From Campylobacteraceae bacterium (GTDB taxonomy: Bacteria; Campylobacterota; Campylobacteria; Campylobacterales; Sulfurovaceae): a stretch of 61,829 nt of DNA. The position numbers were made by a program, and so were the translations under genes. Within the stretch, counting starts at the first letter, position 1. Each line of letters starts with the position of its first letter. Under the pieces are notes generated by a model. That model was not told the origin of the DNA, did no database searches, and saw only the letters and a list, made by a program, of their open reading frames with translations. Below are positions 1 through 61,829 of this stretch, piece by piece. The stretch covers positions 1 to 61,829 of the forward strand of contig JALVXC010000025.1 in NCBI GenBank assembly GCA_027038275.1, written 5' to 3'.

Positions 1-60
1 AATACTGATGATAAATTAATGATAGTTAGTGCTGGTATTTGGAATCTATTAATAGCTTAG
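1..60 (+). CDS. C-terminal end of an unidentified protein (partial)
   Basis: The first 60 bases form an open frame on the plus strand that ends in TAG and encodes the tail ...IVSAGIWNLLIA. The start lies left of the window. The fragment is too short to assign to a family. It is followed by about 120 bases without a gene and then by a convergent LysM gene. It could be chance, since 20 codons is little evidence. Confidence 0.3.
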   Translation, partial: NTDDKLMIVSAGIWNLLIA

Positions 61-181
61 AGAGTATGAATTGATATAGATATATGCTTTTTTAGGTGAA
101 AAATTTAATTCGCAACTTCTCTATTATTTTTTTGAGTGTTTGGGGGTGGGGAATGTCAGTTTTAATATAACATAATGTCCT

Positions 182-922
182 TTAAGAAGGAATACGTAAT
201 CGCATACCCTCATAAATTTGGTCTGGATTTTTAATAATTTCAGGATTTGCTAAAAATATTTTTGGATATGCTTTAGAGTCTCCATAAGCTCTTTTAGCAA
301 TACGAGAGAGAGTATCTCCTTTTTTTACAATAATAACACGCATCTCATTTTCTCTATAGGCTACCTCTTCTTTTATAGATGTTGAGTATTGGGTTTCTAT
401 CTTATTTTCAACTGGCTCTTGTTCTAAAATATGATTTATACTATCGGTTAACTCTACCAATGCTTCATTGTTACTATTTTTACTACTCTCTTGTTGAGTG
501 TTGTTTAGTATGACTTTATTGTAGTAGTTGGTCTCTTTTAACTCTTTTTGATTAGATTTAGTAGATTCAGCAGTTATAAGTTGCTCTTCAAGAGAAGTCT
601 CTTTTTGTGTATCTACCTGCTCCATGATAGTTTGTACTATTAGAGCAATTTCTTTTTGAGAGATAGTTGTTGTTTCTTCTTTATTACTCTTAATCTTACT
701 ATTTTTTGTCTGTTCAGTTATTTGTGGTACTTGTATATTAGGATTAAAATATTTATATAGAAAATAATCTGCTAAAATAAATATAATAAGGAGAGTGACT
801 AGAAAAATAATTTTTATTAGTTGATGTACTCTCTTCTCTTTCTCATAAGCTTTAAGTTCTCGCATTTCACGTTTATATGAATTATAATAATCGTTGGCAT
901 ATTTATTAGAATTGTAGTACAT
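182..922 (-). CDS. Membrane-anchored LysM-domain protein
   Basis: A 246-residue protein with a short charged cytoplasmic N-terminus rich in Tyr, Lys and Glu, and one hydrophobic segment at about residues 35-55. A long low-complexity linker of Gln, Glu, Thr and Ser follows, and then a C-terminal LysM domain at about 195-245 (motif KKGDTLSRIAKRAYGD, then an Asn-Pro turn and GMRLRIP). LysM domains bind peptidoglycan or related N-acetylglucosamine polymers, so the linker probably spans the periplasm from the inner membrane to the wall. A clear GAGGAG ribosome site precedes the ATG. It stands alone on this strand. The LysM assignment is firm; the cellular role is unknown. Confidence 0.8.
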   Translation of the reverse strand: MYYNSNKYANDYYNSYKREMRELKAYEKEKRVHQLIKIIFLVTLLIIFILADYFLYKYFNPNIQVPQITEQTKNSKIKSNKEETTTISQKEIALIVQTIMEQVDTQKETSLEEQLITAESTKSNQKELKETNYYNKVILNNTQQESSKNSNNEALVELTDSINHILEQEPVENKIETQYSTSIKEEVAYRENEMRVIIVKKGDTLSRIAKRAYGDSKAYPKIFLANPEIIKNPDQIYEGMRLRIPS

Positions 923-1452
923 AGATTCTCCTCATATAATCAATTAAAAACATATATTATTAAATAATAACTTATTTTAACATTATAAAACTTAAAGTTA
1001 AATTTAAAATTATGTATTAAAAATAAAAAGATGCTTTTTTTTAGTTTTCACGATTGAAACACTTTTAGTTGCTAAAATAACGTCATGAGAGTCATAAAAT
1101 CTCCTCAATATTTTCCCAACTGACTCTCATTGATGGTTTTATATTTTATATTTTTTTCATCTCCCACCTCCAATAGGAACGGTATGAAACTGTCGTTTAA
1201 CACTCTTTTTTCCAACTCTCCCATTTTAAATTTGAATATTTTTTTAGGAACAGAGAGTGTTTTTTGTGTTTAAAATCTGAGTTCGAGGGAGTGCATTTGT
1301 CATAAAAGAGTAGATTACATATAGGTTCGGTTTAAAGAGTTTTGTATTTTTGTAGAGTATATAATTAACTGACCATAAAATATGTCATTTATTATGGTTA
1401 GGTACTTATTATTTTATAGATACTTTTTAATATTCAAAAAAGTTTAAAATTG
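923..1452. other. 530-base gene-free stretch
   Basis: No convincing reading frame is seen on either strand. It holds a perfect 10-base inverted repeat (1085-1094 with 1121-1130, 26-base loop), a weaker 8-base one (1199-1206 with 1254-1261), and one copy of a 22-base repeat found again near 5.6 kb. It may be a decayed gene or hold a small RNA; nothing decides this. Confidence 0.4.
1387..1408. repeat. Copy 1 of a 22-base dispersed repeat
   Basis: It matches 5589-5610 at 21 of 22 positions in the same orientation; the core is TTATTATGGT followed by AGGTACTTA. A partly complementary stretch (CTGACCATAAA, about 1368-1378) lies just upstream, so this copy could fold into an imperfect hairpin. Confidence 0.5.
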
Positions 1453-2043
1453 TTATTTTTTTGACCCAAAATTTTGTGTCCAGTAGACTTTATAGTCTGA
1501 GTTTTCATCTACTGCTACAGCAACACCTACTTCTGTAAATTGACTGTTCATAAGATTGTTACAGTGTGCAGGAGAGGAAATCCATGCTTCTACAGCAGAT
1601 TTAATAGTTGGTTGACCACCTGCAATATTTTCACCAATAACCTTATAGTTAACATAACCATTAGCTTCAATTCTATCAATAAAATAGCTTTTCTCTCCGT
1701 TGTTTGAACCTGTAATATCAGAATCTGTTCCTGAGCCATAATGAGAAAAAGTATTACTTGTGGCTAAGTCATAAGAGTGTTCATAAGCAGCATCATAAAG
1801 TTCATTATTCCAAGTAAGTTCAGGAGCTGCAGGAACAATACCTAAACCATCATGACAATCTCTTGCTACAGAACGAGCTTTGTTTATGGCTCTTAAAATC
1901 TCCTCTTTAGTTGTTTGTGTTGCTTTATCATGAGCTGTACCATTAATAGTATTTTTTGTAGTTGGTGCAGAGCTAGATGCTCCACCACATCCAATAAATA
2001 AGATTGAAGCAATTATAAGTAAAAATGTTTTAATTAGTTCCAT
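1453..2043 (-). CDS. CAP/SCP-domain lipoprotein
   Basis: A 196-residue protein with a lipoprotein signal (hydrophobic stretch then FIGC at about residue 19), a Ser/Thr-rich linker, and a CAP (SCP/PR-1, YkwD-like) domain from about residue 48 to the end. The landmarks are LTWNNELYDAAYEHS, the SHYGSG histidine, GENIAGG and SPAHCNNLM, ending in WTQNFG. Two cysteines (in RDCHDG and AHCNNL) could form a disulfide. CAP proteins in bacteria are mostly of unknown function; some bind lipids or sit at the envelope. The next gene upstream on this strand (2190-2720) is a second CAP lipoprotein of a different subgroup, so the two are not a recent duplication. An AAGGAAA ribosome site precedes the ATG. Confidence 0.85.
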   Translation of the reverse strand: MELIKTFLLIIASILFIGCGGASSSAPTTKNTINGTAHDKATQTTKEEILRAINKARSVARDCHDGLGIVPAAPELTWNNELYDAAYEHSYDLATSNTFSHYGSGTDSDITGSNNGEKSYFIDRIEANGYVNYKVIGENIAGGQPTIKSAVEAWISSPAHCNNLMNSQFTEVGVAVAVDENSDYKVYWTQNFGSKK

Positions 2044-2189
2044 AATATTTCCTTATATTTTTTTATGTTAAAAAAAGTATAACAGTATTAAACTTAATTA
2101 ATATTTAACAAATTAGAATATTTTTCAAATTTTATTAAATTTTAACAAAAATAGTATAAATAAGGGAAAAAGATGTTGTTGAACTTAGG

Positions 2190-2720
2190 TTAGTAGGGAC
2201 GTTTGCCCACAATATTTCCATAAGGGTAGTATTTGCAAACAGTTACATACCCTCCTTTAAAGCGACCTTTTTGGTATTGAGCAGAGGCACAGCCAACCTT
2301 TTGGGTTGATTTCCATACAATTTGCGTGTAGTGACCACATATTTTGCTAGTTTTGCATTGATTACTACTATAGTTGTAGTATTGTTGTTCATTGTACCAT
2401 CTCTGAATGATACTTTTTAAATTAGGTTTAGCATTACGACTAAAAGCATAAAGATTTTCACCATATTTATGATTAAGATTATTTGGGTCATGGGTAAATT
2501 TACCTGTTTGAGCTAAGTAATTAGCATAGTTCTGTGCATCTTGTTCTAAAATATCACTTCCTATGAGAGTATGACCTTGAAAATGTTGTTCTCTTAGTTG
2601 GTTATGTATTTTTACATAATCTTTAGTGTTTGATATAGAGGATTTAGTATCTTGTTTCTGTGGAGCTTGACATGCTATAAATATTAATACAAAAAATATA
2701 GATAGAATATACTTTTTCAT
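2190..2720 (-). CDS. CAP/PR-1-type lipoprotein
   Basis: A 176-residue protein with a lipoprotein signal ending IFIAC at about residue 17. The rest is a compact CAP domain carrying both eukaryote-like PR-1/CRISP signatures: GHYTQIVWKSTQKVGCA in the middle and YVTVCKYYPYGN near the C-terminus, plus KYGENLYAF. It resembles plant and fungal PR-1 more than its neighbour at 1453-2043 does. Its ATG overlaps by one base the TAA of the upstream WG-like lipoprotein (2720-3166) in a TAATG arrangement, so the two are translationally coupled and probably work in the same envelope compartment. Confidence 0.87.
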   Translation of the reverse strand: MKKYILSIFFVLIFIACQAPQKQDTKSSISNTKDYVKIHNQLREQHFQGHTLIGSDILEQDAQNYANYLAQTGKFTHDPNNLNHKYGENLYAFSRNAKPNLKSIIQRWYNEQQYYNYSSNQCKTSKICGHYTQIVWKSTQKVGCASAQYQKGRFKGGYVTVCKYYPYGNIVGKRPY

Positions 2721-3166
2721 TACTGGATTACCAATCCATCTCTATTTATCTTCTCCCATCTTCCTCCATCTAGTAGTCCATCACTACTCTCTTTACACCC
2801 CATACATATCTCTGATATACCATTATGAAAAGGAAACGCAAAATCATACATAGGCTTTAGAACTATCTCTAAGTTTCTATTAAAAAAACCTATTTTCCCA
2901 TTGATTCTAGTTCTAGCTAACCCATCTGAAAACTTATCTGGTTTTCCATCAAAGGTCAGTGTCTCTCTAATCTTTCCATCTTGACGTAGGTAGTAGAATC
3001 TATTTTTTATTTTAATAGGAATTACCTCTTGACCATGGAAATTTACATGGTTAAGAAACTCTCTATTGACATAGTTACTTTGAATATCTTTTTTTGGTGG
3101 AATAGGATTGTTATTAGAACAAGCTACAAAAAATAAAATAGATAGAGTAGGGATTAAATATTTCAT
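2720..3166 (-). CDS. WG-repeat-like lipoprotein
   Basis: A 148-residue lipoprotein (signal peptide ending FFVAC at about residue 16). The mature part has the rhythm of WG/KWG beta repeats: a strand pair around FYYLRQDGKI, then INGKIGFFNRNLEIVLKPMYD followed by FAFPFHNGISEIC, which is the commonest form of the repeat. Only one or two units are present, so it is short for the family. WG-repeat proteins are extracytoplasmic and mostly uncharacterised. It is the first gene of a coupled pair with the PR-1-like lipoprotein. The family call rests on pattern only. Confidence 0.65.
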   Translation of the reverse strand: MKYLIPTLSILFFVACSNNNPIPPKKDIQSNYVNREFLNHVNFHGQEVIPIKIKNRFYYLRQDGKIRETLTFDGKPDKFSDGLARTRINGKIGFFNRNLEIVLKPMYDFAFPFHNGISEICMGCKESSDGLLDGGRWEKINRDGLVIQ

Positions 3167-3204
3167 TTTAGAGCCTTTTTTATTAGATTATAGCACTCTA
3201 AAAT

Positions 3205-3231
3205 AAAAAAATCCCTTTAGTTAAAAAGGGA
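3205..3231 (-). terminator. Intrinsic terminator after nifU
   Basis: On the minus strand, a 7-bp stem (3212-3218 with 3225-3231, three G-C pairs plus A-T) with a 6-base loop is followed directly by a run of seven T (3205-3211). It starts six bases after the nifU stop codon. Confidence 0.8.
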
Positions 3232-3236
3232 ATAGA

Positions 3237-4199
3237 TTAGATAGGTAAAACGCGAATATTTGGGTCAAGTTTCTCTTTTAATATATTTTCAATAGCAAAG
3301 AGTGTACCTGTACTTGCAGAGGCACAACCACTACATGCTCCTAGGTATCTAATGTAGATGTCTATGTGTTCACCATTCTCTTTAATATCAAGAACCTCCA
3401 TATCTCCACCGTCCATAATAAGCATCTGACGAATATTATCATCGATTGTCTTCTCTACTGCTTTTAGTTTTTGAACAATTGTCATCTTTGCAAATTCCAT
3501 ATTACTATCCTCACTATTTGCTTGTGCTAGTTTCTCTTTTTCATACTCTTCAAGTAAATCAACTAGATATATATCTTTCTCTTCATGACCACCAGGCTTA
3601 ATACATGACTTACAGAACGCTCCAGCTTTAGTATAGTCGGTAATCTGCTCAACTGTTGTAAGGTCATTTAGTCTAATTACCTCTCTTAGTGTACTAAGTG
3701 AGACTCTTGCACACTCACAAATAATTATCTCCTCTTCAAAGCTCTCCATATCTACATTCATATATTGAGCTGCTGCTTTTTTAATAACATCATAAGCCAT
3801 AACGCTACAATGCATCTTTTGAGGAGGAACAGATGGAACATCAGGTGTATCTCTCATCGCTTTTTCCACGTCGATATTGGTAATTTTAACAGCCTCTTGA
3901 ACGGTTTTACCTTTACATAGCTCAGCCATTGTATCAGATGAGGCAATTGCTGTTCCACAACCAAACGATTTAAACTTTGACTCTTTAATCACATCTGTCT
4001 TTGGGTCTACAGCCCAATAGAGACGAACTGCATCTCCACAAGACTCTGCTCCAAAGTCAGCTACAATGAGTTTTGCACCCATTACTTCTGCCTCTTCTTC
4101 TGTTATCTCACCCATATTTCTTGGGTTATTCATCAAGTCTGTTACCTTTTGGCTATACTCATCCCAAATGGTACCACCTATTAAGTTATCTAATCCCAT
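3237..4199 (-). CDS. nifU: NifU-type iron-sulfur cluster scaffold
   Basis: A 320-residue full three-domain NifU. The IscU-like N-terminal domain carries Cys54, Cys81 and Cys131. The central bacterioferritin-associated-ferredoxin-like [2Fe-2S] domain has Cys161, Cys163, Cys196 and Cys199 (CECA... FCKSC). The C-terminal NifU domain has the CSGC pair (Cys289, Cys292). It assembles Fe-S clusters from sulfur delivered by NifS and passes them to apo-enzymes. In Helicobacter and Campylobacter this NIF-type pair is the housekeeping system and is not tied to nitrogen fixation. It lies 19 bases downstream of nifS, is co-transcribed with it, and is followed at once by a terminator. All cluster ligands are present. 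Confidence 0.96.
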   Translation of the reverse strand: MGLDNLIGGTIWDEYSQKVTDLMNNPRNMGEITEEEAEVMGAKLIVADFGAESCGDAVRLYWAVDPKTDVIKESKFKSFGCGTAIASSDTMAELCKGKTVQEAVKITNIDVEKAMRDTPDVPSVPPQKMHCSVMAYDVIKKAAAQYMNVDMESFEEEIIICECARVSLSTLREVIRLNDLTTVEQITDYTKAGAFCKSCIKPGGHEEKDIYLVDLLEEYEKEKLAQANSEDSNMEFAKMTIVQKLKAVEKTIDDNIRQMLIMDGGDMEVLDIKENGEHIDIYIRYLGACSGCASASTGTLFAIENILKEKLDPNIRVLPI

Positions 4200-4218
4200 A
4201 TTTTTCCTTTACTTTTTA

Positions 4219-5433
<1,215 letters not shown>

Positions 5434-5454
5434 CTAGCTCATAAATTTTAAATC

Positions 5455-5469
5455 GGACAAATTTAGTCC
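5455..5469 (-). promoter_or_regulatory. Candidate operator of the nifS-nifU operon
   Basis: A 15-base near-perfect palindrome, GGACTAAATTTGTCC on the minus strand (13 of 15 symmetric, outer four bases of each arm perfect). It sits just downstream of a likely -10 box, where a bound repressor would block early transcription. Its shape resembles Rrf2/IscR-type sites, but that comparison is from memory. Confidence 0.45.
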
Positions 5470-5481
5470 TAATTAACTTTT

Positions 5482-5487
5482 TCTATA
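5482..5487 (-). promoter_or_regulatory. Likely -10 box of nifS
   Basis: TATAGA on the minus strand, preceded by TGTAG, about 65 bases before the nifS ATG. There is no clear -35, as is usual for the vegetative sigma factor of this phylum. Confidence 0.4.
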
Positions 5488-5588
5488 CTACATCATACAA
5501 CCTTAAAAAAGCATAAAGTATAAAAAATTTTGCGATTATACTCCTTTGCTGGTTAAAAAGGAGTTAGTGGAGTTTTGTAAATTTTAGA

Positions 5589-5610
5589 ATTTATTATGGT
5601 CAGGTACTTA
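5589..5610. repeat. Copy 2 of the 22-base dispersed repeat
   Basis: Identical to 1387-1408 except for one T-to-C change. The sequence before it (GAGTTTTGTA at about 5571) is also shared with the region before copy 1 (about 1338), so the related block may be longer and diverged. Confidence 0.5.
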
Positions 5611-5774
5611 ATCTATCTAACGATTATAACAATTAATGTGATAAAAAGATTTCATATATTTTAATAAAATAAAAAATATTACTTAATAATTTATTTTTAT
5701 TTAAAAACTATAAATTTTCTATGAATATAGATATAAAGTTTACAAATATAGATATTTATAAAATAAAATATGGA

Positions 5775-5780
5775 TATAAT
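5775..5780 (+). promoter_or_regulatory. Likely -10 box of the TPR gene
   Basis: A perfect TATAAT, 31 bases before the ATG at 5811. It argues against the in-frame upstream ATG at 5721, which would lie before the promoter. Confidence 0.5.
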
Positions 5781-5810
5781 TTATATAAGTATATTTTAAA
5801 GGAGTTGATA

Positions 5811-6620
5811 ATGAGACCATTTTTGCTAGTAGAGTCTTCTGTTGTTAACGACTCTAAACATGTTAAAGAGGGTAGTACCATTCTAGAACCTCTATCTATT
5901 GAAGAGTATAAAAATCTTTTTGTTGTTTATAAGCAAGAGAGTAACTTTAAAAAAATGGTTGAGATTTCGGAGAAACTATTAAGAATTAAGTTAAATAAAT
6001 TTGGAAAGTATCATAAAAAAACAGTTATAGCTCTCTTGAAATTAGCTGATTCAACTTATGCTATTGGAGAAGAAGATAAATCAATTCTATTATATGAAAG
6101 AGCAATCTCTATTAACAATAGAATTCATGGAGAAGATTCACTTGAAAATGCATCTATATTTAGTCTATTGGGAAATATCTACTTTGCAATGGACAACCAA
6201 GATGAAGCTCTTAAATACTATAAAAAAGCATTAAATATTCGCCAAAAAGAGTTAGGAGAGCTACATCCATTAACTGCAAGTAGTAATCATGAGTTAGGAT
6301 TTTTTTATGCCTCTTTGGAGGAGTATGAGTTAGCATTGCCTCTTTTTGAGAGTGCTTTAGCAACACGAGTTGAATTGTATCGTATGAGTCATCCACAAAC
6401 AGCAGTTAGTTACAATAGTTTATCTCTATGTTACTATCATCTATTTGAGTATGATAAAGCCTATAGTGCTATGCTAAAAGCAATTGAGATTAAAGAGTTA
6501 ATTTTATCTGCTGATGATAAGGGGTTGCTTCTTTGTAGAAAAAATTTAGTTGAGATGGAAAAACATCTCTCATTTAAGAGAAGTTTTTTAAAGAAACTAC
6601 TCTCTATTTTTAGAAAGTAG
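5811..6620 (+). CDS. TPR-repeat protein (kinesin-light-chain type)
   Basis: A 269-residue protein without signal peptide or membrane segment. Residues of about 75-240 form four or so 42-residue TPR_12-type repeats (for example ALKYYKKALNIRQKELG and ALPLFESALATRVELY), the spacing seen in kinesin light chain and in many bacterial scaffold proteins. The start at 5811 is chosen because AAAGGAG lies six bases upstream. An in-frame ATG at 5721 has no ribosome site and precedes the promoter. The repeats resemble those of the TPR lipoprotein at 11442-12197. The partner is unknown. Its stop overlaps the convergent L,D-transpeptidase gene by 11 bases. Confidence 0.82.
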   Translation: MRPFLLVESSVVNDSKHVKEGSTILEPLSIEEYKNLFVVYKQESNFKKMVEISEKLLRIKLNKFGKYHKKTVIALLKLADSTYAIGEEDKSILLYERAISINNRIHGEDSLENASIFSLLGNIYFAMDNQDEALKYYKKALNIRQKELGELHPLTASSNHELGFFYASLEEYELALPLFESALATRVELYRMSHPQTAVSYNSLSLCYYHLFEYDKAYSAMLKAIEIKELILSADDKGLLLCRKNLVEMEKHLSFKRSFLKKLLSIFRK

Positions 6621-8238
6621 CTATTTGTGATTGATTAATAAACTTATCATACTCATATATATCTTTTCTAAAGTAAGTTAGTCCATTTCTCTTAAAAACT
6701 GTAAAATAGGTTGTATAGACAGGTACTTTTTTTGTTAAATTAATTACTTTGTTTTTTAATGTATCTCTATACTTGTCAATAACTTTTAAATCTTTTCTAC
6801 TAATTCTTGACTTTAGTACTTCGAGTAGCTCAAATGGTTTCTCTAGTCTCATACACCCTGAACTGTAGACACGATATCTGTATTGAAAGAGAGATTTGTT
6901 ATCGGTATCGTGAAGATATACAGAGTATTTATTTGGAAACATAAACTTAACTCGTCCGAGTGCATTGTCATCTCCTGGGTACTGAACAAAACGGTATGGG
7001 ATATGCCCTTTTGATTTATCAGCATAAGGAAATAGCATTTCAGGTTTAAAGTTTTTCATTTCTCCTTTTTTACTCCAACCATAAAATACATGAATATTAT
7101 GCTCTTTAAGATAGTCAGGGTGCTCTTGTAGTGCAACAATTAAATCTCTTCGTACTAAATTCTCAGGAATAGTCCATGTAGGATTAAGTTCAAGATATGT
7201 CATATAGCTTGAAAAAATAGGTGTAGGACGCTCTGGTCTTCCTACTACAGCACGCATATTAAGAATTGAGACTCCATGTCTAAAATAGTCCATTCTAAAG
7301 TCAGGGATATTGACTCGAATGTACTCATCTGGAAATCTATTTGGAAAGACCTTAAGCTTGTCAAGGTTAGTAACAATTTGCTCTACAAGTAGATGAGTAG
7401 GTTTGTTTAGATAGTAGACAAGAATTTTATCAATTAATCCATTATGCTCTAATTTAAAACGGTCTCTATAGCTGTATATTGCTTGTTTTAAATCCTGGTC
7501 AAAAAGCTCACTAGTGTTGTTCCTATTTATCATATCCCCTGTTAATATTAAGCGTCTTTTTATATCACTTACATAAGGGTAGCTATCTCCTAATTTTAAA
7601 TCTTTTGCATATTTTATACGTTCTGGTTGTCCCATATTTCTATAAAAAAGAAGAGAGTCAATTAAATCTTTATGTAGTTTTGGCAGAGGTGTTAGTGAGT
7701 TAAAAAATCCATTAAGGTTTTGATTTTTTAAAGCTAAAAAGAGCTTAGATGCAGTTGGTAGAGTTTTATCTACCATCTCCCAACTTGCTGTAATATCTTT
7801 CTCCTCCTTTAGATTAGCAATTTTTGTTTTAACTTTATCCCAATCAATATCACTCTTAACAATAAATTTAGTTAATGCTAAATAGGCACGAGTAAGTAAG
7901 ATATCAAGTCTACTTAACTCTTCACTATTTTGATTAAGGTTCATATTGTCACTAAGCAAGTAGAGGTATTGCTCTATTTGACTTTGGTAAAAATCTTTAT
8001 ATTTATAGTTATAATAAGGATTTTGTAGAGCTTCTCTTAATGTATTTAAGTTTTGTGCATGTCCAATCCATAAAGGTTTATAGAAGTTCTTTGAATATAG
8101 CTGTTTTATAATATGTTGCTCTTCACTATAGTTTGATAGTTGTTGAGGCTGATTAGTAATAATAAACTTTAGTCTATTATCAAGTTGTGTAGAGTATAGT
8201 GTTGAGATAAAAAGCCCAATAAATAGTAGTAGTCGCAA
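6610..8238 (-). CDS. L,D-transpeptidase, YcbB/LdtD type
   Basis: About 542 residues, a periplasmic peptidoglycan cross-linking enzyme. Order: signal peptide or anchor (about 1-18), an N-terminal helical region, a peptidoglycan-binding-like helix set (about 215-280), then the YkuD catalytic domain (about 305-478) with His443 in LHDT and the nucleophile Cys462 in SSGCMRLEKP. The segment LVEQIVTNLDKLKVFP is typical of YcbB relatives. I chose the TTG at 8238, preceded by AGGAG at seven bases, because it gives a normal signal peptide. Extending to the TTG at 8289 adds 17 charged residues ahead of it. It makes 3-3 cross-links by analogy with the family, or attaches envelope proteins. Confidence 0.88.
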   Translation of the reverse strand: MRLLLFIGLFISTLYSTQLDNRLKFIITNQPQQLSNYSEEQHIIKQLYSKNFYKPLWIGHAQNLNTLREALQNPYYNYKYKDFYQSQIEQYLYLLSDNMNLNQNSEELSRLDILLTRAYLALTKFIVKSDIDWDKVKTKIANLKEEKDITASWEMVDKTLPTASKLFLALKNQNLNGFFNSLTPLPKLHKDLIDSLLFYRNMGQPERIKYAKDLKLGDSYPYVSDIKRRLILTGDMINRNNTSELFDQDLKQAIYSYRDRFKLEHNGLIDKILVYYLNKPTHLLVEQIVTNLDKLKVFPNRFPDEYIRVNIPDFRMDYFRHGVSILNMRAVVGRPERPTPIFSSYMTYLELNPTWTIPENLVRRDLIVALQEHPDYLKEHNIHVFYGWSKKGEMKNFKPEMLFPYADKSKGHIPYRFVQYPGDDNALGRVKFMFPNKYSVYLHDTDNKSLFQYRYRVYSSGCMRLEKPFELLEVLKSRISRKDLKVIDKYRDTLKNKVINLTKKVPVYTTYFTVFKRNGLTYFRKDIYEYDKFINQSQIATF

Positions 8239-8332
8239 GGGGTCTCTCCTGATTGTATAGTTTTTAAAATATTTATAAAAACTTAGCAAATTATGAAATT
8301 TTTAGAGATATTTTAAAAAAGAGTAAAGTAGC

Positions 8333-8358
8333 TTCAACCTTAGAGGACTAAGGTTGAA
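8333..8358 (-). terminator. Terminator after the outer-membrane barrel gene
   Basis: A perfect 11-bp stem (8333-8343 with 8348-8358) with a 4-base loop, followed a few bases later on the minus strand by a run of six T, 15 bases past the stop codon at 8373. Confidence 0.75.
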
Positions 8359-8372
8359 AGTTAGAATAGATT

Positions 8373-9044
8373 TTAGAAACGATATGCTGCACCAACTGTT
8401 GCACCCCATTGAGAAGCAGTATCTGATTTTTTCATATAGTTTACAACATCTGTAAATATTGAAATATTTTCATTAATTCCATAATCAAGCCCTGCACCAT
8501 AAGAGAAACCAGTCTCTGTACTTGTACCTGCACCATTGGTTTTCGATGCACCAAGTAAACCATAAAGATTAAGACCCTCTACACTTGGAATATCATAGTT
8601 TGGTTTAAGGTAAGCACCAATTTGTTTAAATTTAGTATCAGCATCTTTTGCCACACCATAAGTACCTCTTAATTCAGCACCTAAATAGTCCATAAAGTCA
8701 TAACCAAGTCTACCTGTAAGTCCAACTTGTCTATCTTGACCATCTTCATCACTGAATAAGTTAGCTCTATCGGTTTTATGTACAGCTACATCTGTTAAAC
8801 CACCAGCAATATAAAAGTTTTTTGCTGCTACGGGAGCTGGAACTGGAACTGGTTTTGGGGCTGGAGCAGGAGCTGGAGCTGGAGCTGGAGCTGGAACAGC
8901 TATTGGTTCTGGCTCTGGAACTGGCTCAACTGGTACTTCTACAACAGGCTCTTGTTCAAAAACAGTAACAGGATTAATATCCCCCCCTGCAAAGCTTAAA
9001 CTAGTAAGTGCAGCTAATGCTACAAGTGAATGTGTTAATTTCAT
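8373..9044 (-). CDS. Outer-membrane beta-barrel protein with Pro/Ala linker
   Basis: A 223-residue protein: signal peptide of about 19 residues (ending LSFAG), an acidic and proline-rich N-terminal part, a (Pro-Ala)n linker at about residues 46-72, then a small eight-strand barrel of the OmpA/OMP_b-brl sort (about 75-223) ending in GAAYRF, with the C-terminal Phe typical of BAM substrates. The linker probably extends into the periplasm. There is no OmpA peptidoglycan-binding domain. AAAGGAG precedes the ATG. Its own terminator follows and a long AT-rich leader precedes it, so it is monocistronic and probably abundant. Confidence 0.82.
   Translation of the reverse strand: MKLTHSLVALAALTSLSFAGGDINPVTVFEQEPVVEVPVEPVPEPEPIAVPAPAPAPAPAPAPKPVPVPAPVAAKNFYIAGGLTDVAVHKTDRANLFSDEDGQDRQVGLTGRLGYDFMDYLGAELRGTYGVAKDADTKFKQIGAYLKPNYDIPSVEGLNLYGLLGASKTNGAGTSTETGFSYGAGLDYGINENISIFTDVVNYMKKSDTASQWGATVGAAYRF
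8863..8898 (-). repeat. In-frame hexanucleotide repeat in the barrel gene
   Basis: Four perfect GGAGCT units (8869-8892) with degenerate units on both sides encode the Pro-Ala linker on the minus strand. A six-base unit changes linker length without shifting the frame. Confidence 0.75.
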
Positions 9045-9287
9045 ATCGAAATCTCCTTTATAATTAAAAATATAGTGTAGTATAACACAAAGAGTTTAAA
9101 AGAACTCTTTAAAATAGTATTTATATATATGAAACAACTTAAGATATGTTTAAAATTATTATTATTTGTATTCAAATAGAGTATATATTGGGAAAAATTA
9201 AAAAAATATATGCTAGTAAAAGTGTCATATAGTTTATAGGTAGCTATTTTGTAAATTATATAGTATATAACTATAATAATCTTTCGA

Positions 9288-9293
9288 TATAAT
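9288..9293 (+). promoter_or_regulatory. Likely -10 box of typA
   Basis: A perfect TATAAT, 35 bases before the typA ATG. The 283-base region 9045-9327 otherwise holds only AT-rich leader sequence for the two divergent genes. Confidence 0.5.
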
Positions 9294-9327
9294 TCGCATA
9301 ATTATTTAGAGTATAGGAATTTTATTA

Positions 9328-11145
9328 ATGCAAAAAATTAAAAATATTGCCGTTATTGCACACGTTGACCATGGTAAGACAACACTTGTTGACCAACTTC
9401 TTCAGCAATCAGGTACATTTGAAGCTCACCAAGAGGTTCAAGAGAGAGCAATGGATAGTGATGCCATTGAGATGGAGAGGGGAATTACTATTCTCTCTAA
9501 AAATACGGCAATTAACTATGGTGACCATAAAATTAATATTATTGACACCCCAGGTCACGCTGATTTTGGTGGTGAGGTTGAGCGTGTCTTAAAGATGGTA
9601 GATGGGGTACTATTACTTGTCGATGCACAAGAGGGGGTTATGCCTCAAACTAAGTTTGTTTTGAAGAAAGCAATTGCTTTTGGGATTATTCCTGTAGTTG
9701 TTATTAATAAAATAGACAAAGATGGTGCAGAGCCTGACAGAGTTATGGATGAAGTCTTTGACCTTTTGGTTGCTCTTGATGCAAATGAAGAGCAACTAGA
9801 GTTTCCTGTACTCTATGCTGCTTCACGTGATGGTTATGCTAAGTGGGAGCTTGAAGATGAGAACATAGATATGACTCCACTATTTGAAGCTATTTTAGAA
9901 AAAGTTCCATATCCACAAGGTTCACCTGATGCCGATACACAAGCACAGGTATTTACCCTAGATAGTGACAACTTTGTTGGACGTATTGGTATTGCTCGTA
10001 TTTTTAATGGTAAAGTAAAAAAGGGTGATGAGTACTTACTTGTTAAAGCAGATGGTTCTAAAACTAAATCAAGAGTCTCTAAACTAATTGGTTTTAAAGG
10101 CTTAGAGCGAATGGATATAGATGAGGCAGAGGCTGGTGATATTGTTGCTATTGCAGGTTTTGCAGATATTGATGTTGGAGACTCTATTTGTGATGTTCAA
10201 AACCCTGTAGCACTTGACCCAATGCATGTAGAAGAGCCAACTCTTTCGGTTATTATGTCAGTCAATGATGGACCTCTAGCTGGTCAAGAGGGTAAACATG
10301 TAACCTCCAATAAAATTAGAGAGCGTCTTGAAAAGGAGATGGAGACAAACATAGCAATGCGTATGGAACCTATGGGAGATGCCTCTTTTAAAGTTTCAGG
10401 TAGGGGTGAGCTTCAGATTGGAATTTTAGCTGAAAATATGCGACGTGAAGGGTTTGAGTTTCTTTTAGCTCGTCCAGAGGTTGTAACTAAAGAGGAGAAT
10501 GGTGTTAAAATGGAACCTTTTGAGCATTTGGTTGTTGATGTTCCAGAGGAGTTTCAAGGGGTTGCTATTGAGAAGCTTGGAAAGAGAAAGGCAAATATGA
10601 CCTCTCTTACACCAATGCCTGATGGAACAGTACGTTTAGAGTTTGAGATTCCTGCTCGTGGACTTATTGGGTTTAGAAGTGAGTTTTTGACCGATACAAA
10701 AGGGGAGGGGATTATGAACCACTCCTACTTGGAGTATAGAGCCTATAGTGGTTCTGTTGAGTCAAGAACCCCTGGTGCATTGGTATCAATGGACGATGGT
10801 GAGGCTGTAGCTTTCTCTATATTTAACCTTCAAGCTCGTGGTACTATGTTTATTAAGCCACAAGATAAAGTCTACAATGGAATGGTCATAGGTGAGTCAT
10901 CTCGACCTGGGGACTTAGAGGTTAACCCTCTTAAGGGTAAACAGTTGACCAATATGAGAACAAGTGGTGCAGATGATGCTATTAAACTTGTTCCTCCAAG
11001 AGAGATTACCCTAGAGTCTGCTATGGAGTGGATAGAAGATGATGAGCTAGTAGAGGTAACACCAGAGTCTATTCGTATTCGTAAAAAGGCATTAGACCCT
11101 GTTGTTCGACGTAGAGTAGCTCGTGATAAGAAGAATGCTAAATAG
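9328..11145 (+). CDS. typA: Ribosome-associated GTPase TypA/BipA
   Basis: A 605-residue translational GTPase of normal length. G1 is AHVDHGKTT (residues 10-18), the switch region is ERGITI, G3 is DTPGHADF and G4 is NKID. EF-G-like domains II, III and V and the TypA-specific C-terminal domain follow ([13 protein letters not shown] and [10 protein letters not shown]). It binds the 70S ribosome and supports ribosome assembly, low-temperature growth and stress adaptation. It is monocistronic: a TATAAT promoter precedes it and a stem-loop overlaps its stop. Confidence 0.97.
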
Positions 11146-11156
11146 TTTTTAGCATT
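11134..11156 (+). terminator. Stem-loop overlapping the typA stop
   Basis: A perfect 9-bp stem (AATGCTAAA 11134-11142 with TTTAGCATT 11148-11156) whose loop contains the stop codon. No T-run follows, so it may act as a 3' end or RNA-stability element and not as a strong terminator. Confidence 0.5.
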
Positions 11157-11441
11157 TAAACTCGTCCCAAAGCTTAAGCTTTGGTGAAATAGTTCAGTTG
11201 CTTATCCCCATCAAACCAAAATTAAAACAACAGAGAAAAAATATTGAAAAATTCATCACATAGTAGGGTTAGATATAGGTTTGCCTTTCTGATTAGGGAA
11301 AGTTAAATATTCTTCTTCATATTTTCTCTAACTTTATACTCTAATGCAGAATATATTAGCAATGAAAAGCGATGCAATTTGTTCAGTTTTTTTTAAAAAA
11401 GATAGAATCATCATGAAATTTTGGGTCTCTTAATCAACTTT
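11146..11441. other. Gap between typA and TPR lipoprotein gene
   Basis: 296 bases without a credible gene. The left third holds an 18-base perfect palindrome (11167-11184) followed by an unusual stretch (TTATCCCCATCAAACC). The rest has scattered stops in all frames and no recognised homology. Confidence 0.4.
11167..11184. repeat. 18-base perfect palindrome
   Basis: CCAAAGCTTAAGCTTTGG reads the same on both strands. It lies 22 bases after the typA stop and could be the tip of a cruciform or hairpin, or a member of a dispersed palindromic family. No second copy is seen in this window. Confidence 0.5.
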
Positions 11442-12197
11442 CTACCAATCATTCTTTTGTGTAACATCAATATCTTCTAGTAGAGTCTCATCTTTTACAA
11501 TATGTGAAGCGTACTCTTTTGCTTTTTGATACTGCTGTGTTGCAAAATATAGTTGAGCAATATTTTTATAGTTATTTTGTGTAACTCTATGCTCCTCTCC
11601 AAAGATGCTTTTGTTAATCTCTAAAGCTTTTTTATGATGTTCTATCGCCAAAGAGGTATTTCCCTGAATCTCTTCTAATACAGCTAGATTGGTATAGGAT
11701 ATTGCTGTGTCTATCTTCTCTTTTCTAATAATATCTTCTTTAATTTTAATAGTATTACGTGTTAAGTTAAGAGCTTTAGAGGTCTCTCCCATACTTGCAT
11801 ATAGTGTTCCTAAGTTATTATAGCTCTCTGCTGTACGGCTATCTCTATTGCCCAATGACATTTTTCTTATATTGAGTGCTTTGGTTAAATAGGCTAGTGC
11901 TTTTTTATACTCTTTTGTCTTTTTATAAATAAGCCCAAGATTATTATATGAGGTTGCTGTGTTTAAGTCTTCTGTTCCTAAAAATTGCTCTTTTATAGCA
12001 ATAGATTGTTGATAAAACTTAATAGCACTTTTATAGTCACCACGCTTATATGCTCTCACTCCTTTATTATTTAAAATATTTGCTTCCTTTAATGCTTGGT
12101 GTTTCTGGTGATAGCTATAGTTTTGATTATGTTTTGAAGGCAAAAGTGGAGAACATGCAGTAAAGGCAAGAGAGATAAAAAGTAAAAATTTATGCAT
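11442..12197 (-). CDS. TPR-repeat lipoprotein
   Basis: A 251-residue lipoprotein with a short signal (MHKFLLFISLAFTAC, lipid on Cys15), then at least four 42-residue TPR_12 units (about 40-235) such as AIKFYQQSIAIKEQFLG and ALAYLTKALNIRKMSLG. The start at 12197 is preferred: it gives a textbook lipoprotein signal with AGGA upstream, whereas the in-frame ATG at 12233 adds 12 polar residues in front of the signal. It resembles the soluble TPR protein at 5811-6620. As a lipoprotein it is probably a scaffold at the inner face of the outer membrane or in the periplasm. Specific function unknown. Confidence 0.82.
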   Translation of the reverse strand: MHKFLLFISLAFTACSPLLPSKHNQNYSYHQKHQALKEANILNNKGVRAYKRGDYKSAIKFYQQSIAIKEQFLGTEDLNTATSYNNLGLIYKKTKEYKKALAYLTKALNIRKMSLGNRDSRTAESYNNLGTLYASMGETSKALNLTRNTIKIKEDIIRKEKIDTAISYTNLAVLEEIQGNTSLAIEHHKKALEINKSIFGEEHRVTQNNYKNIAQLYFATQQYQKAKEYASHIVKDETLLEDIDVTQKNDW

Positions 12198-12250
12198 TAG
12201 TGGAATCCTATCGTAGTTTTTGAAATTATACAATAGGAATTTAAAAGTAG

Positions 12251-12793
12251 TTAACTAAAGATAAACTTTGTAGCCATTCCCATGACATCATCAATCATTG
12301 AACCATCTTTATCTTGGTCAATTAAACTACTTAATATATCTGTCATGCCTGAACTCCTAGAACTGTTATCTAAACTTGTAGATGACTTTTGTGTTAAAGC
12401 TCCTATAACCATTGGTGCTAACATTGGCAAGATACTTTTAATAATAGATGAACTTACCCCAGTCTCTTTCTCTACATGTTTTGCAACCTCTCTTGAGTTC
12501 TCTTTTGAACCTGTAAGTTCAGCTAATATTTCATCTCCTTCATCTTTAAAATTAGAGTTTTTAATATGTTCATCAGGTTTATCTAAAATATCACTATATT
12601 TTTTTGATTCAATATGCTTAATAAGTCCACCAGAGTCTTTGTCACTGTTAAGGTTTGATTTTGCTCCACCCATTAATATAGGGGCAAGTTTTCTAATAAT
12701 TGAATCAGCATCTCCAATATCTATTCCAACTTGTTTAGCTATGCTTTTCACAATTGTAGGATTGTTAACAATCATATCGATTAGTCCAGCCAT
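12251..12793 (-). CDS. DUF937 (YidB-like) protein
   Basis: A 180-residue soluble protein that matches the DUF937 pattern: two related helical halves. Each half has a motif of the form I-I-x-x-x-L-P/A-x-L-x-P-x-x-x-G-A (first IIRKLAPILMGGAKS at about 32-46, second IIKSILPMLAPMVIGALTQ at about 116-134), with a Gly/Ser-rich tail ending DGSMIDDVMGMATKF. The function of the family is not established. It sits 17 bases upstream of the TPR lipoprotein gene as measured from the in-frame ATG of that gene at 12233, and may be co-transcribed with it. Confidence 0.8.
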   Translation of the reverse strand: MAGLIDMIVNNPTIVKSIAKQVGIDIGDADSIIRKLAPILMGGAKSNLNSDKDSGGLIKHIESKKYSDILDKPDEHIKNSNFKDEGDEILAELTGSKENSREVAKHVEKETGVSSSIIKSILPMLAPMVIGALTQKSSTSLDNSSRSSGMTDILSSLIDQDKDGSMIDDVMGMATKFIFS

Positions 12794-12944
12794 TCATGTT
12801 CCTTTTTATTATAATATACCTATTATAGCAAAGTTTTATAGAGTAAAAGTTTGTTTAGATGAAGAACTTTTAAACAAATAACATTTTTTAATCACATTTT
12901 AGGTAAAATCCCTTGGAAATAACTTAGGTAAATGGTGATAGAAA

Positions 12945-13577
12945 TTGACAAAAAATGTAAAGCAAGTGCTTATGGTAGAGAAGATAGAGAAACAGTTTAA
13001 GTTATCTCCTCATATAAAAAAAGCATTTTTAGAGGTCAATAGAGAAAAATTTGTTCCAAAGGGTTTTGGACAGATGGCATTTAGTTTAGATGCTCTGCCT
13101 ATGCAACAAAATCAGTGGATTTCATCACCTTTAACAGTTGCCAAGATGACACAATATCTTGAGCTAAAAGATGTAGACTCTGTTCTTGAGATAGGGTGTG
13201 GTAGTGGTTACCAAGCAGCAATACTCTCTAAACTTTGCCGTAGAGTCTTTACTATAGAGCGTATAGACTCTCTTCTTAAAGAGGCAAAAGAGCGTTTTCG
13301 TTCTGAAAAAATCAATAATATATTTACTCGCTTTGATGATGGTCAACGTGGATGGAGAGAGTATGCTCCATATGAGCGTATTCTATTCTCGGCAACAGCA
13401 AAATCTGTTCCCTCTGTACTCTTTTCTCAGTTAGCTGAAGGGGGTATACTCTTAGCCCCAATAGAGGAAAATGGTCTCCAAATTATTACTCGCTACTATA
13501 AAAATGATGGCAAAATAAGTTCTGATATAATAGAACCTTGTCTTTTTGTACCTATCGTAGATGGATGTGTTAAATAA
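12945..13577 (+). CDS. pcm: Protein-L-isoaspartate O-methyltransferase
   Basis: A 210-residue SAM-dependent enzyme that methylates isoaspartyl residues in damaged proteins to start their repair. Motif I is VLEIGCGSGYQAA (about 83-95). The family segment before it (QWISSPLTVAKMTQYL) corresponds to the usual QTISxPxxVAxM. Later motifs ERIDSLLKEAK and ILFSATAKSVPSVL are also present. The TTG at 12945 is taken as the start because GGTGA lies six bases upstream; the ATG at 12971 is in another frame. It stands alone, upstream of wecB. Confidence 0.92.
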   Translation: MTKNVKQVLMVEKIEKQFKLSPHIKKAFLEVNREKFVPKGFGQMAFSLDALPMQQNQWISSPLTVAKMTQYLELKDVDSVLEIGCGSGYQAAILSKLCRRVFTIERIDSLLKEAKERFRSEKINNIFTRFDDGQRGWREYAPYERILFSATAKSVPSVLFSQLAEGGILLAPIEENGLQIITRYYKNDGKISSDIIEPCLFVPIVDGCVK

Positions 13578-13622
13578 ACTCTTAACTATTTATATTGAAA
13601 TTAAACTTTTGTAAAGTAAGAA

Positions 13623-13628
13623 TATAAT
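13623..13628 (+). promoter_or_regulatory. Likely -10 box of wecB
   Basis: A perfect TATAAT, 41 bases before the wecB ATG and 46 bases after the pcm stop. Confidence 0.45.
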
Positions 13629-13668
13629 ATATTTTTATTTAATAAAAATAAACAATATAAGATAGAGT

Positions 13669-14820
13669 ATGATACAAAAAATCCTAATAGTATTTGGAAC
13701 CCGACCAGAAGCAATAAAAATGGCACCATTAGTTAAAAAATTTCAAGAAGATTCAGAGCTTTTTGACCTAAAAGTATGTGTTACAGCACAACATAGAGAG
13801 ATGTTAGACCAAGTCTTAGAGCTCTTTGAGATAGAGCCTGATTATGACTTAAATATTATGAAATCAGGGCAAGATTTATATGATGTAACTTCTAATGTTC
13901 TTCTTGGTATGAGAGAGGTTTTAGCAGAGTTTAAACCAGATGTTGTATTTGTTCATGGTGATACCTCTACAACATCTTCTACAGCATTAGCCGCCTTTTA
14001 TCAACAGATTAAAGTTGCTCATGTTGAAGCAGGACTTAGAACAGGAGATATCTACTCCCCTTGGCCAGAAGAGGCTAATAGGCAGATTACAGGTGTTTTG
14101 TCTAACTACCATTTTGCACCAACTACAACAAGCAAAGAGAATCTACTTAGAGAAAATAAAGACCCAAAATCTATCTTAGTAACAGGAAATACAGTTATAG
14201 ATGCACTCTATTTAGCGTTAGATAAAATTAAAAACAACAGTAGATTAAAAGAGAGTATAGTTAGCTCAATAGAAGATGAGATTGCAGATGAAAACTTTAG
14301 TTTAGAGTCATCAAAATTTATCTTAGTGACAGGACATAGACGTGAAAACCATGGGCAAGGGTTTATCAATATCTGTAAAGCTTTAAAGAGTATAGCTTTA
14401 AATAACCCTGATGTAGATATAGTCTACCCAGTACACTTAAATCCAAATGTTCAAAAACCTGTAAATGAGTTACTTTCAGATGTTGAAAATATCTACTTAA
14501 TTAAGCCTATGCAGTATGAGGCATTTATCTATATGATGGATAAATCTTACTTCATTATTACCGATAGTGGTGGAGTACAAGAGGAAGCACCATCTTTAGG
14601 TAAACCTGTTTTAGTTATGCGAGATACTACAGAGAGACCAGAAGCACTAGAGGCTGGTACAGTTAAATTGGTCGGAACCGATACTGATTTAATTGTTCAA
14701 GAGTCTGAAAAACTTTTAAATGATAAAGAGGCTTATAGTTTAATGTCAAAAGCTCATAACCCTTATGGTGATGGAACATCTTGTGAGCAGATAGTTAATT
14801 TTTTTAGGAAAAATATTTAA
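13669..14820 (+). CDS. wecB: UDP-N-acetylglucosamine 2-epimerase (non-hydrolysing)
   Basis: A 383-residue GT-B-fold enzyme that interconverts UDP-GlcNAc and UDP-ManNAc. Signatures are [13 protein letters not shown] at the N-terminus, [10 protein letters not shown], the catalytic-region VTGHRREN, and [12 protein letters not shown] with DTTERPEA, which binds UDP. Its product is the substrate of the WecC dehydrogenase encoded 32 kb away at 46276-47475 in the same polysaccharide locus, so together they give UDP-ManNAcA. It is the leftmost gene of the locus and ends in a strong bidirectional terminator. Confidence 0.96.
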
Positions 14821-14850
14821 AACTGTTAATCTAATAAAGATTAACAGTTT
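14820..14850. terminator. Bidirectional terminator between wecB and PKD gene
   Basis: A perfect 13-bp stem (14820-14832 with 14838-14850) and a 5-base loop. It lies between two convergent genes, starts at the last base of the wecB stop codon and has A/T-rich flanks. Confidence 0.85.
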
Positions 14851-14860
14851 ATTTAGTTTA

Positions 14861-15766
14861 TTAAGGAATAACTACGTTAAGATTCATATGGTCTTCATCT
14901 GTATTTCCTTGTGCATCAATAACAACTAATTTAATATCATGAACTCCTGCTTCATTAGGAGCATACCATCTTTTCTTATGTGAACCAATATAGGTAGTTC
15001 CATCATACCATTTATAAGATACAATACCATTTACTCCAAAACTATTACTTCCGTTTAAATAAACAGCTCTATGAGATGGTGTAACATTTAAAACTTTATC
15101 TTCTCCTGCATCTGCTTGAAGTGAAGTGCCTGGGTCTGTGTTTAGTATTTTTACTTTTACATTTACAGTATCACTATCATTACGATCACTATCGTTAGTA
15201 ACAGTCAATGTAATAGGATATGTTGCATTAACATCATTAGGCGGAGTGAAATCAAGTATTGACTCTTCTCCTAAAGTTGTTCCATTTACATCAGTCCATT
15301 TATAACTAGTAATATGTGAAAAATTAGCACCTGGAGTACTTGCTCCACCATCTAATGTTACACTTGTATTCGATGGAGTTATAGTTGCTGTAATATCTTC
15401 TCCTGCATTAGCGTGAGGTGTACTTATAGCTGTAACATTTATTACATCTTCATCTGTGCAACCTGTAGATGTTTTAATGATTAAGCTAATTTGTTGGAAT
15501 TTTGATGTTGGAGTATACCAACGAGCAGCACCACTACCTAAATAGCTAGAGCCTTTATACCACTTATAAGATATAATTTCACCTGCACCTGGAGTAACTG
15601 TACTACCTTTACCATTAAGATATACAGAACGCTTTGAGGGTGTTACATACAAAATTTTATCTCCTCCTGCATTAGCTGTACAAGTAGCTTGTTCTTCAGA
15701 GGCATTTAGTGTTTGTATTCCTAAAATTAAACCTAAACAGACTATTGTTTTTAATGATTTCATCAT
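14861..15766 (-). CDS. Secreted three-PKD-domain protein
   Basis: A 301-residue protein with a Sec signal peptide (cleavage near NAS, residue 23) followed by three PKD-like Ig-fold domains (about 30-115, 118-208, 217-300). Domains 1 and 3 are the local Trp/Tyr-rich variant: xANAGxDKxLxVTPSxRxVYLNG, then SYKWYxGxxYxGSxxxRWY, then DEDxxxxxV. Domain 2 is a more ordinary PKD. Domain 3 is almost identical to the last PKD of the divergent 16014-19133 protein. Cys29 and Cys103 bracket domain 1 and could pair. There is no anchor or C-terminal sorting signal. A second ATG three bases on (15763) is better spaced from AAGG. Role unknown; probably a surface or matrix protein of the polysaccharide locus. 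Confidence 0.82.
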   Translation of the reverse strand: MMKSLKTIVCLGLILGIQTLNASEEQATCTANAGGDKILYVTPSKRSVYLNGKGSTVTPGAGEIISYKWYKGSSYLGSGAARWYTPTSKFQQISLIIKTSTGCTDEDVINVTAISTPHANAGEDITATITPSNTSVTLDGGASTPGANFSHITSYKWTDVNGTTLGEESILDFTPPNDVNATYPITLTVTNDSDRNDSDTVNVKVKILNTDPGTSLQADAGEDKVLNVTPSHRAVYLNGSNSFGVNGIVSYKWYDGTTYIGSHKKRWYAPNEAGVHDIKLVVIDAQGNTDEDHMNLNVVIP

Positions 15767-15784
15767 TGACCTTTTTTATATATT

Positions 15785-15819
15785 TAATTACAAATATATT
15801 TTACATATATTTGTAATTA
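15785..15819. promoter_or_regulatory. 15-bp inverted repeat between divergent PKD genes
   Basis: TAATTACAAATATAT (15785-15799) pairs perfectly with 15805-15819 around a 5-base loop. It sits just upstream of the ribosome site of the minus-strand PKD gene and could be an operator or a leader hairpin. The flanking region is almost all A and T, which lowers the surprise, but the arms contain a C-G pair and no mismatch. Confidence 0.45.
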
Positions 15820-16013
15820 TTTTGTAATAGTATAATTATAAATATTAATATTTATTTAAAAATAGATAATTAAATAAAATATTATTATTAATTTAAAATT
15901 ATTATATATTATTAAAAAAGTTATTTTTTTTAATAAAAAAATAAAATTTTGTTTTTAATTTTATAATTATTATGATAACATATAATCCTATATCTAAATT
16001 AAAAAGGAAATAC

Positions 16014-19000
16014 ATGAATTATGCTTCACTCATTAAAGTCAAAATTATATTAATATTATTATTGACTTTTTCAAATTTTTATGCTATGGCATCTAATATA
16101 ACAGGGACTTCAAGTAATATTGAGGCAAAACATATTGGTCCAGCTGTGGGAGGTGCTATGTTTGCCATTGCCATTGACCCAACAAATAAGAATAATATCT
16201 TTTTTAGTGGAGATATGGGAGTTGTATATCATACAATAGATGGAGGGAATAGTTGGAGTATTGTACCAGGTATGTATCGTATTCGCTCTATTAAGTTTGA
16301 TCCTAACAATACAAATATTATTTGGGCTATAGGTTCAACAGGGGTTTATAAGTCTATTGATGGAGGAGCAACTTGGCAATATAGTTTCAGTACCTATCAT
16401 AGATATAATTTTACATTAGGAGCTATAGCAATTGATCCTACTGATTCAAATATTGTTTATGTAGCTGAGGGATTTGTTTCGTACTTTAGACTAACCTATG
16501 TAAGAGGTAGAGTTTTTAAAACTACTAATGGAGGAAAGAGTTGGAAACTCTTAACAAGACCAGGAGGAGATACTTCTTCAGATTCTATTTATAATAGAAA
16601 CTACTCTACAATCCTTATTGACCCAAATAGTAGTTATACTTCAGGTGTAGGACATAGTGATGTTTATCTTATGGGGAGAGATGGGCTCTTTAAATCAACA
16701 GATGCTGGAGGTAGTTGGCAAAATATTACTTTTTTTGATGAGGGGCAAGGTTCAGATGCTATCTTGATTGATGACAATAACCAAACTACTCTTGTTGTCT
16801 CAGTTATACCAATGAAAAATCATAGCAAAAAAGGGGTTTATAAAAGTACTGACAATGGTCAAACATGGCAAGAGATTAATAATGGGCTAGAAGATATTAT
16901 TCATGCATTATCTATACGAAATAAAAATATTAAAAGAACTACTCAATTCTCGTTAATGTTAGCACATAGTCGTTCAGATAAAAATACAATCTATGTTGGT
17001 TCTTGGCAAGGAGTTGCAAAAACTACTAATCAAGGTCAAAGTTGGACACAAACTACCCCTGCTGAGACACCATATATTAAACATGTTAGTGGAAAATATG
17101 TTCAAGCTCCTCTAAACACACATCCTAATCAAACAAAAACTTTTCTTGGTGGTATAGATAACTTTATTAAAATGACAGCATCAGATAGTGATTCTAACTT
17201 TGTAATTTTTGGAGATAATCGAGATATTCATTTTTCTACAGATGGAGGAACTGTATGGGAAAGTAGAAGTTTTGATTACAAGGAACCTTTTGTAAATCCT
17301 CCAACTGATGTTTTACCTACTCTACCAGAGAACTCTCCAGCAAATGTATATACACATACAATTAAATCTAGAGGTGTACAAGGATTGGTAAACAATGATA
17401 TTGTAGTAGACCCTTTTGACCCAAAAACTTATTATGCAACATATAGAGATGTTGGTCTTTATGTTTCAAGAGATGCAGGAGAAACATGGGAACATCCAAC
17501 TATAGGACTACCTCCAAGAGGACATGCATGGTCAGTTACAGTAGACCCAAATAACGATGGAGTAGTTTGGGTCTCTATGGCTAAAAGTGGTTCAGTCTAT
17601 AAAAGTATTGACCATGGGGTATCTTGGAGTGATGTTTCAATAAATACCTCATCAACTGATGATACTCTACCAACTAGTCATGTAAGAGATTTAGCCTTTG
17701 ATGCTCAAAATAGTATCTTATATGCAGCTACCAATAAAGGTATTTATAAAAGTAGTAATGGGGGTCAAAATTGGCAAAGAATTTTTAATTTAGATATCTT
17801 TGATATAAAAATAGATCTATCAAATAAAGATATTTTATATGCAGGTACAAAAACAGGATTATACAAAAGTACTGATAGAGGTAATAACTGGAATCAATTA
17901 GCTTCTGATAAAATGGGAAAAGTATATAATATATCTGTTAGTAAAAATAATACCATATATGTTATATCAAATAAATCAGGAGAATACTCTCGTTGGCAAA
18001 GTAGAAAACTATGGGTATCTACAGATGGAGGAGTAAACTTTAGTGAGATTACACCATCTTTTATGCATCCAATTGGTGGAGTAGCTGTTGATCCTAATGA
18101 CCCTCAGCATGTGTATATATCGACCTATGAAACAAATCAAAAATATCTAGATGATCCCGCAATTATGGCACAATCTAAAGATGGTGGTCTTACTTGGGAG
18201 AAATTAGTAGATAATTTTGCTTTTGCATTAGGAACTGATATTTATATCAATCCTAAAAATCCAAGTCAAATATTTTTCAATACAAACTTTTCACTTATTG
18301 AGGTTAATAACAATAATACTCCTGTTGTAACTTTAACTGCAAATGCAGGGGATGATGTAGTATTAAATGTAACCCCATCACATAGAGCAGTTTATCTTAA
18401 TGGGAAAGATAGTACTAGCTCTAATGGTCATACTATTGTTAGTTATAAATGGTATGATGGTGATAGATACATCGGTTCTGGTGCTACTAGATGGTATACT
18501 CCTAATAGTGCAGGTGTACATGATGTCAAATTGGTTATTACAGATGATCAAGGTAATAGTAGTGAAGATCATAAGTTGATTACAGTATATAAACAACTTA
18601 AGGCAAATGCTGGTAAAGATATTAATGTGGCAATTACATCATCTAATACAAGTGTCAGATTAGATGGTACAGCAAGTAGTGATCCTACAAATATTGCTAG
18701 TTATGAATGGTTTGATGCAAATGGAACACGTTTAGGAGTAGGCTCAATTATTGATATTACACCTCCTGCAATAGATGGAGCATATCCTGTTACCTTAACT
18801 GTTAAAGATGAAGCTGGACATAGCGATAGTGATACAGTAGTTATAAATGTAACTGTAGTAGACTCAAATATTTCAATTAAAGCAGATGCAGGAGAAGATA
18901 AAGTTTTAAATGTTACACCATCCCATAGAGCAGTTTATTTAAATGGAAGTAAAAGTTTTGCAACACAAGGTATTGTATCTTATAAATGGTATGATGGTAC

Positions 19001-19133
19001 TACTTATATTGGTTCACATAAGAGAAGATGGTATGTTCCTAATGGTTCAGGAGTTCATGATATTAAATTAGTTATTACAGATACTCACGGAAATACAGAT
19101 GAAGATCATATGAGTCTTACAGTAAATAATTAA
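16014..19133 (+). CDS. Secreted tandem beta-propeller (13 Asp boxes, GH74/sortilin-like) with three PKD domains
   Basis: About 1039 residues. A signal peptide (1-26) is followed by a propeller region (about 30-770) with 13 Asp-box motifs of the form S-x-D-x-G-x-x-W, then three PKD-like domains (about 773-861, 862-954, 955-1039). Thirteen boxes over about 740 residues suggest two seven-blade propellers, as in GH74 xyloglucanases. The segment GGAMFAIAIDP to SGDMGVVYH aligns ungapped with the GH74 start, placing Asp67 at the GH74 catalytic Asp. There is no C-terminal anchor or sorting tag. I chose the ATG at 16014 because AAAAAGGA precedes it and its paralogue begins identically; the in-frame ATG at 15972 lacks both. 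Probably a glycan-binding or glycan-cleaving extracellular protein. Confidence 0.82.
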   Translation: MNYASLIKVKIILILLLTFSNFYAMASNITGTSSNIEAKHIGPAVGGAMFAIAIDPTNKNNIFFSGDMGVVYHTIDGGNSWSIVPGMYRIRSIKFDPNNTNIIWAIGSTGVYKSIDGGATWQYSFSTYHRYNFTLGAIAIDPTDSNIVYVAEGFVSYFRLTYVRGRVFKTTNGGKSWKLLTRPGGDTSSDSIYNRNYSTILIDPNSSYTSGVGHSDVYLMGRDGLFKSTDAGGSWQNITFFDEGQGSDAILIDDNNQTTLVVSVIPMKNHSKKGVYKSTDNGQTWQEINNGLEDIIHALSIRNKNIKRTTQFSLMLAHSRSDKNTIYVGSWQGVAKTTNQGQSWTQTTPAETPYIKHVSGKYVQAPLNTHPNQTKTFLGGIDNFIKMTASDSDSNFVIFGDNRDIHFSTDGGTVWESRSFDYKEPFVNPPTDVLPTLPENSPANVYTHTIKSRGVQGLVNNDIVVDPFDPKTYYATYRDVGLYVSRDAGETWEHPTIGLPPRGHAWSVTVDPNNDGVVWVSMAKSGSVYKSIDHGVSWSDVSINTSSTDDTLPTSHVRDLAFDAQNSILYAATNKGIYKSSNGGQNWQRIFNLDIFDIKIDLSNKDILYAGTKTGLYKSTDRGNNWNQLASDKMGKVYNISVSKNNTIYVISNKSGEYSRWQSRKLWVSTDGGVNFSEITPSFMHPIGGVAVDPNDPQHVYISTYETNQKYLDDPAIMAQSKDGGLTWEKLVDNFAFALGTDIYINPKNPSQIFFNTNFSLIEVNNNNTPVVTLTANAGDDVVLNVTPSHRAVYLNGKDSTSSNGHTIVSYKWYDGDRYIGSGATRWYTPNSAGVHDVKLVITDDQGNSSEDHKLITVYKQLKANAGKDINVAITSSNTSVRLDGTASSDPTNIASYEWFDANGTRLGVGSIIDITPPAIDGAYPVTLTVKDEAGHSDSDTVVINVTVVDSNISIKADAGEDKVLNVTPSHRAVYLNGSKSFATQGIVSYKWYDGTTYIGSHKRRWYVPNGSGVHDIKLVITDTHGNTDEDHMSLTVNN

Positions 19134-19146
19134 TATTTTCTTACTA

Positions 19147-19174
19147 ATACCTATGAAGAATAATTCATAGGTAT
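19147..19174 (+). terminator. Stem-loop after propeller gene 1
   Basis: A perfect 11-bp stem (ATACCTATGAA 19147-19157 with TTCATAGGTAT 19164-19174), 6-base loop, 14 bases after the stop. There is no clear T-run. Nearly the same hairpin follows the paralogue at 22249. Confidence 0.55.
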
Positions 19175-19360
19175 AACAATAAACTACATTAAATATATTT
19201 CTTTATATTTCTCACATATAATGTATAAAAATACACTATTTAGTGGGAAATTCTCTTTCTACTGCTTAATAATCTCACTTTTTTAATCAAAAATAGTTAC
19301 GAATAGTTAACTAATAATTATATATATTTAAAAAAGTATATATAATAATATGTTTTATAG

Positions 19361-19380
19361 TTGTATATGTTAATATACAA
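19361..19380. promoter_or_regulatory. Inverted repeat upstream of propeller gene 2
   Basis: TTGTATAT (19361-19368) and ATATACAA (19373-19380) with a 4-base spacer, ending 28 bases before the ATG at 19409. It is a possible operator or leader hairpin. AT-rich, so modest support. The wider gap 19134-19408 holds no gene. Confidence 0.3.
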
Positions 19381-19408
19381 AAAATAGAACAAATCAAAAA
19401 GGAAAAAC

Positions 19409-22249
19409 ATGAATTATGTTTCAATTGTTAAAGTCAAAATTATGTTAATTTTGTTATTGACTTTTCCAAGTTTTTATGCTACGGCATCTAACATAACAGG
19501 AACCTCAAGTAATATTGAGGCAAAACATATTGGTCCAGCTGTGGGAGGTGCTATGTTTGCCATTGCCATTGACCCAACAAATAAGAATAATATCTTTTTT
19601 AGTGGAGATATGGGAGTTGTCTATCATACGGTAGATGGAGGAAATAGTTGGAGTATTGTGCCAGGTATGTATCGTATCTCTTCTATTAAATTTGATCCAA
19701 ATAATACAGATATTATATGGGCTGTAGGTGCAACAGGAGTTTATAAGTCTGTTGATGGAGGAGCAACATGGGAATATACTTTTAATACCTATCATTCATT
19801 TAATTTTACATTAGGAGCTATAGCAATTGACCCTACTGACTCAAATATTGTTTATGTAGCAGAAGGTTTTGTTCCTTATTATAGATTGGATCATATAAGA
19901 GGAAGAGTTTTTAAAACTACAAATGGTGGAAAAAGTTGGAAATATATGAGACCTGGAGGAGATTCATCTTCTCTTGTTTATAATAGAAACTACTCTAAAA
20001 TTCTTATAGACCCTAATAGTAACTATACTCCAGGTGTAGGACATAGTGATGTCTATTTTATGGGACGAGACTATCTATTTAAAACAACAGATGCTGGAGA
20101 TAGTTGGCAAAATATTAGTTTTTTTGAGAAGGGACAAGGTTCAGATGCCATCTTAATTGATGACAATAACCAAACCACTCTTATTGTCTCTGTTATACCA
20201 GTAAATGGGCATGATAAAAAAGGAGTTTATAAGAGTACAGATAATGGTCAAACATGGCAAGAGATTAATAATGGACTAGAAGATATTATTGATGCCTTAT
20301 ACACGCACAATACAGATATTAATAAAACTATTCAATTTTCATTAATGTTAGCACATAGTCATTCAGATAAAAATACAATCTATGTTGGTTCTTGGCAAGG
20401 AGTTGCAAAAACTACTAATCAAGGTCAAAGTTGGACGCAAACTACTCCTGCTGAAACACCATATATTCAACATGTTAGTGGTGTATATGTTCAAGTTCCT
20501 TTAAACACACACCCTAACCAAACAGAAACTTTTGTTGGTGGTATAGATAACTTCATAAGAATAACAGCATCAGATAGTGATTCTAACTTTGTTATTTTTG
20601 GAGATAATCAAGATATCTCTTTCTCTACAGATGGAGGAACGGTATGGAAGAGTAGAACCTTTGATTACAATGACTCTTTTGTAGCCTCTCCGACTGATAT
20701 TTTACCTGATTTACCAGAAAATTCCCCACCAAATAGATATACACACAAAATTAAATCTAGAGGTGTACAAGGACTTGTAAATACAGATATTGCTATAGAT
20801 CCTTTTGACCCAAAAATTTATTATGCAACCTATATGGATGTTGGTCTTCAAATTTCAAGAGATGCAGGGAAAACATGGGAGCATCCAAGTGATGGACTAC
20901 CTCCAAAAGGACACGCTTGGTCAGTTACTGTAGACCCAAATAACGAAGGAGTAGTTTGGGTATCTGTAAATAAAAAAGATTTAATTTATAAAAGTACAGA
21001 CCATGGAGTATCTTGGAGTGGTGTTCCAGTAGATACTTCAGTTGATAAAGTAAGAGATTTAGTTTTTGATTCTAATAATAGTATTTTATATGCAGCTACT
21101 GATGAAGGTATTTTTAAAAGTAGTAATGGGGGTCAAAATTGGCAAAGTATTTCTAATCGGGATACTTTTGATATAAAAATAGACCTATCAAATAAAGATA
21201 TTTTATATGCAGGAACAAGAACAGGATTATACAAAAGTACTGATGGAGGTAATAATTGGAATCAATTAGCTTCTGATAAAATGGGGAAAGTATATAATAT
21301 CTCTGTTGGAAAAAACAATACTGTATATGTTATATCAAACGAATCAGGAGAAGAATACGATTGGCAACGTAGAAGACTATGGGTTTCTACAGATGGAGGA
21401 GTAAACTTTAGTGAGATTACACCATCTTTTATGCATCCAATTGGTGGAGTAGCTGTTGATCCTAATGACCCACAACATATATATATATCAACCTATGGAA
21501 CAAATCAAAAACATCCAGATGATATAGCTATTATGGCACAATCTAAAGATGGTGGTCTTACTTGGGAAAAATTAGTAGATAATTTTGCTTTTGCATTAGG
21601 AACTGATATTTATATCGATCCAAAAAATTCAAATCATATATTTTTCAATACACGATTTTCACTTATTGAGGTGAATGTTAGTATTCCCACTTTGATTGCA
21701 GATGCAGGAGAAGATGCAACAATAATTGTAACACCATCAAGAACTTCTTTTTACCTTAACGGAACAGATAGTAAATCTTTATCGGAGTTTGATATTGTTA
21801 AATATAAATGGTATGATAAATATAATAGTGACAGATATAGATATATTGGTTCTGGCTCTAAACGATGGTATTATGTTAAAAACAAGATAGGTGTACATGA
21901 TATTAAACTAGTAGTTATAGACGAACAAGGTAATAAAGCTGAAGATCATATGACTCTTACTGTAAAAAATAGAGTTCAAGCAGATGCTGGTCCAGACAGA
22001 AATATAACAATAACACCGTCACGTAAATCTGTTTATCTTGATGGAAGAAATAGTTTTGCAGTAGATGGTATAGACTCTTATCAATGGTATGATAAATATA
22101 ATAGTGATGAATATAAACATATCGGTCCTCATGCTACGCGATGGTATTCTGTTGCTAGTAAACCAGGAGTTCATACTATTAAACTAATTATAAAAGATAA
22201 AAAAGGTCAAGAGAGTCAAGATATAATGACTCTTACCGTAAACAACTAA
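19409..22249 (+). CDS. Secreted tandem beta-propeller (13 Asp boxes, GH74/sortilin-like) with two PKD domains
   Basis: A 946-residue tandem paralogue of 16014-19133: the same signal peptide, the same 13 Asp boxes in the same order and the same SGDMG motif (Asp67), with long blocks unchanged. After the propeller it has only two PKD-like domains (about 762-855 and 856-946). These differ from the first protein's in a longer YDKYNSDxYxxIG hairpin, which suggests that the propeller was duplicated while the PKD tails were exchanged or evolved separately. AAAAAGGA precedes the ATG. No anchor or sorting tag. It is followed at its stop by the same hairpin as the first copy. Role inferred: extracellular glycan recognition or processing. 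Confidence 0.82.
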   Translation: MNYVSIVKVKIMLILLLTFPSFYATASNITGTSSNIEAKHIGPAVGGAMFAIAIDPTNKNNIFFSGDMGVVYHTVDGGNSWSIVPGMYRISSIKFDPNNTDIIWAVGATGVYKSVDGGATWEYTFNTYHSFNFTLGAIAIDPTDSNIVYVAEGFVPYYRLDHIRGRVFKTTNGGKSWKYMRPGGDSSSLVYNRNYSKILIDPNSNYTPGVGHSDVYFMGRDYLFKTTDAGDSWQNISFFEKGQGSDAILIDDNNQTTLIVSVIPVNGHDKKGVYKSTDNGQTWQEINNGLEDIIDALYTHNTDINKTIQFSLMLAHSHSDKNTIYVGSWQGVAKTTNQGQSWTQTTPAETPYIQHVSGVYVQVPLNTHPNQTETFVGGIDNFIRITASDSDSNFVIFGDNQDISFSTDGGTVWKSRTFDYNDSFVASPTDILPDLPENSPPNRYTHKIKSRGVQGLVNTDIAIDPFDPKIYYATYMDVGLQISRDAGKTWEHPSDGLPPKGHAWSVTVDPNNEGVVWVSVNKKDLIYKSTDHGVSWSGVPVDTSVDKVRDLVFDSNNSILYAATDEGIFKSSNGGQNWQSISNRDTFDIKIDLSNKDILYAGTRTGLYKSTDGGNNWNQLASDKMGKVYNISVGKNNTVYVISNESGEEYDWQRRRLWVSTDGGVNFSEITPSFMHPIGGVAVDPNDPQHIYISTYGTNQKHPDDIAIMAQSKDGGLTWEKLVDNFAFALGTDIYIDPKNSNHIFFNTRFSLIEVNVSIPTLIADAGEDATIIVTPSRTSFYLNGTDSKSLSEFDIVKYKWYDKYNSDRYRYIGSGSKRWYYVKNKIGVHDIKLVVIDEQGNKAEDHMTLTVKNRVQADAGPDRNITITPSRKSVYLDGRNSFAVDGIDSYQWYDKYNSDEYKHIGPHATRWYSVASKPGVHTIKLIIKDKKGQESQDIMTLTVNN

Positions 22250-22276
22250 TGCCTATGAAAATTAATTCATAGGTAT
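22249..22276 (+). terminator. Stem-loop after propeller gene 2
   Basis: An 11-bp stem with one G-U pair (22249-22259 with 22266-22276) and a 6-base loop, beginning at the last base of the stop codon. Arm sequence is shared with the hairpin at 19147-19174. Confidence 0.55.
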
Positions 22277-22398
22277 GTTACAAGCCAAGAATAAAGTTTA
22301 AATGGTATAATACCATAAAAAATAAGATATATTAACAAATATAAATAATTAATATATATATAATAACAGGAAAAAACTTTAAAAGGAATCTAAAAAAA

Positions 22399-23265
22399 AT
22401 GAAAGGTATTATTTTAGCAGGTGGTTCGGGTACTCGTCTATATCCTGTTACAACAAGTATATCTAAACAGCTATTGCCAATTTATGATAAACCAATGATT
22501 TATTATCCCTTATCTGTTTTAATGCTTGCAGGGATAAAAGATATATTAATTATATCAACACCACAAGATATAGATAATTTTAAGAGACTTCTAGGCAATG
22601 GAGAGAATTGGGGTATTAGATTAGAGTATAAAGTTCAACCATCACCAGATGGACTAGCACAAGCTTTTACCCTTGGAGAAGAGTTTATAGGAAATGAAAA
22701 TGTCTGTTTAATACTAGGAGACAATATCTTTTATGGTCAAGGTTTTTCTCCTATGCTTAAAAAAGCTTCTAATATAGAAGATGGTGCAATTGTTTTTGGA
22801 TACCAAGTAAATGATCCTGAGCGTTTTGGTGTTGTCGAATTTAAAAACAATAGAGTAATTAGCATAGAAGAGAAACCAAAACATCCAAAATCAAACTTTG
22901 CTGTAACAGGACTCTACTTTTATGATAATGATGTAATAGAAATAGCAAAAAATATTAAAAAATCCCATCGTGGAGAGTTAGAGATAACATCAGTAAATGA
23001 AGAGTATTTAAAAAGAGGTAAATTGAGAGTTGAGCTTTTAGGTAGAGGCTTTGCATGGCTTGATACAGGAACACACGATACTCTTCTATCTGCTGGACAA
23101 TTTGTGCAGACTATAGAACATAGACAGGGTTATAAGATAGCATGTCTTGAAGAGATAGCTTATAATAATGGTTGGATTAATAGAGAAAAAGTTTTAGAGA
23201 TAGCTGAACCTTTAAGTAAAAATAGTTATGGACAATATCTAAAGGATTTAGTAAAAGATGACTAA
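22399..23265 (+). CDS. rmlA: Glucose-1-phosphate thymidylyltransferase
   Basis: A 288-residue nucleotidyltransferase that makes dTDP-glucose from glucose-1-phosphate and dTTP. The N-terminal nucleotide loop is GGSGTRLYP (about 8-16). It also has the Lys of [40 protein letters not shown] and [11 protein letters not shown]. Length is normal for RmlA. AAAAGGAA precedes the ATG. It is the first gene of a tightly packed run (rmlA-rmlB-DegT-ATP-grasp), overlapping rmlB by eight bases, that supplies an amino-deoxy sugar nucleotide. Confidence 0.95.
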
Positions 23266-24271
23266 CATACTCTTAACAGGAACAGCTGGGTTTATAGGCT
23301 CAAATTTTGTTCCATATTTTTTAGAAAAGTACCCTAATTATAACTTAATAAACCTCGATTTACTTACTTATGCAGGTGATATAAAAAACCTAAGTGAGTG
23401 TGAACTAAACCCTAGATACAAATTTATCAAAGGAGATATTTGTAATCGGGATTTAGTTGAATATATATTTCAAGAGTATAATATTCAAGGAGTTATTCAT
23501 TTTGCTGCTGAGTCACATGTAGATAACTCTATTAAAAATCCAGGGGTATTTATAGAGACCAATGTAAAAGGCACTTTTACACTTATAGATGTAGCTCAAA
23601 AGTATTGGATGAATAGACCATTTGAGTATAAAGATGAACATAAAGGGTATGGTCGTTTTCACCATATCTCAACTGATGAAGTCTATGGAACACTTGGAGA
23701 GACTGGACTATTTACAGAAGAGACACCTTATGCTCCTAACTCTCCATACTCTGCATCTAAAGCAAGTAGTGATATGATAGTCCGTTCATATCATGAGACG
23801 TATGGATTAAATACAGTTATAACAAACTGTTCAAATAACTATGGACCAAAACAGCATGATGAAAAACTTATTCCAACTATTATTAGAAAAGCATTAGAAG
23901 GAGAGAGTATTCCAATATATGGAGATGGGAAAAATATTAGAGATTGGCTGTATGTGTTAGACCACTGTAAAGGTATAGATTTAGTTTTTCATAAAGGAAA
24001 AGTAGGCAATACTTACAATATTGGTGGACGAAACGAGAGAACAAATCTTCAAGTTGCTAATGCTATCTGTAGAGTATTAGATGAAAAAGTACCTAAATCT
24101 AAATCCTATAAGAGATTAATTAGATTTGTAGAAGATAGAGCTGGTCATGATAGACGTTATGCTATTGATGCAACAAAAATTGAGACAACATTAGGCTGGA
24201 GAGCTGATGAAGACTTCAATACAGGTATTATTAAAACCATTGAATGGTATTTAAAGAAGTATAATGATTAA
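23258..24271 (+). CDS. rmlB: dTDP-glucose 4,6-dehydratase
   Basis: A 337-residue short-chain dehydrogenase/reductase that converts dTDP-glucose to dTDP-4-keto-6-deoxyglucose. The NAD-binding motif is [10 protein letters not shown] (7-16). STDEVYG carries the Thr/Asp/Glu catalytic trio and YSASKAS the Tyr-x3-Lys pair. [14 protein letters not shown] binds the nucleotide sugar. There is no rmlC or rmlD nearby. The next gene is a sugar aminotransferase, so the keto intermediate is probably aminated and not turned into L-rhamnose. It overlaps both neighbours by eight bases. Confidence 0.95.
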
Positions 24272-25355
24272 TGTAACAAAAACATATTTACCAAATAAGA
24301 AAAATTATCAAAAATATGTAGATGAAATATATGCTAATGGGTGGATTACTAATAATGGCCCATTAGTTCAAAAACTAGAAAATAGACTGGCTAAGTACCT
24401 TGGTGTTAAAAATATTATATTAGTATCAAATGGAACTACTGCTCTTGAGATTGCCTATCGTACTTTAGATTTAAAAGGTTATGCTATCACAACACCATTC
24501 TCTTTTGTAGCTACAACAAGCTCTCTTGTAACAAATGGTTTACATCCAATCTTTGCAGATATTGATTTAGATACCTTGAACATTGATCCAAATAAAATAG
24601 AAAATTTAATTACTTCAAATACTTCTGCTATTGTTCCAGTACATGTTTTTGGTAATGCTTGTAATGTTGAAGCTATTGATAAAATAGCAAAAAAAAATAA
24701 TCTAAAAGTTATTTATGATGCTGCACACGCTTTTGATGTGAAGTATAAAGGTAAAAGCATATTAAACTATGGAGATATATCAACACTTAGTTTTCATGCA
24801 ACAAAGCTTTTTCACACTATAGAGGGTGGTGCTTTAATAATTAACGATGATAGTTTAGTTCAAAAAGCTAGATACCTCATAAACTTTGGAATTAAAAATA
24901 CAGAATCTATTCCTGACCTTGGAACCAATGCTAAGATGAATGAGTTTGAAGCTGCCATGGGGCTTTGTATGCTTGATGAGATAGAAAATATTGAAAAGCA
25001 AAGAGAGATACTCTATTTTACATACAAAAAAGAGTTAGATGAAGTAGTTAAATTTCAACAACAAAATGAAAATTCAACACTAAATTATAGCTATTTTCCA
25101 ATAATCTTAGATAGTCAGGAGCAGACATTAAAGATACAAAAGGCATTAAATAGTAAAAATATATTCCCAAGAAGATATTTCTATCCATCTCTTGATACAT
25201 TAGATTATATTGAACCAAAACAGTTTATGCCAAATTCACGAGATATAAGTGAAAGAATATTATGTTTGCCTTTATATCCTGAACTTACTAAAGCTGAACA
25301 GATGGAAATTATAAATATAATAATATCTACAATTGGAATAACTAATGAAAAATGA
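24264..25355 (+). CDS. DegT/DnrJ/EryC1 sugar aminotransferase
   Basis: A 363-residue PLP-dependent aminotransferase of nucleotide sugars. SNGTTALEIAY (about 55-65) and DAAHAF line the cofactor site. The internal aldimine lysine is Lys181 (FHATKLFHTIEGG). Placed eight bases inside the end of rmlB, it should act on dTDP-4-keto-6-deoxyglucose, giving dTDP-4-amino-4,6-dideoxyglucose as VioA does; the 3-keto route (QdtB/FdtB) would need an isomerase that is not seen. The next gene (ATP-grasp) overlaps it by 11 bases and may acylate the new amine. The family is certain; the regiochemistry is inferred. Confidence 0.88.
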   Translation: MINVTKTYLPNKKNYQKYVDEIYANGWITNNGPLVQKLENRLAKYLGVKNIILVSNGTTALEIAYRTLDLKGYAITTPFSFVATTSSLVTNGLHPIFADIDLDTLNIDPNKIENLITSNTSAIVPVHVFGNACNVEAIDKIAKKNNLKVIYDAAHAFDVKYKGKSILNYGDISTLSFHATKLFHTIEGGALIINDDSLVQKARYLINFGIKNTESIPDLGTNAKMNEFEAAMGLCMLDEIENIEKQREILYFTYKKELDEVVKFQQQNENSTLNYSYFPIILDSQEQTLKIQKALNSKNIFPRRYFYPSLDTLDYIEPKQFMPNSRDISERILCLPLYPELTKAEQMEIINIIISTIGITNEK

Positions 25356-26514
25356 TTATAAAAATATACTTTTATGTGATGCAAACTTTTGTGTTTTACC
25401 AATATTACAAAGTATTAAAAAGCGAGGTTTCTCTTTAAGTGTGGTTGGCTCTAAACTTGATGACCCAGCACACTATTTAGCTGATAAGTCTGTAGATATT
25501 AATTATGCTGATATTGAAATGCTATATCAGTATATATCTGAAAATAACTATGATGGAGTAGTACCTGGTTGTAATGATAGAGCATATATATCTTTAGCAT
25601 ATGTAGCCCAAAAGATGAATTTTACTGGCTTTGATGATTATGAAACAGTACTTACTATTCACCATAAAGATAAATTTAGAATATTTGCAGAAGAGCATAA
25701 TTATCCTATTCCAAAAGCAATAGATTCTATTGAAAAAATAGAATTGATTAACTTTCCTGTATTAGTTAAGCCTGTAGATTCGTTTAGTGGAAAAGGTATT
25801 AACAAAGCAAATAATATAGATGAGTTTAAAAAGTATTGGATAGAGGCAGAAAAGTTTTCACCTTCTGGTTTGGTTGTTGCAGAAGAGTTTGTAGAAGGTA
25901 ATTTATATAGTCATTCTGCTTTTATAAAAGATAAAAAAATTATTATTGATTTTTTTGTTAATGAATACTGTACCGTATATCCTTATCAAGTAAATAGCTC
26001 TAATATTTCTACACTTCTTAATAAGAAGATTCAAGATGGACTAAGAAGTTGGACAGAAAAATTTGCAAATGATTTAAATTTATGTGATGGATTAATCCAT
26101 ACACAATTTATATCTGATAATAAAAGTTTTTATTTGATAGAGATAGCAAGAAGATGTCCAGGTGATTTATATAGCCAGTTAATTCAGAAAAGCACAGGAG
26201 TAAACTATGCAGAACTATATGCTATGCCTTTTTGTGGATTAGAATTACCAGATAGTATAGAAAAAAAAGATATGAAATATATCTCAAGACATACAGTTAG
26301 TCTTGATAGTGATTGTATTTTTATTAGTTCTAGTCTAAATATAGATAGTATTACTACTCAAAATGTACAGCTTAAATATAGTGGTGAAGAGATGAAATCA
26401 GCTCCATTTGGAAAGTCAGGTATCTATTTTGTCGAGCATAAAAATATGGAAGCTATGGAAACATTGACAGAAAAATTAAAAGATTTTGTAGTTATAGAGA
26501 AACTTGACTTATAA
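25345..26514 (+). CDS. ATP-grasp carboxylate-amine ligase
   Basis: A 389-residue protein with a pre-ATP-grasp Rossmann-like part (about 1-100), an ATP-binding region (FPVLVKPVDSFSGKGI, about 138-153, then VVAEEFVEGNLYSHSAF) and the metal-binding end (LIEIARRCPGDL), as in PurK/CarB-type ligases. It would join a carboxylate to an amine through an acyl phosphate. Its position directly behind the sugar aminotransferase, with translational overlap, suggests that it attaches an amino acid or small acid to the 4-amino sugar. Substrate unknown. A second ATP-grasp gene is at 35782-36984 but is not closely similar by eye. Confidence 0.82.
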   Translation: MKNDYKNILLCDANFCVLPILQSIKKRGFSLSVVGSKLDDPAHYLADKSVDINYADIEMLYQYISENNYDGVVPGCNDRAYISLAYVAQKMNFTGFDDYETVLTIHHKDKFRIFAEEHNYPIPKAIDSIEKIELINFPVLVKPVDSFSGKGINKANNIDEFKKYWIEAEKFSPSGLVVAEEFVEGNLYSHSAFIKDKKIIIDFFVNEYCTVYPYQVNSSNISTLLNKKIQDGLRSWTEKFANDLNLCDGLIHTQFISDNKSFYLIEIARRCPGDLYSQLIQKSTGVNYAELYAMPFCGLELPDSIEKKDMKYISRHTVSLDSDCIFISSSLNIDSITTQNVQLKYSGEEMKSAPFGKSGIYFVEHKNMEAMETLTEKLKDFVVIEKLDL

Positions 26515-26533
26515 AATATAAATGGAGAAAAAG

Positions 26534-27682
26534 ATGAAAGATTATAAACAACCATTGAAACTTGCATTTATAGGTGGTGCTATAGACTCGGCAATTGGAT
26601 ATACTCACTACATAGCTTCTCAAATGGATCATAGGTTTACCCTTTGTGCGGGTTGCTTTAGTAGAAGAGAAGGTATAAACGAAAAAACAGCATTAACTTG
26701 GGGAGTTGAAAGAGAACATCTCTACTCAAATTGGGAGATACTTTTAGAAAATGAGGTAGAAAATATTGATGCTGTTGTTATACTTACTCCAACACCAAAT
26801 CATTATGAAATGATAATGAAAGCTCTTGAGTTAGGATACTCTGTAATTTCAGAAAAGGCACTCGCTACTACTTATGAGGAAGGTATAAAGTTAACAAATA
26901 AAATTGATGAAAAAAAAGCTTTTTTTGCAGTGACCCATAACTATACTGGATATCCAATGATTAGAGAATTGCAAAATATGATAAAAGAGAATAATCTTGG
27001 AAAAATTACACATATAAATATAGAGATGCCTCAAGAAAGTTTTGCAAGATTAGATATAAATGGAAATAAACCAAAACCTCAAAACTGGAGATTAGAGGAT
27101 AGTAAAATTCCTGGAATTTCACTTGATTTAGCTGCTCATTTACAACATATGATCTATTTTTTAACAGGTGAAAATCCAATTGAATTGGTAGCAGACCAAT
27201 CTAGTTTTGGATGGTTTACAAATATTATAGATGATATAACTTGCTTAGCTAGATATAAAAGTGGCATGAAAACTCAAATGTGGTATGGCAAATCTTCAAT
27301 AGGTCATAGAAATGGATTGAGAATAAGAGTTTATGGTACAAAAGGCAGTGCTGAATGGTTTCAAATGCAACCTGAAGAGTTAATTTTTAATACTATAAAT
27401 GGCAATAAAATGATAATAGATAGGGCATCAAATGTTTCTGTGGCAAATCAGTTAAGATACAATCGATTTAAATCGGGTCATCCTGCTGGATTTATTGAAG
27501 CATTTGGTAATCTTTATGTTGATATAGCCCAAAAGCTAGAACAGTATAAGATTGACAATAATCATCAAATTGATTGGACATATGATGCTAAACAGGCAAC
27601 AAAAGGATTAGAAATATTTGAAGCTATTCAAAAATCATCAAACGAAAATAGATGGGTAGAGTTAGAAGGAAAAATATATTGA
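26534..27682 (+). CDS. Gfo/Idh/MocA-family oxidoreductase
   Basis: About 382 residues. The N-terminal Rossmann domain begins LKLAFIGGAIDSAIG; VILTPTPNHYEMIMKALELG and SEKALATT (with the EK-x-A motif that carries the catalytic-region Lys) are typical of NAD(P)-dependent sugar oxidoreductases. The C-terminal alpha/beta domain holds GISLDLAAHLQHMIYFLTG, whose His is in the usual catalytic place. GGAG at six bases supports the ATG at 26534; the in-frame ATG at 26522 has no ribosome site. It probably oxidises or reduces a nucleotide sugar or pendant group made by the preceding genes. The exact substrate cannot be told. Confidence 0.87.
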   Translation: MKDYKQPLKLAFIGGAIDSAIGYTHYIASQMDHRFTLCAGCFSRREGINEKTALTWGVEREHLYSNWEILLENEVENIDAVVILTPTPNHYEMIMKALELGYSVISEKALATTYEEGIKLTNKIDEKKAFFAVTHNYTGYPMIRELQNMIKENNLGKITHINIEMPQESFARLDINGNKPKPQNWRLEDSKIPGISLDLAAHLQHMIYFLTGENPIELVADQSSFGWFTNIIDDITCLARYKSGMKTQMWYGKSSIGHRNGLRIRVYGTKGSAEWFQMQPEELIFNTINGNKMIIDRASNVSVANQLRYNRFKSGHPAGFIEAFGNLYVDIAQKLEQYKIDNNHQIDWTYDAKQATKGLEIFEAIQKSSNENRWVELEGKIY

Positions 27683-27713
27683 TTTTAAAAAATAAAATTT
27701 TTGAGTTACAATT

Positions 27714-29180
27714 ATGAGTAGTTTAAAAACACAAGGAGTCAAAGCATATCTATGGGATTTTATTGGTAAGATTCTGCAAAATGGTATGGGTTTTATTGTT
27801 TCCATATTTTTAGCAAGATTACTAGAACCATCTGAATTTGGTATGATTGCTATGATAATGGTTATTATTGGAATGGCTCAGATTTTTACTGATATTGGTC
27901 TTGGTGGAGCTTTAATACAGCGACGAAGAGTACTCCCTATACACTATTCATCAGTTTTTTATTTTAATATTTTTATTGCGTCTATTTTAAGTTTAATTAC
28001 TTATATCTTTGCATCTAAAATAGGTGAATTTTATAATAATATTGAACTAGTCCCTTTGGCAGAGGTGATGTCTTTATCTTTCATCATTGCAGCATTTTCA
28101 AGTGTACAAAATGTAAAATTACGTAAAGAGTTAAACTATGCACTTTTAACAAAAATGAATCTTATTGCATCACTTATAAGTGGCATACTTGGTGTATCAT
28201 TAGCATTTTATGGTGCGGGTGTTTGGAGTTTAGTAGTACAGAATCTATCTCAAAGAGTTATTTACAATATTTTAATTTGGAATAGAGCTAAATGGAAACC
28301 ATCTTTAGAATTTTCATTTAAGGCGTTAATGCAGTTGTGGGGTTATGGATTTCGTATGTTTTTATCAGGATTACTAGAGAATATATTTATACGTTTAGAC
28401 TATCTTATCATTGGTAAACTTTTTGAAGCTACAGCATTAGGATTCTTTCAACGTGCAAAATCTTTAAATTTATTTGTAATCCGATACTCCTCTAGTAGTT
28501 TAATGAGTGTGCTATTTCCGATATTAAGTAAAATTCAAAATGATTTACCTCGATTTCAAAATATTATTGTTAAATCGCTTGGAATTATTAGTTTTGCCTC
28601 TTTTTTGCTTCTTGGTGGATTATATTTAGTCTCTGAAGAATTTATAGTGTTGTTATTTGGAGAAAAGTGGCTTCCTTCTGTTTATTACTTTAAAATTTTG
28701 GTATTAAGTGGATATGCATATCCAATTAGTGCACTGTTAGTCAATGTACTAAGTAGTAGAGGCAATTCAAAAGCATTTTTACGACTAGAAATTTATAAAA
28801 AATTAATATCGACAGTTGGCTTTATAATTTTATATTTTTATAATATAAACACATATTTATATACTCTTATTATTTTGGTAGTTTTAGCAGTAACTTTAAA
28901 TATTATATTTGTATCTCGTGAAATAAATTTACCTTTTTTCAAACTAGCTAATCCTATATTAACACAAGCAGGTACAGCAATAATTTCTGTAATGGCGACA
29001 ACTTTCATAGTGCAGAACATAGAATTAACAAATATAATAATGTTTATTATTAAGGGTTCAATATTCCTATTTTTCTATATAGGGGTTAATTATTTATTTA
29101 AAACAAGCTCTTTCTTTTATATCTTAGAACAAATAAAACCAGTTGTAAAGAAAAAGTTTGTAAATAAGATAGATAATTAA
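27714..29180 (+). CDS. wzx: Polysaccharide repeat-unit flippase (Wzx family)
   Basis: A 488-residue integral membrane protein with about 12-14 hydrophobic segments, of the MOP superfamily (WzxC/Polysacc_synt_3 type). The start has the signature pattern WDFIGKILQNGMGFIVSIFLARLLEPSEFG, given here in part as FIVSIFLARLLEPSEFG, followed by DIGLGGALIQR. It should translocate the lipid-linked oligosaccharide unit across the inner membrane for polymerisation by the Wzy-like protein (43967-45187). The ribosome site is weak. It ends 15 bases before the pyruvyl transferase gene. Confidence 0.9.
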   Translation: MSSLKTQGVKAYLWDFIGKILQNGMGFIVSIFLARLLEPSEFGMIAMIMVIIGMAQIFTDIGLGGALIQRRRVLPIHYSSVFYFNIFIASILSLITYIFASKIGEFYNNIELVPLAEVMSLSFIIAAFSSVQNVKLRKELNYALLTKMNLIASLISGILGVSLAFYGAGVWSLVVQNLSQRVIYNILIWNRAKWKPSLEFSFKALMQLWGYGFRMFLSGLLENIFIRLDYLIIGKLFEATALGFFQRAKSLNLFVIRYSSSSLMSVLFPILSKIQNDLPRFQNIIVKSLGIISFASFLLLGGLYLVSEEFIVLLFGEKWLPSVYYFKILVLSGYAYPISALLVNVLSSRGNSKAFLRLEIYKKLISTVGFIILYFYNINTYLYTLIILVVLAVTLNIIFVSREINLPFFKLANPILTQAGTAIISVMATTFIVQNIELTNIIMFIIKGSIFLFFYIGVNYLFKTSSFFYILEQIKPVVKKKFVNKIDN

Positions 29181-29195
29181 AAAGGAGATAGTATA

Positions 29196-30401
29196 TTGAG
29201 TAAAATTCAAAAAATTACAATAGTAAATGCACATTGGAGCAATAGAGGTGATGAGGCAGCTCTTTTAGCTGTTGTAGATGGACTACAAAAAAAATATCCA
29301 AATAGTAAAATTATGATTTTATTTAAAGATGATAAACAGATACAGCAGTTCCCAAATATTAAAAATGTAGATTATGATACTGCTAAATTTAATGCAAAAA
29401 TTTGGGATATATGGATTACAACCATTTCTCGTGGAGTACTGGGAATAAATGATAAATTAAAATTTATGGTAAAAACTCTTTTAAAATCAGATTTGATTAT
29501 CTACTCTCCAGGTGGTTCAGTTATCAATAGCCGATTTTTTTGGCGAAAACAGATGGAGTATTTAGTTCCTTTTATCTGCTCAAAGTTTTACAATATTCCT
29601 TTAATGATAGCAGCTCCTTCTATAGGACCATTTGATTCAAATAAACCAAATAGAATCTTAAAGTGGCTTTTAAAAGTTCCAAAGGTATTTATAGTAAGAG
29701 AAGAGATATCAAAAAGATACCTTGAAGAGATAGGTATTATAGATAATATTGTAACGACCATAGATTCAGCATTTTATGATGGTATTAAAGAAGAGATAAA
29801 TAAGAAAAAGCTTGATGAGTATAAAGATTTAAAAGAGTATTTAAACTCTCATGAGAAGGTAGTTGGTATAACTATTACAGATTTTTCATGGCATGTAAAA
29901 TATGGTAAAGATAAAGAGTTGTCTAAACGAATAACAGACTCTTTTAGACAATTTTTAGATAAGCTTCAAAGTGAGGGGTATGGTATTTTATTTATACCTC
30001 AGCTATTTGGCAATCAAAATGATTCTGACTATATGGACACTTTTTCAACAGATAAAACATTTATGATGAAAGATACTTATGATACTTATTTTCAACAATA
30101 CATCATCTCAAAGCTTTATGCTGTAGAGGGTATGAGATACCATTCAAATATATTTTCTGCAAAAGTAGGAACACCATTTATTCCTGTAGTATATGAAGAG
30201 AAGATGGAAGGATTTGTAGAAATAGCAGGATTAAATGATTATGCTATATCACTTAATGAACTTTCCTTTGAACAATTAGAAGAGAAGTTTGAAAAACTTA
30301 TTGATAACTATGATGATGTAAAAGCTATGTTTAGAGATAAATTACCTAATTGGAAACAACAGGCTTCAAAAACAATTGAATTATTAGGAAAATATAACTA
30401 A
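29196..30401 (+). CDS. Polysaccharide pyruvyl transferase family protein
   Basis: A 401-residue member of the CsaB/WcaK family (PS_pyruv_trans). NAHWSNRGDEAALLAVVDGL at the start, LIIYSPGGSVINSRF, MIAAPSIGPFDS, a VREEISKRYLEEIGI helix, and late EGMRYHSNIFS with the conserved His. These enzymes transfer pyruvate from phosphoenolpyruvate to make a ketal on a sugar, adding negative charge. It starts at TTG with AAAGGAG eight bases upstream. It overlaps the FrhB-like gene by one base (TAATG), a pairing that recurs in polysaccharide loci as remembered, so the two likely act together. Confidence 0.88.
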   Translation: MSKIQKITIVNAHWSNRGDEAALLAVVDGLQKKYPNSKIMILFKDDKQIQQFPNIKNVDYDTAKFNAKIWDIWITTISRGVLGINDKLKFMVKTLLKSDLIIYSPGGSVINSRFFWRKQMEYLVPFICSKFYNIPLMIAAPSIGPFDSNKPNRILKWLLKVPKVFIVREEISKRYLEEIGIIDNIVTTIDSAFYDGIKEEINKKKLDEYKDLKEYLNSHEKVVGITITDFSWHVKYGKDKELSKRITDSFRQFLDKLQSEGYGILFIPQLFGNQNDSDYMDTFSTDKTFMMKDTYDTYFQQYIISKLYAVEGMRYHSNIFSAKVGTPFIPVVYEEKMEGFVEIAGLNDYAISLNELSFEQLEEKFEKLIDNYDDVKAMFRDKLPNWKQQASKTIELLGKYN

Positions 30402-31549
30402 TGGTAAAAAAGAAAAAAATAAATATTTTGGATACAACTGCTGTAAGAGATTGTACAGGTTGTTCTGCTTGTAGTTTAGTTTGTCATTCTAATGCTATCT
30501 CTATGAATTTAACTAAAAAAGGTTTTTATGAGCCAAGTATTGATGATGATTTATGCACAATGTGTGGTGTATGTCCAGATGTATGCTATAAATTTAATGA
30601 ATTTGATAATATAAATCCATTCGAAGGAACAGAAGTTATAGCTGTAACTAATAATTTTATAGACGATATGAATTCTATATCAACTGTTGGAGTTGCAACT
30701 AGATTAGCTGAACATTTTTACGAATTGGGTTATAATGTATGTGGTGTAAAGTATGATTATGAAAAAAATATCGCATATCATGATGTCGCAACACAACTGG
30801 AAGATATTTTAGAGTTTAAAGGTTCAAAATATATACCTAGTGATACAAAAGATGCATTTAAGCAACTCCTCAAAGATAAGAAGCAATCTATTGTTTTTGG
30901 ATTACCTTGTCATATACATGGATTAAGAAAGATAATAGAAAAAAAGAAAATAGCAGATAGATTTATTTTAGTTGACCTTTTTTGTGCTGGTGTACCATCT
31001 CAAAGTGTATGGAATAAACACTTAGACTATCTCAATAGGAAATTTTCTATAGGAAAAATAAAGAAACTAAATTTTAGAGATAAAACACAAGGATGGCATA
31101 AATCATCTTTGGCTATAGAAGATATAAATAGTAATACTTATATACAAAATTGTTTTAATGATATGTTCTACGCATTTTTCTTAAAAAAAGCCTCTTTACA
31201 AGAGGCTTGTTATAGTTGTGAATTTAGAACGAATGTAGTTTCATCAGACATTAGATTAGGTGATTTTTGGGGGGCAAAATATAAAGTATGGGATGATGGA
31301 GTTGAATTGATGACAATTATGAATGAACAAGGAAGGTTTGCATGGGAAGAGATTAAAGATTATTTTAGTTATCAAAAGTGCAAAGAAGCAGACTTATATG
31401 AATCTCAAAAATCAGGTTCTATGAAAACTTCAGTGAAAAAACCAAATAATTATAATAAAATTTTGAATTCTTTATCTTCAGATAAAAAATTAGAAGAAAT
31501 TTTTAAAGAATTTAAAATAGCTAAGTTAGCTTTTGGTGGAGAATCGTAG
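30401..31549 (+). CDS. Coenzyme F420 hydrogenase beta-subunit-like iron-sulfur protein
   Basis: A 382-residue protein with two N-terminal [4Fe-4S] ferredoxin motifs (Cys18, 21, 24, 28 and Cys52, 55, 58, 62), then the FrhB/FdhB N and C domains (GLPCHIHGLRKII, VDLFCAGVPS, ACYSCEFRTN, RLGDFWG). FrhB relatives bind flavin and move electrons. Versions in polysaccharide clusters are of unknown substrate. It is coupled by a one-base overlap to the pyruvyl transferase, which hints at a redox step on the same sugar or acceptor. An internal 9-bp hairpin at 31188-31208 is within the coding sequence. The family is clear and the role unknown. Confidence 0.87.
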   Translation: MVKKKKINILDTTAVRDCTGCSACSLVCHSNAISMNLTKKGFYEPSIDDDLCTMCGVCPDVCYKFNEFDNINPFEGTEVIAVTNNFIDDMNSISTVGVATRLAEHFYELGYNVCGVKYDYEKNIAYHDVATQLEDILEFKGSKYIPSDTKDAFKQLLKDKKQSIVFGLPCHIHGLRKIIEKKKIADRFILVDLFCAGVPSQSVWNKHLDYLNRKFSIGKIKKLNFRDKTQGWHKSSLAIEDINSNTYIQNCFNDMFYAFFLKKASLQEACYSCEFRTNVVSSDIRLGDFWGAKYKVWDDGVELMTIMNEQGRFAWEEIKDYFSYQKCKEADLYESQKSGSMKTSVKKPNNYNKILNSLSSDKKLEEIFKEFKIAKLAFGGES

Positions 31550-31642
31550 ATAAAGATTGTTTTCATTAAAAAAATATAATCATTTTTTGTAACCACTCAG
31601 ATGCTTACCCTTTCTTATACTTATTAAATCAAAAGGATATAT

Positions 31643-32617
31643 ATGAAAAACTTAAAAACACAAGAAGAGATTATGGTGAATTGGAAAGGTGATATAGAAA
31701 AACCTATTGTAAGTATATTATGTTTAACCTATAACCATCAACCTTATATTGAAGAAGCAATTGAAGGTTTTCTAGCACAAGAAACTGACTTTCCATTTGA
31801 AATTATTATACATGATGATGCCTCTACAGATAAAACTGCTGATATTGTTAGAGAATATGAAGCTAAATATCCAAAATTGATAAAGCCAATTTATCAAACT
31901 AAAAATCGATTTTCTCAAGGTCTGAGGAATGGAGAAGTTATCTATCCTAAAGCTAGAGGTGAGTATTTTGCTTATTGTGAAGGAGATGATTATTGGACAG
32001 ATTCTAAAAAATTACAAATACAAAAAGATTTTTTAGATAAAAATAAAGATTACTCAATGTGTTTTCATGAAACCAATGTTTTTATTCAAGAAAAAAATAA
32101 AATACGTACCTCTACTAATAAATTAAAAGATAAAGATGTATATTTAGAAGATTTTTTACTAAGTAATCAAGGTAGAACATGCTCTTTTATGTATAGAAGC
32201 AATAAAATAAAATTACTAGAAATAAGAAAAGATTTAAAATTTGGAGATTGGATACAACATATACTGCAAATACAAAATTCTAAAGCAAGATATTTATCAA
32301 GAAATATGGCTGTATATAGAGTACATTCTGGTGGAGTATGGAGTGGAGCTATACAAAAAGATAGGCTATTGAGTGAAATCAAAATGTTAGAGTTTATGGA
32401 TGAGTATTTAAATTTTAAATATAGTGAATTAATCTATCAAAGAATTGGTAGAAATCTATTTGAGATTTCATTAATATATATGAAAAATAATCAAAAGTTT
32501 ATTGATTACTCTTTTTCAGAATTTATGAATCATACAAATATAACTTATCTTGCTTTTATGAAAAAAAAGTTTAGAATATTTTTAAAAAGAAGTATAAAAA
32601 AACTTGGAAAAAAATAA
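31643..32617 (+). CDS. Glycosyltransferase family 2
   Basis: A 324-residue inverting GT-A transferase: VSILCLTYNHQPYIEEAIEGFLAQ at the start (abridged core SILCLTYNHQPYIEEA), IIHDDASTDKT for nucleotide binding, and CEGDDYWTDSKKLQIQ with the DxD-like metal site. The C-terminal part is helical and basic with no membrane segment. AAAAGGAT precedes the ATG. It is the only glycosyltransferase in the plus-strand half of the locus; the four GT4 enzymes are on the other strand. Donor and acceptor unknown. Confidence 0.9.
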   Translation: MKNLKTQEEIMVNWKGDIEKPIVSILCLTYNHQPYIEEAIEGFLAQETDFPFEIIIHDDASTDKTADIVREYEAKYPKLIKPIYQTKNRFSQGLRNGEVIYPKARGEYFAYCEGDDYWTDSKKLQIQKDFLDKNKDYSMCFHETNVFIQEKNKIRTSTNKLKDKDVYLEDFLLSNQGRTCSFMYRSNKIKLLEIRKDLKFGDWIQHILQIQNSKARYLSRNMAVYRVHSGGVWSGAIQKDRLLSEIKMLEFMDEYLNFKYSELIYQRIGRNLFEISLIYMKNNQKFIDYSFSEFMNHTNITYLAFMKKKFRIFLKRSIKKLGKK

Positions 32618-32757
32618 AGTCTCTTACGTAATTTAGTATGTAAATTATTTTTATTTTTTGCTTTATTGTCTTGTTTTTATTTAAAGTTATTGTTTTAAGT
32701 TATTTTTAATTAAAATATTAGTATTATATATAGTAAATTCAATAAAAGGGAAAAATA

Positions 32758-33873
32758 ATGAAAAATTTTAACAAAAATTTGAAAGCTATTTTACTATCAA
32801 TATGTATAGGACTATTTGCAGTACCTACTTTTGCAACTGCGGTAACAGCTGATGCAGGATCAGATAAAATACTTAATGTCACACCTAGTAATAGAGCAGT
32901 TCATTTAAAAGGTTCAGGAACAGGAGTAGAACCTTTAACTTACAAATGGTATGAAGATGAAAAGTTTATTGGACGTGGTGCAAGTCGTTGGTATGTCATT
33001 ACTCAAGGTGGTGAACATAATATCACTTTAGTTGTAACAGATGCCAATGGTAGTAAAGCTACAGATACAATGACAGTAACTGTAAATAAAGTAACAGCTA
33101 ATGCAAGTAGAAGTAAATCTGTTCATTTAGAGGGTTCAGGAACAGGAGTAGCACCTTTAACTTACAAGTGGTATGAAAAGGGTCATCTTATTGGTGAAGG
33201 TCAAAGTTATGAGTATGTGAATTCTCAAAACGGTGAACATGAAATTACTTTGGTTGTAACAGATGCAAATGGAGCTAAAGCTATAACCAAAACGACAGTC
33301 ACTGTAGAGAATGGAGCAGATTATATACCATTAACAGCTAATGCAGGACCAGATGCGATACTTAACATAACATCTAGCAATAGAGCAGTTTATTTAAATG
33401 GTTCAGAAACAACAGGAAATGCTCCTTTAACTTATAAATGGTATGAGAATGATAAATTTATTGGAACTGGTGTAGGTCGTTGGTATCGTATTACTCAAAA
33501 TGGTGAACATGAGATTACTTTAGTTGTAACTGATATTGATGGAAATGAAGATAGCGATACCATGATAGTTACCGTGAATAATGGAGAAGATGATACTCCA
33601 GCATTAGTAGCTGATGCAGGACCAGACAAAACACTTAATATCACATCTAGTCATAAATCGGTTTATTTAAAAGGTTCAGGAACAGGAGGAGTAGCTCCTT
33701 TAACTTACAAATGGTATGAGAATAATCATTATATTGGTAAGGGGTCACGCCGTTGGTATCGTATTACTCAAAATGGTGAACATGAGATTACTTTGACTGT
33801 AACAGATGCTAATGGTAATGTAGCTAAAGATACCATGATAGTTACAGTGAATAATGGAGAGACTAATTATTAA
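32758..33873 (+). CDS. Secreted four-PKD-domain protein
   Basis: A 371-residue protein: signal peptide of about 26 residues (ending TFATA), then four PKD-like domains (about 29-113, 114-188, 194-279, 284-367) of the local Trp/Tyr-rich variant (xADAGxDKxLNxT, PLTYKWYExxxxIGxG, RWYxITQxGEHxITLVVTD). Domain 2 lacks about ten residues at its first strand (TANASRSKSVHLEG) and has lost the RWY triplet, so it is degenerate. Domains 3 and 4 are joined by NNGEDDTP. No enzymatic domain, anchor or sorting tag. It closes the plus-strand half and converges on the minus-strand half. It may be a structural or adhesive partner of the polysaccharide. Confidence 0.82.
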   Translation: MKNFNKNLKAILLSICIGLFAVPTFATAVTADAGSDKILNVTPSNRAVHLKGSGTGVEPLTYKWYEDEKFIGRGASRWYVITQGGEHNITLVVTDANGSKATDTMTVTVNKVTANASRSKSVHLEGSGTGVAPLTYKWYEKGHLIGEGQSYEYVNSQNGEHEITLVVTDANGAKAITKTTVTVENGADYIPLTANAGPDAILNITSSNRAVYLNGSETTGNAPLTYKWYENDKFIGTGVGRWYRITQNGEHEITLVVTDIDGNEDSDTMIVTVNNGEDDTPALVADAGPDKTLNITSSHKSVYLKGSGTGGVAPLTYKWYENNHYIGKGSRRWYRITQNGEHEITLTVTDANGNVAKDTMIVTVNNGETNY

Positions 33874-33893
33874 GAAGTCCTATCCCAAAAAAA

Positions 33894-34922
33894 TTAAATT
33901 TTTATGATATTGTTATCAATATCTTCTAATGCATGTCCAGAAAAGGTAATAGTACCATTTTGGATTGCATTAAAAGGAAAAGTAATCCTACCATACTGAA
34001 AATATTTAGCACTCCATCTATCTTTTTTTGCACAATATATATCTTCCCACTTTAAACCATCTTTGCTAAACCAAACATGAGCATAGTTATGTTTGTTTAT
34101 GGCAGAGGGTTCAACTGCTGTTGAGATAGCAGCCTCTTTTGTATCTTGGTTTTGAGTAGCCATTAAAACAGAGCCTTGTAGTTCAACTAGAGGAGTCTCT
34201 GTGTTTGTCTCTCTATCTATTGAGTAGATATAGTTCTTTTCGTGTTCCGTATCTGTTCCATAAACAATATGCTCTTTGTAAAATAATAAAGAGACAGCTC
34301 TATATTTTTGAGCTCCCTGTTTTACTATATTTAGAGTTTTAAAATCATCACTTGTATTGGCTATGATACATTCACTATCTCTATCACCTGTTGTAACCCA
34401 AATTTTTTGTGTATATTTATCATAAAAGACTCCATGAATATGACGAATAGTATTTTTAGGAAAGGTGTAACAGACACTCCATGTTTGACCATTGTCTTGT
34501 GATTTATAGATATTAACTTCACTTCGCTTAGTATCTGCGTATCTTCCATTGAGAATATACTCACCAAAATAGAGATTGCCATTTGGGTGCAGACAGATAT
34601 TAAGAGGTTTATTGCCTCTTACTATAGAGAAGGTTTTAATGTACTCTTTACTATCTTTTTTTGCTACAAAAATACCTTTTTTAGCACTAACAAGCCTATC
34701 TCCATTTGCCAAGATAAGCATAGAGGAGGGTTCAATGCGTAAAAGTCGATTTAATAGTCGACTAAAATGGCTTAAAAAAGAGTATTTAGAGTCAACTATT
34801 TTTCCATCAAATATTAAATTTTTAAAATTTTTATCAGCCCTATATACTCTATATCCTTTTGCTAGATAGATATGTTTGTTGTCAATATAGAGTGCTTTAG
34901 CATTAGATAAACTATTTGTCAT
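33894..34922 (-). CDS. Cytosolic Asp-box (sialidase/propeller-like) protein of the polysaccharide locus
   Basis: A 342-residue protein without signal peptide or membrane segment. It contains one clear Asp box (YKSQDNGQTWSV), a related VWFSKDGLKWEDI and several strand pairs ending in G-N-L-Y or similar, consistent with a beta-propeller. No catalytic residues can be named. It is the last gene of the minus-strand operon, eight bases after the deacetylase gene. Its absence of an export signal is odd, since Asp-box propellers are usually extracellular; it may sense or bind a cytosolic glycan precursor. AGGA precedes the ATG. Confidence 0.65.
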   Translation of the reverse strand: MTNSLSNAKALYIDNKHIYLAKGYRVYRADKNFKNLIFDGKIVDSKYSFLSHFSRLLNRLLRIEPSSMLILANGDRLVSAKKGIFVAKKDSKEYIKTFSIVRGNKPLNICLHPNGNLYFGEYILNGRYADTKRSEVNIYKSQDNGQTWSVCYTFPKNTIRHIHGVFYDKYTQKIWVTTGDRDSECIIANTSDDFKTLNIVKQGAQKYRAVSLLFYKEHIVYGTDTEHEKNYIYSIDRETNTETPLVELQGSVLMATQNQDTKEAAISTAVEPSAINKHNYAHVWFSKDGLKWEDIYCAKKDRWSAKYFQYGRITFPFNAIQNGTITFSGHALEDIDNNIIKI

Positions 34923-34930
34923 GAGTAGTC

Positions 34931-35785
34931 CTACTTATTAAAATTTACTGTTTTTACATTTTCCCAATTAATCATATCGTCTGCTTGATTTAGACTAATA
35001 AAGTCAAAATCTTTAATAAGCCTCTCTAATTTACTTAGACTAGAGGAGAGTCCATGATATGATTTAAATCTTCTAATAGCATTAAGTTCCTCTATCATTG
35101 GTTGTTCTGGGTCAAAATCTCTTGGGTGAAAGTAGGTCATAACATAGTCTGATTTATTCATAAAATATTTTAGTAAAGGGTATGAGAGAAGCCTAAAGTA
35201 CCCCCCACCTGAAAATATAATATTTTTTCCAAATAGTCTATATATATTGATAGGAAACTCTTTAATTTTACCATTAGAAGTCTCTATATAGGAGGGTTGA
35301 GAGTGTCCAAACTTTTCAAGCCCTCCATGAGAACGCTTTGCAGGGAAGACTGAGCAGTCTTTTTCAATTCCATGTTTGAGAAGTTCATCAAACACCCATA
35401 GATTCTCCTCTTTTATTGAGAACCCTGGGGCTCTATATGTTGTTATCTTTTTTCCTGTAATATCTTCAATAGATTTAATAGATAGCTCTAAATCTTGATT
35501 GAACTCTTTTTTATTAAACTCATAAGCTAACTGATGCATGTCTGAGTGTGTAGCTATTTCATAACCAAGTTCATCTATTTTTTTTATAATATTTGGATGT
35601 TTCCTTGCAACCCAACCTAAACAGAAAAATGTAGCATCTTGTTTATTCTCATCAAGTATTTTAAAAATTTTATCTATATTGTACTCAAGTCGACTCTCAA
35701 AACTTACCCACTGTTTCTCTGTTTTTGTAGATTCGTTATCTAAAATATGAAACCACTCCTCAATATCAAAAGTCAATATGTTCAT
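34931..35785 (-). CDS. Polysaccharide deacetylase (NodB fold, DUF3473 type)
   Basis: A 284-residue NodB-homology enzyme: DIEEWFH at the start supplies the metal/base Asp, ATFFCLGWVA, the metal-binding HSDMH (His-x3-His), RAPGFS, and the C-terminal DUF3473 part with GGGYFRLLS and YFHPRDFD. This subtype is common in exosortase-associated (XrtA/PEP-CTERM) exopolysaccharide clusters, although no exosortase is visible here. There is no signal peptide, so it probably acts on the precursor in the cytosol. It overlaps the ATP-grasp gene by four bases (ATGA). Confidence 0.9.
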   Translation of the reverse strand: MNILTFDIEEWFHILDNESTKTEKQWVSFESRLEYNIDKIFKILDENKQDATFFCLGWVARKHPNIIKKIDELGYEIATHSDMHQLAYEFNKKEFNQDLELSIKSIEDITGKKITTYRAPGFSIKEENLWVFDELLKHGIEKDCSVFPAKRSHGGLEKFGHSQPSYIETSNGKIKEFPINIYRLFGKNIIFSGGGYFRLLSYPLLKYFMNKSDYVMTYFHPRDFDPEQPMIEELNAIRRFKSYHGLSSSLSKLERLIKDFDFISLNQADDMINWENVKTVNFNK

Positions 35786-36984
35786 GCTTTACTCTTTTGA
35801 GCATTGTTAAATGTCATTTTTGCTTTTCTAAAATCGGGATTTATAAAGCGTCTAGCACCAGAGATAAAACCTACAATCATAGGTAGAGGGTCAGCCCATT
35901 GACCATCTTGGTAGCGTATCTGTCTCCCCCAAAACTTAAACCAACTTGGTTTTGCAGAAAAACGTTCTTTGTTTGTACTATATATAAACCACATAACATC
36001 TAAAGCCAATTGTCGTAAAATTAGCCCAGGAGTAGAGGTGTACTCTGTTACCTCTTTTCCTAACTCTTGCTCTACTATCATCTGTGCATAGTCAACACCA
36101 GAGTCCATTCCTGCTTTAATGCTTCCTGTAATTCTAGTATTTATCTCCATTAGTTTATAAGAGCCATCTCTTGGGTCTTCAATGGAGTCAAAATCAGCAA
36201 AGCCAACCCAATTAATCTCATTGGCTACTTTTGTAGCATACTCAACAAGTTCAGGAATATCTACAATCTCTCCACAGCTAGTTGTTCCACCTGTTACAGG
36301 AAAGTAGCGATGTTTAACAAATGTAGTTGCTCCTTTTATTGAGCCATCATGGTCTCTAAATATTTGACACTTAAATTGTCTACCACCTGGTGGAATAAAC
36401 TCTTGAAGTGTACACTCTCCAAATTCACTTTTGATTATTGGGTAGAGTCTCTCTACCTCCTCTTGGGTATTTACCTTTGTTATACCTTTTGCACCAGCAC
36501 CAATATTTGGCTTAATAAGTGCAGGTAGCCCACAATACTCTATAGCATCTTTAATTGAGTTATTTGCTAAATCTATTGTTTTAGGGTGAGGAATACCAAC
36601 TTTTTTAGCTACCTCCATAGTCAAATTTTTATCATGACCATAGATAAATGCTTTATAGTCAGGAATAGCAATCTTTGCATACTGTTTTAGTTGCTCTTTA
36701 TTTTCTCCTAAAATACCAGCAGAGTAGTCAAATAGAGGAATTATAATATCGTAACTATTTTTAGAGATATGCTCAATTAAAAATTTTAAAAAAGCATCAG
36801 GTTCATTGTGTGCACTTGGTGAGAGTATCTTTTTGTGAGGATATCTTGAAGCCCAACCATAAGAGAGTTTCTCTTCACAAAGTATTGTAACATGGTAACC
36901 ATGCTCTCTTAACGATTTAGCTATTGGTAATACTTGAACAGTATGACCATCTAGCAGTAAAATTTTTATATCTTTGTTTTTCAT
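35782..36984 (-). CDS. ATP-grasp domain protein (CarB-like)
   Basis: A 400-residue ATP-grasp ligase: N-terminal Rossmann-like part (ILLLDGHTVQVLPIAKSLREHG), ATP-binding lid LPALIKPNIGAGAKGI, TLQEFIPPGGRQFKCQ, and metal-binding VGFADFDSIED with KLMEINTRITGS. The C-terminus is longer than in the ATP-grasp at 25345-26514 and ends in a basic tail. It would make an amide or related bond using ATP; the substrate is unknown, and attachment of an amino acid to a uronic acid or amino sugar is plausible. Coupled to the deacetylase downstream and close to a GT4 upstream. Confidence 0.83.
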   Translation of the reverse strand: MKNKDIKILLLDGHTVQVLPIAKSLREHGYHVTILCEEKLSYGWASRYPHKKILSPSAHNEPDAFLKFLIEHISKNSYDIIIPLFDYSAGILGENKEQLKQYAKIAIPDYKAFIYGHDKNLTMEVAKKVGIPHPKTIDLANNSIKDAIEYCGLPALIKPNIGAGAKGITKVNTQEEVERLYPIIKSEFGECTLQEFIPPGGRQFKCQIFRDHDGSIKGATTFVKHRYFPVTGGTTSCGEIVDIPELVEYATKVANEINWVGFADFDSIEDPRDGSYKLMEINTRITGSIKAGMDSGVDYAQMIVEQELGKEVTEYTSTPGLILRQLALDVMWFIYSTNKERFSAKPSWFKFWGRQIRYQDGQWADPLPMIVGFISGARRFINPDFRKAKMTFNNAQKSKA

Positions 36985-37010
36985 TTGTCTATTTCCTTTA
37001 TATTTTAATT

Positions 37011-38225
37011 TTAATTGTTTCCTACTTTCTCTAAAACCTTAAACATACTATTGGCCAAGTTCTTCCTATCGAAAGCCTCAGCCAATTTACTACAACCTTT
37101 TTGTAGCTCAGTATATTTTTCTCTATTGGTTGAAATCTCTTTAAGAGCAGTAAGAAACTCTTCTTTGTTTTCAGGTTCAAAAGCAACTCCTGCATTGTAG
37201 TGTTCAACAATCTCTCTTGCCTCTCCTTCAACTCCTAATAACATTGGTTTTTTCATGGCAGAAGACTCAAAGATTTTTGAAGGTATTAATGATGCATGAA
37301 TCACTGTTTTGGTTAGAGGAACTAGGGCAACATCTATAATTGATATATATCTGCTAACCTCTGCTTTAGGAACAGGGTCTAAAAAAGTGACATTGTTAAG
37401 CTTTAACTCTTTTGCTTTTTGAACTGTAGCCTCCTTTTTAGCACCTGTTCCTACAAATAAAAAGTGAATATTTTCATCTTTAACCTCTTTTAGACTCTCT
37501 ACAATAAACTCAAGCCCATGAGCCATACCATGTGTACCTATGTAGCCTATGATAAACTTATCTGTTAATTTTAGAGACTTAAGAAGTTCAGTATCTTTAT
37601 CAATAGGTTTAAATAGACTCATATTTGCACCATTGGTGACTACATCTATTTTATTTGGGTCTATTCCTCTGCTTGAGAGGTTCTTTTTTAGTCCTTTTGT
37701 GACGGTAACAATATGTGTTGCATTTCTATATAGACAAAGCTCCATCTTTGTTAAGAAGTTTAGAAGAAAGCTCTGTTTAATTGCTCCATGGTCTTTAATG
37801 CCCTCTGGCCAAAGGTCTCTTAACTCAAATATCCAAGGTTTACGTTTAACTTTTGCTAAAGCACAACCCCCAAGTGTTGTAAAGAGTTGAGGTGAAGTTG
37901 CAACAATTAAATCAGTCTTAATAAATAGCCCTGCAATAAAGGCACTAATAGCATAACTCATATAGTCAATTATACGTTTAACTACTCCTTTGTTTTCCGT
38001 CATATATGTCCAGACTCTAATAACCTTAATTCCATCTATTGTTTCAGTTTGATAGAGCTTATTTTTATAGCCTTCATAAGTCTTACCATAAGGAAAATTT
38101 GGAACACAAGTAAGAACTGTTACATCCATTCCTTTTTGAACCCACTCTTTACAGTGTTCGTAGGTTCTACTAGCAGGGGCATTGTTTTCTGGTGGAAAAT
38201 TATCGGTTAAAAAGAGTAGTTTCAT
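37011..38225 (-). CDS. Glycosyltransferase family 4 (WcaI/WbuB-like)
   Basis: A 404-residue retaining GT-B transferase. The opening FLTDNFPPENNAPASRTYEH and the following VTVLTCVPNFPYGKTYEGYKN (core VPNFPYGK) match the WcaI/WbuB subgroup, which often adds N-acetyl-fucosamine-type or fucose residues in capsule and O-antigen loci. VIGYIGTHG-like donor-binding and the E-x7-E region (LIPSKIFESSAMKKP) are present. Its ATG overlaps the heparinase-like stop (ATGA). Donor sugar not determinable. Confidence 0.9.
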   Translation of the reverse strand: MKLLFLTDNFPPENNAPASRTYEHCKEWVQKGMDVTVLTCVPNFPYGKTYEGYKNKLYQTETIDGIKVIRVWTYMTENKGVVKRIIDYMSYAISAFIAGLFIKTDLIVATSPQLFTTLGGCALAKVKRKPWIFELRDLWPEGIKDHGAIKQSFLLNFLTKMELCLYRNATHIVTVTKGLKKNLSSRGIDPNKIDVVTNGANMSLFKPIDKDTELLKSLKLTDKFIIGYIGTHGMAHGLEFIVESLKEVKDENIHFLFVGTGAKKEATVQKAKELKLNNVTFLDPVPKAEVSRYISIIDVALVPLTKTVIHASLIPSKIFESSAMKKPMLLGVEGEAREIVEHYNAGVAFEPENKEEFLTALKEISTNREKYTELQKGCSKLAEAFDRKNLANSMFKVLEKVGNN

Positions 38226-39805
38226 TGTATTTTTATCTCCATTGACATTTTTTTCTTAAAAAATATAATTACAACATTAGACGTTTTTTTTAAATTAAAA
38301 TTGTTAGAATAATTATACCTATACATACTTAACTTATTAATATCTTTGAAAGAAATTATAAGTAAAGGTATAATAATTGAGTTATTTTTAACTTTAACAT
38401 CTATATTTGGATGAAAATGGAGATAACCTATACAACTATTGCTTTTATCTCCTTTTATAGTGTCGACTATTTTGATTTTTTTATTAAAAAAGCTCCACTC
38501 TCTTTGATGAAAAAGAGCTTTATGCTTATAGCCATCATGTACTGCTCTAATATAGTTATTCTTTTCATTTAACTCAATAACCTTAGCTCGTCTAGCTACT
38601 CTAAATCCACCCCAAACATCACTTTGGTTTTCTCCATCTATCTCTACTGTATTGTGTGAAGAGGTTGAGCGTTCTAAAGTACGTTGTTCATTTGTCTCAT
38701 AGGTTGAGATACCTGTGTCAACAATTACAGGTTGACCATGAACATAAAGTTCAAAGTTGAAAGTATCGCTATGTGCATGTCCTGGAATATAATCTGGACC
38801 AATATCTCCTACATCAATAACACACTCGTAGTTCTCATTTTTTACTTTTCTGTATCCACTATTTAAAAGTGTTATTTGTTTTGGTTTAAGAGCTAATATC
38901 TTGGCATAATTAAAAAGCTCTTTAGTGGTTGGAGCAATACCCTTAGCACTGTCATTAAACAGAGGAATATCTCCATTTTCATAAGTGATGGTTTTTAGCC
39001 AACCTAGCATTAGTTCAGCTTTTTGAGTAAGAAGAGGTAATAGCTCTTGATTTCTCCATTGACTATTTTTTACTAGATTTATACAGTCCAATACTCTAAA
39101 TAGCATAATTTGATGATACATTGGACTCAACTCAAAGTGAGCTCCATCATCTAATATCTGTTCCTCTAACTCCTCTGTTAAAATCTCAAATGCTTTAGCA
39201 TATAGCTTTTTATCTTCAAAGTAGTAAGCACCAAATAGTAGAGAAAATCCATTTTCCAGTAGATGATTGCCTAATATATGATACTCAAGATTGTCCATTA
39301 ATATATAGTATTGATTAAATATAAAAGAGTCTATCTCTCTATTTTGTATACTATTTTTAGATAAAAATTTAATAAAATTAATATTACGTAAAGAGATAGG
39401 AAATGGCATCTTTTTACCTCGAATAGGTTCAGGGTAGTTAATAAAATCTTGAATCAACTTTAAGCCATCTTCTTTACTTATATCCTCTTGTTGTAAAAAA
39501 TCAAAATAGGTAAGATTGTAGTTCCAAAGTTTACCATAACTATTGTAGTTCCAATCTATGCTATCTTTAAACTCATGCGTAATCCCTATAAATGTAAATT
39601 TACCATTTTTGTAAAGATTATTATAGATATAAAAAGTTGGATACTCTGTAAGTTTTAAAGCTTTAGATTGTGGTGCTACTAGGGTAGGGGGGGTATATTT
39701 GGTCAATTTTCGTATTTTATTACGGAGCATATAGTATGCTCTATATTTAAACTGTTTTGGTTTTAGGTATTTTAGGGTGTGGTAGAGTTTAATTAGTTTA
39801 TTCAT
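38222..39805 (-). CDS. Heparinase II/III-like protein
   Basis: A 527-residue protein with an N-terminal helical (alpha/alpha toroid-like) region and a C-terminal heparinase II/III beta-sandwich. The conserved stretch is GHAHSDTFNFELYVHGQPVIVDTG followed by SSHNTVEIDG; the two His and the Tyr of STYETN are where lyases of this fold have catalytic residues. Family members cleave uronic-acid-containing glycans by beta-elimination. The locus makes two hexosaminuronic acids, which fits. There is no signal peptide, which fits the subset found inside exopolysaccharide operons, where their role is uncertain. Coupled to the GT4 gene by four bases. Confidence 0.88.
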   Translation of the reverse strand: MNKLIKLYHTLKYLKPKQFKYRAYYMLRNKIRKLTKYTPPTLVAPQSKALKLTEYPTFYIYNNLYKNGKFTFIGITHEFKDSIDWNYNSYGKLWNYNLTYFDFLQQEDISKEDGLKLIQDFINYPEPIRGKKMPFPISLRNINFIKFLSKNSIQNREIDSFIFNQYYILMDNLEYHILGNHLLENGFSLLFGAYYFEDKKLYAKAFEILTEELEEQILDDGAHFELSPMYHQIMLFRVLDCINLVKNSQWRNQELLPLLTQKAELMLGWLKTITYENGDIPLFNDSAKGIAPTTKELFNYAKILALKPKQITLLNSGYRKVKNENYECVIDVGDIGPDYIPGHAHSDTFNFELYVHGQPVIVDTGISTYETNEQRTLERSTSSHNTVEIDGENQSDVWGGFRVARRAKVIELNEKNNYIRAVHDGYKHKALFHQREWSFFNKKIKIVDTIKGDKSNSCIGYLHFHPNIDVKVKNNSIIIPLLIISFKDINKLSMYRYNYSNNFNLKKTSNVVIIFFKKKMSMEIKIQ

Positions 39806-39813
39806 TGTGTATA

Positions 39814-41202
39814 TTAATTAGCCATGTATTTAGTAATATCTAATTTTTGAACTAAATGCTTAAACTTTCCTATACTTGTTCTTGCTATTTCATCTATAGT
39901 CTGAACTTTATATTCAAATTGGTTAGACATTTTTTTTGCTAGAGAAAGTATTTCTTGATGATTTATTTTTTTAGGTTCTTTTGTTTGAATATAAATAGTA
40001 ATGTATCCAGGAGTATCTTGATAAAATTGAATAGCATCAACATATTTATAGTTAGCAATAGAACCTGATGCTAATTTGGTAAAAAGAATAAGAGTACGAT
40101 TTTTGGTTACTAAGTATTCCTGTAATCGACCATCTATATATTGAGTTGTTTTAATAATATTGGTATCTTTAAAAAAAGTTTTTTCTCCTGATATAAAATC
40201 ATTAGTTTTATATCGAATAAAAGGCATTACAAAATTATCAAATGATGTTCCTACTATTTCATTATTTATAGATTCTGATAGTCCATATGAATTTAAAAAT
40301 TTATACTCCTCTTGATTTAAGTTATATGCAGCACAAATACGTTCTGAATGTCCATATTGTGCAATAATATTACATTTAAAGAAATTTTTAAACTCATGAA
40401 AGTAATAGTCAGGAATGCCTTCTGAGGTCAATATAATGCCTTTTATATTTGATATTTCATTAATATTATTTTTTTTGCAAATTTGTATAAATTGGTACAA
40501 CCTAGAGGGATAAGCATTTATAAATTTTGCTTGAAACTTATGTATCTGTTCTAGTATAGTATGAATATTTTTTGGGTCATTAGTAAAATTACGTTCAAAA
40601 AATAGATAGTTATCGACTGCTTCATGCACCCAAGGTCTCGGTTCTGAATTATCTACATGAATAGTACGAAAAGCTAATGTTTTAGCTCGATATTTATATC
40701 CTTTAAGTTGTTTAAAAACATGTAGGAAATATGCTTTTTCCTTTGCCCTTGAAAGCTCTCTTGGAATAAAAAACTCCATAGCTTTCATACTTGTACCTCC
40801 TGTTTTAATAGAAACCTCTTTTTCAACTTTATTTGTATGCATATCGGATAAATTATTTAAAATATCCTCTTTTGTTAAATAAGGAACTTTTTTATAGTCA
40901 TCAAAGCTTTTGAAATCTTTTATTTTAAAGTCATGTTTATCAAACAGTTTTCTGTAGTAAGGTAGATTATCGTACGCAAATTGTAATGTTTCATAAGTTT
41001 TATTATACATATAGTCAAGTTGAAACTGTTCGCTAGAACTATAAAATTTTTCCAGAATATCTCTATGTTTTGGGTAGTTTTTACCAAATCTTATTTCAAG
41101 TGGTATTTGACCATATAGTTCTCCTAAAAATGTTTGAATTGGCTGAGGTAATCTATAATAAGAGCTCTTATATTGATGAAGTATGCTATCTATATTTTTC
41201 AT
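39814..41202 (-). CDS. CapK-like adenylate-forming protein (phenylacetate-CoA ligase family)
   Basis: A 462-residue member of the AMP-dependent synthetase fold, closest to the CapK/PaaK group. YLTKEDILNNL, the phosphate-loop variant SIKTGGTSMKAMEF, ILTSEGIPDYY, AQYGHSERICAAYN and the hinge YIDGRLQEYLV are all present. PaaK enzymes activate a carboxylate as acyl-adenylate. CapK-type homologues are frequent in capsule loci, where they may activate a substituent; their substrate is mostly unknown. It overlaps the upstream GT4 gene by four bases and lies eight bases from the heparinase-like gene. Confidence 0.87.
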   Translation of the reverse strand: MKNIDSILHQYKSSYYRLPQPIQTFLGELYGQIPLEIRFGKNYPKHRDILEKFYSSSEQFQLDYMYNKTYETLQFAYDNLPYYRKLFDKHDFKIKDFKSFDDYKKVPYLTKEDILNNLSDMHTNKVEKEVSIKTGGTSMKAMEFFIPRELSRAKEKAYFLHVFKQLKGYKYRAKTLAFRTIHVDNSEPRPWVHEAVDNYLFFERNFTNDPKNIHTILEQIHKFQAKFINAYPSRLYQFIQICKKNNINEISNIKGIILTSEGIPDYYFHEFKNFFKCNIIAQYGHSERICAAYNLNQEEYKFLNSYGLSESINNEIVGTSFDNFVMPFIRYKTNDFISGEKTFFKDTNIIKTTQYIDGRLQEYLVTKNRTLILFTKLASGSIANYKYVDAIQFYQDTPGYITIYIQTKEPKKINHQEILSLAKKMSNQFEYKVQTIDEIARTSIGKFKHLVQKLDITKYMAN

Positions 41203-42236
41203 TTTTTTCCTTTGTGATTAATATGTTCTAAAAATAGGTCAGTTTGAATATTGCTATTGAAGTTAGAGAAAGTCTTAACAGCTTCTTTATGTAGATGGTC
41301 ATATTTTGTATTATCTATACTCTTTATAGCCTCTAAAAGTTGTTGAGTTTTTTTAACATCTACAAGTAGTGCATTTTTATTATCTGTACACATCTCCATT
41401 ATTCCTTGCAATTTAGTTGCAATAACTGGTATTCCTAATGCAAAAGCTTCTATAATGATGCCAGGGTAACCTTCTCTATGAGATGGAAGTACAAGTACAT
41501 CATATCTATCCATTACTTTTAAGACATCATTAGAATTTAATGGACCTTTATAGTTTACTCCTATTTTTTTAAAATACTCAATAGAGTATTTTTCATTTGT
41601 ATATTTAATTGGTCCATAGAGGTCGCAAGTGTAACTTTTATCTAGTTTTCTAATAACTTCACAAAGTTCATCTATTCCTTTCTCTTCATTTATAGAACCA
41701 ATATAGACAAATCTTTTTTTAAATTTTCGTACTTTTTTTATTTGAATATTTGCATCTCTTACGTTTGGAAACCAGAAGGTATTTTTATTATATTTTTTGA
41801 AAGTATTGACAAGATATTTTGTTTCAAAAAAGACTGTATCTGTATGTTTTATAATTGTTCTAATTACAAATTTTTTAAAAAAATTTGAATTATTATAGAC
41901 TTTATCAAGGCTTCCTGCAAATTTTCGTAAACTTGTTTTTTTAGAGAAAATTTTTGCTAAAATAATAATAATTGGAGAGAGTACTAAAAAACTATTCATT
42001 GTCGCATGAAGTGAAATATGTTCATGTTTTCTAATATTTTTTATAAGAGCTAAAATAATTTTTGGAAACATAAAAATATTATTGTTATAGTTTGCTTTTA
42101 GAGTATCTATAGTTGAAAAGTCTATCTTTTTTTGTATAAGTTCAGATATTAGGAGTTCAAATAGAATTGTAATTCCCCCTGTATCGTTTTTATTGTATCT
42201 ATTTTGTTTTGGACCTATTAATAATATTTTTGACAT
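41199..42236 (-). CDS. Glycosyltransferase family 4
   Basis: A 345-residue GT-B transferase. The N-terminus is ILLIGPKQNRYNKNDTGGITILFELL (core NDTGGITILFELL, acceptor-side loop). The donor site includes FVYIGSINEEKGIDEL and the E-x7-E motif in PSHREGYPGIIIEAF. The length is slightly short for the family but all landmarks are present. It is coupled to the CapK-like gene (ATGA). A 98-base gap separates it from the acetyltransferase gene upstream. Donor unknown. Confidence 0.9.
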   Translation of the reverse strand: MSKILLIGPKQNRYNKNDTGGITILFELLISELIQKKIDFSTIDTLKANYNNNIFMFPKIILALIKNIRKHEHISLHATMNSFLVLSPIIIILAKIFSKKTSLRKFAGSLDKVYNNSNFFKKFVIRTIIKHTDTVFFETKYLVNTFKKYNKNTFWFPNVRDANIQIKKVRKFKKRFVYIGSINEEKGIDELCEVIRKLDKSYTCDLYGPIKYTNEKYSIEYFKKIGVNYKGPLNSNDVLKVMDRYDVLVLPSHREGYPGIIIEAFALGIPVIATKLQGIMEMCTDNKNALLVDVKKTQQLLEAIKSIDNTKYDHLHKEAVKTFSNFNSNIQTDLFLEHINHKGKK

Positions 42237-42334
42237 AATTTTACTCTTTTTTTTAATTATTTTAAAATAGATTTAATCTTATCTAATTTTACTTTTAACT
42301 ATGTATTCATACTCTCTTAAAAAAAATTAAGTAG

Positions 42335-42862
42335 TTAATCGTTCTTTTTATATTTTTTTAATAAATAAGATTTTTTTTCTTTAGGCGAGTAGTGTTTTAT
42401 ATAATCGTATTTATCTTTATTTTTATTATGAAATTCATCTAAAGAACAAATATATTTAGCAGGTATACCTGCATAGACACTATTATCTTTTAGCTCTCCT
42501 TTAACTAAACTGCAAGCACCAATAATAATATTATTGCCAATTTTTGTATTTGGTAATATAGTAGTATCCATACCTATAAAAACATTATTCCCTATAATAA
42601 TTTCTCCAAAAAGATCTATTTGATTATATTCTGGATATTTATTGCGTATTACATAAGCTGCTCCATCATGAGTAATAAACTTAACACCACTTGATGTTCT
42701 TACATTATCTCCCATAGTTATCAAATATGGTTCACTTCCCCAACTGCGTGTCATAAAATTACAGTTTTTACCAAAATTGACTTCAAGACGTTTTGCCAAT
42801 TTAGTTTTTGAAATTATTCTATAATATATAGCAGTAGATAAAAATTTTATTTTTTTAATCAT
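42335..42862 (-). CDS. Hexapeptide-repeat O-acetyltransferase
   Basis: A 175-residue left-handed beta-helix acyltransferase. Imperfect I-G-x-x-x-x-I hexads run from GDNVRTSSGVKFITHDGA to IIIGNNVFIGMDTTILPNTKIGNNIIIGACSLV, interrupted by the loop YVIRNKYPEYNQ that carries the acceptor site. The catalytic His is probably that of THDG. The C-terminal helix and basic tail are typical of WbbJ/CapG-like enzymes. It would O-acetylate the polysaccharide or its precursor. One base separates it from the GT4 gene upstream. Confidence 0.9.
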   Translation of the reverse strand: MIKKIKFLSTAIYYRIISKTKLAKRLEVNFGKNCNFMTRSWGSEPYLITMGDNVRTSSGVKFITHDGAAYVIRNKYPEYNQIDLFGEIIIGNNVFIGMDTTILPNTKIGNNIIIGACSLVKGELKDNSVYAGIPAKYICSLDEFHNKNKDKYDYIKHYSPKEKKSYLLKKYKKND

Positions 42863-42863
42863 A

Positions 42864-43970
42864 CTAGTTTACCTTTTTATTGTTGTGAATTGTATTTATT
42901 AGTATTGTTTCCCACTTCTTAGAGATATTTTTAATATCTAATTCATCTCTAATCTTTTTTGCTTTATCTCCAAGCTGTTTTCTTTTTTTATCATCATTAA
43001 TTAATTGATTAATTGTTTGAGATAGTAGAGCAATATTGTTAGCTTCAACAAGTACACCATTTTGATTATGAGAAATAATCTCTTTAGGCCCTGTTGGACA
43101 ATCAAAAGCAATACTACAACACCCATACCCCATTGCCTCACATAATGCACCAGGAAAACCCTCTGAGCGAGAAGATAGAACAAAAATAGAAGCCTGTTTA
43201 TATAGATACTCCATATCATCTATCTGACCAACTAAAGATATCTTATGTTGTAAATTTAGTTGAGCTATTAAATCCTCTAAAGCAGTACGCTCACTACCCT
43301 CTCCAGCAATAATCAATCTCCAACTATTATTTGGTAACATACTAAATGCCTCTATAAGCATATCAAATCCTTTGATATGTGTAAGTCTACCCACTCCTAA
43401 AATAATATTCTCTTTTTGAATATAGCTATGTTTGTCTTTTAAAATTAGTGGATTTTTTAGTATGCTAATATCTTTTACATAGTGATATTTTGGTCTATCT
43501 TCTTCTGTTAAAACTATAAGATGGTTACAAAGAGGGTAGGTTACTCTTCTTAAAAATCGCCAAATAGCTGTCTCAATTTTACCTCTTTCATTACTTAATG
43601 AACGATGATAACTACTATGTTCAGAGATAATAACAGGATAAGAGGCAAGTTTTGCTCCTATTACTGTTAAAATATTTGTTGATGCTACAAATCCAATAAC
43701 AATATCAGGGTCTATTTTTTTAGTTGTATTGGCTATATGTTCTACTTGATTTGTGATTTGTTGGATTTTTTTAGGTAAATATTTTTTCTTAGTATTGTTT
43801 ATATGAAATAATTTAATTTTATTGTCTAATATAAAAATATTATTTGAGTTTGAAAGCAGTATAATATTAATATCATGTCCCATAGTTACAAAATGGTTTG
43901 CTAATGTCACTAGTATCTTCTCTGCACCACCTAGAGAGCTTAATGAGTGAATAACAAATGCTATTTTCAT
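42864..43970 (-). CDS. Glycosyltransferase family 4
   Basis: A 368-residue GT-B transferase with the full set of motifs: IHSLSSLGGAEKILVTLANH at the acceptor loop, VIISEHSSYHR, ILGVGRLTHIKGFDMLIEAF, LIIAGEGSERTALE, and the E-x7-E in SSRSEGFPGALCEAMGYG. It resembles GalNAc- or GlcNAc-transferring members such as PglJ/PglH/WbnK types, but donor use cannot be read from sequence. It overlaps the Wzy-like gene by four bases. Confidence 0.92.
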   Translation of the reverse strand: MKIAFVIHSLSSLGGAEKILVTLANHFVTMGHDINIILLSNSNNIFILDNKIKLFHINNTKKKYLPKKIQQITNQVEHIANTTKKIDPDIVIGFVASTNILTVIGAKLASYPVIISEHSSYHRSLSNERGKIETAIWRFLRRVTYPLCNHLIVLTEEDRPKYHYVKDISILKNPLILKDKHSYIQKENIILGVGRLTHIKGFDMLIEAFSMLPNNSWRLIIAGEGSERTALEDLIAQLNLQHKISLVGQIDDMEYLYKQASIFVLSSRSEGFPGALCEAMGYGCCSIAFDCPTGPKEIISHNQNGVLVEANNIALLSQTINQLINDDKKRKQLGDKAKKIRDELDIKNISKKWETILINTIHNNKKVN

Positions 43971-45187
43971 ACTTTCATCTCCTTCATATAGTTATTTTTA
44001 GCTTTATCTCCTAGAACAGATAAGATTACAATTGAAGCAACCTGAGCAGGTTGTTCTAACATATTATGTGAAAAGAAACAAGCAAGTGTAAAGTATGTAA
44101 GAATTAGAACTGCAAGATGTTTTTGTTCTCTATTTCCAAATTTGACTATATTGTAACTACTAAAAAAGAACATAAGTGGGATTAAAAGAATTCCAAATAT
44201 TCCATAGTCCGCCCATATCATAGCAAAAGTATTATGTGGAGAAACTACATGTTTCCATAAACGAGTTGTTGCATATCCATTACCTAAAATAGGATTATCT
44301 AGGTATATATTTATGGCATCTTTTAAAACCTTTTTTCTTTCATCCATATCGTGTGTATCTGATGATTTGTTATCTGCAAAAAAATTAACTCTATTTCTCA
44401 TGTTCTCAGTAACTTGTAAGTCAAAAGTGTCAGATAGCGTATCAAACCCTCCTGTAGCTAACCAACTAAAAAATAGAGTAATAGTGGTTATAATTATTAG
44501 TAGATGAGAGGCATATAGCTTCTTTTGAAATAGCATAATAAATAGGATTAATAGAAAAATCATGATATTTGATCTTGACATTGTAAAAAAAACACCTAAA
44601 AAAACTACTATTATAAATAAAAATCGTAACTTTTTAGGTATCATATCAATTCCTAAGATAAGCAAAACAACCATAGCACTACCTGCTATATTTGAATTTA
44701 AATAGGTTGAAGCAGCTCTCCCCACAACATAACTAGCAATTTCTTTTCCAAAATAGAAGTATCCTGGGTCAAAGTAGTCAATACCTAAAATAATTGTTGC
44801 TATTAATCCTAAAATAACAGTAGTTCTTCGAGTAATAGTTAAATTGCTATCATCAAGATTAAATAAGAATATAAGAGAGAAAAACATGAATAAAAAAAAG
44901 AAAAATATCTTTAAGTATTTAAACTCTCCTGCTCCTGCAGGAGATGTTATAAAATATGAAATATTTAAGATTGTATAATATATTATCCATATTATTAGTA
45001 TATTCTTATAAGGAAGTGGTAGTGACTTTTTTATATAAAATAATACAACAATTGTAAATATTGTTAAGTCCATAAGATAAGCAGGAAAGGGAAAAAATCC
45101 TACAAAAGGTAAGTAAATTGTTAAATTTAAAAAAATCATACCAGTTCCAATAATTAGTATTAAATTTTTAAATTGTATATTAAGCAT
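43967..45187 (-). CDS. O-antigen ligase/polymerase-type membrane protein (Wzy or WaaL fold)
   Basis: A 406-residue polytopic membrane protein with about 11 hydrophobic helices and one large periplasmic loop (about 235-310). The loop carries ILGNGYATTRLWKHVVSPHNTFAMIW, abridged here to GNGYAT and SPHNTFAMIWADYG, the Wzy_C/O-antigen-ligase signature with its conserved His. It lies with a flippase, Wza and Wzc, so polymerisation of repeat units (Wzy) is more likely than ligation to lipid A. It overlaps the GT4 genes on both sides, by four and eight bases. Confidence 0.87.
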   Translation of the reverse strand: MLNIQFKNLILIIGTGMIFLNLTIYLPFVGFFPFPAYLMDLTIFTIVVLFYIKKSLPLPYKNILIIWIIYYTILNISYFITSPAGAGEFKYLKIFFFFLFMFFSLIFLFNLDDSNLTITRRTTVILGLIATIILGIDYFDPGYFYFGKEIASYVVGRAASTYLNSNIAGSAMVVLLILGIDMIPKKLRFLFIIVVFLGVFFTMSRSNIMIFLLILFIMLFQKKLYASHLLIIITTITLFFSWLATGGFDTLSDTFDLQVTENMRNRVNFFADNKSSDTHDMDERKKVLKDAINIYLDNPILGNGYATTRLWKHVVSPHNTFAMIWADYGIFGILLIPLMFFFSSYNIVKFGNREQKHLAVLILTYFTLACFFSHNMLEQPAQVASIVILSVLGDKAKNNYMKEMKV

Positions 45188-46259
45188 ACTCTTCTCTTAA
45201 CTCTTGGAAATATCTGTTTGAGTTTGTTGGTTGATACTTTTGAGTAAATCCTAAATTTTGTAGCTTCTTAAAATCTAAAATTTTAGATGCAAGTTCTTTA
45301 CTATCTTCAATATCTGTAAGAAACCCATTTCTTCCATTCTCTATAAGAGTGGAGATAAAAGGAATGCATCTTGTAGATACAACGGGCTTCTTAAGATAAA
45401 GATTTTCTAAAAGAGCATTAGGTAGTCCTTCTCTTCTTGAAGAGAGAACAAATAGATCTGAAAAATAGAAAAAACGATAAGGGTTTGACTGAAATCCTAA
45501 AAAGTTTACATTTTTTTCTAAATTTAACTCTTTTTGTTTTTTTAATAAAAGCTCTCTTTCTCCATCATCTCTGCCAATAATATGGAGTACAAAATTTTTA
45601 TCTTTTTTAATAACTAATGCAAAAGCATCTAAAAGTACATCAAATGCCTTAGCGTAGGTTAGTCTTCCAGCTGCAACTACATTGATTTTATCTTGATTAA
45701 AAGGGTTTTGAACATTATTGATTTTATTGTTTATCTCATCTTCATTAAGAGGATTAATAAAGATATCTACTCTTTTAGGAGATAAACCATAGTACTCTAT
45801 AAGTTCATTTTTCATTTCAGGAGTTTGAGCTAATACTCTATCTGCTGTTTTATAGGCTCTTTTAAATAAAAATTTCCAACTTCTTTTATGTCTACCCTCT
45901 TGAGCAAGAAGTTTTGGTGATGTTGCATTTCTCAATACAATAAAAGGTTTATCTTTTATACCAAGTAGTGCTAAATATTGAGCTATACTAGTATGGGTCA
46001 TTGTAGAATAGATTATATCAGGTTGTATATTTTGAATAATTTTTCTAAATTTAAAGATAGAAAATAGTGTTTTTTTAGCATTTAGATTTATGATTTTGAC
46101 ATAGGTAGGAATCTCTTTTAAAAATATGCCTTCTCTAGATACCATAACTAGGAAAATATCAAACCTATTTTTATCTAGTTGTTTAATAATATTGACAGTA
46201 ACACGTTCTGCACCACCACCAATAAGATTTGCCATAAAAAACACTATTTTTCTTTTCAT
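45180..46259 (-). CDS. Glycosyltransferase family 4
   Basis: A 359-residue GT-B transferase: FFMANLIGGGAERVTVNIIKQL at the acceptor loop (core IGGGAERVTVNI), VAAGRLTYAKAFDVLLDAF, LHIIGRDDGERELL, and E-x7-E in SSRREGLPNALLENLYLKK. PglJ/WbpT-like overall. It lies 16 bases downstream of wecC and overlaps the polymerase gene, so it is expressed with the UDP-ManNAcA enzyme and may use that donor; this is inference from position only. Confidence 0.92.
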   Translation of the reverse strand: MKRKIVFFMANLIGGGAERVTVNIIKQLDKNRFDIFLVMVSREGIFLKEIPTYVKIINLNAKKTLFSIFKFRKIIQNIQPDIIYSTMTHTSIAQYLALLGIKDKPFIVLRNATSPKLLAQEGRHKRSWKFLFKRAYKTADRVLAQTPEMKNELIEYYGLSPKRVDIFINPLNEDEINNKINNVQNPFNQDKINVVAAGRLTYAKAFDVLLDAFALVIKKDKNFVLHIIGRDDGERELLLKKQKELNLEKNVNFLGFQSNPYRFFYFSDLFVLSSRREGLPNALLENLYLKKPVVSTRCIPFISTLIENGRNGFLTDIEDSKELASKILDFKKLQNLGFTQKYQPTNSNRYFQELREEYA

Positions 46260-46275
46260 TTAACTATGCTCTCTA

Positions 46276-47475
46276 CTAATTTATAATACCACAAAAGTCA
46301 AAAATTTCTCTATCTACAATAGAAATATCTTTAAACTCATCATGTGCAACTAAAAATACAATAATATCTGCCTCTTTTATAGCTTCTTTCATATTAATTA
46401 GATTAAATTCATCTGATGATTTCAAATTTGGTTCTACTGGAAGTACACTTAATCCATCACTTAAAAGTTTTCTTGTTACATAAACAGCTGGAGACTCTCT
46501 TAAGTCATCAATATTTGGTTTAAATGCCAATCCCATACAAGCTATTTTTGCTTCTTTTCCATGTTTTTTCTCAAATTGTAGTGCAGCATTTTTAATTTTT
46601 TCTATTGCCCACTCTGTTTTATAGTTATTTACCTCTCTAGCTGTACGAATAATCTTAGCATCTTCTCCTCCAGCATGGACAATAAACCATGGGTCAACAG
46701 CAATACAATGACCACCAACACCAACACCTGGTTGTAAAATATTTACTCTTGGATGACGATTTGCAAGTTTAATTAGCTCCCATACATCAATATTGAATTT
46801 ATCAGAAAGAATAGATAGCTCATTTGCAAATGCAATATTTAAATCTCTATAGCTATTTTCAGTTAACTTTGCCATTTCAGCTGTTTTAGCATCTGTTTGA
46901 AGTACCTCTCCACTAACAAATGTTTTGTAAAACTCAGCAGTAGCCTTAGTAGCTTCTTTAGTAATACCACCTACAATACGGTCATTTTCTACTAATTCAC
47001 GCATAATCTGTCCAGGAAGAACTCGTTCAGGGCAATGTGCTATATGTATTTTAGTAGTATCAATACCTTTTGAGGTTAAAACTTCTGCTATTTTATCTGT
47101 TGTTCCAACAGGTGAAGTTGACTCTAAAATTACAATATTACCCTCTTCTAAATAGGGAGCAATAGCTTCTGTAGCAGAGAGAACATAATCTATATTTGGA
47201 ACATAGCCCTCATGAAAAGGAGTAGGAACAGCAATAATAAAAATATCAGATTTTTTAGGCTTTAAATCAGCAACTAAATTACCAGAGTTTACAGCTGAAC
47301 GTACAAAAGTATCTAAATCAGGCTCTACTATATGAATTTTTCCCTGATTTATTGTATCTATAGTACTCTTTACTACATCTACACCATGAACTTTATAGTT
47401 TCGGTTTGCAAGAAGTGCTGCTGTTGGCAATCCAATATATCCAAGACCTATTACACATACTGTTTTTATTTGCAT
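46276..47475 (-). CDS. wecC: UDP-N-acetyl-D-mannosamine dehydrogenase
   Basis: A 399-residue UDP-sugar 6-dehydrogenase that oxidises UDP-ManNAc to UDP-ManNAcA with two NAD. VIGLGYIGLPTAALLA binds NAD; INQGKIHIVEPDL and ILESTSPVGTT match WecC closely; the catalytic Cys is in GVGGHCIAVDP. Its substrate is supplied by wecB at 13669. AAGGGAAAT precedes the ATG and a 181-base gap separates it from the SdrD-like gene, so it probably starts its own transcript that runs through to 33894. Confidence 0.95.
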   Translation of the reverse strand: MQIKTVCVIGLGYIGLPTAALLANRNYKVHGVDVVKSTIDTINQGKIHIVEPDLDTFVRSAVNSGNLVADLKPKKSDIFIIAVPTPFHEGYVPNIDYVLSATEAIAPYLEEGNIVILESTSPVGTTDKIAEVLTSKGIDTTKIHIAHCPERVLPGQIMRELVENDRIVGGITKEATKATAEFYKTFVSGEVLQTDAKTAEMAKLTENSYRDLNIAFANELSILSDKFNIDVWELIKLANRHPRVNILQPGVGVGGHCIAVDPWFIVHAGGEDAKIIRTAREVNNYKTEWAIEKIKNAALQFEKKHGKEAKIACMGLAFKPNIDDLRESPAVYVTRKLLSDGLSVLPVEPNLKSSDEFNLINMKEAIKEADIIVFLVAHDEFKDISIVDREIFDFCGIIN

Positions 47476-47613
47476 TTATTTCCCTTAAAAATTATTAGTA
47501 TTTTTTATCTCTTAATTTACTTAAAATTGTTTTTTTATATTTAGAATTATACTATTAATATAGTTAAAATATATTAAAGAATAGTTAAGAAAATGTTAAT
47601 AAGTTTTAAATTA

Positions 47614-47647
47614 TAAGAAGACTTTGAAATATATCAAAGTCTTCTTA
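47614..47647 (-). terminator. Terminator after the SdrD-like gene
   Basis: A perfect 14-bp stem (47614-47627 with 47634-47647) with a 6-base loop, nine bases past the stop codon. The following minus-strand sequence is A/T-rich. It should isolate the giant surface protein from the wecC transcript. Confidence 0.8.
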
Positions 47648-47656
47648 CATAAATGC

Positions 47657-50600
47657 TTACAATTCATTTTTTAAAATAATAAATGTTGTATTAGTAGTAA
47701 GAAGTATTAAAATAAAGATACTAAATAAGTTTAGAGAAGTAACAGATTTAGAAGTATATGGTGAACAACTGCAAGAAGCAGTTGTATCTAACACAGTAGG
47801 AGCATGGTATATACCCATATCTTCTGTATAGTCATTATTGATTAGATTAATATTTGTAATTTGAGCATTACTATTGGCATCAGAGTCAAGGCTATTGTCT
47901 GAACCTTGGTTAGCTGATGTGATATTGTAGTTATTAGGTAGATTAGAGAACTCAATACAGTAACTTCCTGCTAATAGGTTTGTAAACTGGTAATAACCAT
48001 TACTATTGGTAGTTGTATGTTGAGTAGAGCTTCTACTACATGTAGCATTGTTATATAGATTTACAGTTACACCATTAACTCCTGTCTCATTAGAGTCTTG
48101 AATACCATCTCTGTCACTATCAATCCATACTCTATCTCCGAGTGTGTAATGTTTTTTAGGTGGAACAACTACTATTGGAGCATGGTATATACCCATATCT
48201 TCTGTATAGTCATTATTGATTAGATTAATATTTGTAATTTGAGCATTACTATTGGCATCAGAGTCAAGGTTATTGTTTGAGCCTTGGTTAGCTGATGTGA
48301 TATTGTACTCATTAGGTATGTTAGAGAACTCAATACAGTAACTTCCTGCTAATAGGTTTGTAAACTGGTAATAACCATTACTATTGGTAGTTGTATGTTG
48401 AGTAGAGTTTCCACTACATGTAGCATTGTTATATAGATTTACAGTTACACCATTAACTCCTGTCTCATTAGAGTCTTGAATACCATCTCTGTCACTATCA
48501 ATCCATACTCTATCTCCGAGTGTATAATGTTGAGGTGTAGGTGGAACTACTACTGGAGCATGATATATACCCATATCTTCTGTAGGGTCATTACTAGTTA
48601 GATTGATATTTCTAATTTGGGCATTACTATTGGCATCAGAGTCAAGGCTATTGTCTGAACCTTGGTTAGCTGATGTGATATTGTAGTTATTAGGTAGATT
48701 AGAGAACTCAATACAGTAACTTCCTGCTAATAGGTTTGTAAACTGGTAATAACCATTACTATTGGTAGTTGTATGTTGAGTAGAGTTTCCACTACATGTA
48801 GCATTGTTATATAGATTTACAGTTACACCATTAACTCCTGTCTCATTAGAGTCTTGAATACCATCTCTGTCACTATCAATCCATACTCTATCTCCTAACG
48901 TATAATATGATGAAGGTTTAAATCCAATATCAAAGCTATGATTATTGTTCCCAACTAAGGGAATATTTGAGTCTAGTATAGCTACTATGGCATTATTGTT
49001 ATTAAGAATTCCATTACTGTCATTGATACTCTCTCCCTTATTAGGCTGTGTAAGTTCTTTTCCACTTAGCATATTTTGTTTAGAACTACCAGCAATATTA
49101 GGAATGCTAATATAACAGTGATTAATGTTGTTCTTTACTAAAGAGCTAACACCATATATATAATTTGATGTTAAGGTGGAATTATTTGGATTATTAGAAA
49201 AAAGATAGTTACCATTATTATCAGTAGTAGCTCTAAATAGACCATTATCACAGATTAATGATATATTTACATCTTTTATTCCAGTTTCATTAGCATCTTG
49301 AATACCATTTGAATTTTCATCAAACCAAACCCTATCACCTATCTCTATTGGAGCGTCATCAGTAATGAGCTCAATATCTCCCATACCATTTGCTTTCCAA
49401 CTTAAGCCATTACCTTTAGTCATTGCTGTAGCATACCAATTATCTATAGAGCCATTTTTTAGGCTTAAAGTATTAACCCCTTGGGAATCCCAGTAGACTT
49501 TTGTATCTCCTATTGGGTTTTCAGGATGAGGGTCAATTACTGTTAATAGCAGTTGGTCGCTACCTTTTAGAATAGCCAATGCTCCATTAGAAGATTCATG
49601 TGCACCATCTACACCAAAATCATTAAAAAACTCATTAATTCTAGTCAGTGGAGTAGTGTAGCTAGATAAAAAATTTGAATAATTATATCTTAGACAATTA
49701 TTCGTCCCTTCTATACTATATATATCATTTTTATAACATACTTTTAATATCTCTCCTGCAACCAAAGCAGATTCACTTGTTTTATTTGCATCTAATATAG
49801 CAGGATAATTATTGATTGCTGATTGTGCAGAATGTCTATCTAAAAACGATAAGTACATATTATTATATTTATCAAATTCAATATCACTTAAGATAGGTTC
49901 TGCATAGTAATGAAATATAGTTCTATTATCATCTACATAGGTATCTTCCCACGCATGCCAACCTCTAAGCTCTTTTGAGTAGTTAAGATCAAAAGATAAT
50001 ACTTGTTCAAATCCATTCTCTGGATTAGTTAAACTAAATTTTAATACCGATGCAGATAAATCATCTTTTGATTTAGATTTACTTGCATCACAGACAGTAC
50101 CCAAATAACCAGCACCTTCATGTACCTTTAATGCCCATGGTCTAAGCTCTCCATTTTTACATGTTGGAACATTTGCTATATCTTTAATTAAGTATTGATT
50201 TATTGTTGTGCTAGAGGATGTAAGAGTATTTGTATCTTTAGAAATATCAATAGATATAAGCCCTTTTTGATGTAGGTTAACTAACCAAAGTGTAGCATTG
50301 TTCTCATCTATATCAATTCCACCATAAGAAATTTTTCCAACTTTAGCATATGCATCAAAGTCTACATTTGGAGTAGTTGGAGAGTCAGGTAGAATATAGT
50401 TTGAGTTAGTTTCTCTATCTACAGTTCCTAAATCAATAGGTATATTACTATTTGAAGGAGTATCTCCCTGAATAGAAAAGTTTTCAACTTTACTATCATC
50501 AGTAGTATTATTTGAATAATCTATAATATAAATGGTTGAAGGGTTCTCTTTAAATCCAATATGTCGTTGAAGCATACTAGATACAAAAAGACGTTTTTTG

Positions 50601-51202
50601 TTTTTTTGATAAGCTTTTCCCCAAATTGAACCAAGCATATCTTTACTAATTGTAGAAATAGGTTTAGGTCCAGTTCCTGGTTGTCCATGTAGCCCAATTG
50701 ATGGGATATCAACTGTAGAGTAATTTCCATTCATTCCTGTTGAGTTATATTTAATAAATTGAAGACTCTGTAAATCACCACTTATATAAGTACCATTTTG
50801 TTGAATATTACTAACATAAATAGGATTTGTAGTAGATGAAAAATCATCTGGGTTATGTAGTCCAAAACTAATATTATTATCTCCATTTTTAACAAATTGA
50901 ACACTATTATTTAAACCTGGACTCTCTTTTAAATAGTTTGGAATATCTGAAAACTCAATTCGAGAATTTTGTGTTACTTCTAAATGCCATGTACCATTAC
51001 TATCGGTAGTAGTGCTAATATTGTCTGGATATGCAGTTACCTTTATGTTTGCTACCCCTAATTCATTTAAATCTTTTTTACCATAAGTGTTCAGTTCTAA
51101 AATACCTCCACTATTTTTTACTGGTAAGTCCTGAAATACTTGTCCTCCTATCCCTGCAAATAACCATGTATTAAACAAAAATATTAAAACTATTTTTAAC
51201 AT
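47657..51202 (-). CDS. Giant secreted SdrD-B-repeat protein with C-terminal membrane tail
   Basis: 1181 residues. A signal peptide of about 17 residues (ending LFAG) leads into a Cna-B/SdrD-like domain (VANIKVTAYPDN). Residues of about 110-615 have propeller-like strand pairs. One divergent SdrD B domain (IGDRVWFDENSNGIQDANETG, about 622-760, quoted in part) precedes three almost identical 126-residue repeats from residue 767, each starting YTLGDRVWIDSDRDGIQD with Asp-rich calcium sites. The end is a CSCSPYTSKSV segment, a hydrophobic helix and the tail LKNEL, like a sorting signal. AAAAGGAG precedes the ATG. Probably a cell-surface stalk or adhesin set inside the polysaccharide locus. Confidence 0.85.
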   Translation of the reverse strand: MLKIVLIFLFNTWLFAGIGGQVFQDLPVKNSGGILELNTYGKKDLNELGVANIKVTAYPDNISTTTDSNGTWHLEVTQNSRIEFSDIPNYLKESPGLNNSVQFVKNGDNNISFGLHNPDDFSSTTNPIYVSNIQQNGTYISGDLQSLQFIKYNSTGMNGNYSTVDIPSIGLHGQPGTGPKPISTISKDMLGSIWGKAYQKNKKRLFVSSMLQRHIGFKENPSTIYIIDYSNNTTDDSKVENFSIQGDTPSNSNIPIDLGTVDRETNSNYILPDSPTTPNVDFDAYAKVGKISYGGIDIDENNATLWLVNLHQKGLISIDISKDTNTLTSSSTTINQYLIKDIANVPTCKNGELRPWALKVHEGAGYLGTVCDASKSKSKDDLSASVLKFSLTNPENGFEQVLSFDLNYSKELRGWHAWEDTYVDDNRTIFHYYAEPILSDIEFDKYNNMYLSFLDRHSAQSAINNYPAILDANKTSESALVAGEILKVCYKNDIYSIEGTNNCLRYNYSNFLSSYTTPLTRINEFFNDFGVDGAHESSNGALAILKGSDQLLLTVIDPHPENPIGDTKVYWDSQGVNTLSLKNGSIDNWYATAMTKGNGLSWKANGMGDIELITDDAPIEIGDRVWFDENSNGIQDANETGIKDVNISLICDNGLFRATTDNNGNYLFSNNPNNSTLTSNYIYGVSSLVKNNINHCYISIPNIAGSSKQNMLSGKELTQPNKGESINDSNGILNNNNAIVAILDSNIPLVGNNNHSFDIGFKPSSYYTLGDRVWIDSDRDGIQDSNETGVNGVTVNLYNNATCSGNSTQHTTTNSNGYYQFTNLLAGSYCIEFSNLPNNYNITSANQGSDNSLDSDANSNAQIRNINLTSNDPTEDMGIYHAPVVVPPTPQHYTLGDRVWIDSDRDGIQDSNETGVNGVTVNLYNNATCSGNSTQHTTTNSNGYYQFTNLLAGSYCIEFSNIPNEYNITSANQGSNNNLDSDANSNAQITNINLINNDYTEDMGIYHAPIVVVPPKKHYTLGDRVWIDSDRDGIQDSNETGVNGVTVNLYNNATCSRSSTQHTTTNSNGYYQFTNLLAGSYCIEFSNLPNNYNITSANQGSDNSLDSDANSNAQITNINLINNDYTEDMGIYHAPTVLDTTASCSCSPYTSKSVTSLNLFSIFILILLTTNTTFIILKNEL
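47795..48904 (-). repeat. Three tandem 378-base units within the SdrD-like gene
   Basis: Units at 48527-48904, 48149-48526 and about 47795-48148 (the last lacks its inter-domain linker) are nearly identical at DNA level with a period of exactly 378 bases (126 codons). They differ in a few substitutions and in the Pro-rich linker between domains. Confidence 0.85.
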
Positions 51203-51377
51203 AAATAAACTCCTTTTGTTTTATTAAGAATTATACATAAAATAAATTATTTTTTAATTTAAAAAAACAATTATTAATGCAAAATAACGTTTATAGTGGA
51301 TTTTTAACATAAAATTGTAAAAAAATAGTAAAAAATTTACCAGAATATTTAAAATTTGTAGGGAGTTAATAGATAAG

Positions 51378-51395
51378 GAGAGTATATATACTCTC
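51378..51395. terminator. 18-base palindrome after tviB, possible terminator
   Basis: GAGAGTATATATACTCTC is perfectly self-complementary and lies 60 bases past the tviB stop, between it and the SdrD-like gene start. The T-rich side is towards the plus strand, so as a minus-strand terminator it is weak. The rest of 51203-51454 is AT-rich leader. Confidence 0.4.
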
Positions 51396-51454
51396 TATTT
51401 TATTTTATGTAGTATTTATTAGTTTAATTTAAAGTAAAGTTTAGAATAGTAATT

Positions 51455-52708
51455 TTACAGTCTTCCATCCGCTTGTTCTAAGATAGATTTAATATCAAAA
51501 ACAACTTGATTTTCATTGTCAAGTTTTATATTTTTATACTTATTATGAGCAACAGCAAGAACAACAGCATCATAATCATCTACATTAGCATCTGCTTTTA
51601 GCTCTAAAGAGTATTCTCTTTGAACCTCCTCTTTATCTGCCCAGTAGTCACTTACATCAACATTACAACCAAACTCTTGTAGTTCTCGAATAACATCAAT
51701 AACACGAGAGTTTCTAATGTCTGGACAGTTCTCTTTAAAGGTTATTCCAAGTACTAAAACTTTAGACCCTTCTATCTTCTTGCCTTTTTTAATCATGAGT
51801 TTAATCACTTGACTTGCTACATAGATACCCATATTGTCATTGAGCCTTCGTCCTGCTAAGATAATCTCTGGATTATATCCTACCTCTTGAGCTTTATGTG
51901 TTAAGTAGTATGGGTCAACACCAATACAGTGTCCTCCAACCAAACCAGGTTTAAATGGTAAAAAGTTCCACTTTGTTCCTGCTGCTTCTAGTACAGCATT
52001 AGTATCAATTCCTAGTCTATTAAATATCATAGATAGCTCATTCACAAAAGCGATATTTATGTCTCTTTGTGAATTCTCAATAACTTTTGCAGCTTCTGCT
52101 ACTTTAATTGTTGGAGCTAAGTGAGTACCAGCTGTAATAATTGAGGCGTAAAGCTCATTAACTCTTTTACCTATCTCTGGTGTTGAGCCTGATGTCACTT
52201 TTAAAATTTTAGTAACAGTATGCTCTTTATCTCCTGGATTAATACGCTCTGGGCTATAGCCACAGAAGAAGTCTTCATTAAATTTTAAGCTTGAGAATTT
52301 TTCTAAAATAGGAACACACTCCTCTTCTGTAGCACCTGGGTAAACTGTACTCTCATATATAACAATGTCATCTTTTTTAAGTACTTTACCAATAGATTCA
52401 CTTGCTTTAATAAGAGGTGTTAAGTCTGGTTTTTTGTGTTTGTCTATTGGTGTTGGTACAGTTACAATATATATATTACAATCAGCAATATCTTCTAATT
52501 GATTAGTAAATTGCATCTTGTTTTCAATAGCCTCTTTAACTTGCTCTGTTGAAAGTTCTAAAGTTCTATCAACTCCTGAACGTAACTCATCTATTCTCCA
52601 CTGTGCAATGTCAAAACCTACTACTTCATATTTTGATGAAAATGCATGTGCTAGAGGTAATCCTACATAGCCTAGTCCTATTACTGCTATTTTGTCTTTA
52701 CTGTTCAT
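51455..52708 (-). CDS. tviB: UDP-N-acetyl-hexosamine dehydrogenase, TviB/WbpO type
   Basis: A 417-residue UDP-sugar dehydrogenase that oxidises UDP-GlcNAc (or UDP-GalNAc) at C6. [17 protein letters not shown] binds NAD, and [64 protein letters not shown] (abridged: [14 protein letters not shown] with the catalytic Cys) and [11 protein letters not shown] follow Vi-antigen TviB very closely. The ATG at 52708 is chosen because AAAGGAG lies nine bases upstream; an in-frame ATG at 52747 lies in the tviC coding end. With TviC it gives UDP-GalNAcA. Last gene of the export operon. Confidence 0.93.
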
Positions 52709-53744
52709 TACTGTTTCTCCTTTTTGTGTCTTGAATATACCATGCAATGGATTCTTTTAGACCACTCTCCAATGTATGGGTTGGCTCATAGCCTAAAAGT
52801 TTTTGCATTTTATCAATGTTGGCATTAGAGTGACGAATATCTCCTGCTCTAAAATCTCTATAGATAGGCTTTTTAATCTCTAGGTCTGGAAGATTCTCTT
52901 TTATACCTTCAACAATAGCATTATAGAGATTATTAAGTGTTTCTCTTCCTCCAATAGCTGTATTAAAGGCTTGACCAAATGCTTTTTCATTGGTGGTAGT
53001 TCCTGCTAATATATTGGCTTGAACAACATTGTCAATATAGGTAAAATCTCTACTTGTTTCACCATCACCATTAATAAAAACATCCTCTCCTTTAAGTATT
53101 TGTCCTATCCATTTTGGCATAACAGCTGCATAAGCACCATTTGGGTCTTGACGTTTTCCAAAAACATTAAAATAACGTAATCCAATGGCTTCCATTCCAT
53201 AACACTTTTCAAATACTCCCATATAAAGCTCATTGACATATTTTGTAACAGCATAAGGGGAGAGAAGGTTACCTGTTCTATCTTCAACTTTTGGTAGCTC
53301 TTTAGAGTCTCCATAAACGGAAGAAGACGAAGCAAAAACAAAACGTTTAACACTATTCTCTTTTGCAGCCGTTAACATATTGAGAAAGCCTGTGACATTA
53401 TTGTGATTTGTTAATATAGGGTTGTCTATAGACCTTGGAACTGAACCAAGTGCCGCTTGATGAAGAATAATATCAACATTGTTTGTAATATCTTTACAAG
53501 TTTCGTAATTGACTATGTCTCCCTCTATAAAGTTAAAGTTAGACCACTGCTCTTTTGTTACAGATGCTTTGATATGCTCTAGATTATATCTGTGACCAGT
53601 TGAAAAGTTATCCAAGCCAATAACACTCTGTTTTAGTTTTAAAAGTGCTTCAACTAGGTTAGAACCTATAAATCCTGCAGCACCTGTTACTACCCATCTT
53701 TTTTTATTTTTTAATAGGTAGGCTTTTGTCTGTTCATATTGCAT
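52698..53744 (-). CDS. tviC: UDP-N-acetylglucosamine(uronate) 4-epimerase, TviC/WbpP type
   Basis: A 348-residue extended SDR enzyme. The NAD motif is [12 protein letters not shown] (about 19-30), the C4 signature is [12 protein letters not shown], then [12 protein letters not shown], catalytic SSSSVYGDS and YAVTKYVNE (Tyr-x3-Lys), and [16 protein letters not shown]. This is the WbpP/TviC subgroup, which prefers N-acetylated UDP-hexoses and uronates. It overlaps tviB by 11 bases, and the pair should make UDP-GalNAcA from UDP-GlcNAc. AAAGGAAA precedes the ATG. Confidence 0.93.
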
Positions 53745-53753
53745 TAATTTCCT

Positions 53754-54485
53754 TTATAAATTATTTTTTATTGTATTTAGTTTGAGCATTTTTTTACAAG
53801 TTCTACTTTTTAAAAAATGCTCAAGTCTTTTTATATCTCTTATTCTGTGTGCATCGCTACCAATAAAATCAACAAGACCATATTTGATTAATTGATGAGC
53901 TATATTGGAAGTTGATTTTGATTTACTATAAAGAGATTTTGCATTAACTTGAAATAAAACACCTAATGCTTTCAATCGTTTATAATTTTCTATATTATTA
54001 TTTAAATAGTTATAACGCTCTGGATGTGCCATAACAGGTATATATCCTTTCTTTAATAAATTACTAATAATCTCTTCTAAAATAAGAGGTTTTGTTATAC
54101 AGCTTGTTTCAAAAAGTACATAGTGTTTTCTAAATGTTAATAGGTTTTTATCTTCTATTAAATTTAAAAAGTGCATGTCAACGTAATATTCTGCTCCAGC
54201 TTCCAGTGAAATATTAATCTCTTCTTGCTTAAGTACTTGTTTAACTGTATATAGCTTTTCTAAAATTATCTCTCTATTATTTGGGTAAAAGTCACTAATA
54301 ATATGAGGAGTTGCTATCAGCTTGGTATACCCTAATAGATGAAATTGCCTAATAAGCTCTATAGATTGTTTTAATGTTTGCGCACCATCATCTATCCCTG
54401 GGAGTATATGAGAGTGTATATCAACCTTAAAAGGATTTAGTTTGGCTTCATAGGGGTTTGGTTTAAATAGAGATTTGAAAAACAT
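53754..54485 (-). CDS. cpsB: CpsB/CapC-type tyrosine-protein phosphatase (PHP fold)
   Basis: A 243-residue PHP-fold metallophosphatase. VDIHSHILPGIDDGAQT (about 22-38) supplies metal-binding His and Asp, IATPHI a further His, EAGAEYYVD the Glu, AHPERYNYL and SDAHRI the remaining metal ligands. It would dephosphorylate the tyrosine tail of the Wzc-like kinase whose stop overlaps its ATG by one base (TAATG). PHP phosphatases are the Gram-positive type, while Gram-negative capsule systems more often use a low-molecular-weight phosphatase (Wzb). The catalytic set is complete. Confidence 0.92.
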   Translation of the reverse strand: MFFKSLFKPNPYEAKLNPFKVDIHSHILPGIDDGAQTLKQSIELIRQFHLLGYTKLIATPHIISDFYPNNREIILEKLYTVKQVLKQEEINISLEAGAEYYVDMHFLNLIEDKNLLTFRKHYVLFETSCITKPLILEEIISNLLKKGYIPVMAHPERYNYLNNNIENYKRLKALGVLFQVNAKSLYSKSKSTSNIAHQLIKYGLVDFIGSDAHRIRDIKRLEHFLKSRTCKKMLKLNTIKNNL

Positions 54486-56821
54486 TATTCATACTCATAA
54501 CTATATCCATATCCATACTCTCCATTCTTCTCTTTAGAAGCATTGAGAATTAAGCCAACATTTTGAAACTTATGTTTTTCAATTATTGTTTCTAATGTTT
54601 GAATAAACTCCTTTTTTGCATAATCTTCTCGTATAATAATTAAATTTAAATCACTATATTGCATAATTGTCTTTGTGTCACTGACTATACCTATTGGTGC
54701 TGTATCAATAATAATATACTCATACTGTTTCCTAAGTTTTTCAAGAATGATAGGTAACTGTTTTGATAAAATTAACTCAGATGGGTTAGAGGGAATAGGA
54801 CCAGATGGAATAATATCCAAATTAGCAAACTCTGTTGCATAGATAACATCTTCTAAACTACACTCTCCATTTAAAAAATTACTAATTCCTTTATCATTTA
54901 AAATATCAAAAAAATTATGAAGGCTAGGTTTTCTAAGGTCAAGATTAATTAAAAGAGTTTTATACTTTGCCATCTCTAAAATAGTTGCTAAATTTGCAGA
55001 AATAGTACTTTTACCTTCATTAGCAATAGTTGATGTTATTAATATTACTATACCTTTATTCTGTCTATTTTTTAATTGAAGATTAGTTCGTAAGCTTCTA
55101 AAAGCTTCTGTAAATGGTGATTTTGCTACTTTATTAACGTATATAGTACCTTTTTTCTGTTTTTGATAAGGAATTGTTCCATAAATAGGTAATAGTGTTT
55201 GAGTTTCAATATCACTTTTATTTTTGATATAGCTGTATTTTAAGTCTCTTAAAAAAGCTAATATTGTACCTAAGATTAAACCTAATACTGTTCCAAGTAG
55301 TATAATAAATTTACGCTTAGGTTTAATAGGTCTATTTGAACTATATGCAGGGTCAATAATTTGATAGTTAGAAAAAGTAGCCAATTGCAAAATTTTATTT
55401 TCAGCCTGTTTTTTTAGCAAATATTCATACATTTTTGACTTAACTTCATAATTTCTTTTAATATTAACTAATTCTCTCTCTTTTGATGGAAGAGATTTCA
55501 TATTCTCTTCATAAGAGTGTTTAAGCTTTAGTAAGTTAATATTCTCATACTCAATATTTTTACGAAGACTATTAAGATTATATACAATTTTATTATGTAA
55601 TGATGAAATTTGTTTGCGTAGTACTTTTAGCTTTGGGTATTCATCTGTATACTCTTGAGTTAAAGATTGTTCTTCTATTTGTGCATTTTGTAGCCTAGAA
55701 ATTAAACTTAATGTACTCTCATCACCTAATTTGGAGATAGATGGTGCTATAGCATCAAGGTTGTAATTATGTTTTACAAAATCAATTAAATTCGTAATTA
55801 ATTTCTTCTTTAATTTATTTTCTGATATTTCTATTTCAATATCACTCAATTTTTTAATATATAGTGTTCCTTCTTCAGATGGTTTAGCAATATTTTTAGA
55901 GATTTGAAGAGCTTCTAGACTTTTTTCAGATTTTTTTAATTCTTTTTTTATATTATTTAGTTCTTTCACAATAAAATTTAATGTTCTAGAGTTTTGTCTA
56001 TTTTTACTCTCTATACTATATTCAATAAAACTTTTTGATAAAGAGCTAATATATAAATTTGCTCGTTTTGGAATAGTATCTTCAAAAGAGATTTTAATAA
56101 GGGATGTATCCTTTTGAAGTTGTGAAACATTAAGTTTATTTTTTATAAATGTTTCAAAGATATGTCTTGTATCAGTTCCATTTAGTACAAAAGAAATAGG
56201 TTCTGAAATATCTGATTTTTTATGGATAATAATTTCCATATATTGATTTTTTATAATTTTATTAAATTGATTATTTTCAATAGTTTTAAAAATAAAATCA
56301 TTTTTTTTAAAAATCATCTTTTTTAATTTTCTTTTATATGATAGTTTATAACTAAGGGTAAAGCCTTGTTCTGTAGGGGTTAAAGTAATTCTTTTTCCTA
56401 AAATTTTAGGATTCAAAATTTTTATTTGTTCTACCTTTATAGGTGATTCATCTTGAAATAACTCTACTGTTTTATACTTTTTTTTATGGAAGTATTGTAT
56501 ACTAAAGTCTACATTTTTTAAAGCCATTTGATTAATTTTATATGTTTTTAAAAGTGTAATCTCCTCTTTAACATTTTTTGCATTATCTGTAGGTGTTACA
56601 CTATTTACAATATCATTTGTTTTAGTTTTTTGACTTGCCTTTACTTTTAAAATAGAATAAGATTGATAGATAGATGGTTTTTGATAGCTGTAAATATATG
56701 CAAATAGTGTACTTAAAATAGTTATAATAAGAATAGACCACTTATAATTTTTTAACACTTTTATGATGTCGGCAATAGTTAACTCTTTCTTGACTAAATT
56801 AGTAGAATTTATTTGTTCCAT
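54485..56821 (-). CDS. wzc: Polysaccharide co-polymerase with tyrosine autokinase domain (Wzc-like)
   Basis: A 778-residue inner-membrane protein: TM1 at about 28-45, a long periplasmic Wzz/GNVR region with coiled-coil stretches (about 280-480), TM2 (FIILLGTVLGLILGTILAFL, near 505-525) after the RPIKPKR proline motif, then a cytosolic BY-kinase. Walker A is TSTIANEGKST, Walker A' is LLINLDLRKPS and Walker B is YIIIDTAPIG. The C-terminus is a tyrosine cluster (YGYGYSYEYE) for autophosphorylation. It controls chain length and works with Wza and the Wzy-like polymerase. First two bases of the CpsB start overlap its stop region. All kinase motifs are intact. Confidence 0.93.
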   Translation of the reverse strand: MEQINSTNLVKKELTIADIIKVLKNYKWSILIITILSTLFAYIYSYQKPSIYQSYSILKVKASQKTKTNDIVNSVTPTDNAKNVKEEITLLKTYKINQMALKNVDFSIQYFHKKKYKTVELFQDESPIKVEQIKILNPKILGKRITLTPTEQGFTLSYKLSYKRKLKKMIFKKNDFIFKTIENNQFNKIIKNQYMEIIIHKKSDISEPISFVLNGTDTRHIFETFIKNKLNVSQLQKDTSLIKISFEDTIPKRANLYISSLSKSFIEYSIESKNRQNSRTLNFIVKELNNIKKELKKSEKSLEALQISKNIAKPSEEGTLYIKKLSDIEIEISENKLKKKLITNLIDFVKHNYNLDAIAPSISKLGDESTLSLISRLQNAQIEEQSLTQEYTDEYPKLKVLRKQISSLHNKIVYNLNSLRKNIEYENINLLKLKHSYEENMKSLPSKERELVNIKRNYEVKSKMYEYLLKKQAENKILQLATFSNYQIIDPAYSSNRPIKPKRKFIILLGTVLGLILGTILAFLRDLKYSYIKNKSDIETQTLLPIYGTIPYQKQKKGTIYVNKVAKSPFTEAFRSLRTNLQLKNRQNKGIVILITSTIANEGKSTISANLATILEMAKYKTLLINLDLRKPSLHNFFDILNDKGISNFLNGECSLEDVIYATEFANLDIIPSGPIPSNPSELILSKQLPIILEKLRKQYEYIIIDTAPIGIVSDTKTIMQYSDLNLIIIREDYAKKEFIQTLETIIEKHKFQNVGLILNASKEKNGEYGYGYSYEYE

Positions 56822-56844
56822 TATAATTATTATCCTATTTCTAA

Positions 56845-57585
56845 TTAATTTGATAAAAATTTAATACTAACAAATGGTTGAAGGATATTGCTAATTAGTC
56901 TAAATACAGGGCTAATTTCATTAACTTGTGTATTGAAAGCTTTCATCCCATTTGGCATAACATAGACAATATCATTAGGTTTAATCATAATATTTGCAGA
57001 GATAATAGAGTGGATATCTGTTAAGCTTACTATTGTAGAGGTTACTTCTGAATCACCCATTTTTCTCATAACTAAAATAGAGTTTCTATTTGCTTGGTCA
57101 GTTAAATCACCAGCTCTTGCTAATATCTGAAGTAGAGGTAGCTGTTCATTCTCTAAGGCAATTTCACCTGGTCTTTTTACTTCTCCTATTACATAAGCTC
57201 TTTTATTGATAACTTCAAGATGGATATCTGGTTTTTTTAAGTAGACTCTATAGGCTTCTGTTAATGCTGCTTCAGCCTCTGGTTGAGTAAGACCTGCTAA
57301 ATGAATTTTTTTAATTAGAGGAAGTCTAATGTCTCCTTTTGAATCTATAAGTAGTCCACGCTCTTGTTGGGCATAGGCAGAGTTAACTGAACTTAGTTCG
57401 GGATGCTTATAAATAATAATAGAGAGTCTATCATGTGGTTGTATCTTATACTCAAAATCCACATTTTTTAGGGTAGTAGTAATTTTTTTCGATTTTGAAG
57501 GAGTTGCTTTATTAAATAGTATGTAGTCATTTTTTGTACTACAACCCGAAAAAGCTATAACCATTGCTAATAAAAAGTATTTCAT
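56845..57585 (-). CDS. wza: Polysaccharide export outer-membrane lipoprotein (Wza family)
   Basis: A 246-residue lipoprotein (signal ending AFSGC at about residue 15) with the Poly_export domain (YKIQPHDRLSIIIYKHPELS, about 51-70, quoted in part), RLPLIKKIHLAGLTQPEAEAALTEAY, and an SLBB domain (VYVIGEVKRPGEIAL then LQILARAGDL). It is shorter than E. coli Wza (379 residues as remembered), with one SLBB and no obvious C-terminal barrel helix, so the pore may be formed differently. It is the first gene of the export operon; AGGAG precedes the ATG. Confidence 0.92.
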   Translation of the reverse strand: MKYFLLAMVIAFSGCSTKNDYILFNKATPSKSKKITTTLKNVDFEYKIQPHDRLSIIIYKHPELSSVNSAYAQQERGLLIDSKGDIRLPLIKKIHLAGLTQPEAEAALTEAYRVYLKKPDIHLEVINKRAYVIGEVKRPGEIALENEQLPLLQILARAGDLTDQANRNSILVMRKMGDSEVTSTIVSLTDIHSIISANIMIKPNDIVYVMPNGMKAFNTQVNEISPVFRLISNILQPFVSIKFLSN

Positions 57586-57626
57586 ATTCTAATATCTCCT
57601 GCTATTTTAAATAATATAAAGAATAA

Positions 57627-57653
57627 TAACAAAATTTATGTAATATTTTGTTA
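57627..57653 (-). promoter_or_regulatory. Inverted repeat in the wza leader
   Basis: A 9-base perfect inverted repeat, TAACAAAAT with ATTTTGTTA, 9-base spacer, 42 bases upstream of the wza ATG. A possible operator of the export operon; AT-rich, so weak support. The 189-base region to moaC holds no gene. Confidence 0.25.
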
Positions 57654-57774
57654 AAAATTATTTTAAAAGTGTAAATTTTTTTTTTAAAAAATACATTAAA
57701 AAAACGGTTTTACTATTAAATTAGTTGATTTTTGTTAAAATTCAAGAGTTGTATTTTGAATAAGAAGGCAAAAG

Positions 57775-58245
57775 ATGAACTTAACACACTTAGATAAAAA
57801 AGATAAACCCAAAATGGTTGATGTCTCAGATAAAGATGAGACAACACGGATTGCAGTTGCTTCAGGTATTATTGAGGTGACACCTGATGCGTATGAAGCT
57901 GTAATAAAAAGTGAAACTAAAAAGGGTCCAGTATTGCAGACAGCTGTAATTGCAGCTATACAGGGAGCTAAAGAGACAAGTAGATTAATCCCTATGTGCC
58001 ATCCACTTCTGCTCTCTTCAATTAAGACTGATATTGAGGAGTTAGCAGATTTACCAGGATTTAAATTAACTGTAACTGTAAAGTTAAAAGGTAGAACAGG
58101 TGTTGAGATGGAGGCTTTAACAGGTGTGAGTGTTGGTTTATTGACTATATATGATATGTTAAAGGCCATTGATAAAGGTATGGTTATTAAACAAGTACAA
58201 CTAGAAAATAAATCAGGAGGTAAGTCAGGTGATTTTAGACGATAA
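57775..58245 (+). CDS. moaC: Cyclic pyranopterin monophosphate synthase MoaC
   Basis: A 156-residue enzyme of the first step of molybdopterin synthesis, forming cPMP with MoaA's product. Typical [40 protein letters not shown] (the catalytic-site PMCHPL) and [23 protein letters not shown] are present in order and full length. Molybdenum enzymes (nitrate, formate or sulfur-compound reductases) are expected in this phylum. Its 3' end overlaps the DUF493 gene by 17 bases. AAGG at six bases precedes the ATG. Confidence 0.96.
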
Positions 58246-58498
58246 GTGTAATGAACGACCAGATATTGAGTATCCATGTGAGTGGGGTTATAAAATTATA
58301 GGAAGAGATAGAGATGCCCTAGAGGCTGTTATTTGTGAAATTATGGGAGATAGAGAGTATATTCAACGAGAGGGAAATAGCTCTAGTAAAGGGAAATTTC
58401 ACTCTTTAAATATGCAATGCCAAGTTGAATCAGAAGAGGATAGAAATGCTATCTTTAAAGCTTTTCAAGACCATAATGATGTTAAAATGGTTATTTAG
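58229..58498 (+). CDS. DUF493 (YbeD-like) small protein
   Basis: An 89-residue ferredoxin-like-fold protein of the DUF493/YbeD family: [36 protein letters not shown] and the closing [11 protein letters not shown] are family features. It starts at GTG with a strong AGGAGG eight bases upstream, inside the end of moaC. A DUF493 gene next to moaC is also found in Campylobacter as remembered. Function not established; some relatives are proposed to link to lipoate metabolism. It converges with the PqiA-like gene with a four-base overlap. Confidence 0.88.
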
Positions 58499-59319
58499 GA
58501 GTGATAATCTTGTAACACTTTTTGAGTTAAAAGTGTTACTACCATAGATAAGATAACATAGATAAGGAAAAAGTATAGTCCTACCTCTATCTCTGCATGA
58601 GTCATCTCTCCTCCATTAGTAGTAATGTAGACTAAAAAGATAGCAACAACAAATACATCTAGCATTGACCACTTTCCTAAATGTTTAAAAAAATTGACCA
58701 ATTTAATACTCCATGATTTTTCATAAAAGAGAAGTGTAAATGTTAGCGATAGGCTTTTTATCAGAGGCATAGCTACTGAAAAGAGAAGAATAGTTAGTGC
58801 TACAGCTACCTCATTTGAATTAAATAGTTTTAAGATTGAACCAATAATTCCTTTAGACTCAAAAGAGAGAATAACATCGCCTAAATAGTCTATATTTTTG
58901 TGAATAGTAACCATTAAAATGGGATTTATAAGACCGTAGATAAGTGCAATAAAGGTTGAGAAACTAAGTGTCATTGCCGCACCCCTTAAGTTGCAACTAA
59001 ATGAAAATAAAATAACTACTCCAAGGGTTAGGAGAAAGTAGTAGAAATGAGTTTTGCTCTTTTGGTTAGCTAACTCTTTTTTATGTTTAAATATTTCTAA
59101 TTTTTCTCTACTCTCATTTTTTACAAGACCTAAAGATATAATAGATGTAAACTCATCTATCTTCTCTGAAGCTAATCCATTAGCATCTGACATTTTAGCA
59201 ATTTGAGTAGTCTGTTGCTCATATATTTTTGTCTCTTTATATGTAATATATCCAAAATAACCCATACTACTGAGTAGTATTAATATCAATATTATTTGTA
59301 GTCCTTTTAATAGTTTCAT
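58495..59319 (-). CDS. PqiA-like integral membrane protein
   Basis: A 274-residue inner-membrane protein. TM1 at about 8-27 is followed by a polar segment, then about four further helices. The PqiA family core is clear: a PLIKSL-type helix end, then HLGKWSMLDVFVVAIFLVYI, a polar loop GGEMTHAEIEVGLYFF and a last helix. PqiA/YebS proteins serve lipid-transport (MCE) systems. The usual N-terminal zinc-ribbon Cys pairs are absent and no mce gene is adjacent, so it is a shortened or specialised form. Confidence 0.8.
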   Translation of the reverse strand: MKLLKGLQIILILILLSSMGYFGYITYKETKIYEQQTTQIAKMSDANGLASEKIDEFTSIISLGLVKNESREKLEIFKHKKELANQKSKTHFYYFLLTLGVVILFSFSCNLRGAAMTLSFSTFIALIYGLINPILMVTIHKNIDYLGDVILSFESKGIIGSILKLFNSNEVAVALTILLFSVAMPLIKSLSLTFTLLFYEKSWSIKLVNFFKHLGKWSMLDVFVVAIFLVYITTNGGEMTHAEIEVGLYFFLIYVILSMVVTLLTQKVLQDYHS

Positions 59320-59484
59320 CTTCTAAACCTTGTTTGCTTTTTCTTTAAATCTTTACTGATTATGACGATTTATTTATTATATAACTATAAAATATTGATT
59401 TTATTTGAATATTTAAACCACTAATTAATTTAAAAAATGATAAACTGTTAGTAAATAATAAATAATAACAGTGGGGAGTTTTTT

Positions 59485-60117
59485 GTGCAGAGTAATCAAT
59501 ATTCAGTAAAAGTATTTGAAACGACCATTAGTGATGAAGAAGAGTTTAAAATTTTTTTTGATACTAATTATACTCTATTCAAAGACCATCTAATTTTAAT
59601 ACAAGGTGAGATTAGTGAAAATATTAAAAACTATTTAAAGGATAAAAAGCTTCAATATCTTCAAAATATGAATCTACCTAAAGGTCGTTCAAGGAAAGCT
59701 TTAGAGAAAGAGTTTGAAAGATTAGAGATTGAGTCAGCTGTTACGAAACAGATGGCTGAAGCAGAAATCAAAAAACTCTCTAATAGATTACAAAATAATC
59801 TAACTGTTTTAGATGGTATGATACGCAGTGGTCGTGAAATCAATATTGATGGAGACCTTTTATTGTTAAATCGTGTCAATAGTGGTGCGACTATCAAAAC
59901 AACAGGAAATTTAATTATTACCCAAGTAGTAGAGGGAGCTATTCGTTGCAATGGAAGCTTTATGATGTTAACAGCCTCTCCTAAAGCAAATATTGTCTTT
60001 AATAATGTAGAGGTAGACAATTCTTTACTTGAAGATAGATTAAATCGTGTTGAGTTAAAAAATGATGAAATCATAATAACACCTGTATTGAAAAAGGAGA
60101 TAAATTGGGCATTGTAA
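59485..60117 (+). CDS. minC: Septum-site-determining protein MinC
   Basis: A 210-residue division inhibitor. The N-terminal domain (about 1-95, less conserved) contacts FtsZ. The C-terminal right-handed beta-helix (about 105-205) has the family pattern RSGREINIDGDLLLLNRVNSGATI (quoted in part: GDLLLLNRVNSGATIKTTG), GAIRCNGSFMMLTA and VFNNVEV. It begins at GTG with GGGGAG six bases upstream. It overlaps minD by 13 bases, and minD overlaps minE by one, so the three are translated as a block. Confidence 0.9.
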   Translation: MQSNQYSVKVFETTISDEEEFKIFFDTNYTLFKDHLILIQGEISENIKNYLKDKKLQYLQNMNLPKGRSRKALEKEFERLEIESAVTKQMAEAEIKKLSNRLQNNLTVLDGMIRSGREINIDGDLLLLNRVNSGATIKTTGNLIITQVVEGAIRCNGSFMMLTASPKANIVFNNVEVDNSLLEDRLNRVELKNDEIIITPVLKKEINWAL

Positions 60118-60917
60118 TAGCAGTTATAAGTGGTAAAGGTGGTGTTGGTAAAACAACAGCAACAGCAAACCTTGGTTTAGGTATAGCACTAAATGATAAA
60201 AAGTGTGTAGTTGTTGACTTTGATATAGGTCAGCGTAACCTAGATATGATTTTAGGTTTAGAGAATCGTGTTGTCTACGATATGGTTCAGGTTATGGATG
60301 GTGAAGCAAATATTAAACAGGCACTCATAAAGAGTAAAGTGAGTCCTAATCTTTACTTTTTAGCAGCTTCTCAAACAAAAGATAAATCGGTACTAGATTC
60401 AAAAAAAGTAGAAAAACTTATTTCAGACCTTAAAGAGGAGTTCGATTTTGTTATTTTAGATGCTCCTGCTGGAATTGAGAGTGGGTTTGAACATACAATT
60501 GAGTTTGCTGATGCAGCTATTATTGTTGTTAACCCAGAAGTCTCTTCTATTCGCGATGCAGATAGAGCAATAGGCATACTTGACTCTAAGTCAGCAAAAG
60601 TTAAAAAGGGAGAAGATGTACTTAAGTGGCTCATTATTAACCGTATTGTTGCAGATATGGTTGAGGGTGGTGAGATGCTTAGAAGTGATGATATTTTAGA
60701 GATTTTAAACATTAAATTAATTGGTAAGATACCAGAAGATAAAGGTGTAATTGAGGCTTCAAATCAAGGAAAACCAGTTATTTTAGATAAAAAATCTATA
60801 GCAGGTCAAGCCTATGCTCGTATTGCTGGTCGTCTATGTGGTAAAAAGATAGATATGAAAAATGTTGAGATTTCAGATAGTGGACTCTTCAAAAAAATAG
60901 TGGGGATATTTAAATAA
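60105..60917 (+). CDS. minD: Septum-site-determining ATPase MinD
   Basis: A 270-residue deviant-Walker ATPase: SGKGGVGKTT at residues 9-18, VDFDIGQRNLDMILGLENR, FVILDAPAGIESGFEHT, and a C-terminal amphipathic helix (GLFKKIVGIFK) for membrane binding. It recruits MinC to the membrane and is released by MinE, placing the division site. It begins at TTG inside the end of minC, with AAGGAG five bases upstream. All motifs complete. Confidence 0.97.
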   Translation: MGIVIAVISGKGGVGKTTATANLGLGIALNDKKCVVVDFDIGQRNLDMILGLENRVVYDMVQVMDGEANIKQALIKSKVSPNLYFLAASQTKDKSVLDSKKVEKLISDLKEEFDFVILDAPAGIESGFEHTIEFADAAIIVVNPEVSSIRDADRAIGILDSKSAKVKKGEDVLKWLIINRIVADMVEGGEMLRSDDILEILNIKLIGKIPEDKGVIEASNQGKPVILDKKSIAGQAYARIAGRLCGKKIDMKNVEISDSGLFKKIVGIFK

Positions 60918-61159
60918 TGTTTAGTTTTTTTGGTTTTGGAAAGAAGAAGAGTGCCTCTGTTGCTAAAGATAGATTAACTATTGCAATTATGTCAGATAGA
61001 GACCGTACCAATGGATACCCATTTATGGATGAGATGAAAGCTGAAATTATGGAAGTTGTTCAAAAATATGTCGGTGTACGTGGAGTAGAGATTAGAAAAG
61101 AGGTCGATGGCGATATAGAAGCACTTGCTATTGACATAGAGCTTGACAAAAATGCCTAA
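60917..61159 (+). CDS. minE: Cell-division topological specificity factor MinE
   Basis: An 80-residue MinE of normal size. The N-terminal amphipathic stretch FSFFGFGKKKSASVAKDRLTIAIMSDR (abridged: KDRLTIAIMSDR, the MinD-binding segment) is followed by the dimerisation domain with VGVRGVEIRKEVDGD. It stimulates MinD ATPase and drives oscillation. Its ATG overlaps the minD stop by one base (TAATG). A perfect palindromic terminator overlaps its stop. Confidence 0.95.
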   Translation: MFSFFGFGKKKSASVAKDRLTIAIMSDRDRTNGYPFMDEMKAEIMEVVQKYVGVRGVEIRKEVDGDIEALAIDIELDKNA

Positions 61160-61171
61160 TTAGGCATTTTT
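61148..61171. terminator. Bidirectional terminator of minE and the BON-LysM gene
   Basis: A 24-base perfect palindrome (centre between 61159 and 61160) with A-runs on the left and T-runs on the right. It serves the convergent minE and minus-strand gene ends and includes the minE stop codon. Confidence 0.88.
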
Positions 61172-61176
61172 ATATT

Positions 61177-61641
61177 TTAAGCAATAACTTCTGGAATTCT
61201 AATGGTTTGACCAGGGTAGATGAGGTCAGCATCTTTAATTACCTCAATGTTTGCATCTACAATATGTGGATATTTGCTTCCATCATCATAAAATTTAGTA
61301 GCAATTCCCCATAGATTATCACCCTTTTCTATTGTATAGAAAATTTCTTCTGGAATCTCTCTTACATTCTCCTCAGAAATCTGTTCTACAGTAATTAGTT
61401 GGTCAGCATTTACTTTTGCAATACCTTCAATATTACCAGCAATTAAGATGACTTTTTCACGAGTAGGGTAGTCTTGTGCTATACCTGCTAGAGTTATGGT
61501 ATCTCCATTTACTTCTACTACTAAACCATCAACTGGGAGTTCATCAAAACTACTCTCTATCTCCTCTTTTACTGCTTGGGCATCATTACCTTTACCTAGT
61601 ACCTTTTTACCTGCATCTGACATAAAATCAAAAAAACCCAT
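61177..61641 (-). CDS. BON-LysM protein (Kbp/YgaU-like)
   Basis: A 154-residue protein with the two-domain order of E. coli Kbp (YgaU): a BON domain (about 20-85, VEVNGDTITLAGIAQDYPTREKV quoted in part as GDTITLAGIAQDYPTREK) and a C-terminal LysM domain (about 99-150, TIEKGDNLWGIATKFYDDGSKYPHI then PGQTIRIPEV). Kbp binds potassium ions and affects stress physiology. There is no signal peptide, so it is probably cytosolic as Kbp is. AAAAAGGA precedes the ATG. Length and domain order match the family. Confidence 0.9.
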   Translation of the reverse strand: MGFFDFMSDAGKKVLGKGNDAQAVKEEIESSFDELPVDGLVVEVNGDTITLAGIAQDYPTREKVILIAGNIEGIAKVNADQLITVEQISEENVREIPEEIFYTIEKGDNLWGIATKFYDDGSKYPHIVDANIEVIKDADLIYPGQTIRIPEVIA

Positions 61642-61704
61642 ACTGTTTCCTTTTTAAATTAAATTTGTTGTAATTTATTATAATCTAATACTCTTAAAAC
61701 TATT

Positions 61705-61829
61705 TTAAGACTCTTTAAGAATTCTTGGTAGGGTAATCCCTGTTTGACTCTGATATTTACCTTTACGGTCAGAGTAGGTTGTTTCACACTGCTCATCACC
61801 TTGTAAAAATAGTACTTGTGCTATTCCCT
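61705..61829 (-). CDS. dcd: dCTP deaminase, C-terminal part (runs off the window)
   Basis: The last 125 bases on the minus strand encode [18 protein letters not shown], then [22 protein letters not shown] and stop. This is the typical C-terminus of Dcd, which deaminates dCTP to dUTP: the AQVLF strand, the GKYQ-Q-G nucleotide-contact segment and LPRI. The 5' part and the catalytic Glu lie outside the window. The 63-base gap to the BON-LysM gene shows no other feature. Confidence 0.85.

Follow-up and report, generated by a model that had tools for sequence, protein, structure and literature searches.

Four genes in the window, the 61,829-nucleotide stretch of DNA analysed here, encode PKD-domain proteins (g1–g4) and lie within its exopolysaccharide gene set. 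Our favored reading, which is tentative, is that g1–g4 are modular proteins secreted to the cell surface or matrix, where their PKD module may tether them to the organism's own surface glycan. Observed directly were the modules, the presence of near-identical copies on several contigs, a leader common to two species, a module difference on one orthologous ectodomain and the neighborhood of the propeller locus in three genomes. Counting against tethering, most genes with the module lie outside polysaccharide loci. The first-pass annotation of g1–g4 had described genes and domains that proved real, but it missed the propeller of g2 and g3 and was overstated in parts.

Architecture and predicted export of g1–g4

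The four ORFs were confirmed, as was their total of 12 PKD domains (3+3+2+4). On the minus strand, g1 (14861..15766) encodes a Sec-like N-terminus and three PKD domains (D1 15422-15676, D2 15146-15412, D3 14867-15115) with no further parts, and is divergent from g2. The other three genes are on the plus strand. The 1039-aa g2 protein (16014..19133) has a Sec-like N-terminus, an Asp-box propeller region of GH74-like type (16095..18320) and a PKD tail (18339..19130; D1 18339-18593, D2 18603-18857, D3 18882-19130). Its paralogue g3 (19409..22249) shares 82% amino acid identity in the propeller and ends with two PKD domains (21698-21970 and 21980-22246). The g4 gene (32758..33873) consists of a leader of a shared type (32758..32838) followed by four PKD domains (D1 32848-33090, D2 33103-33312, D3 33337-33585, D4 33610-33858), again with no further parts. 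Proteins g1 and g4 would thus be module-only forms.

All 12 domains were matched in a profile search of the organism's own genome (E 3.8e-40 to 4.3e-24), partly by construction because the profile was built from those same 12. Independently of this home-made profile, the Pfam family K319L-like_PKD scored above its cut-off in all four proteins, and PKD_4 in g1, g2 and g4 but not in g3. An AlphaFold model of g1 D3 as a single domain (pLDDT 96.2) had the PKD beta-sandwich fold. Closest in fold were the PKD domains of Clostridium collagenase (2y72, 4tn9; Z 12.2, rmsd 1.8 and 79 aligned residues for 2y72), which differ in being collagenase accessory domains and share 24% identity. The archaeal surface-layer protein 1l0q (Z 9.1, rmsd 2.2, 75 aligned) likewise joins a propeller to a PKD domain in a surface protein, although its YVTN propeller belongs to another family and it is not known to have a dispersed module family. 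The accessible text of one chitinase study calls the WDFGDG motif highly conserved in PKD domains and reports that the Trp residues in the PKD domains of chitinases are important when chitin is hydrolyzed (PMC4304778). The motif is absent from the 12 domains, where YKWYD, YKWYE and similar sequences stand instead. The proteins had been called Trp/Tyr-rich, and this held for Trp (1.7-2.3% in g1–g4 versus a mean of 0.8% and a maximum of 2.1% in 40 other window ORFs) but not for Tyr, with Trp+Tyr at 6.0-7.6% versus a mean of 5.7% (SD 1.8) in the same ORFs.

We agree with the earlier description that g1–g4 have Sec-like N-termini and lack a sorting tail, as judged by eye, and no lipoprotein or sorting-tail anchor was seen in these proteins by the same inspection. 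They would leave the cytoplasm by Sec and may then be released through a type II system that was partly found in the genome: GspD and GspG scored above the NCBIfam cut-offs and GspC and GspE below them, GspF was not found in the type II stretch examined, and ORFs at what by eye are positions K, L, M and N of that stretch had no Pfam match. The genome also encodes an exosortase-family protein. A PEP-CTERM/exosortase substrate was rejected, as by eye g1–g3 stop at their final PKD strand and g4 continues five residues past it, with no hydrophobic tail.

Copies of the PKD module in the genome and its relatives

What had been taken for a four-member family is larger. Twelve genes of the own genome matched the PKD profile, eight of them (20 of the 32 domains) on contigs outside the window, with weaker matches for two of the eight (C120, 9.0e-16; C14, 1.7e-10). 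The PKD array would be an attachment module common to the ten strong-match genes, perhaps also to the two others. The proposed tie to the polysaccharide locus largely failed for the PKD variant, most own-genome copies of which lie elsewhere, and stood for the propeller part of g2 and g3. By eye, neighbors of the outside genes had no clear polysaccharide role except at C28, where a flippase/glycosyltransferase-like ORF is two genes off. PKD-variant neighborhoods were also read in G004, G007 and G536, leaving out the G014 and G019 stretches. The genes read in G004 and G007 were away from polysaccharide genes, and among the four G536 contigs one (C252) belonged to a polysaccharide locus. Contigs C6 and C153 did not, and C114 had its 3′ side alone visible, which was not such a locus. 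Because the G007 and G536 genomes are 70% and 82% complete, their counts, including the three PKD-variant matches in G007, are lower bounds.

Four of the outside genes, C28, C35, C38a and C76a, each on its own contig, share a block that begins at -15 or earlier, runs to about +830 and comprises the ribosome-binding site, the leader and three PKD domains. Identity was 91.7-93.8% at the nucleotide level in five of the six pairs, and unlike ectodomains follow the block; in the sixth pair, C38a–C35, the match extends to +1086 at 86.9%. The dS of the module was 0.04-0.14, compared with 0.20 for rmlA and 0.10 for rmlB between the own genome and G536. Omega was 0.40-0.82 among the four copies and 0.07-0.09 for rmlA and rmlB. 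The PKD module evolves fairly fast, which weighs against tethering. Among the g2/g3-like copies of G536 we found uneven, conversion-like tracts, one 150-base step being 99% identical and a second one 76%. Ongoing exchange between the genes, as first suggested, is therefore supported by these module copies and tracts but not by the domain pair on which the suggestion was based, since the best pair, g1 D3 and g2 D3, had 80% amino acid and 88% nucleotide identity and was not almost identical. Of the four genes, only g4 had its best own-genome match away from the locus, in C38a, at 82% nucleotide identity across 1,142 bases including the leader; those of g1, g2 and g3 were within it.

The leader DNA of C38a matched that of C226 in G007 at 94% in a 96-base stretch that is not part of any longer match. 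A gap-free comparison of leaders also gave low values behind the leader, including 0.36-0.40 for g4 against homologous modules, but such values prove little because the comparison was made without gaps; the C38a–C226 match, which stops where the leader does, is more informative. The leader alignment and profile were built from 11 leaders picked by eye, excluding the other leaders of g1, g2, g3, C38b, C120, C41, C73 and C63, and the profile search gave no strong match besides those 11. Modules may move by recombination through the conserved leader. A 67-base upstream match between C76a and g2 was rejected as AT-rich sequence, and a search of 126,195 bases (the window and six own-genome stretches) for known RNA control, such as a riboswitch, found no Rfam family at its gathering score.

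Module differences on orthologous proteins

A second propeller type, propeller-2, was 69% identical over 877 aa between C38b of the own genome and C9 of G007, and by eye the flanking genes were the same. The attached modules belong to different Pfam families, PKD in C38b and a Glce_b_sandwich type in C9. The DNA match between them stops at the module border and restarts just before a Fic-like gene, near which G007 has an extra small gene. This was the one pair with a clean syntenic module difference. A third propeller-2 copy is C126 of the own genome, at 80% identity. Judged by eye, it carries a lipoprotein-like signal together with an Ig-like stalk in place of a PKD module, so the PKD module may do the anchor's job. 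Propellers of the g2/g3 type had PKD tails in the own and G536 copies, and Ig-like and Glce domains in the G007 copy, which was 52% identical over 794 aa. The Glce-type domain occurred in seven of the eight genus genomes searched, with six matches in the own genome; the Glce-match genes read were the G007 set minus C8, C210 and C209, and those of the own genome were left out. Given these matches, neither the PKD nor the Glce-type module is exclusive to one species, which also counts against tethering.

The main rival to tethering, itself a substantial possibility if not a probable one, is neutral spread, in which the PKD array would be a mere spacer or stabilizing stalk homogenized by repeat recombination, with no special ligand and with its placement in the locus incidental. 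The high module identity with elevated omega, the majority of copies outside polysaccharide loci and the uneven tracts in G536 are consistent with this, as are the Ig-like repeats that occupy the module's place in C126 and the likewise widespread Glce-type domain. However, the module-only g1 and g4 lack an ectodomain that a spacer could serve, the module borders are sharp, and conversion between homologues cannot yield the different Pfam families of the propeller-2 modules inside the module. Tethering would instead have the PKD array bind the own surface glycan and hold different ectodomains there.

A broader form of the tethering reading is rather unlikely. In each species of the genus, a large share of the surface proteome would be standardized on a single attachment module behind a common leader, the PKD variant for the own genome and G536 and the Glce-type beta-sandwich for G007, with cassettes exchanged at the leader between distant genes and species and with the module matching the own polysaccharide. 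Orthologous ectodomains would then swap their module while keeping their position, and a change of polysaccharide would be accompanied by a genome-wide change of attachment module.

Many large secreted proteins of Gram-negative bacteria have no visible anchor, and their retention at the producing cell is often unexplained. A swappable anchor-like module that is unrelated on one orthologous protein in two species makes tethering directly testable. If the module alone were to bind the own polysaccharide in a species-specific manner, the type of glycan would be linked to the attachment module and to the surface repertoire; if it does not tether, the module remains a clear example from nature of recent spread or homogenization across distant bacterial genes. 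In Gram-positive surface proteins, YSIRK signals and SLH or other cell-wall-binding modules are shared over variable parts. The present proteins likewise have one recognizable leader or attachment module over many ectodomains, but no sortase motif or cell-wall module was seen in them and the module fold varies by species under a similar leader.

The propeller at the polysaccharide locus

About 740 residues each of g2 and g3, first described as PKD proteins, form an Asp-box propeller of GH74-like type. The Pfam family Sortilin-Vps10 scored 119.1 bits for g2 and 116.4 bits for g3 (cut-off 33). In VPS10/sortilin proteins, a ten-bladed propeller is followed by the Cys-rich 10CC module; both g2 and g3 have zero cysteines, and VPS10 kinship was rejected despite these scores. 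The F510_1955 family glycosylhydrolase model (NF045728) remained below its curated cut-off, at 168.1 and 161.4 bits versus 175.

The nearest solved chains by profile search were GH74 xyloglucanases (2cn2, 5fkq, 6p2m), with E 2.6e-12 for a profile of g2 and g3 and 8.1e-47 for a 14-row profile (g2, g3 and 12 of the 21 ORFs matching g2). Foldseek of the g2 model also placed GH74 at all of ranks 1-23, with E down to 4.7e-29 and TM 0.54-0.62 by target. The confidence of this model was moderate (pLDDT 69.5, pTM 0.55), and VIA-align put WD40 propellers on top (Z 28.9, residues 443-771), with GH74 absent among the 50 entries listed. As to the tandem seven-bladed fold of GH74, the VIA-align matches listed span only about those residues.

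We take the GH74 catalytic base to be the Asp at which 2cn2 and 2cn3 diverge when aligned, and the catalytic acid to be the Asp in A-M-G-D-Q-G of 6p2m. By eye on the printed alignments, g2 and g3 retain the base-position Asp in common with the xyloglucanases (Asp67 in both; 16212-16214 in g2, plus strand), but the acid Asp is absent from g2, where Lys524 (17583-17585, plus strand) stands opposite it. Neither Asp nor Glu was seen at this position in g3, both G536 copies or the G007 copy, and g3 and one G536 copy have an acidic residue one to two places past it. Unlike the xyloglucanases, g2 and g3 also have PKD tails and lie beside biosynthetic genes. The propeller probably binds glycan instead of cutting it.

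Directly 3′ of g3 are RmlA-like and RmlB-like genes (22399..24271, plus strand). Beyond g4, the genes described here are on the minus strand. A 342-aa protein (33894..34922) matched NF045728 at 23.1 bits, below the cut-off, and by eye has no Sec-like signal. Polysaccharide genes follow (34931..47475), encoding a deacetylase (TIGR03006, below cut-off), an ATP-grasp protein, a WcaI-type glycosyltransferase, HepC-like and AMP ligase-like proteins, further glycosyltransferases, a membrane protein that matched no family and a ManNAc-type dehydrogenase. After an 1181-aa SdrD_B surface protein whose C-terminus is Cys-rich and hydrophobic (47657..51202) come UDP-sugar dehydrogenase, epimerase, CpsB/CapC, Wzc-type and Wza-type genes (51455..57585). 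Propeller copies are similarly placed in relatives. The G536 orthologue of g3 (C252) adjoins RmlA-, RmlB- and aminotransferase-like genes as in the window, the RmlA-like and RmlB-like genes being in the same order, and the propeller end in G007 (C248) adjoins glycosyltransferase-like and flippase-like genes, so that at least one copy of the g2/g3-type propeller was beside polysaccharide genes in all three genomes having it. Proteins g2 and g3 would add to the module a probably glycan-binding propeller that is kept at the polysaccharide locus between species.

An enzymatic role for g2 and g3, in which they would trim or remodel the polysaccharide of the locus and the PKD domains would be accessory as in GH74 glycanases with carbohydrate-binding modules, is improbable: the Foldseek and profile matches, the retained Asp and the adjoining polysaccharide genes in three genomes point to it, and the residues at the acid position and the moderate confidence of the model argue against it. 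Similarly improbable is an adhesin whose propeller contacts external targets (other cells, mineral, detritus) and whose placement reflects co-regulation of biofilm genes only. The surface-protein-type ectodomains (Lcl_C, LamG, DUF285, and IgGFc_binding on C14) and the large SdrD_B protein of the locus speak for it. Against it, what stays at the locus from species to species is the propeller, as would be expected if the propeller meets the organism's own product.

In Vibrio cholerae, the rbm genes lie near the vps genes, and Bap1, RbmC and RbmA are all type II secreted. Like these proteins, g1–g4 are modular, predicted secreted proteins tied to exopolysaccharide, here by gene location. As far as the accessible text of the sources goes, Bap1 and RbmC share with g2 and g3 a conserved beta-propeller with variable domains, their propeller binds Vibrio exopolysaccharide (PMC10102183), and RbmA is mentioned as having its native signal for type II secretion (PMC5605196). 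They differ from the present proteins, which have a GH74/Asp-box-like propeller, PKD extras, the same PKD module on many genes and putative binding. In the accessible portions of the literature searched for the combined features, nothing matched except a serine protease survey, and we make no wider claim.

Spread of g4 by phage was rejected, as viral contigs gave no relative with six peptide patterns. Among 50,697 phage records, g4 had three matches at about 31%, of which two were records of one phage with a Hoc-like/head outer capsid label and one was unannotated. Relatives of g2 were found in 61 of 72,556 plasmid records, and the 15 matches listed had 21.8-25.4% identity. In a search of the genome_contigs collection that excluded the organism's own genome and its very close relatives, at least 26 loci, which were examined for their ORFs matching g2, encoded relatives of the g2/g3 propeller at 21-29% identity in many phyla.

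A PKD module common to the genome

The first-pass annotation described four genes with twelve PKD domains inside a polysaccharide locus, and these are present as stated. The stronger findings, however, are that a PKD module of this local type is common across the genome and that a related species carries an unlike module on an orthologous ectodomain. All components are of already known kinds; what is new is their arrangement. A profile built from the twelve window domains gave 32 matches in the same genome at E 0.001, 20 of them outside the window on contigs C14, C28, C35, C38, C76 and C120. These 20 fall in eight genes, one of which (C76b) is truncated by a contig end. When the weaker matches on C120 (E 9.0e-16) and C14 (E 1.7e-10) were left out, 17 of 29 matches, in 6 of 10 genes, still lay outside the window. 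The module was accompanied by DUF285, Ig-like and Lcl_C domains in C28, Ig-like and Lcl_C in C38a, LamG and Lcl_C in C35, IgGFc_binding and LamG in C14, an Asp-box protein in C38b, and leucine-rich and cadherin-like repeats (by eye) in C76a; C120 had no part besides PKD. Contig C28 also encodes a DnaE-like protein apparently with an intein (L013:2-4243, by eye).

In C28, C35, C38a and C76a, a block that starts at or before -15 and extends to about +830, comprising ribosome-binding site, leader and three PKD domains, was 91.7-93.8% identical in nucleotides in five of the six pairwise matches. The sixth pair, C38a and C35, was 86.9% identical across a longer match reaching +1086, and the window gene g4 was a more distant relative (77-82%). 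Module dS among the four genes was 0.04-0.14 (omega 0.40-0.82), compared with 0.20 for rmlA (omega 0.07) and 0.10 for rmlB (omega 0.09) between this genome and its relative G536, indicating that the copies were spread or homogenised at about the split from G536 or later. In G536 itself, an internal stop interrupts one PKD module gene (L136:4926-6032, contig C153), so that module genes may decay, or the stop may be an assembly error.

Unlike modules on matching ectodomains

The clearest difference involves a second type of Asp-box propeller protein, distinct from that of the window. In C38b, a PKD module precedes this propeller, which is 69.4% identical across 877 residues to that on contig C9 of the relative G007; there, a Glce_b_sandwich-type (Glce) module occupies the place of the PKD module. 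Both loci are flanked by Fic-like and glutamate-synthase-like genes (named by eye). The DNA match (8945-12599 of L012) ends at the module border and restarts at 13172, immediately ahead of the Fic-like gene; at C9, an extra small gene lies within the gap. The Glce domain has Pfam support in four other G007 genes and was matched in C9 by its profile A5 (E 9.1e-72). A third copy of this propeller, on C126 of the window's genome (80%), has a lipoprotein-like signal and Ig-like repeats instead (by eye). Similarly, propellers of the window type carry PKD tails here and in G536, and Ig-like and Glce domains on C63 of G007, where the propeller is 52% identical. A coaBC-uppS-like site (named by eye) holds a Glce-only gene in G007 and a PKD plus von Willebrand-like gene in G536. 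The DUF285/Ig part shared by C28 and G007 C288 (41% across 456 residues) is a weaker case, compared without shown synteny.

G007 had 21 Glce and 3 PKD-variant matches, whereas the window's genome had 6 and 31 (all at E 1e-6); G536 had 6 Glce (E 1e-6) and 13 PKD matches (E 1e-10). Because the Glce-type domain occurred in seven of eight genus genomes searched, with 8-13 matches each in G014, G019 and G017, it is common in the genus and G007 is merely the richest of the eight, which counts against a strict reading of this contrast. Rows of several Glce domains were seen in G014 (C128), G017 (C91 and C159) and G019 (C49).

The leader of C38a matched G007 C226 at 94% over 96 bases, stopping at the leader end, and those of C28 and C226 were 94% identical over 81 bases. 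Given a dS of 0.80 between the two genomes for the second propeller, conservation of the leader stretch is unusually high. A profile from 11 leaders gave strong matches (E < 1e-13) among 34 genus genomes only to those same 11 leaders (six here, one in G536, four in G007); weak matches (E 2e-4 to 0.018) comprised two more in G007 and one each in five other genomes. We infer that the leader could be a crossing point for cassette exchange, although constraint on the leader itself may also account for its conservation. Exchange had earlier been proposed from an "almost identical" domain pair, which proved to be 80% identical in amino acids and 88% in nucleotides. Better signs came from two G536 genes resembling g2 and g3: their opening 150 bases, at the ends of both contigs, are 99% identical, and identity in later 150-base steps of the propeller is 76-99%. 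This uneven pattern fits conversion tracts.

The propeller genes and the polysaccharide locus

The window includes a large polysaccharide locus containing, among others, glycosyltransferases, Wzc-type and Wza-type export genes, a ManNAc-type dehydrogenase gene, a deacetylase near the XrtA type (below its cut-off) and genes that we take to be wecB-like, RmlA-like and RmlB-like. Genes g1 (14861-15766, minus strand) and g4 (32758-33873) encode only a Sec-like N-terminus and PKD domains. Both g2 (16014-19133) and g3 (19409-22249) encode mostly an Asp-box propeller region of ~740 residues with a PKD tail; the propeller was absent from the earlier description. Adjoining the deacetylase, 33894-34922 encodes a protein with weak Asp-box glycosylhydrolase similarity and no Sec-like signal; the longer region to which it belongs was matched twice in G536 (C71 and C65, 93 and 94% identical to the window). 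An SdrD_B protein of 1181 aa (47657-51202) ends in a Cys-rich motif, a hydrophobic stretch and a short tail that together resemble a sorting signal; an exosortase-family protein is encoded next to the type II genes of this genome.

Of 397 phylum genomes, 5 carried the PKD variant, the window's own included (E 1e-15); it was matched, mostly weakly, in 15 of 41 genomes comprising this one and relatives (E 1e-6). The g2/g3 propeller occurred in 3 of 169 family genomes (E 1e-30), namely this one, G536 and G007. In G536, a g3 orthologue is followed by RmlA-like, RmlB-like and aminotransferase genes in the window's order; the g2-like copy, visible only on its 3′ side, has unrelated genes there. On G007 C248, the propeller end is followed by glycosyltransferase-like and flippase-like genes; the second G007 copy takes up all of a small contig. 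Thus at least one propeller copy adjoins polysaccharide genes in all three genomes. None of the PKD-variant genes examined in G004 and G007 lay in a polysaccharide locus, one of four PKD-variant contigs did in G536, and outside the window a flippase/glycosyltransferase-like ORF was near a PKD gene only at C28 (by eye). The idea of a family built into the locus therefore holds for the propellers but not for the PKD variant, which is mostly away from such loci.

The nearest solved chains to the propeller were GH74 xyloglucanases, both with a profile from g2 and g3 alone (6p2k, E 2.6e-12) and with one enlarged by 12 diverse ORFs (6p2m, E 8.1e-47). GH74 also filled Foldseek ranks 1-23 for a moderate g2 model (pLDDT 69.5, pTM 0.55); the propellers that VIA-align matched to its residues ~443-771 belonged to different families, the best with Z 28.9 (rmsd 2.6, 286-287 aligned). 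Asp67 of both proteins corresponds to the GH74 base Asp, but the acid Asp has no counterpart, its place in g2 being taken by Lys524 (by eye); g3 and one G536 copy have acidic residues one or two places beyond. These residues suggest that the propeller is probably glycan-binding, with GH74 catalysis lost or never present. Despite a Pfam hit, VPS10 receptor identity was rejected because g2 and g3 contain no cysteine.

Export and proposed tethering

Judged by eye, the module proteins are likely exported by Sec. Outside the cell, we propose that the PKD module would tether them to the cell's own glycan, which would explain why the polysaccharide locus includes genes for the module alone and why a lipid-anchored stalk or Glce module can stand in for it. 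Precedents, which apply to the g1-g4 proteins by analogy only, are the Bap1/RbmC propeller and RbmA, which bind Vibrio polysaccharide (PMC10102183; directly for RbmA, PMC5605196), and chitinase PKD domains, whose Trp residues are important on chitin (PMC4304778).

The genome has at least part of a type II system. With 380.8 bits (cut-off 351.35), GspD scored above its threshold, as did GspG (131.2, 88.85), and GspC (90.2, 101.6) and GspE (552.5, 630.25) below; GspF was not found within the type II stretch examined, and a T2SSF protein is located on a different contig. The probable cluster (L102:4452-14504, contig C164) is adjoined by a divergent exosortase-like gene (L102:4452-4997; TIGR04178, 40.9 bits, cut-off 23). 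Three further secretin clusters lie on C57 (L099), C128 (L100) and C114 (L101), the last being MshL-type and above cut-off.

Follow-up and report, generated by a model that had tools for sequence, protein, structure and literature searches.

Two tandem paralogues with a predicted GH74-type fold and a candidate catalytic aspartate pair adjoin exopolysaccharide genes in a Campylobacteraceae bacterium

The closest described proteins to the paralogues reported here are the GH74 xyloglucanases, including Gly74A of C. japonicus (5fkq, 5fkr and 5fkt), Xgh74A of C. thermocellum (2cn2 and 2cn3) and OXG-RCBH (1sqj), with which they share full-length tandem seven-bladed Asp-box propellers and an N-terminal GG...D-x-G-x-x-Y motif. 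GH74 enzymes have two established catalytic residues, both Asp, and the deposited sequences 5fkq (ARTAIGG) and 5fkt (SALGAIGG), engineered variants of C. japonicus Gly74A, carry Ala in place of Asp at exactly these two positions. An architecture of two tandem seven-bladed propellers made from one continuous stretch of blades has been classified as the type 3 Asp-box arrangement (Quistgaard and Thirup, PMC2716378). Operons for exopolysaccharide (EPS) synthesis often include a gene for a hydrolase or lyase, as exemplified by PslG, AlgL, CelC2 and PelA (PMC9894940). A title and abstract search, with subscription papers mostly outside its reach, found no paper linking GH74 to an EPS locus. To our knowledge, none of PslG, the PelA hydrolase domain, CelC2 and AlgL is a twin-propeller GH74-like protein.

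The window analyzed here, a 61,829-nucleotide stretch from a Campylobacteraceae bacterium (contig JALVXC010000025.1 of assembly GCA_027038275.1), contains two paralogous ORFs arranged in tandem on the same strand. Each encodes a Sec-type signal peptide (recognized by eye), ~730 residues of propeller with 13 Asp boxes, as the earlier note on this DNA had counted, and then PKD domains:

16014-19133, plus strand: paralogue 1, 1039 aa from the ATG at 16014, with a signal peptide, a predicted tandem 7+7 Asp-box propeller and three C-terminal PKD domains
16089-18311, plus strand: propeller region of paralogue 1, with 13 Asp boxes; fold inferred from 83% identity to the modeled propeller region of paralogue 2
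16212-16214, plus strand: codon for Asp67 (GDMG) of paralogue 1, equivalent to the first GH74 catalytic Asp by profile alignment
17448-17450, plus strand: codon for Asp479 (YRDVGL) of paralogue 1, equivalent to the second GH74 catalytic Asp by profile alignment
18312-19124, plus strand: three PKD domains of paralogue 1
19409-22249, plus strand: paralogue 2, 946 aa, with a signal peptide, a predicted tandem 7+7 Asp-box propeller and two C-terminal PKD domains
19481-21694, plus strand: propeller region of paralogue 2, 738 aa, modeled by AlphaFold2
19607-19609, plus strand: codon for Asp67 (GDMG) of paralogue 2, equivalent to the first GH74 catalytic Asp by profile alignment
20837-20839, plus strand: codon for Asp477 (YMDVGL) of paralogue 2, equivalent to the second GH74 catalytic Asp by profile alignment
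21686-22240, plus strand: two PKD domains of paralogue 2

The first ORF is listed from 15972 (15972-19133), but its start is best placed at the second ATG, 16014, as in the earlier note: translation from there opens with MNYA..., like that of paralogue 2, and both genes share the upstream AAAAGGAAA; the aligned starts of the two paralogues both bear 'aaaaggaaaNacATGAATTAT'. dN/dS values of 0.25-0.33 among the paralogues and their orthologues indicate that both paralogues are under purifying selection. Between the window paralogues (16089-18311 and 19481-21694) dS is 0.33, less than the 0.49 that separates paralogue 1 from L007, its likely orthologue, and both contigs of a second genome, G026 (L005 and L007), break at the same residue. 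The low paralogue dS and the shared breakpoint suggest gene conversion between the tandem copies.

AlphaFold2, run without templates on the propeller of paralogue 2 with 31 sequences, returned a model (pLDDT 83.2, pTM 0.85) that is a tandem pair of seven-bladed propellers (7+7). In a Foldseek search of the PDB, ranks 1-25 were all GH74 structures (E 4.9e-33 to 9.4e-26), with a drop to 1.5e-17 for the next class, and the top 18 VIA entries were likewise all GH74 (Z 28.4-31.9, 601-641 aligned residues, 3.7-4.2 Å), with model residues ~6-735 running along the whole GH74 chain. The best VIA match was AFV00434, an “ancestral GH74” (PDB 6p2k; Z 31.9, 641 residues, 4.0 Å, 17% identity to the window protein), with other GH74s within about 1. 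An earlier AlphaFold2 model, built from five close sequences (pLDDT 73), had already given 25 GH74 chains as the Foldseek top 25. Single seven-bladed propeller structures match model residues 22-393 and, separately, ~6-734, which indicates two rings, the second of which would be closed by the N-terminal strand. The model fits type 3 of PMC2716378 and not a ten-blade ring; where the earlier note had weighed two GH74-type seven-blade propellers against a single ring of ten, structure prediction thus gave the former, with GH74 the closest match throughout. We consider it nearly certain, on the basis of the model, that the window proteins have a GH74-type fold.

Several other assignments were rejected. 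A sortilin-like ten-blade ring does not fit the 7+7 model, and no sortilin row appears among the VIA matches listed. The complete Sortilin/VPS10 domain (a ten-bladed propeller plus 10CC domains) does not fit either, since the 7+7 propeller is followed by PKD domains, and YCF48/HCF136, with one seven-bladed propeller of ~330 aa, does not match the ~730-aa tandem propeller. The NCBIfam model PRK13684 scored 54-61 bits on the window proteins against a cut-off of 326.

Close relatives of the window proteins (family A) are rare, being present in 3 of 34 genomes of the genus. A sample of 397 genomes from the phylum yielded no family A member at E 1e-20 beyond the window's own, and no relatives were found in viral contigs. 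More distant matches took in three true GH74s (L035, L081 and L089) and three members (L010, L053 and L066) of a collinear, uncharacterized family, family X, that bridges the window proteins and GH74. Searches of the genomes of these distant matches provided 30 usable family X sequences, one of them from a Nitratidesulfovibrio plasmid, and 19 usable GH74 sequences. In a FastTree tree rooted arbitrarily on GH74, A and X group together, apart from the GH74 set, with A on a long branch. The window proteins therefore appear, by sequence, to be a clade separate from and beside GH74; the earlier note's label “GH74-like” suits them, whereas formal membership of GH74 goes beyond that label and is unproven. 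Within one order, in a search centred on a Saprospiraceae genome, family X occurred in 23 of 249 sampled genomes (L053, L066 and L122-L145), often as a ~850-aa protein with inconsistent neighbors. A further set of more divergent Asp-box proteins, family B, is encoded in the same genome as the window and in a third genome, G007 (G000:C38 L172:10013-13054:-; G000:C126 L173:2680-7356:-; L009); two of these proteins carry PKD or bacterial Ig domains. The best alignment between B and A superposes both catalytic Asps (GDMG and YMDSAA), in an overall match that is weak (E 2.3e-8).

The earlier note had aligned the run from GGAMF to GDMGVVYH in both paralogues, without gaps, to the start of GH74 and had taken the Asp of GDMG as the catalytic one. 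We recovered the gap-free alignment with true GH74s from Streptomyces (L081 and L089; MAFFT) and, by phmmer, with residues 10-53 of PDB 6p2k, in the first blade of which SDM stands against GDM. By itself the first Asp is weak evidence, since an Asp occupies the corresponding strand end in 66 of 385 generic Asp-box blades (17%); what carries the assignment of Asp67 is the match in fold, together with profile alignments that are collinear and an Asp pair that is invariant. Profile-profile alignment of X with GH74 stayed collinear along the entire length (E 3.6e-36; score 296 versus 208 for the next register), with the two Asps of X falling on positions 39 and 421 of GH74. Family A aligned with X across the whole propeller region in the same collinear register (E 1e-63; 502 versus 343 for the next register), and a pooled A+X profile was collinear with GH74 (E 1.3e-42); both Asps coincided in each case. 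Masking ±4 residues (nine) around each Asp in both profiles left the equivalence unchanged. When family A alone was aligned with GH74 (hhalign), in contrast, a register shifted by one blade scored 215 versus 189 for the collinear one, and the Asp assignment therefore depends on family X as a bridge. When the PDB was searched directly, by phmmer or with profiles, the GH74 matches were repeat-driven and register-shifted. AFV00434 scores under the classical GH74s with the X profile.

The residues equivalent to Asp67 and Asp477/479 of the window proteins are Asp in all 30 family X and all 19 GH74 sequences, and the two are kept in 3/3 and 5/5 of family A. Transitive profile alignment via X thus gives the window proteins two candidate catalytic Asps, one per propeller, on the GH74 positions that are Ala in 5fkq and 5fkt. 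Asp67 falls where the earlier note had put it, with or without masking. For a second acid in the other half, the earlier note had offered FGDNxDI or YxDVGL; the profile alignment places it in the latter, and FGDNxDI is ruled out, since the GH74 column opposite it is not Asp and family X does not conserve it throughout. As far as alignment can decide, the place of the second catalytic-position Asp is settled as Y(M/R)DVGL, i.e., Asp479 in paralogue 1 and Asp477 in paralogue 2. The spacing between the two Asps is similar to that in GH74 (410 residues in paralogue 2 and 382 in the Streptomyces reference L089). Both catalytic positions are very likely conserved in the window proteins, and equivalence to GH74 in fold and active site is strongly supported.

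These alignments also bear on the idea that the window proteins are generic Asp-box propellers of the sortilin/VPS10 or YCF48 type, serving as an assembly factor or receptor, and that their likeness to GH74 comes from the repeats only. Sortilin-Vps10 is the top Pfam family for the propellers and YCF48 also exceeds its cut-off, but Sortilin-Vps10 is equally the best-scoring Pfam family for L081, a true GH74, so this label does not discriminate. Moreover, among full-length matches to the 7+7 model GH74 stands well clear of everything else, and the collinear alignment outscores every shifted register for X with GH74, A with X and pooled A+X with GH74. We regard a generic propeller as highly improbable.

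Around the two paralogues, with paralogue 2 at the head of the downstream operon, lie:

22399-31549, plus strand: polysaccharide operon directly downstream of paralogue 2, with RmlA-like, RmlB-like, aminotransferase, ATP-grasp, oxidoreductase, Wzx flippase, pyruvyl transferase and FpoF-like genes
14861-15766, minus strand: secreted PKD-only protein, divergent from paralogue 1, PKD subtype as in the paralogues; putative accessory role
32758-33873, plus strand: a further secreted protein with a PKD array, at the distal end of the plus-strand run; putative accessory role

The plus-strand run is thus bracketed by PKD-only proteins of the paralogues' PKD subtype. One PKD subtype (KWYDG...IGxGxxRWY) recurs in several proteins of the genome, with about 20 matches spread over 14861-15766, 32758-33873 and contigs C28, C35, C38, C76 and C120 of G000, and this recurrence suggests a shared matrix or polysaccharide-binding module. 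An adjoining EPS cluster on the opposite strand encodes a protein resembling the polysaccharide deacetylase of the XrtA system (34931-35785; 238 bits against a cut-off of 276), along with a heparinase II/III-like protein, glycosyltransferases, UDP-sugar dehydrogenases and a Wzc-like protein. Within the EPS cluster, 47657-51202 encodes a 1181-aa protein with repeated SdrD B-like domains that is probably a surface adhesin.

Paralogue 2 lies immediately 5' of rmlA in two genomes, that of the window and G026, where its orthologue is followed by rmlA, rmlB and an aminotransferase gene, with ATP-grasp and pyruvyl transferase genes beyond. In G007, a second, partial copy adjoins glycosyltransferase and flippase genes, such that all three genomes with family A have a copy near polysaccharide genes. 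The EPS linkage is firm for family A only, where it rests on these three genomes. A family X relative in N. vulgaris DP4 sits between exosortase/EpsI and acyltransferase genes; it (L169:6906-9491, on plasmid pDVUL01) has both GH74-like Asps, within an exosortase/EpsI exopolysaccharide cluster, and its annotation as “sialidase family protein” or exo-alpha-sialidase is probably wrong. The X genes of Bacteroidota have mixed neighbors, and EPS linkage as a general trait of X is unsupported, since most of these genes stand apart from EPS loci.

That related Bacteroidota proteins lie outside EPS loci would suit a glycoside hydrolase for feeding on, or cutting through, the polysaccharides of other organisms, with the EPS adjacency in the window arising by chance; GH74 itself digests plant xyloglucan, and the patchy distribution of the family (3 of 34 genomes of the genus) would fit an accessory trait. 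This hypothesis is at odds with the position of paralogue 2 directly before rmlA in two genomes and of the third genome's copy beside glycosyltransferase and flippase genes, and no transport or sugar-utilization genes were seen among the annotated neighbors. We consider it improbable. The cell's own polysaccharide is instead the most likely substrate, because paralogue 2 heads an operon with dTDP-sugar, amino-sugar, pyruvyl and flippase genes, and we would give that assignment roughly an even chance of being correct.

Beyond the Asp pair, the window proteins differ considerably from GH74 xyloglucanases, to which they are ~16-19% identical in structural alignment. Of the polar and aromatic positions that 85% or more of the 19 GH74s share, family A has kept the two Asps and core Asp-box positions but has lost most others; Tyr90, Trp94, Lys118, Arg126, Glu130, Arg131, Trp358, Glu398 and His427 of GH74, in the numbering of the conservation analysis, are examples that are absent or replaced in the window proteins. 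Because residues conserved across xyloglucanases, those that contact substrate in the cleft included, are mostly missing, these proteins are, judged by sequence, not xyloglucanases and probably have a different target; they also differ from them in having PKD modules and a polysaccharide-synthesis context. Family X (~17-25% identical to the window proteins) has conserved residues of its own that set it apart from A; in X, the other polar columns with at least 95% conservation are one Asn (Asn310; 30/30) and one His-Asp pair (His455-Asp456; 27/28 each), all absent from A.

Given the loss of these X-specific residues and of most GH74-conserved ones, family A could have drifted to binding. The window proteins might then be catalytically dead or weak GH74-like scaffolds, acting as a lectin or matrix adhesin whose propellers and PKD domains attach to the cell's polysaccharide and cross-link the matrix but leave the chains uncut. 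The several PKD modules of the paralogues, the PKD-only proteins of the same subtype that flank the locus, the tandem duplication of the propeller gene and the missing GH74- or X-conserved residues are all consistent with such a role. However, every A, B, X and GH74 member in which both sites were examined keeps the two Asps, whereas most other polar residues vary, and a pure binder would not need both. We consider a binding role unlikely and active hydrolases probable.

Our preferred reading, which we hold to be reasonably probable, is that the paralogues are exported GH74-related endo-glycoside hydrolases that trim or remodel surface polysaccharide, likely the cell's own; we infer the catalysis, its stereochemistry, the substrate and the role of the PKD modules. 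Each gene would produce a glycoside hydrolase with two propellers that is exported and belongs to a GH74-related family; its two seven-bladed rings would form a cleft that holds the polysaccharide. Asp67 of the first ring and Asp477/479 of the second would serve as the acid/base pair of an inverting mechanism and cleave the chain at internal glycosidic bonds in this inter-propeller cleft, while the PKD modules would probably anchor the enzyme to the surface matrix. Cleavage of the native polysaccharide would have a part in setting chain length, in release or in matrix remodeling, as has been demonstrated for hydrolases of other EPS loci. In this proposed role, i.e., trimming, release or clearance of a self-made polysaccharide, the window proteins would resemble PslG, the PelA hydrolase domain, CelC2 and AlgL (PMC9894940).

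A more tentative proposal is that A and X represent one or more new CAZy-level families of inverting endo-hydrolases, sister to GH74, that use the same catalytic pair on self-made bacterial polysaccharides, the plant-xyloglucan enzymes having evolved from or beside them. Proteins annotated merely as sialidase-like, sortilin-like or BNR repeat in many bacteria would gain a specific, testable candidate active site. Should the window proteins prove to act on polysaccharide that the cell itself makes, the range of the GH74 scaffold would no longer end at plant xyloglucan, and the window would supply a hydrolase paired with a defined EPS operon, a tool for the study or dispersal of biofilms of this kind.
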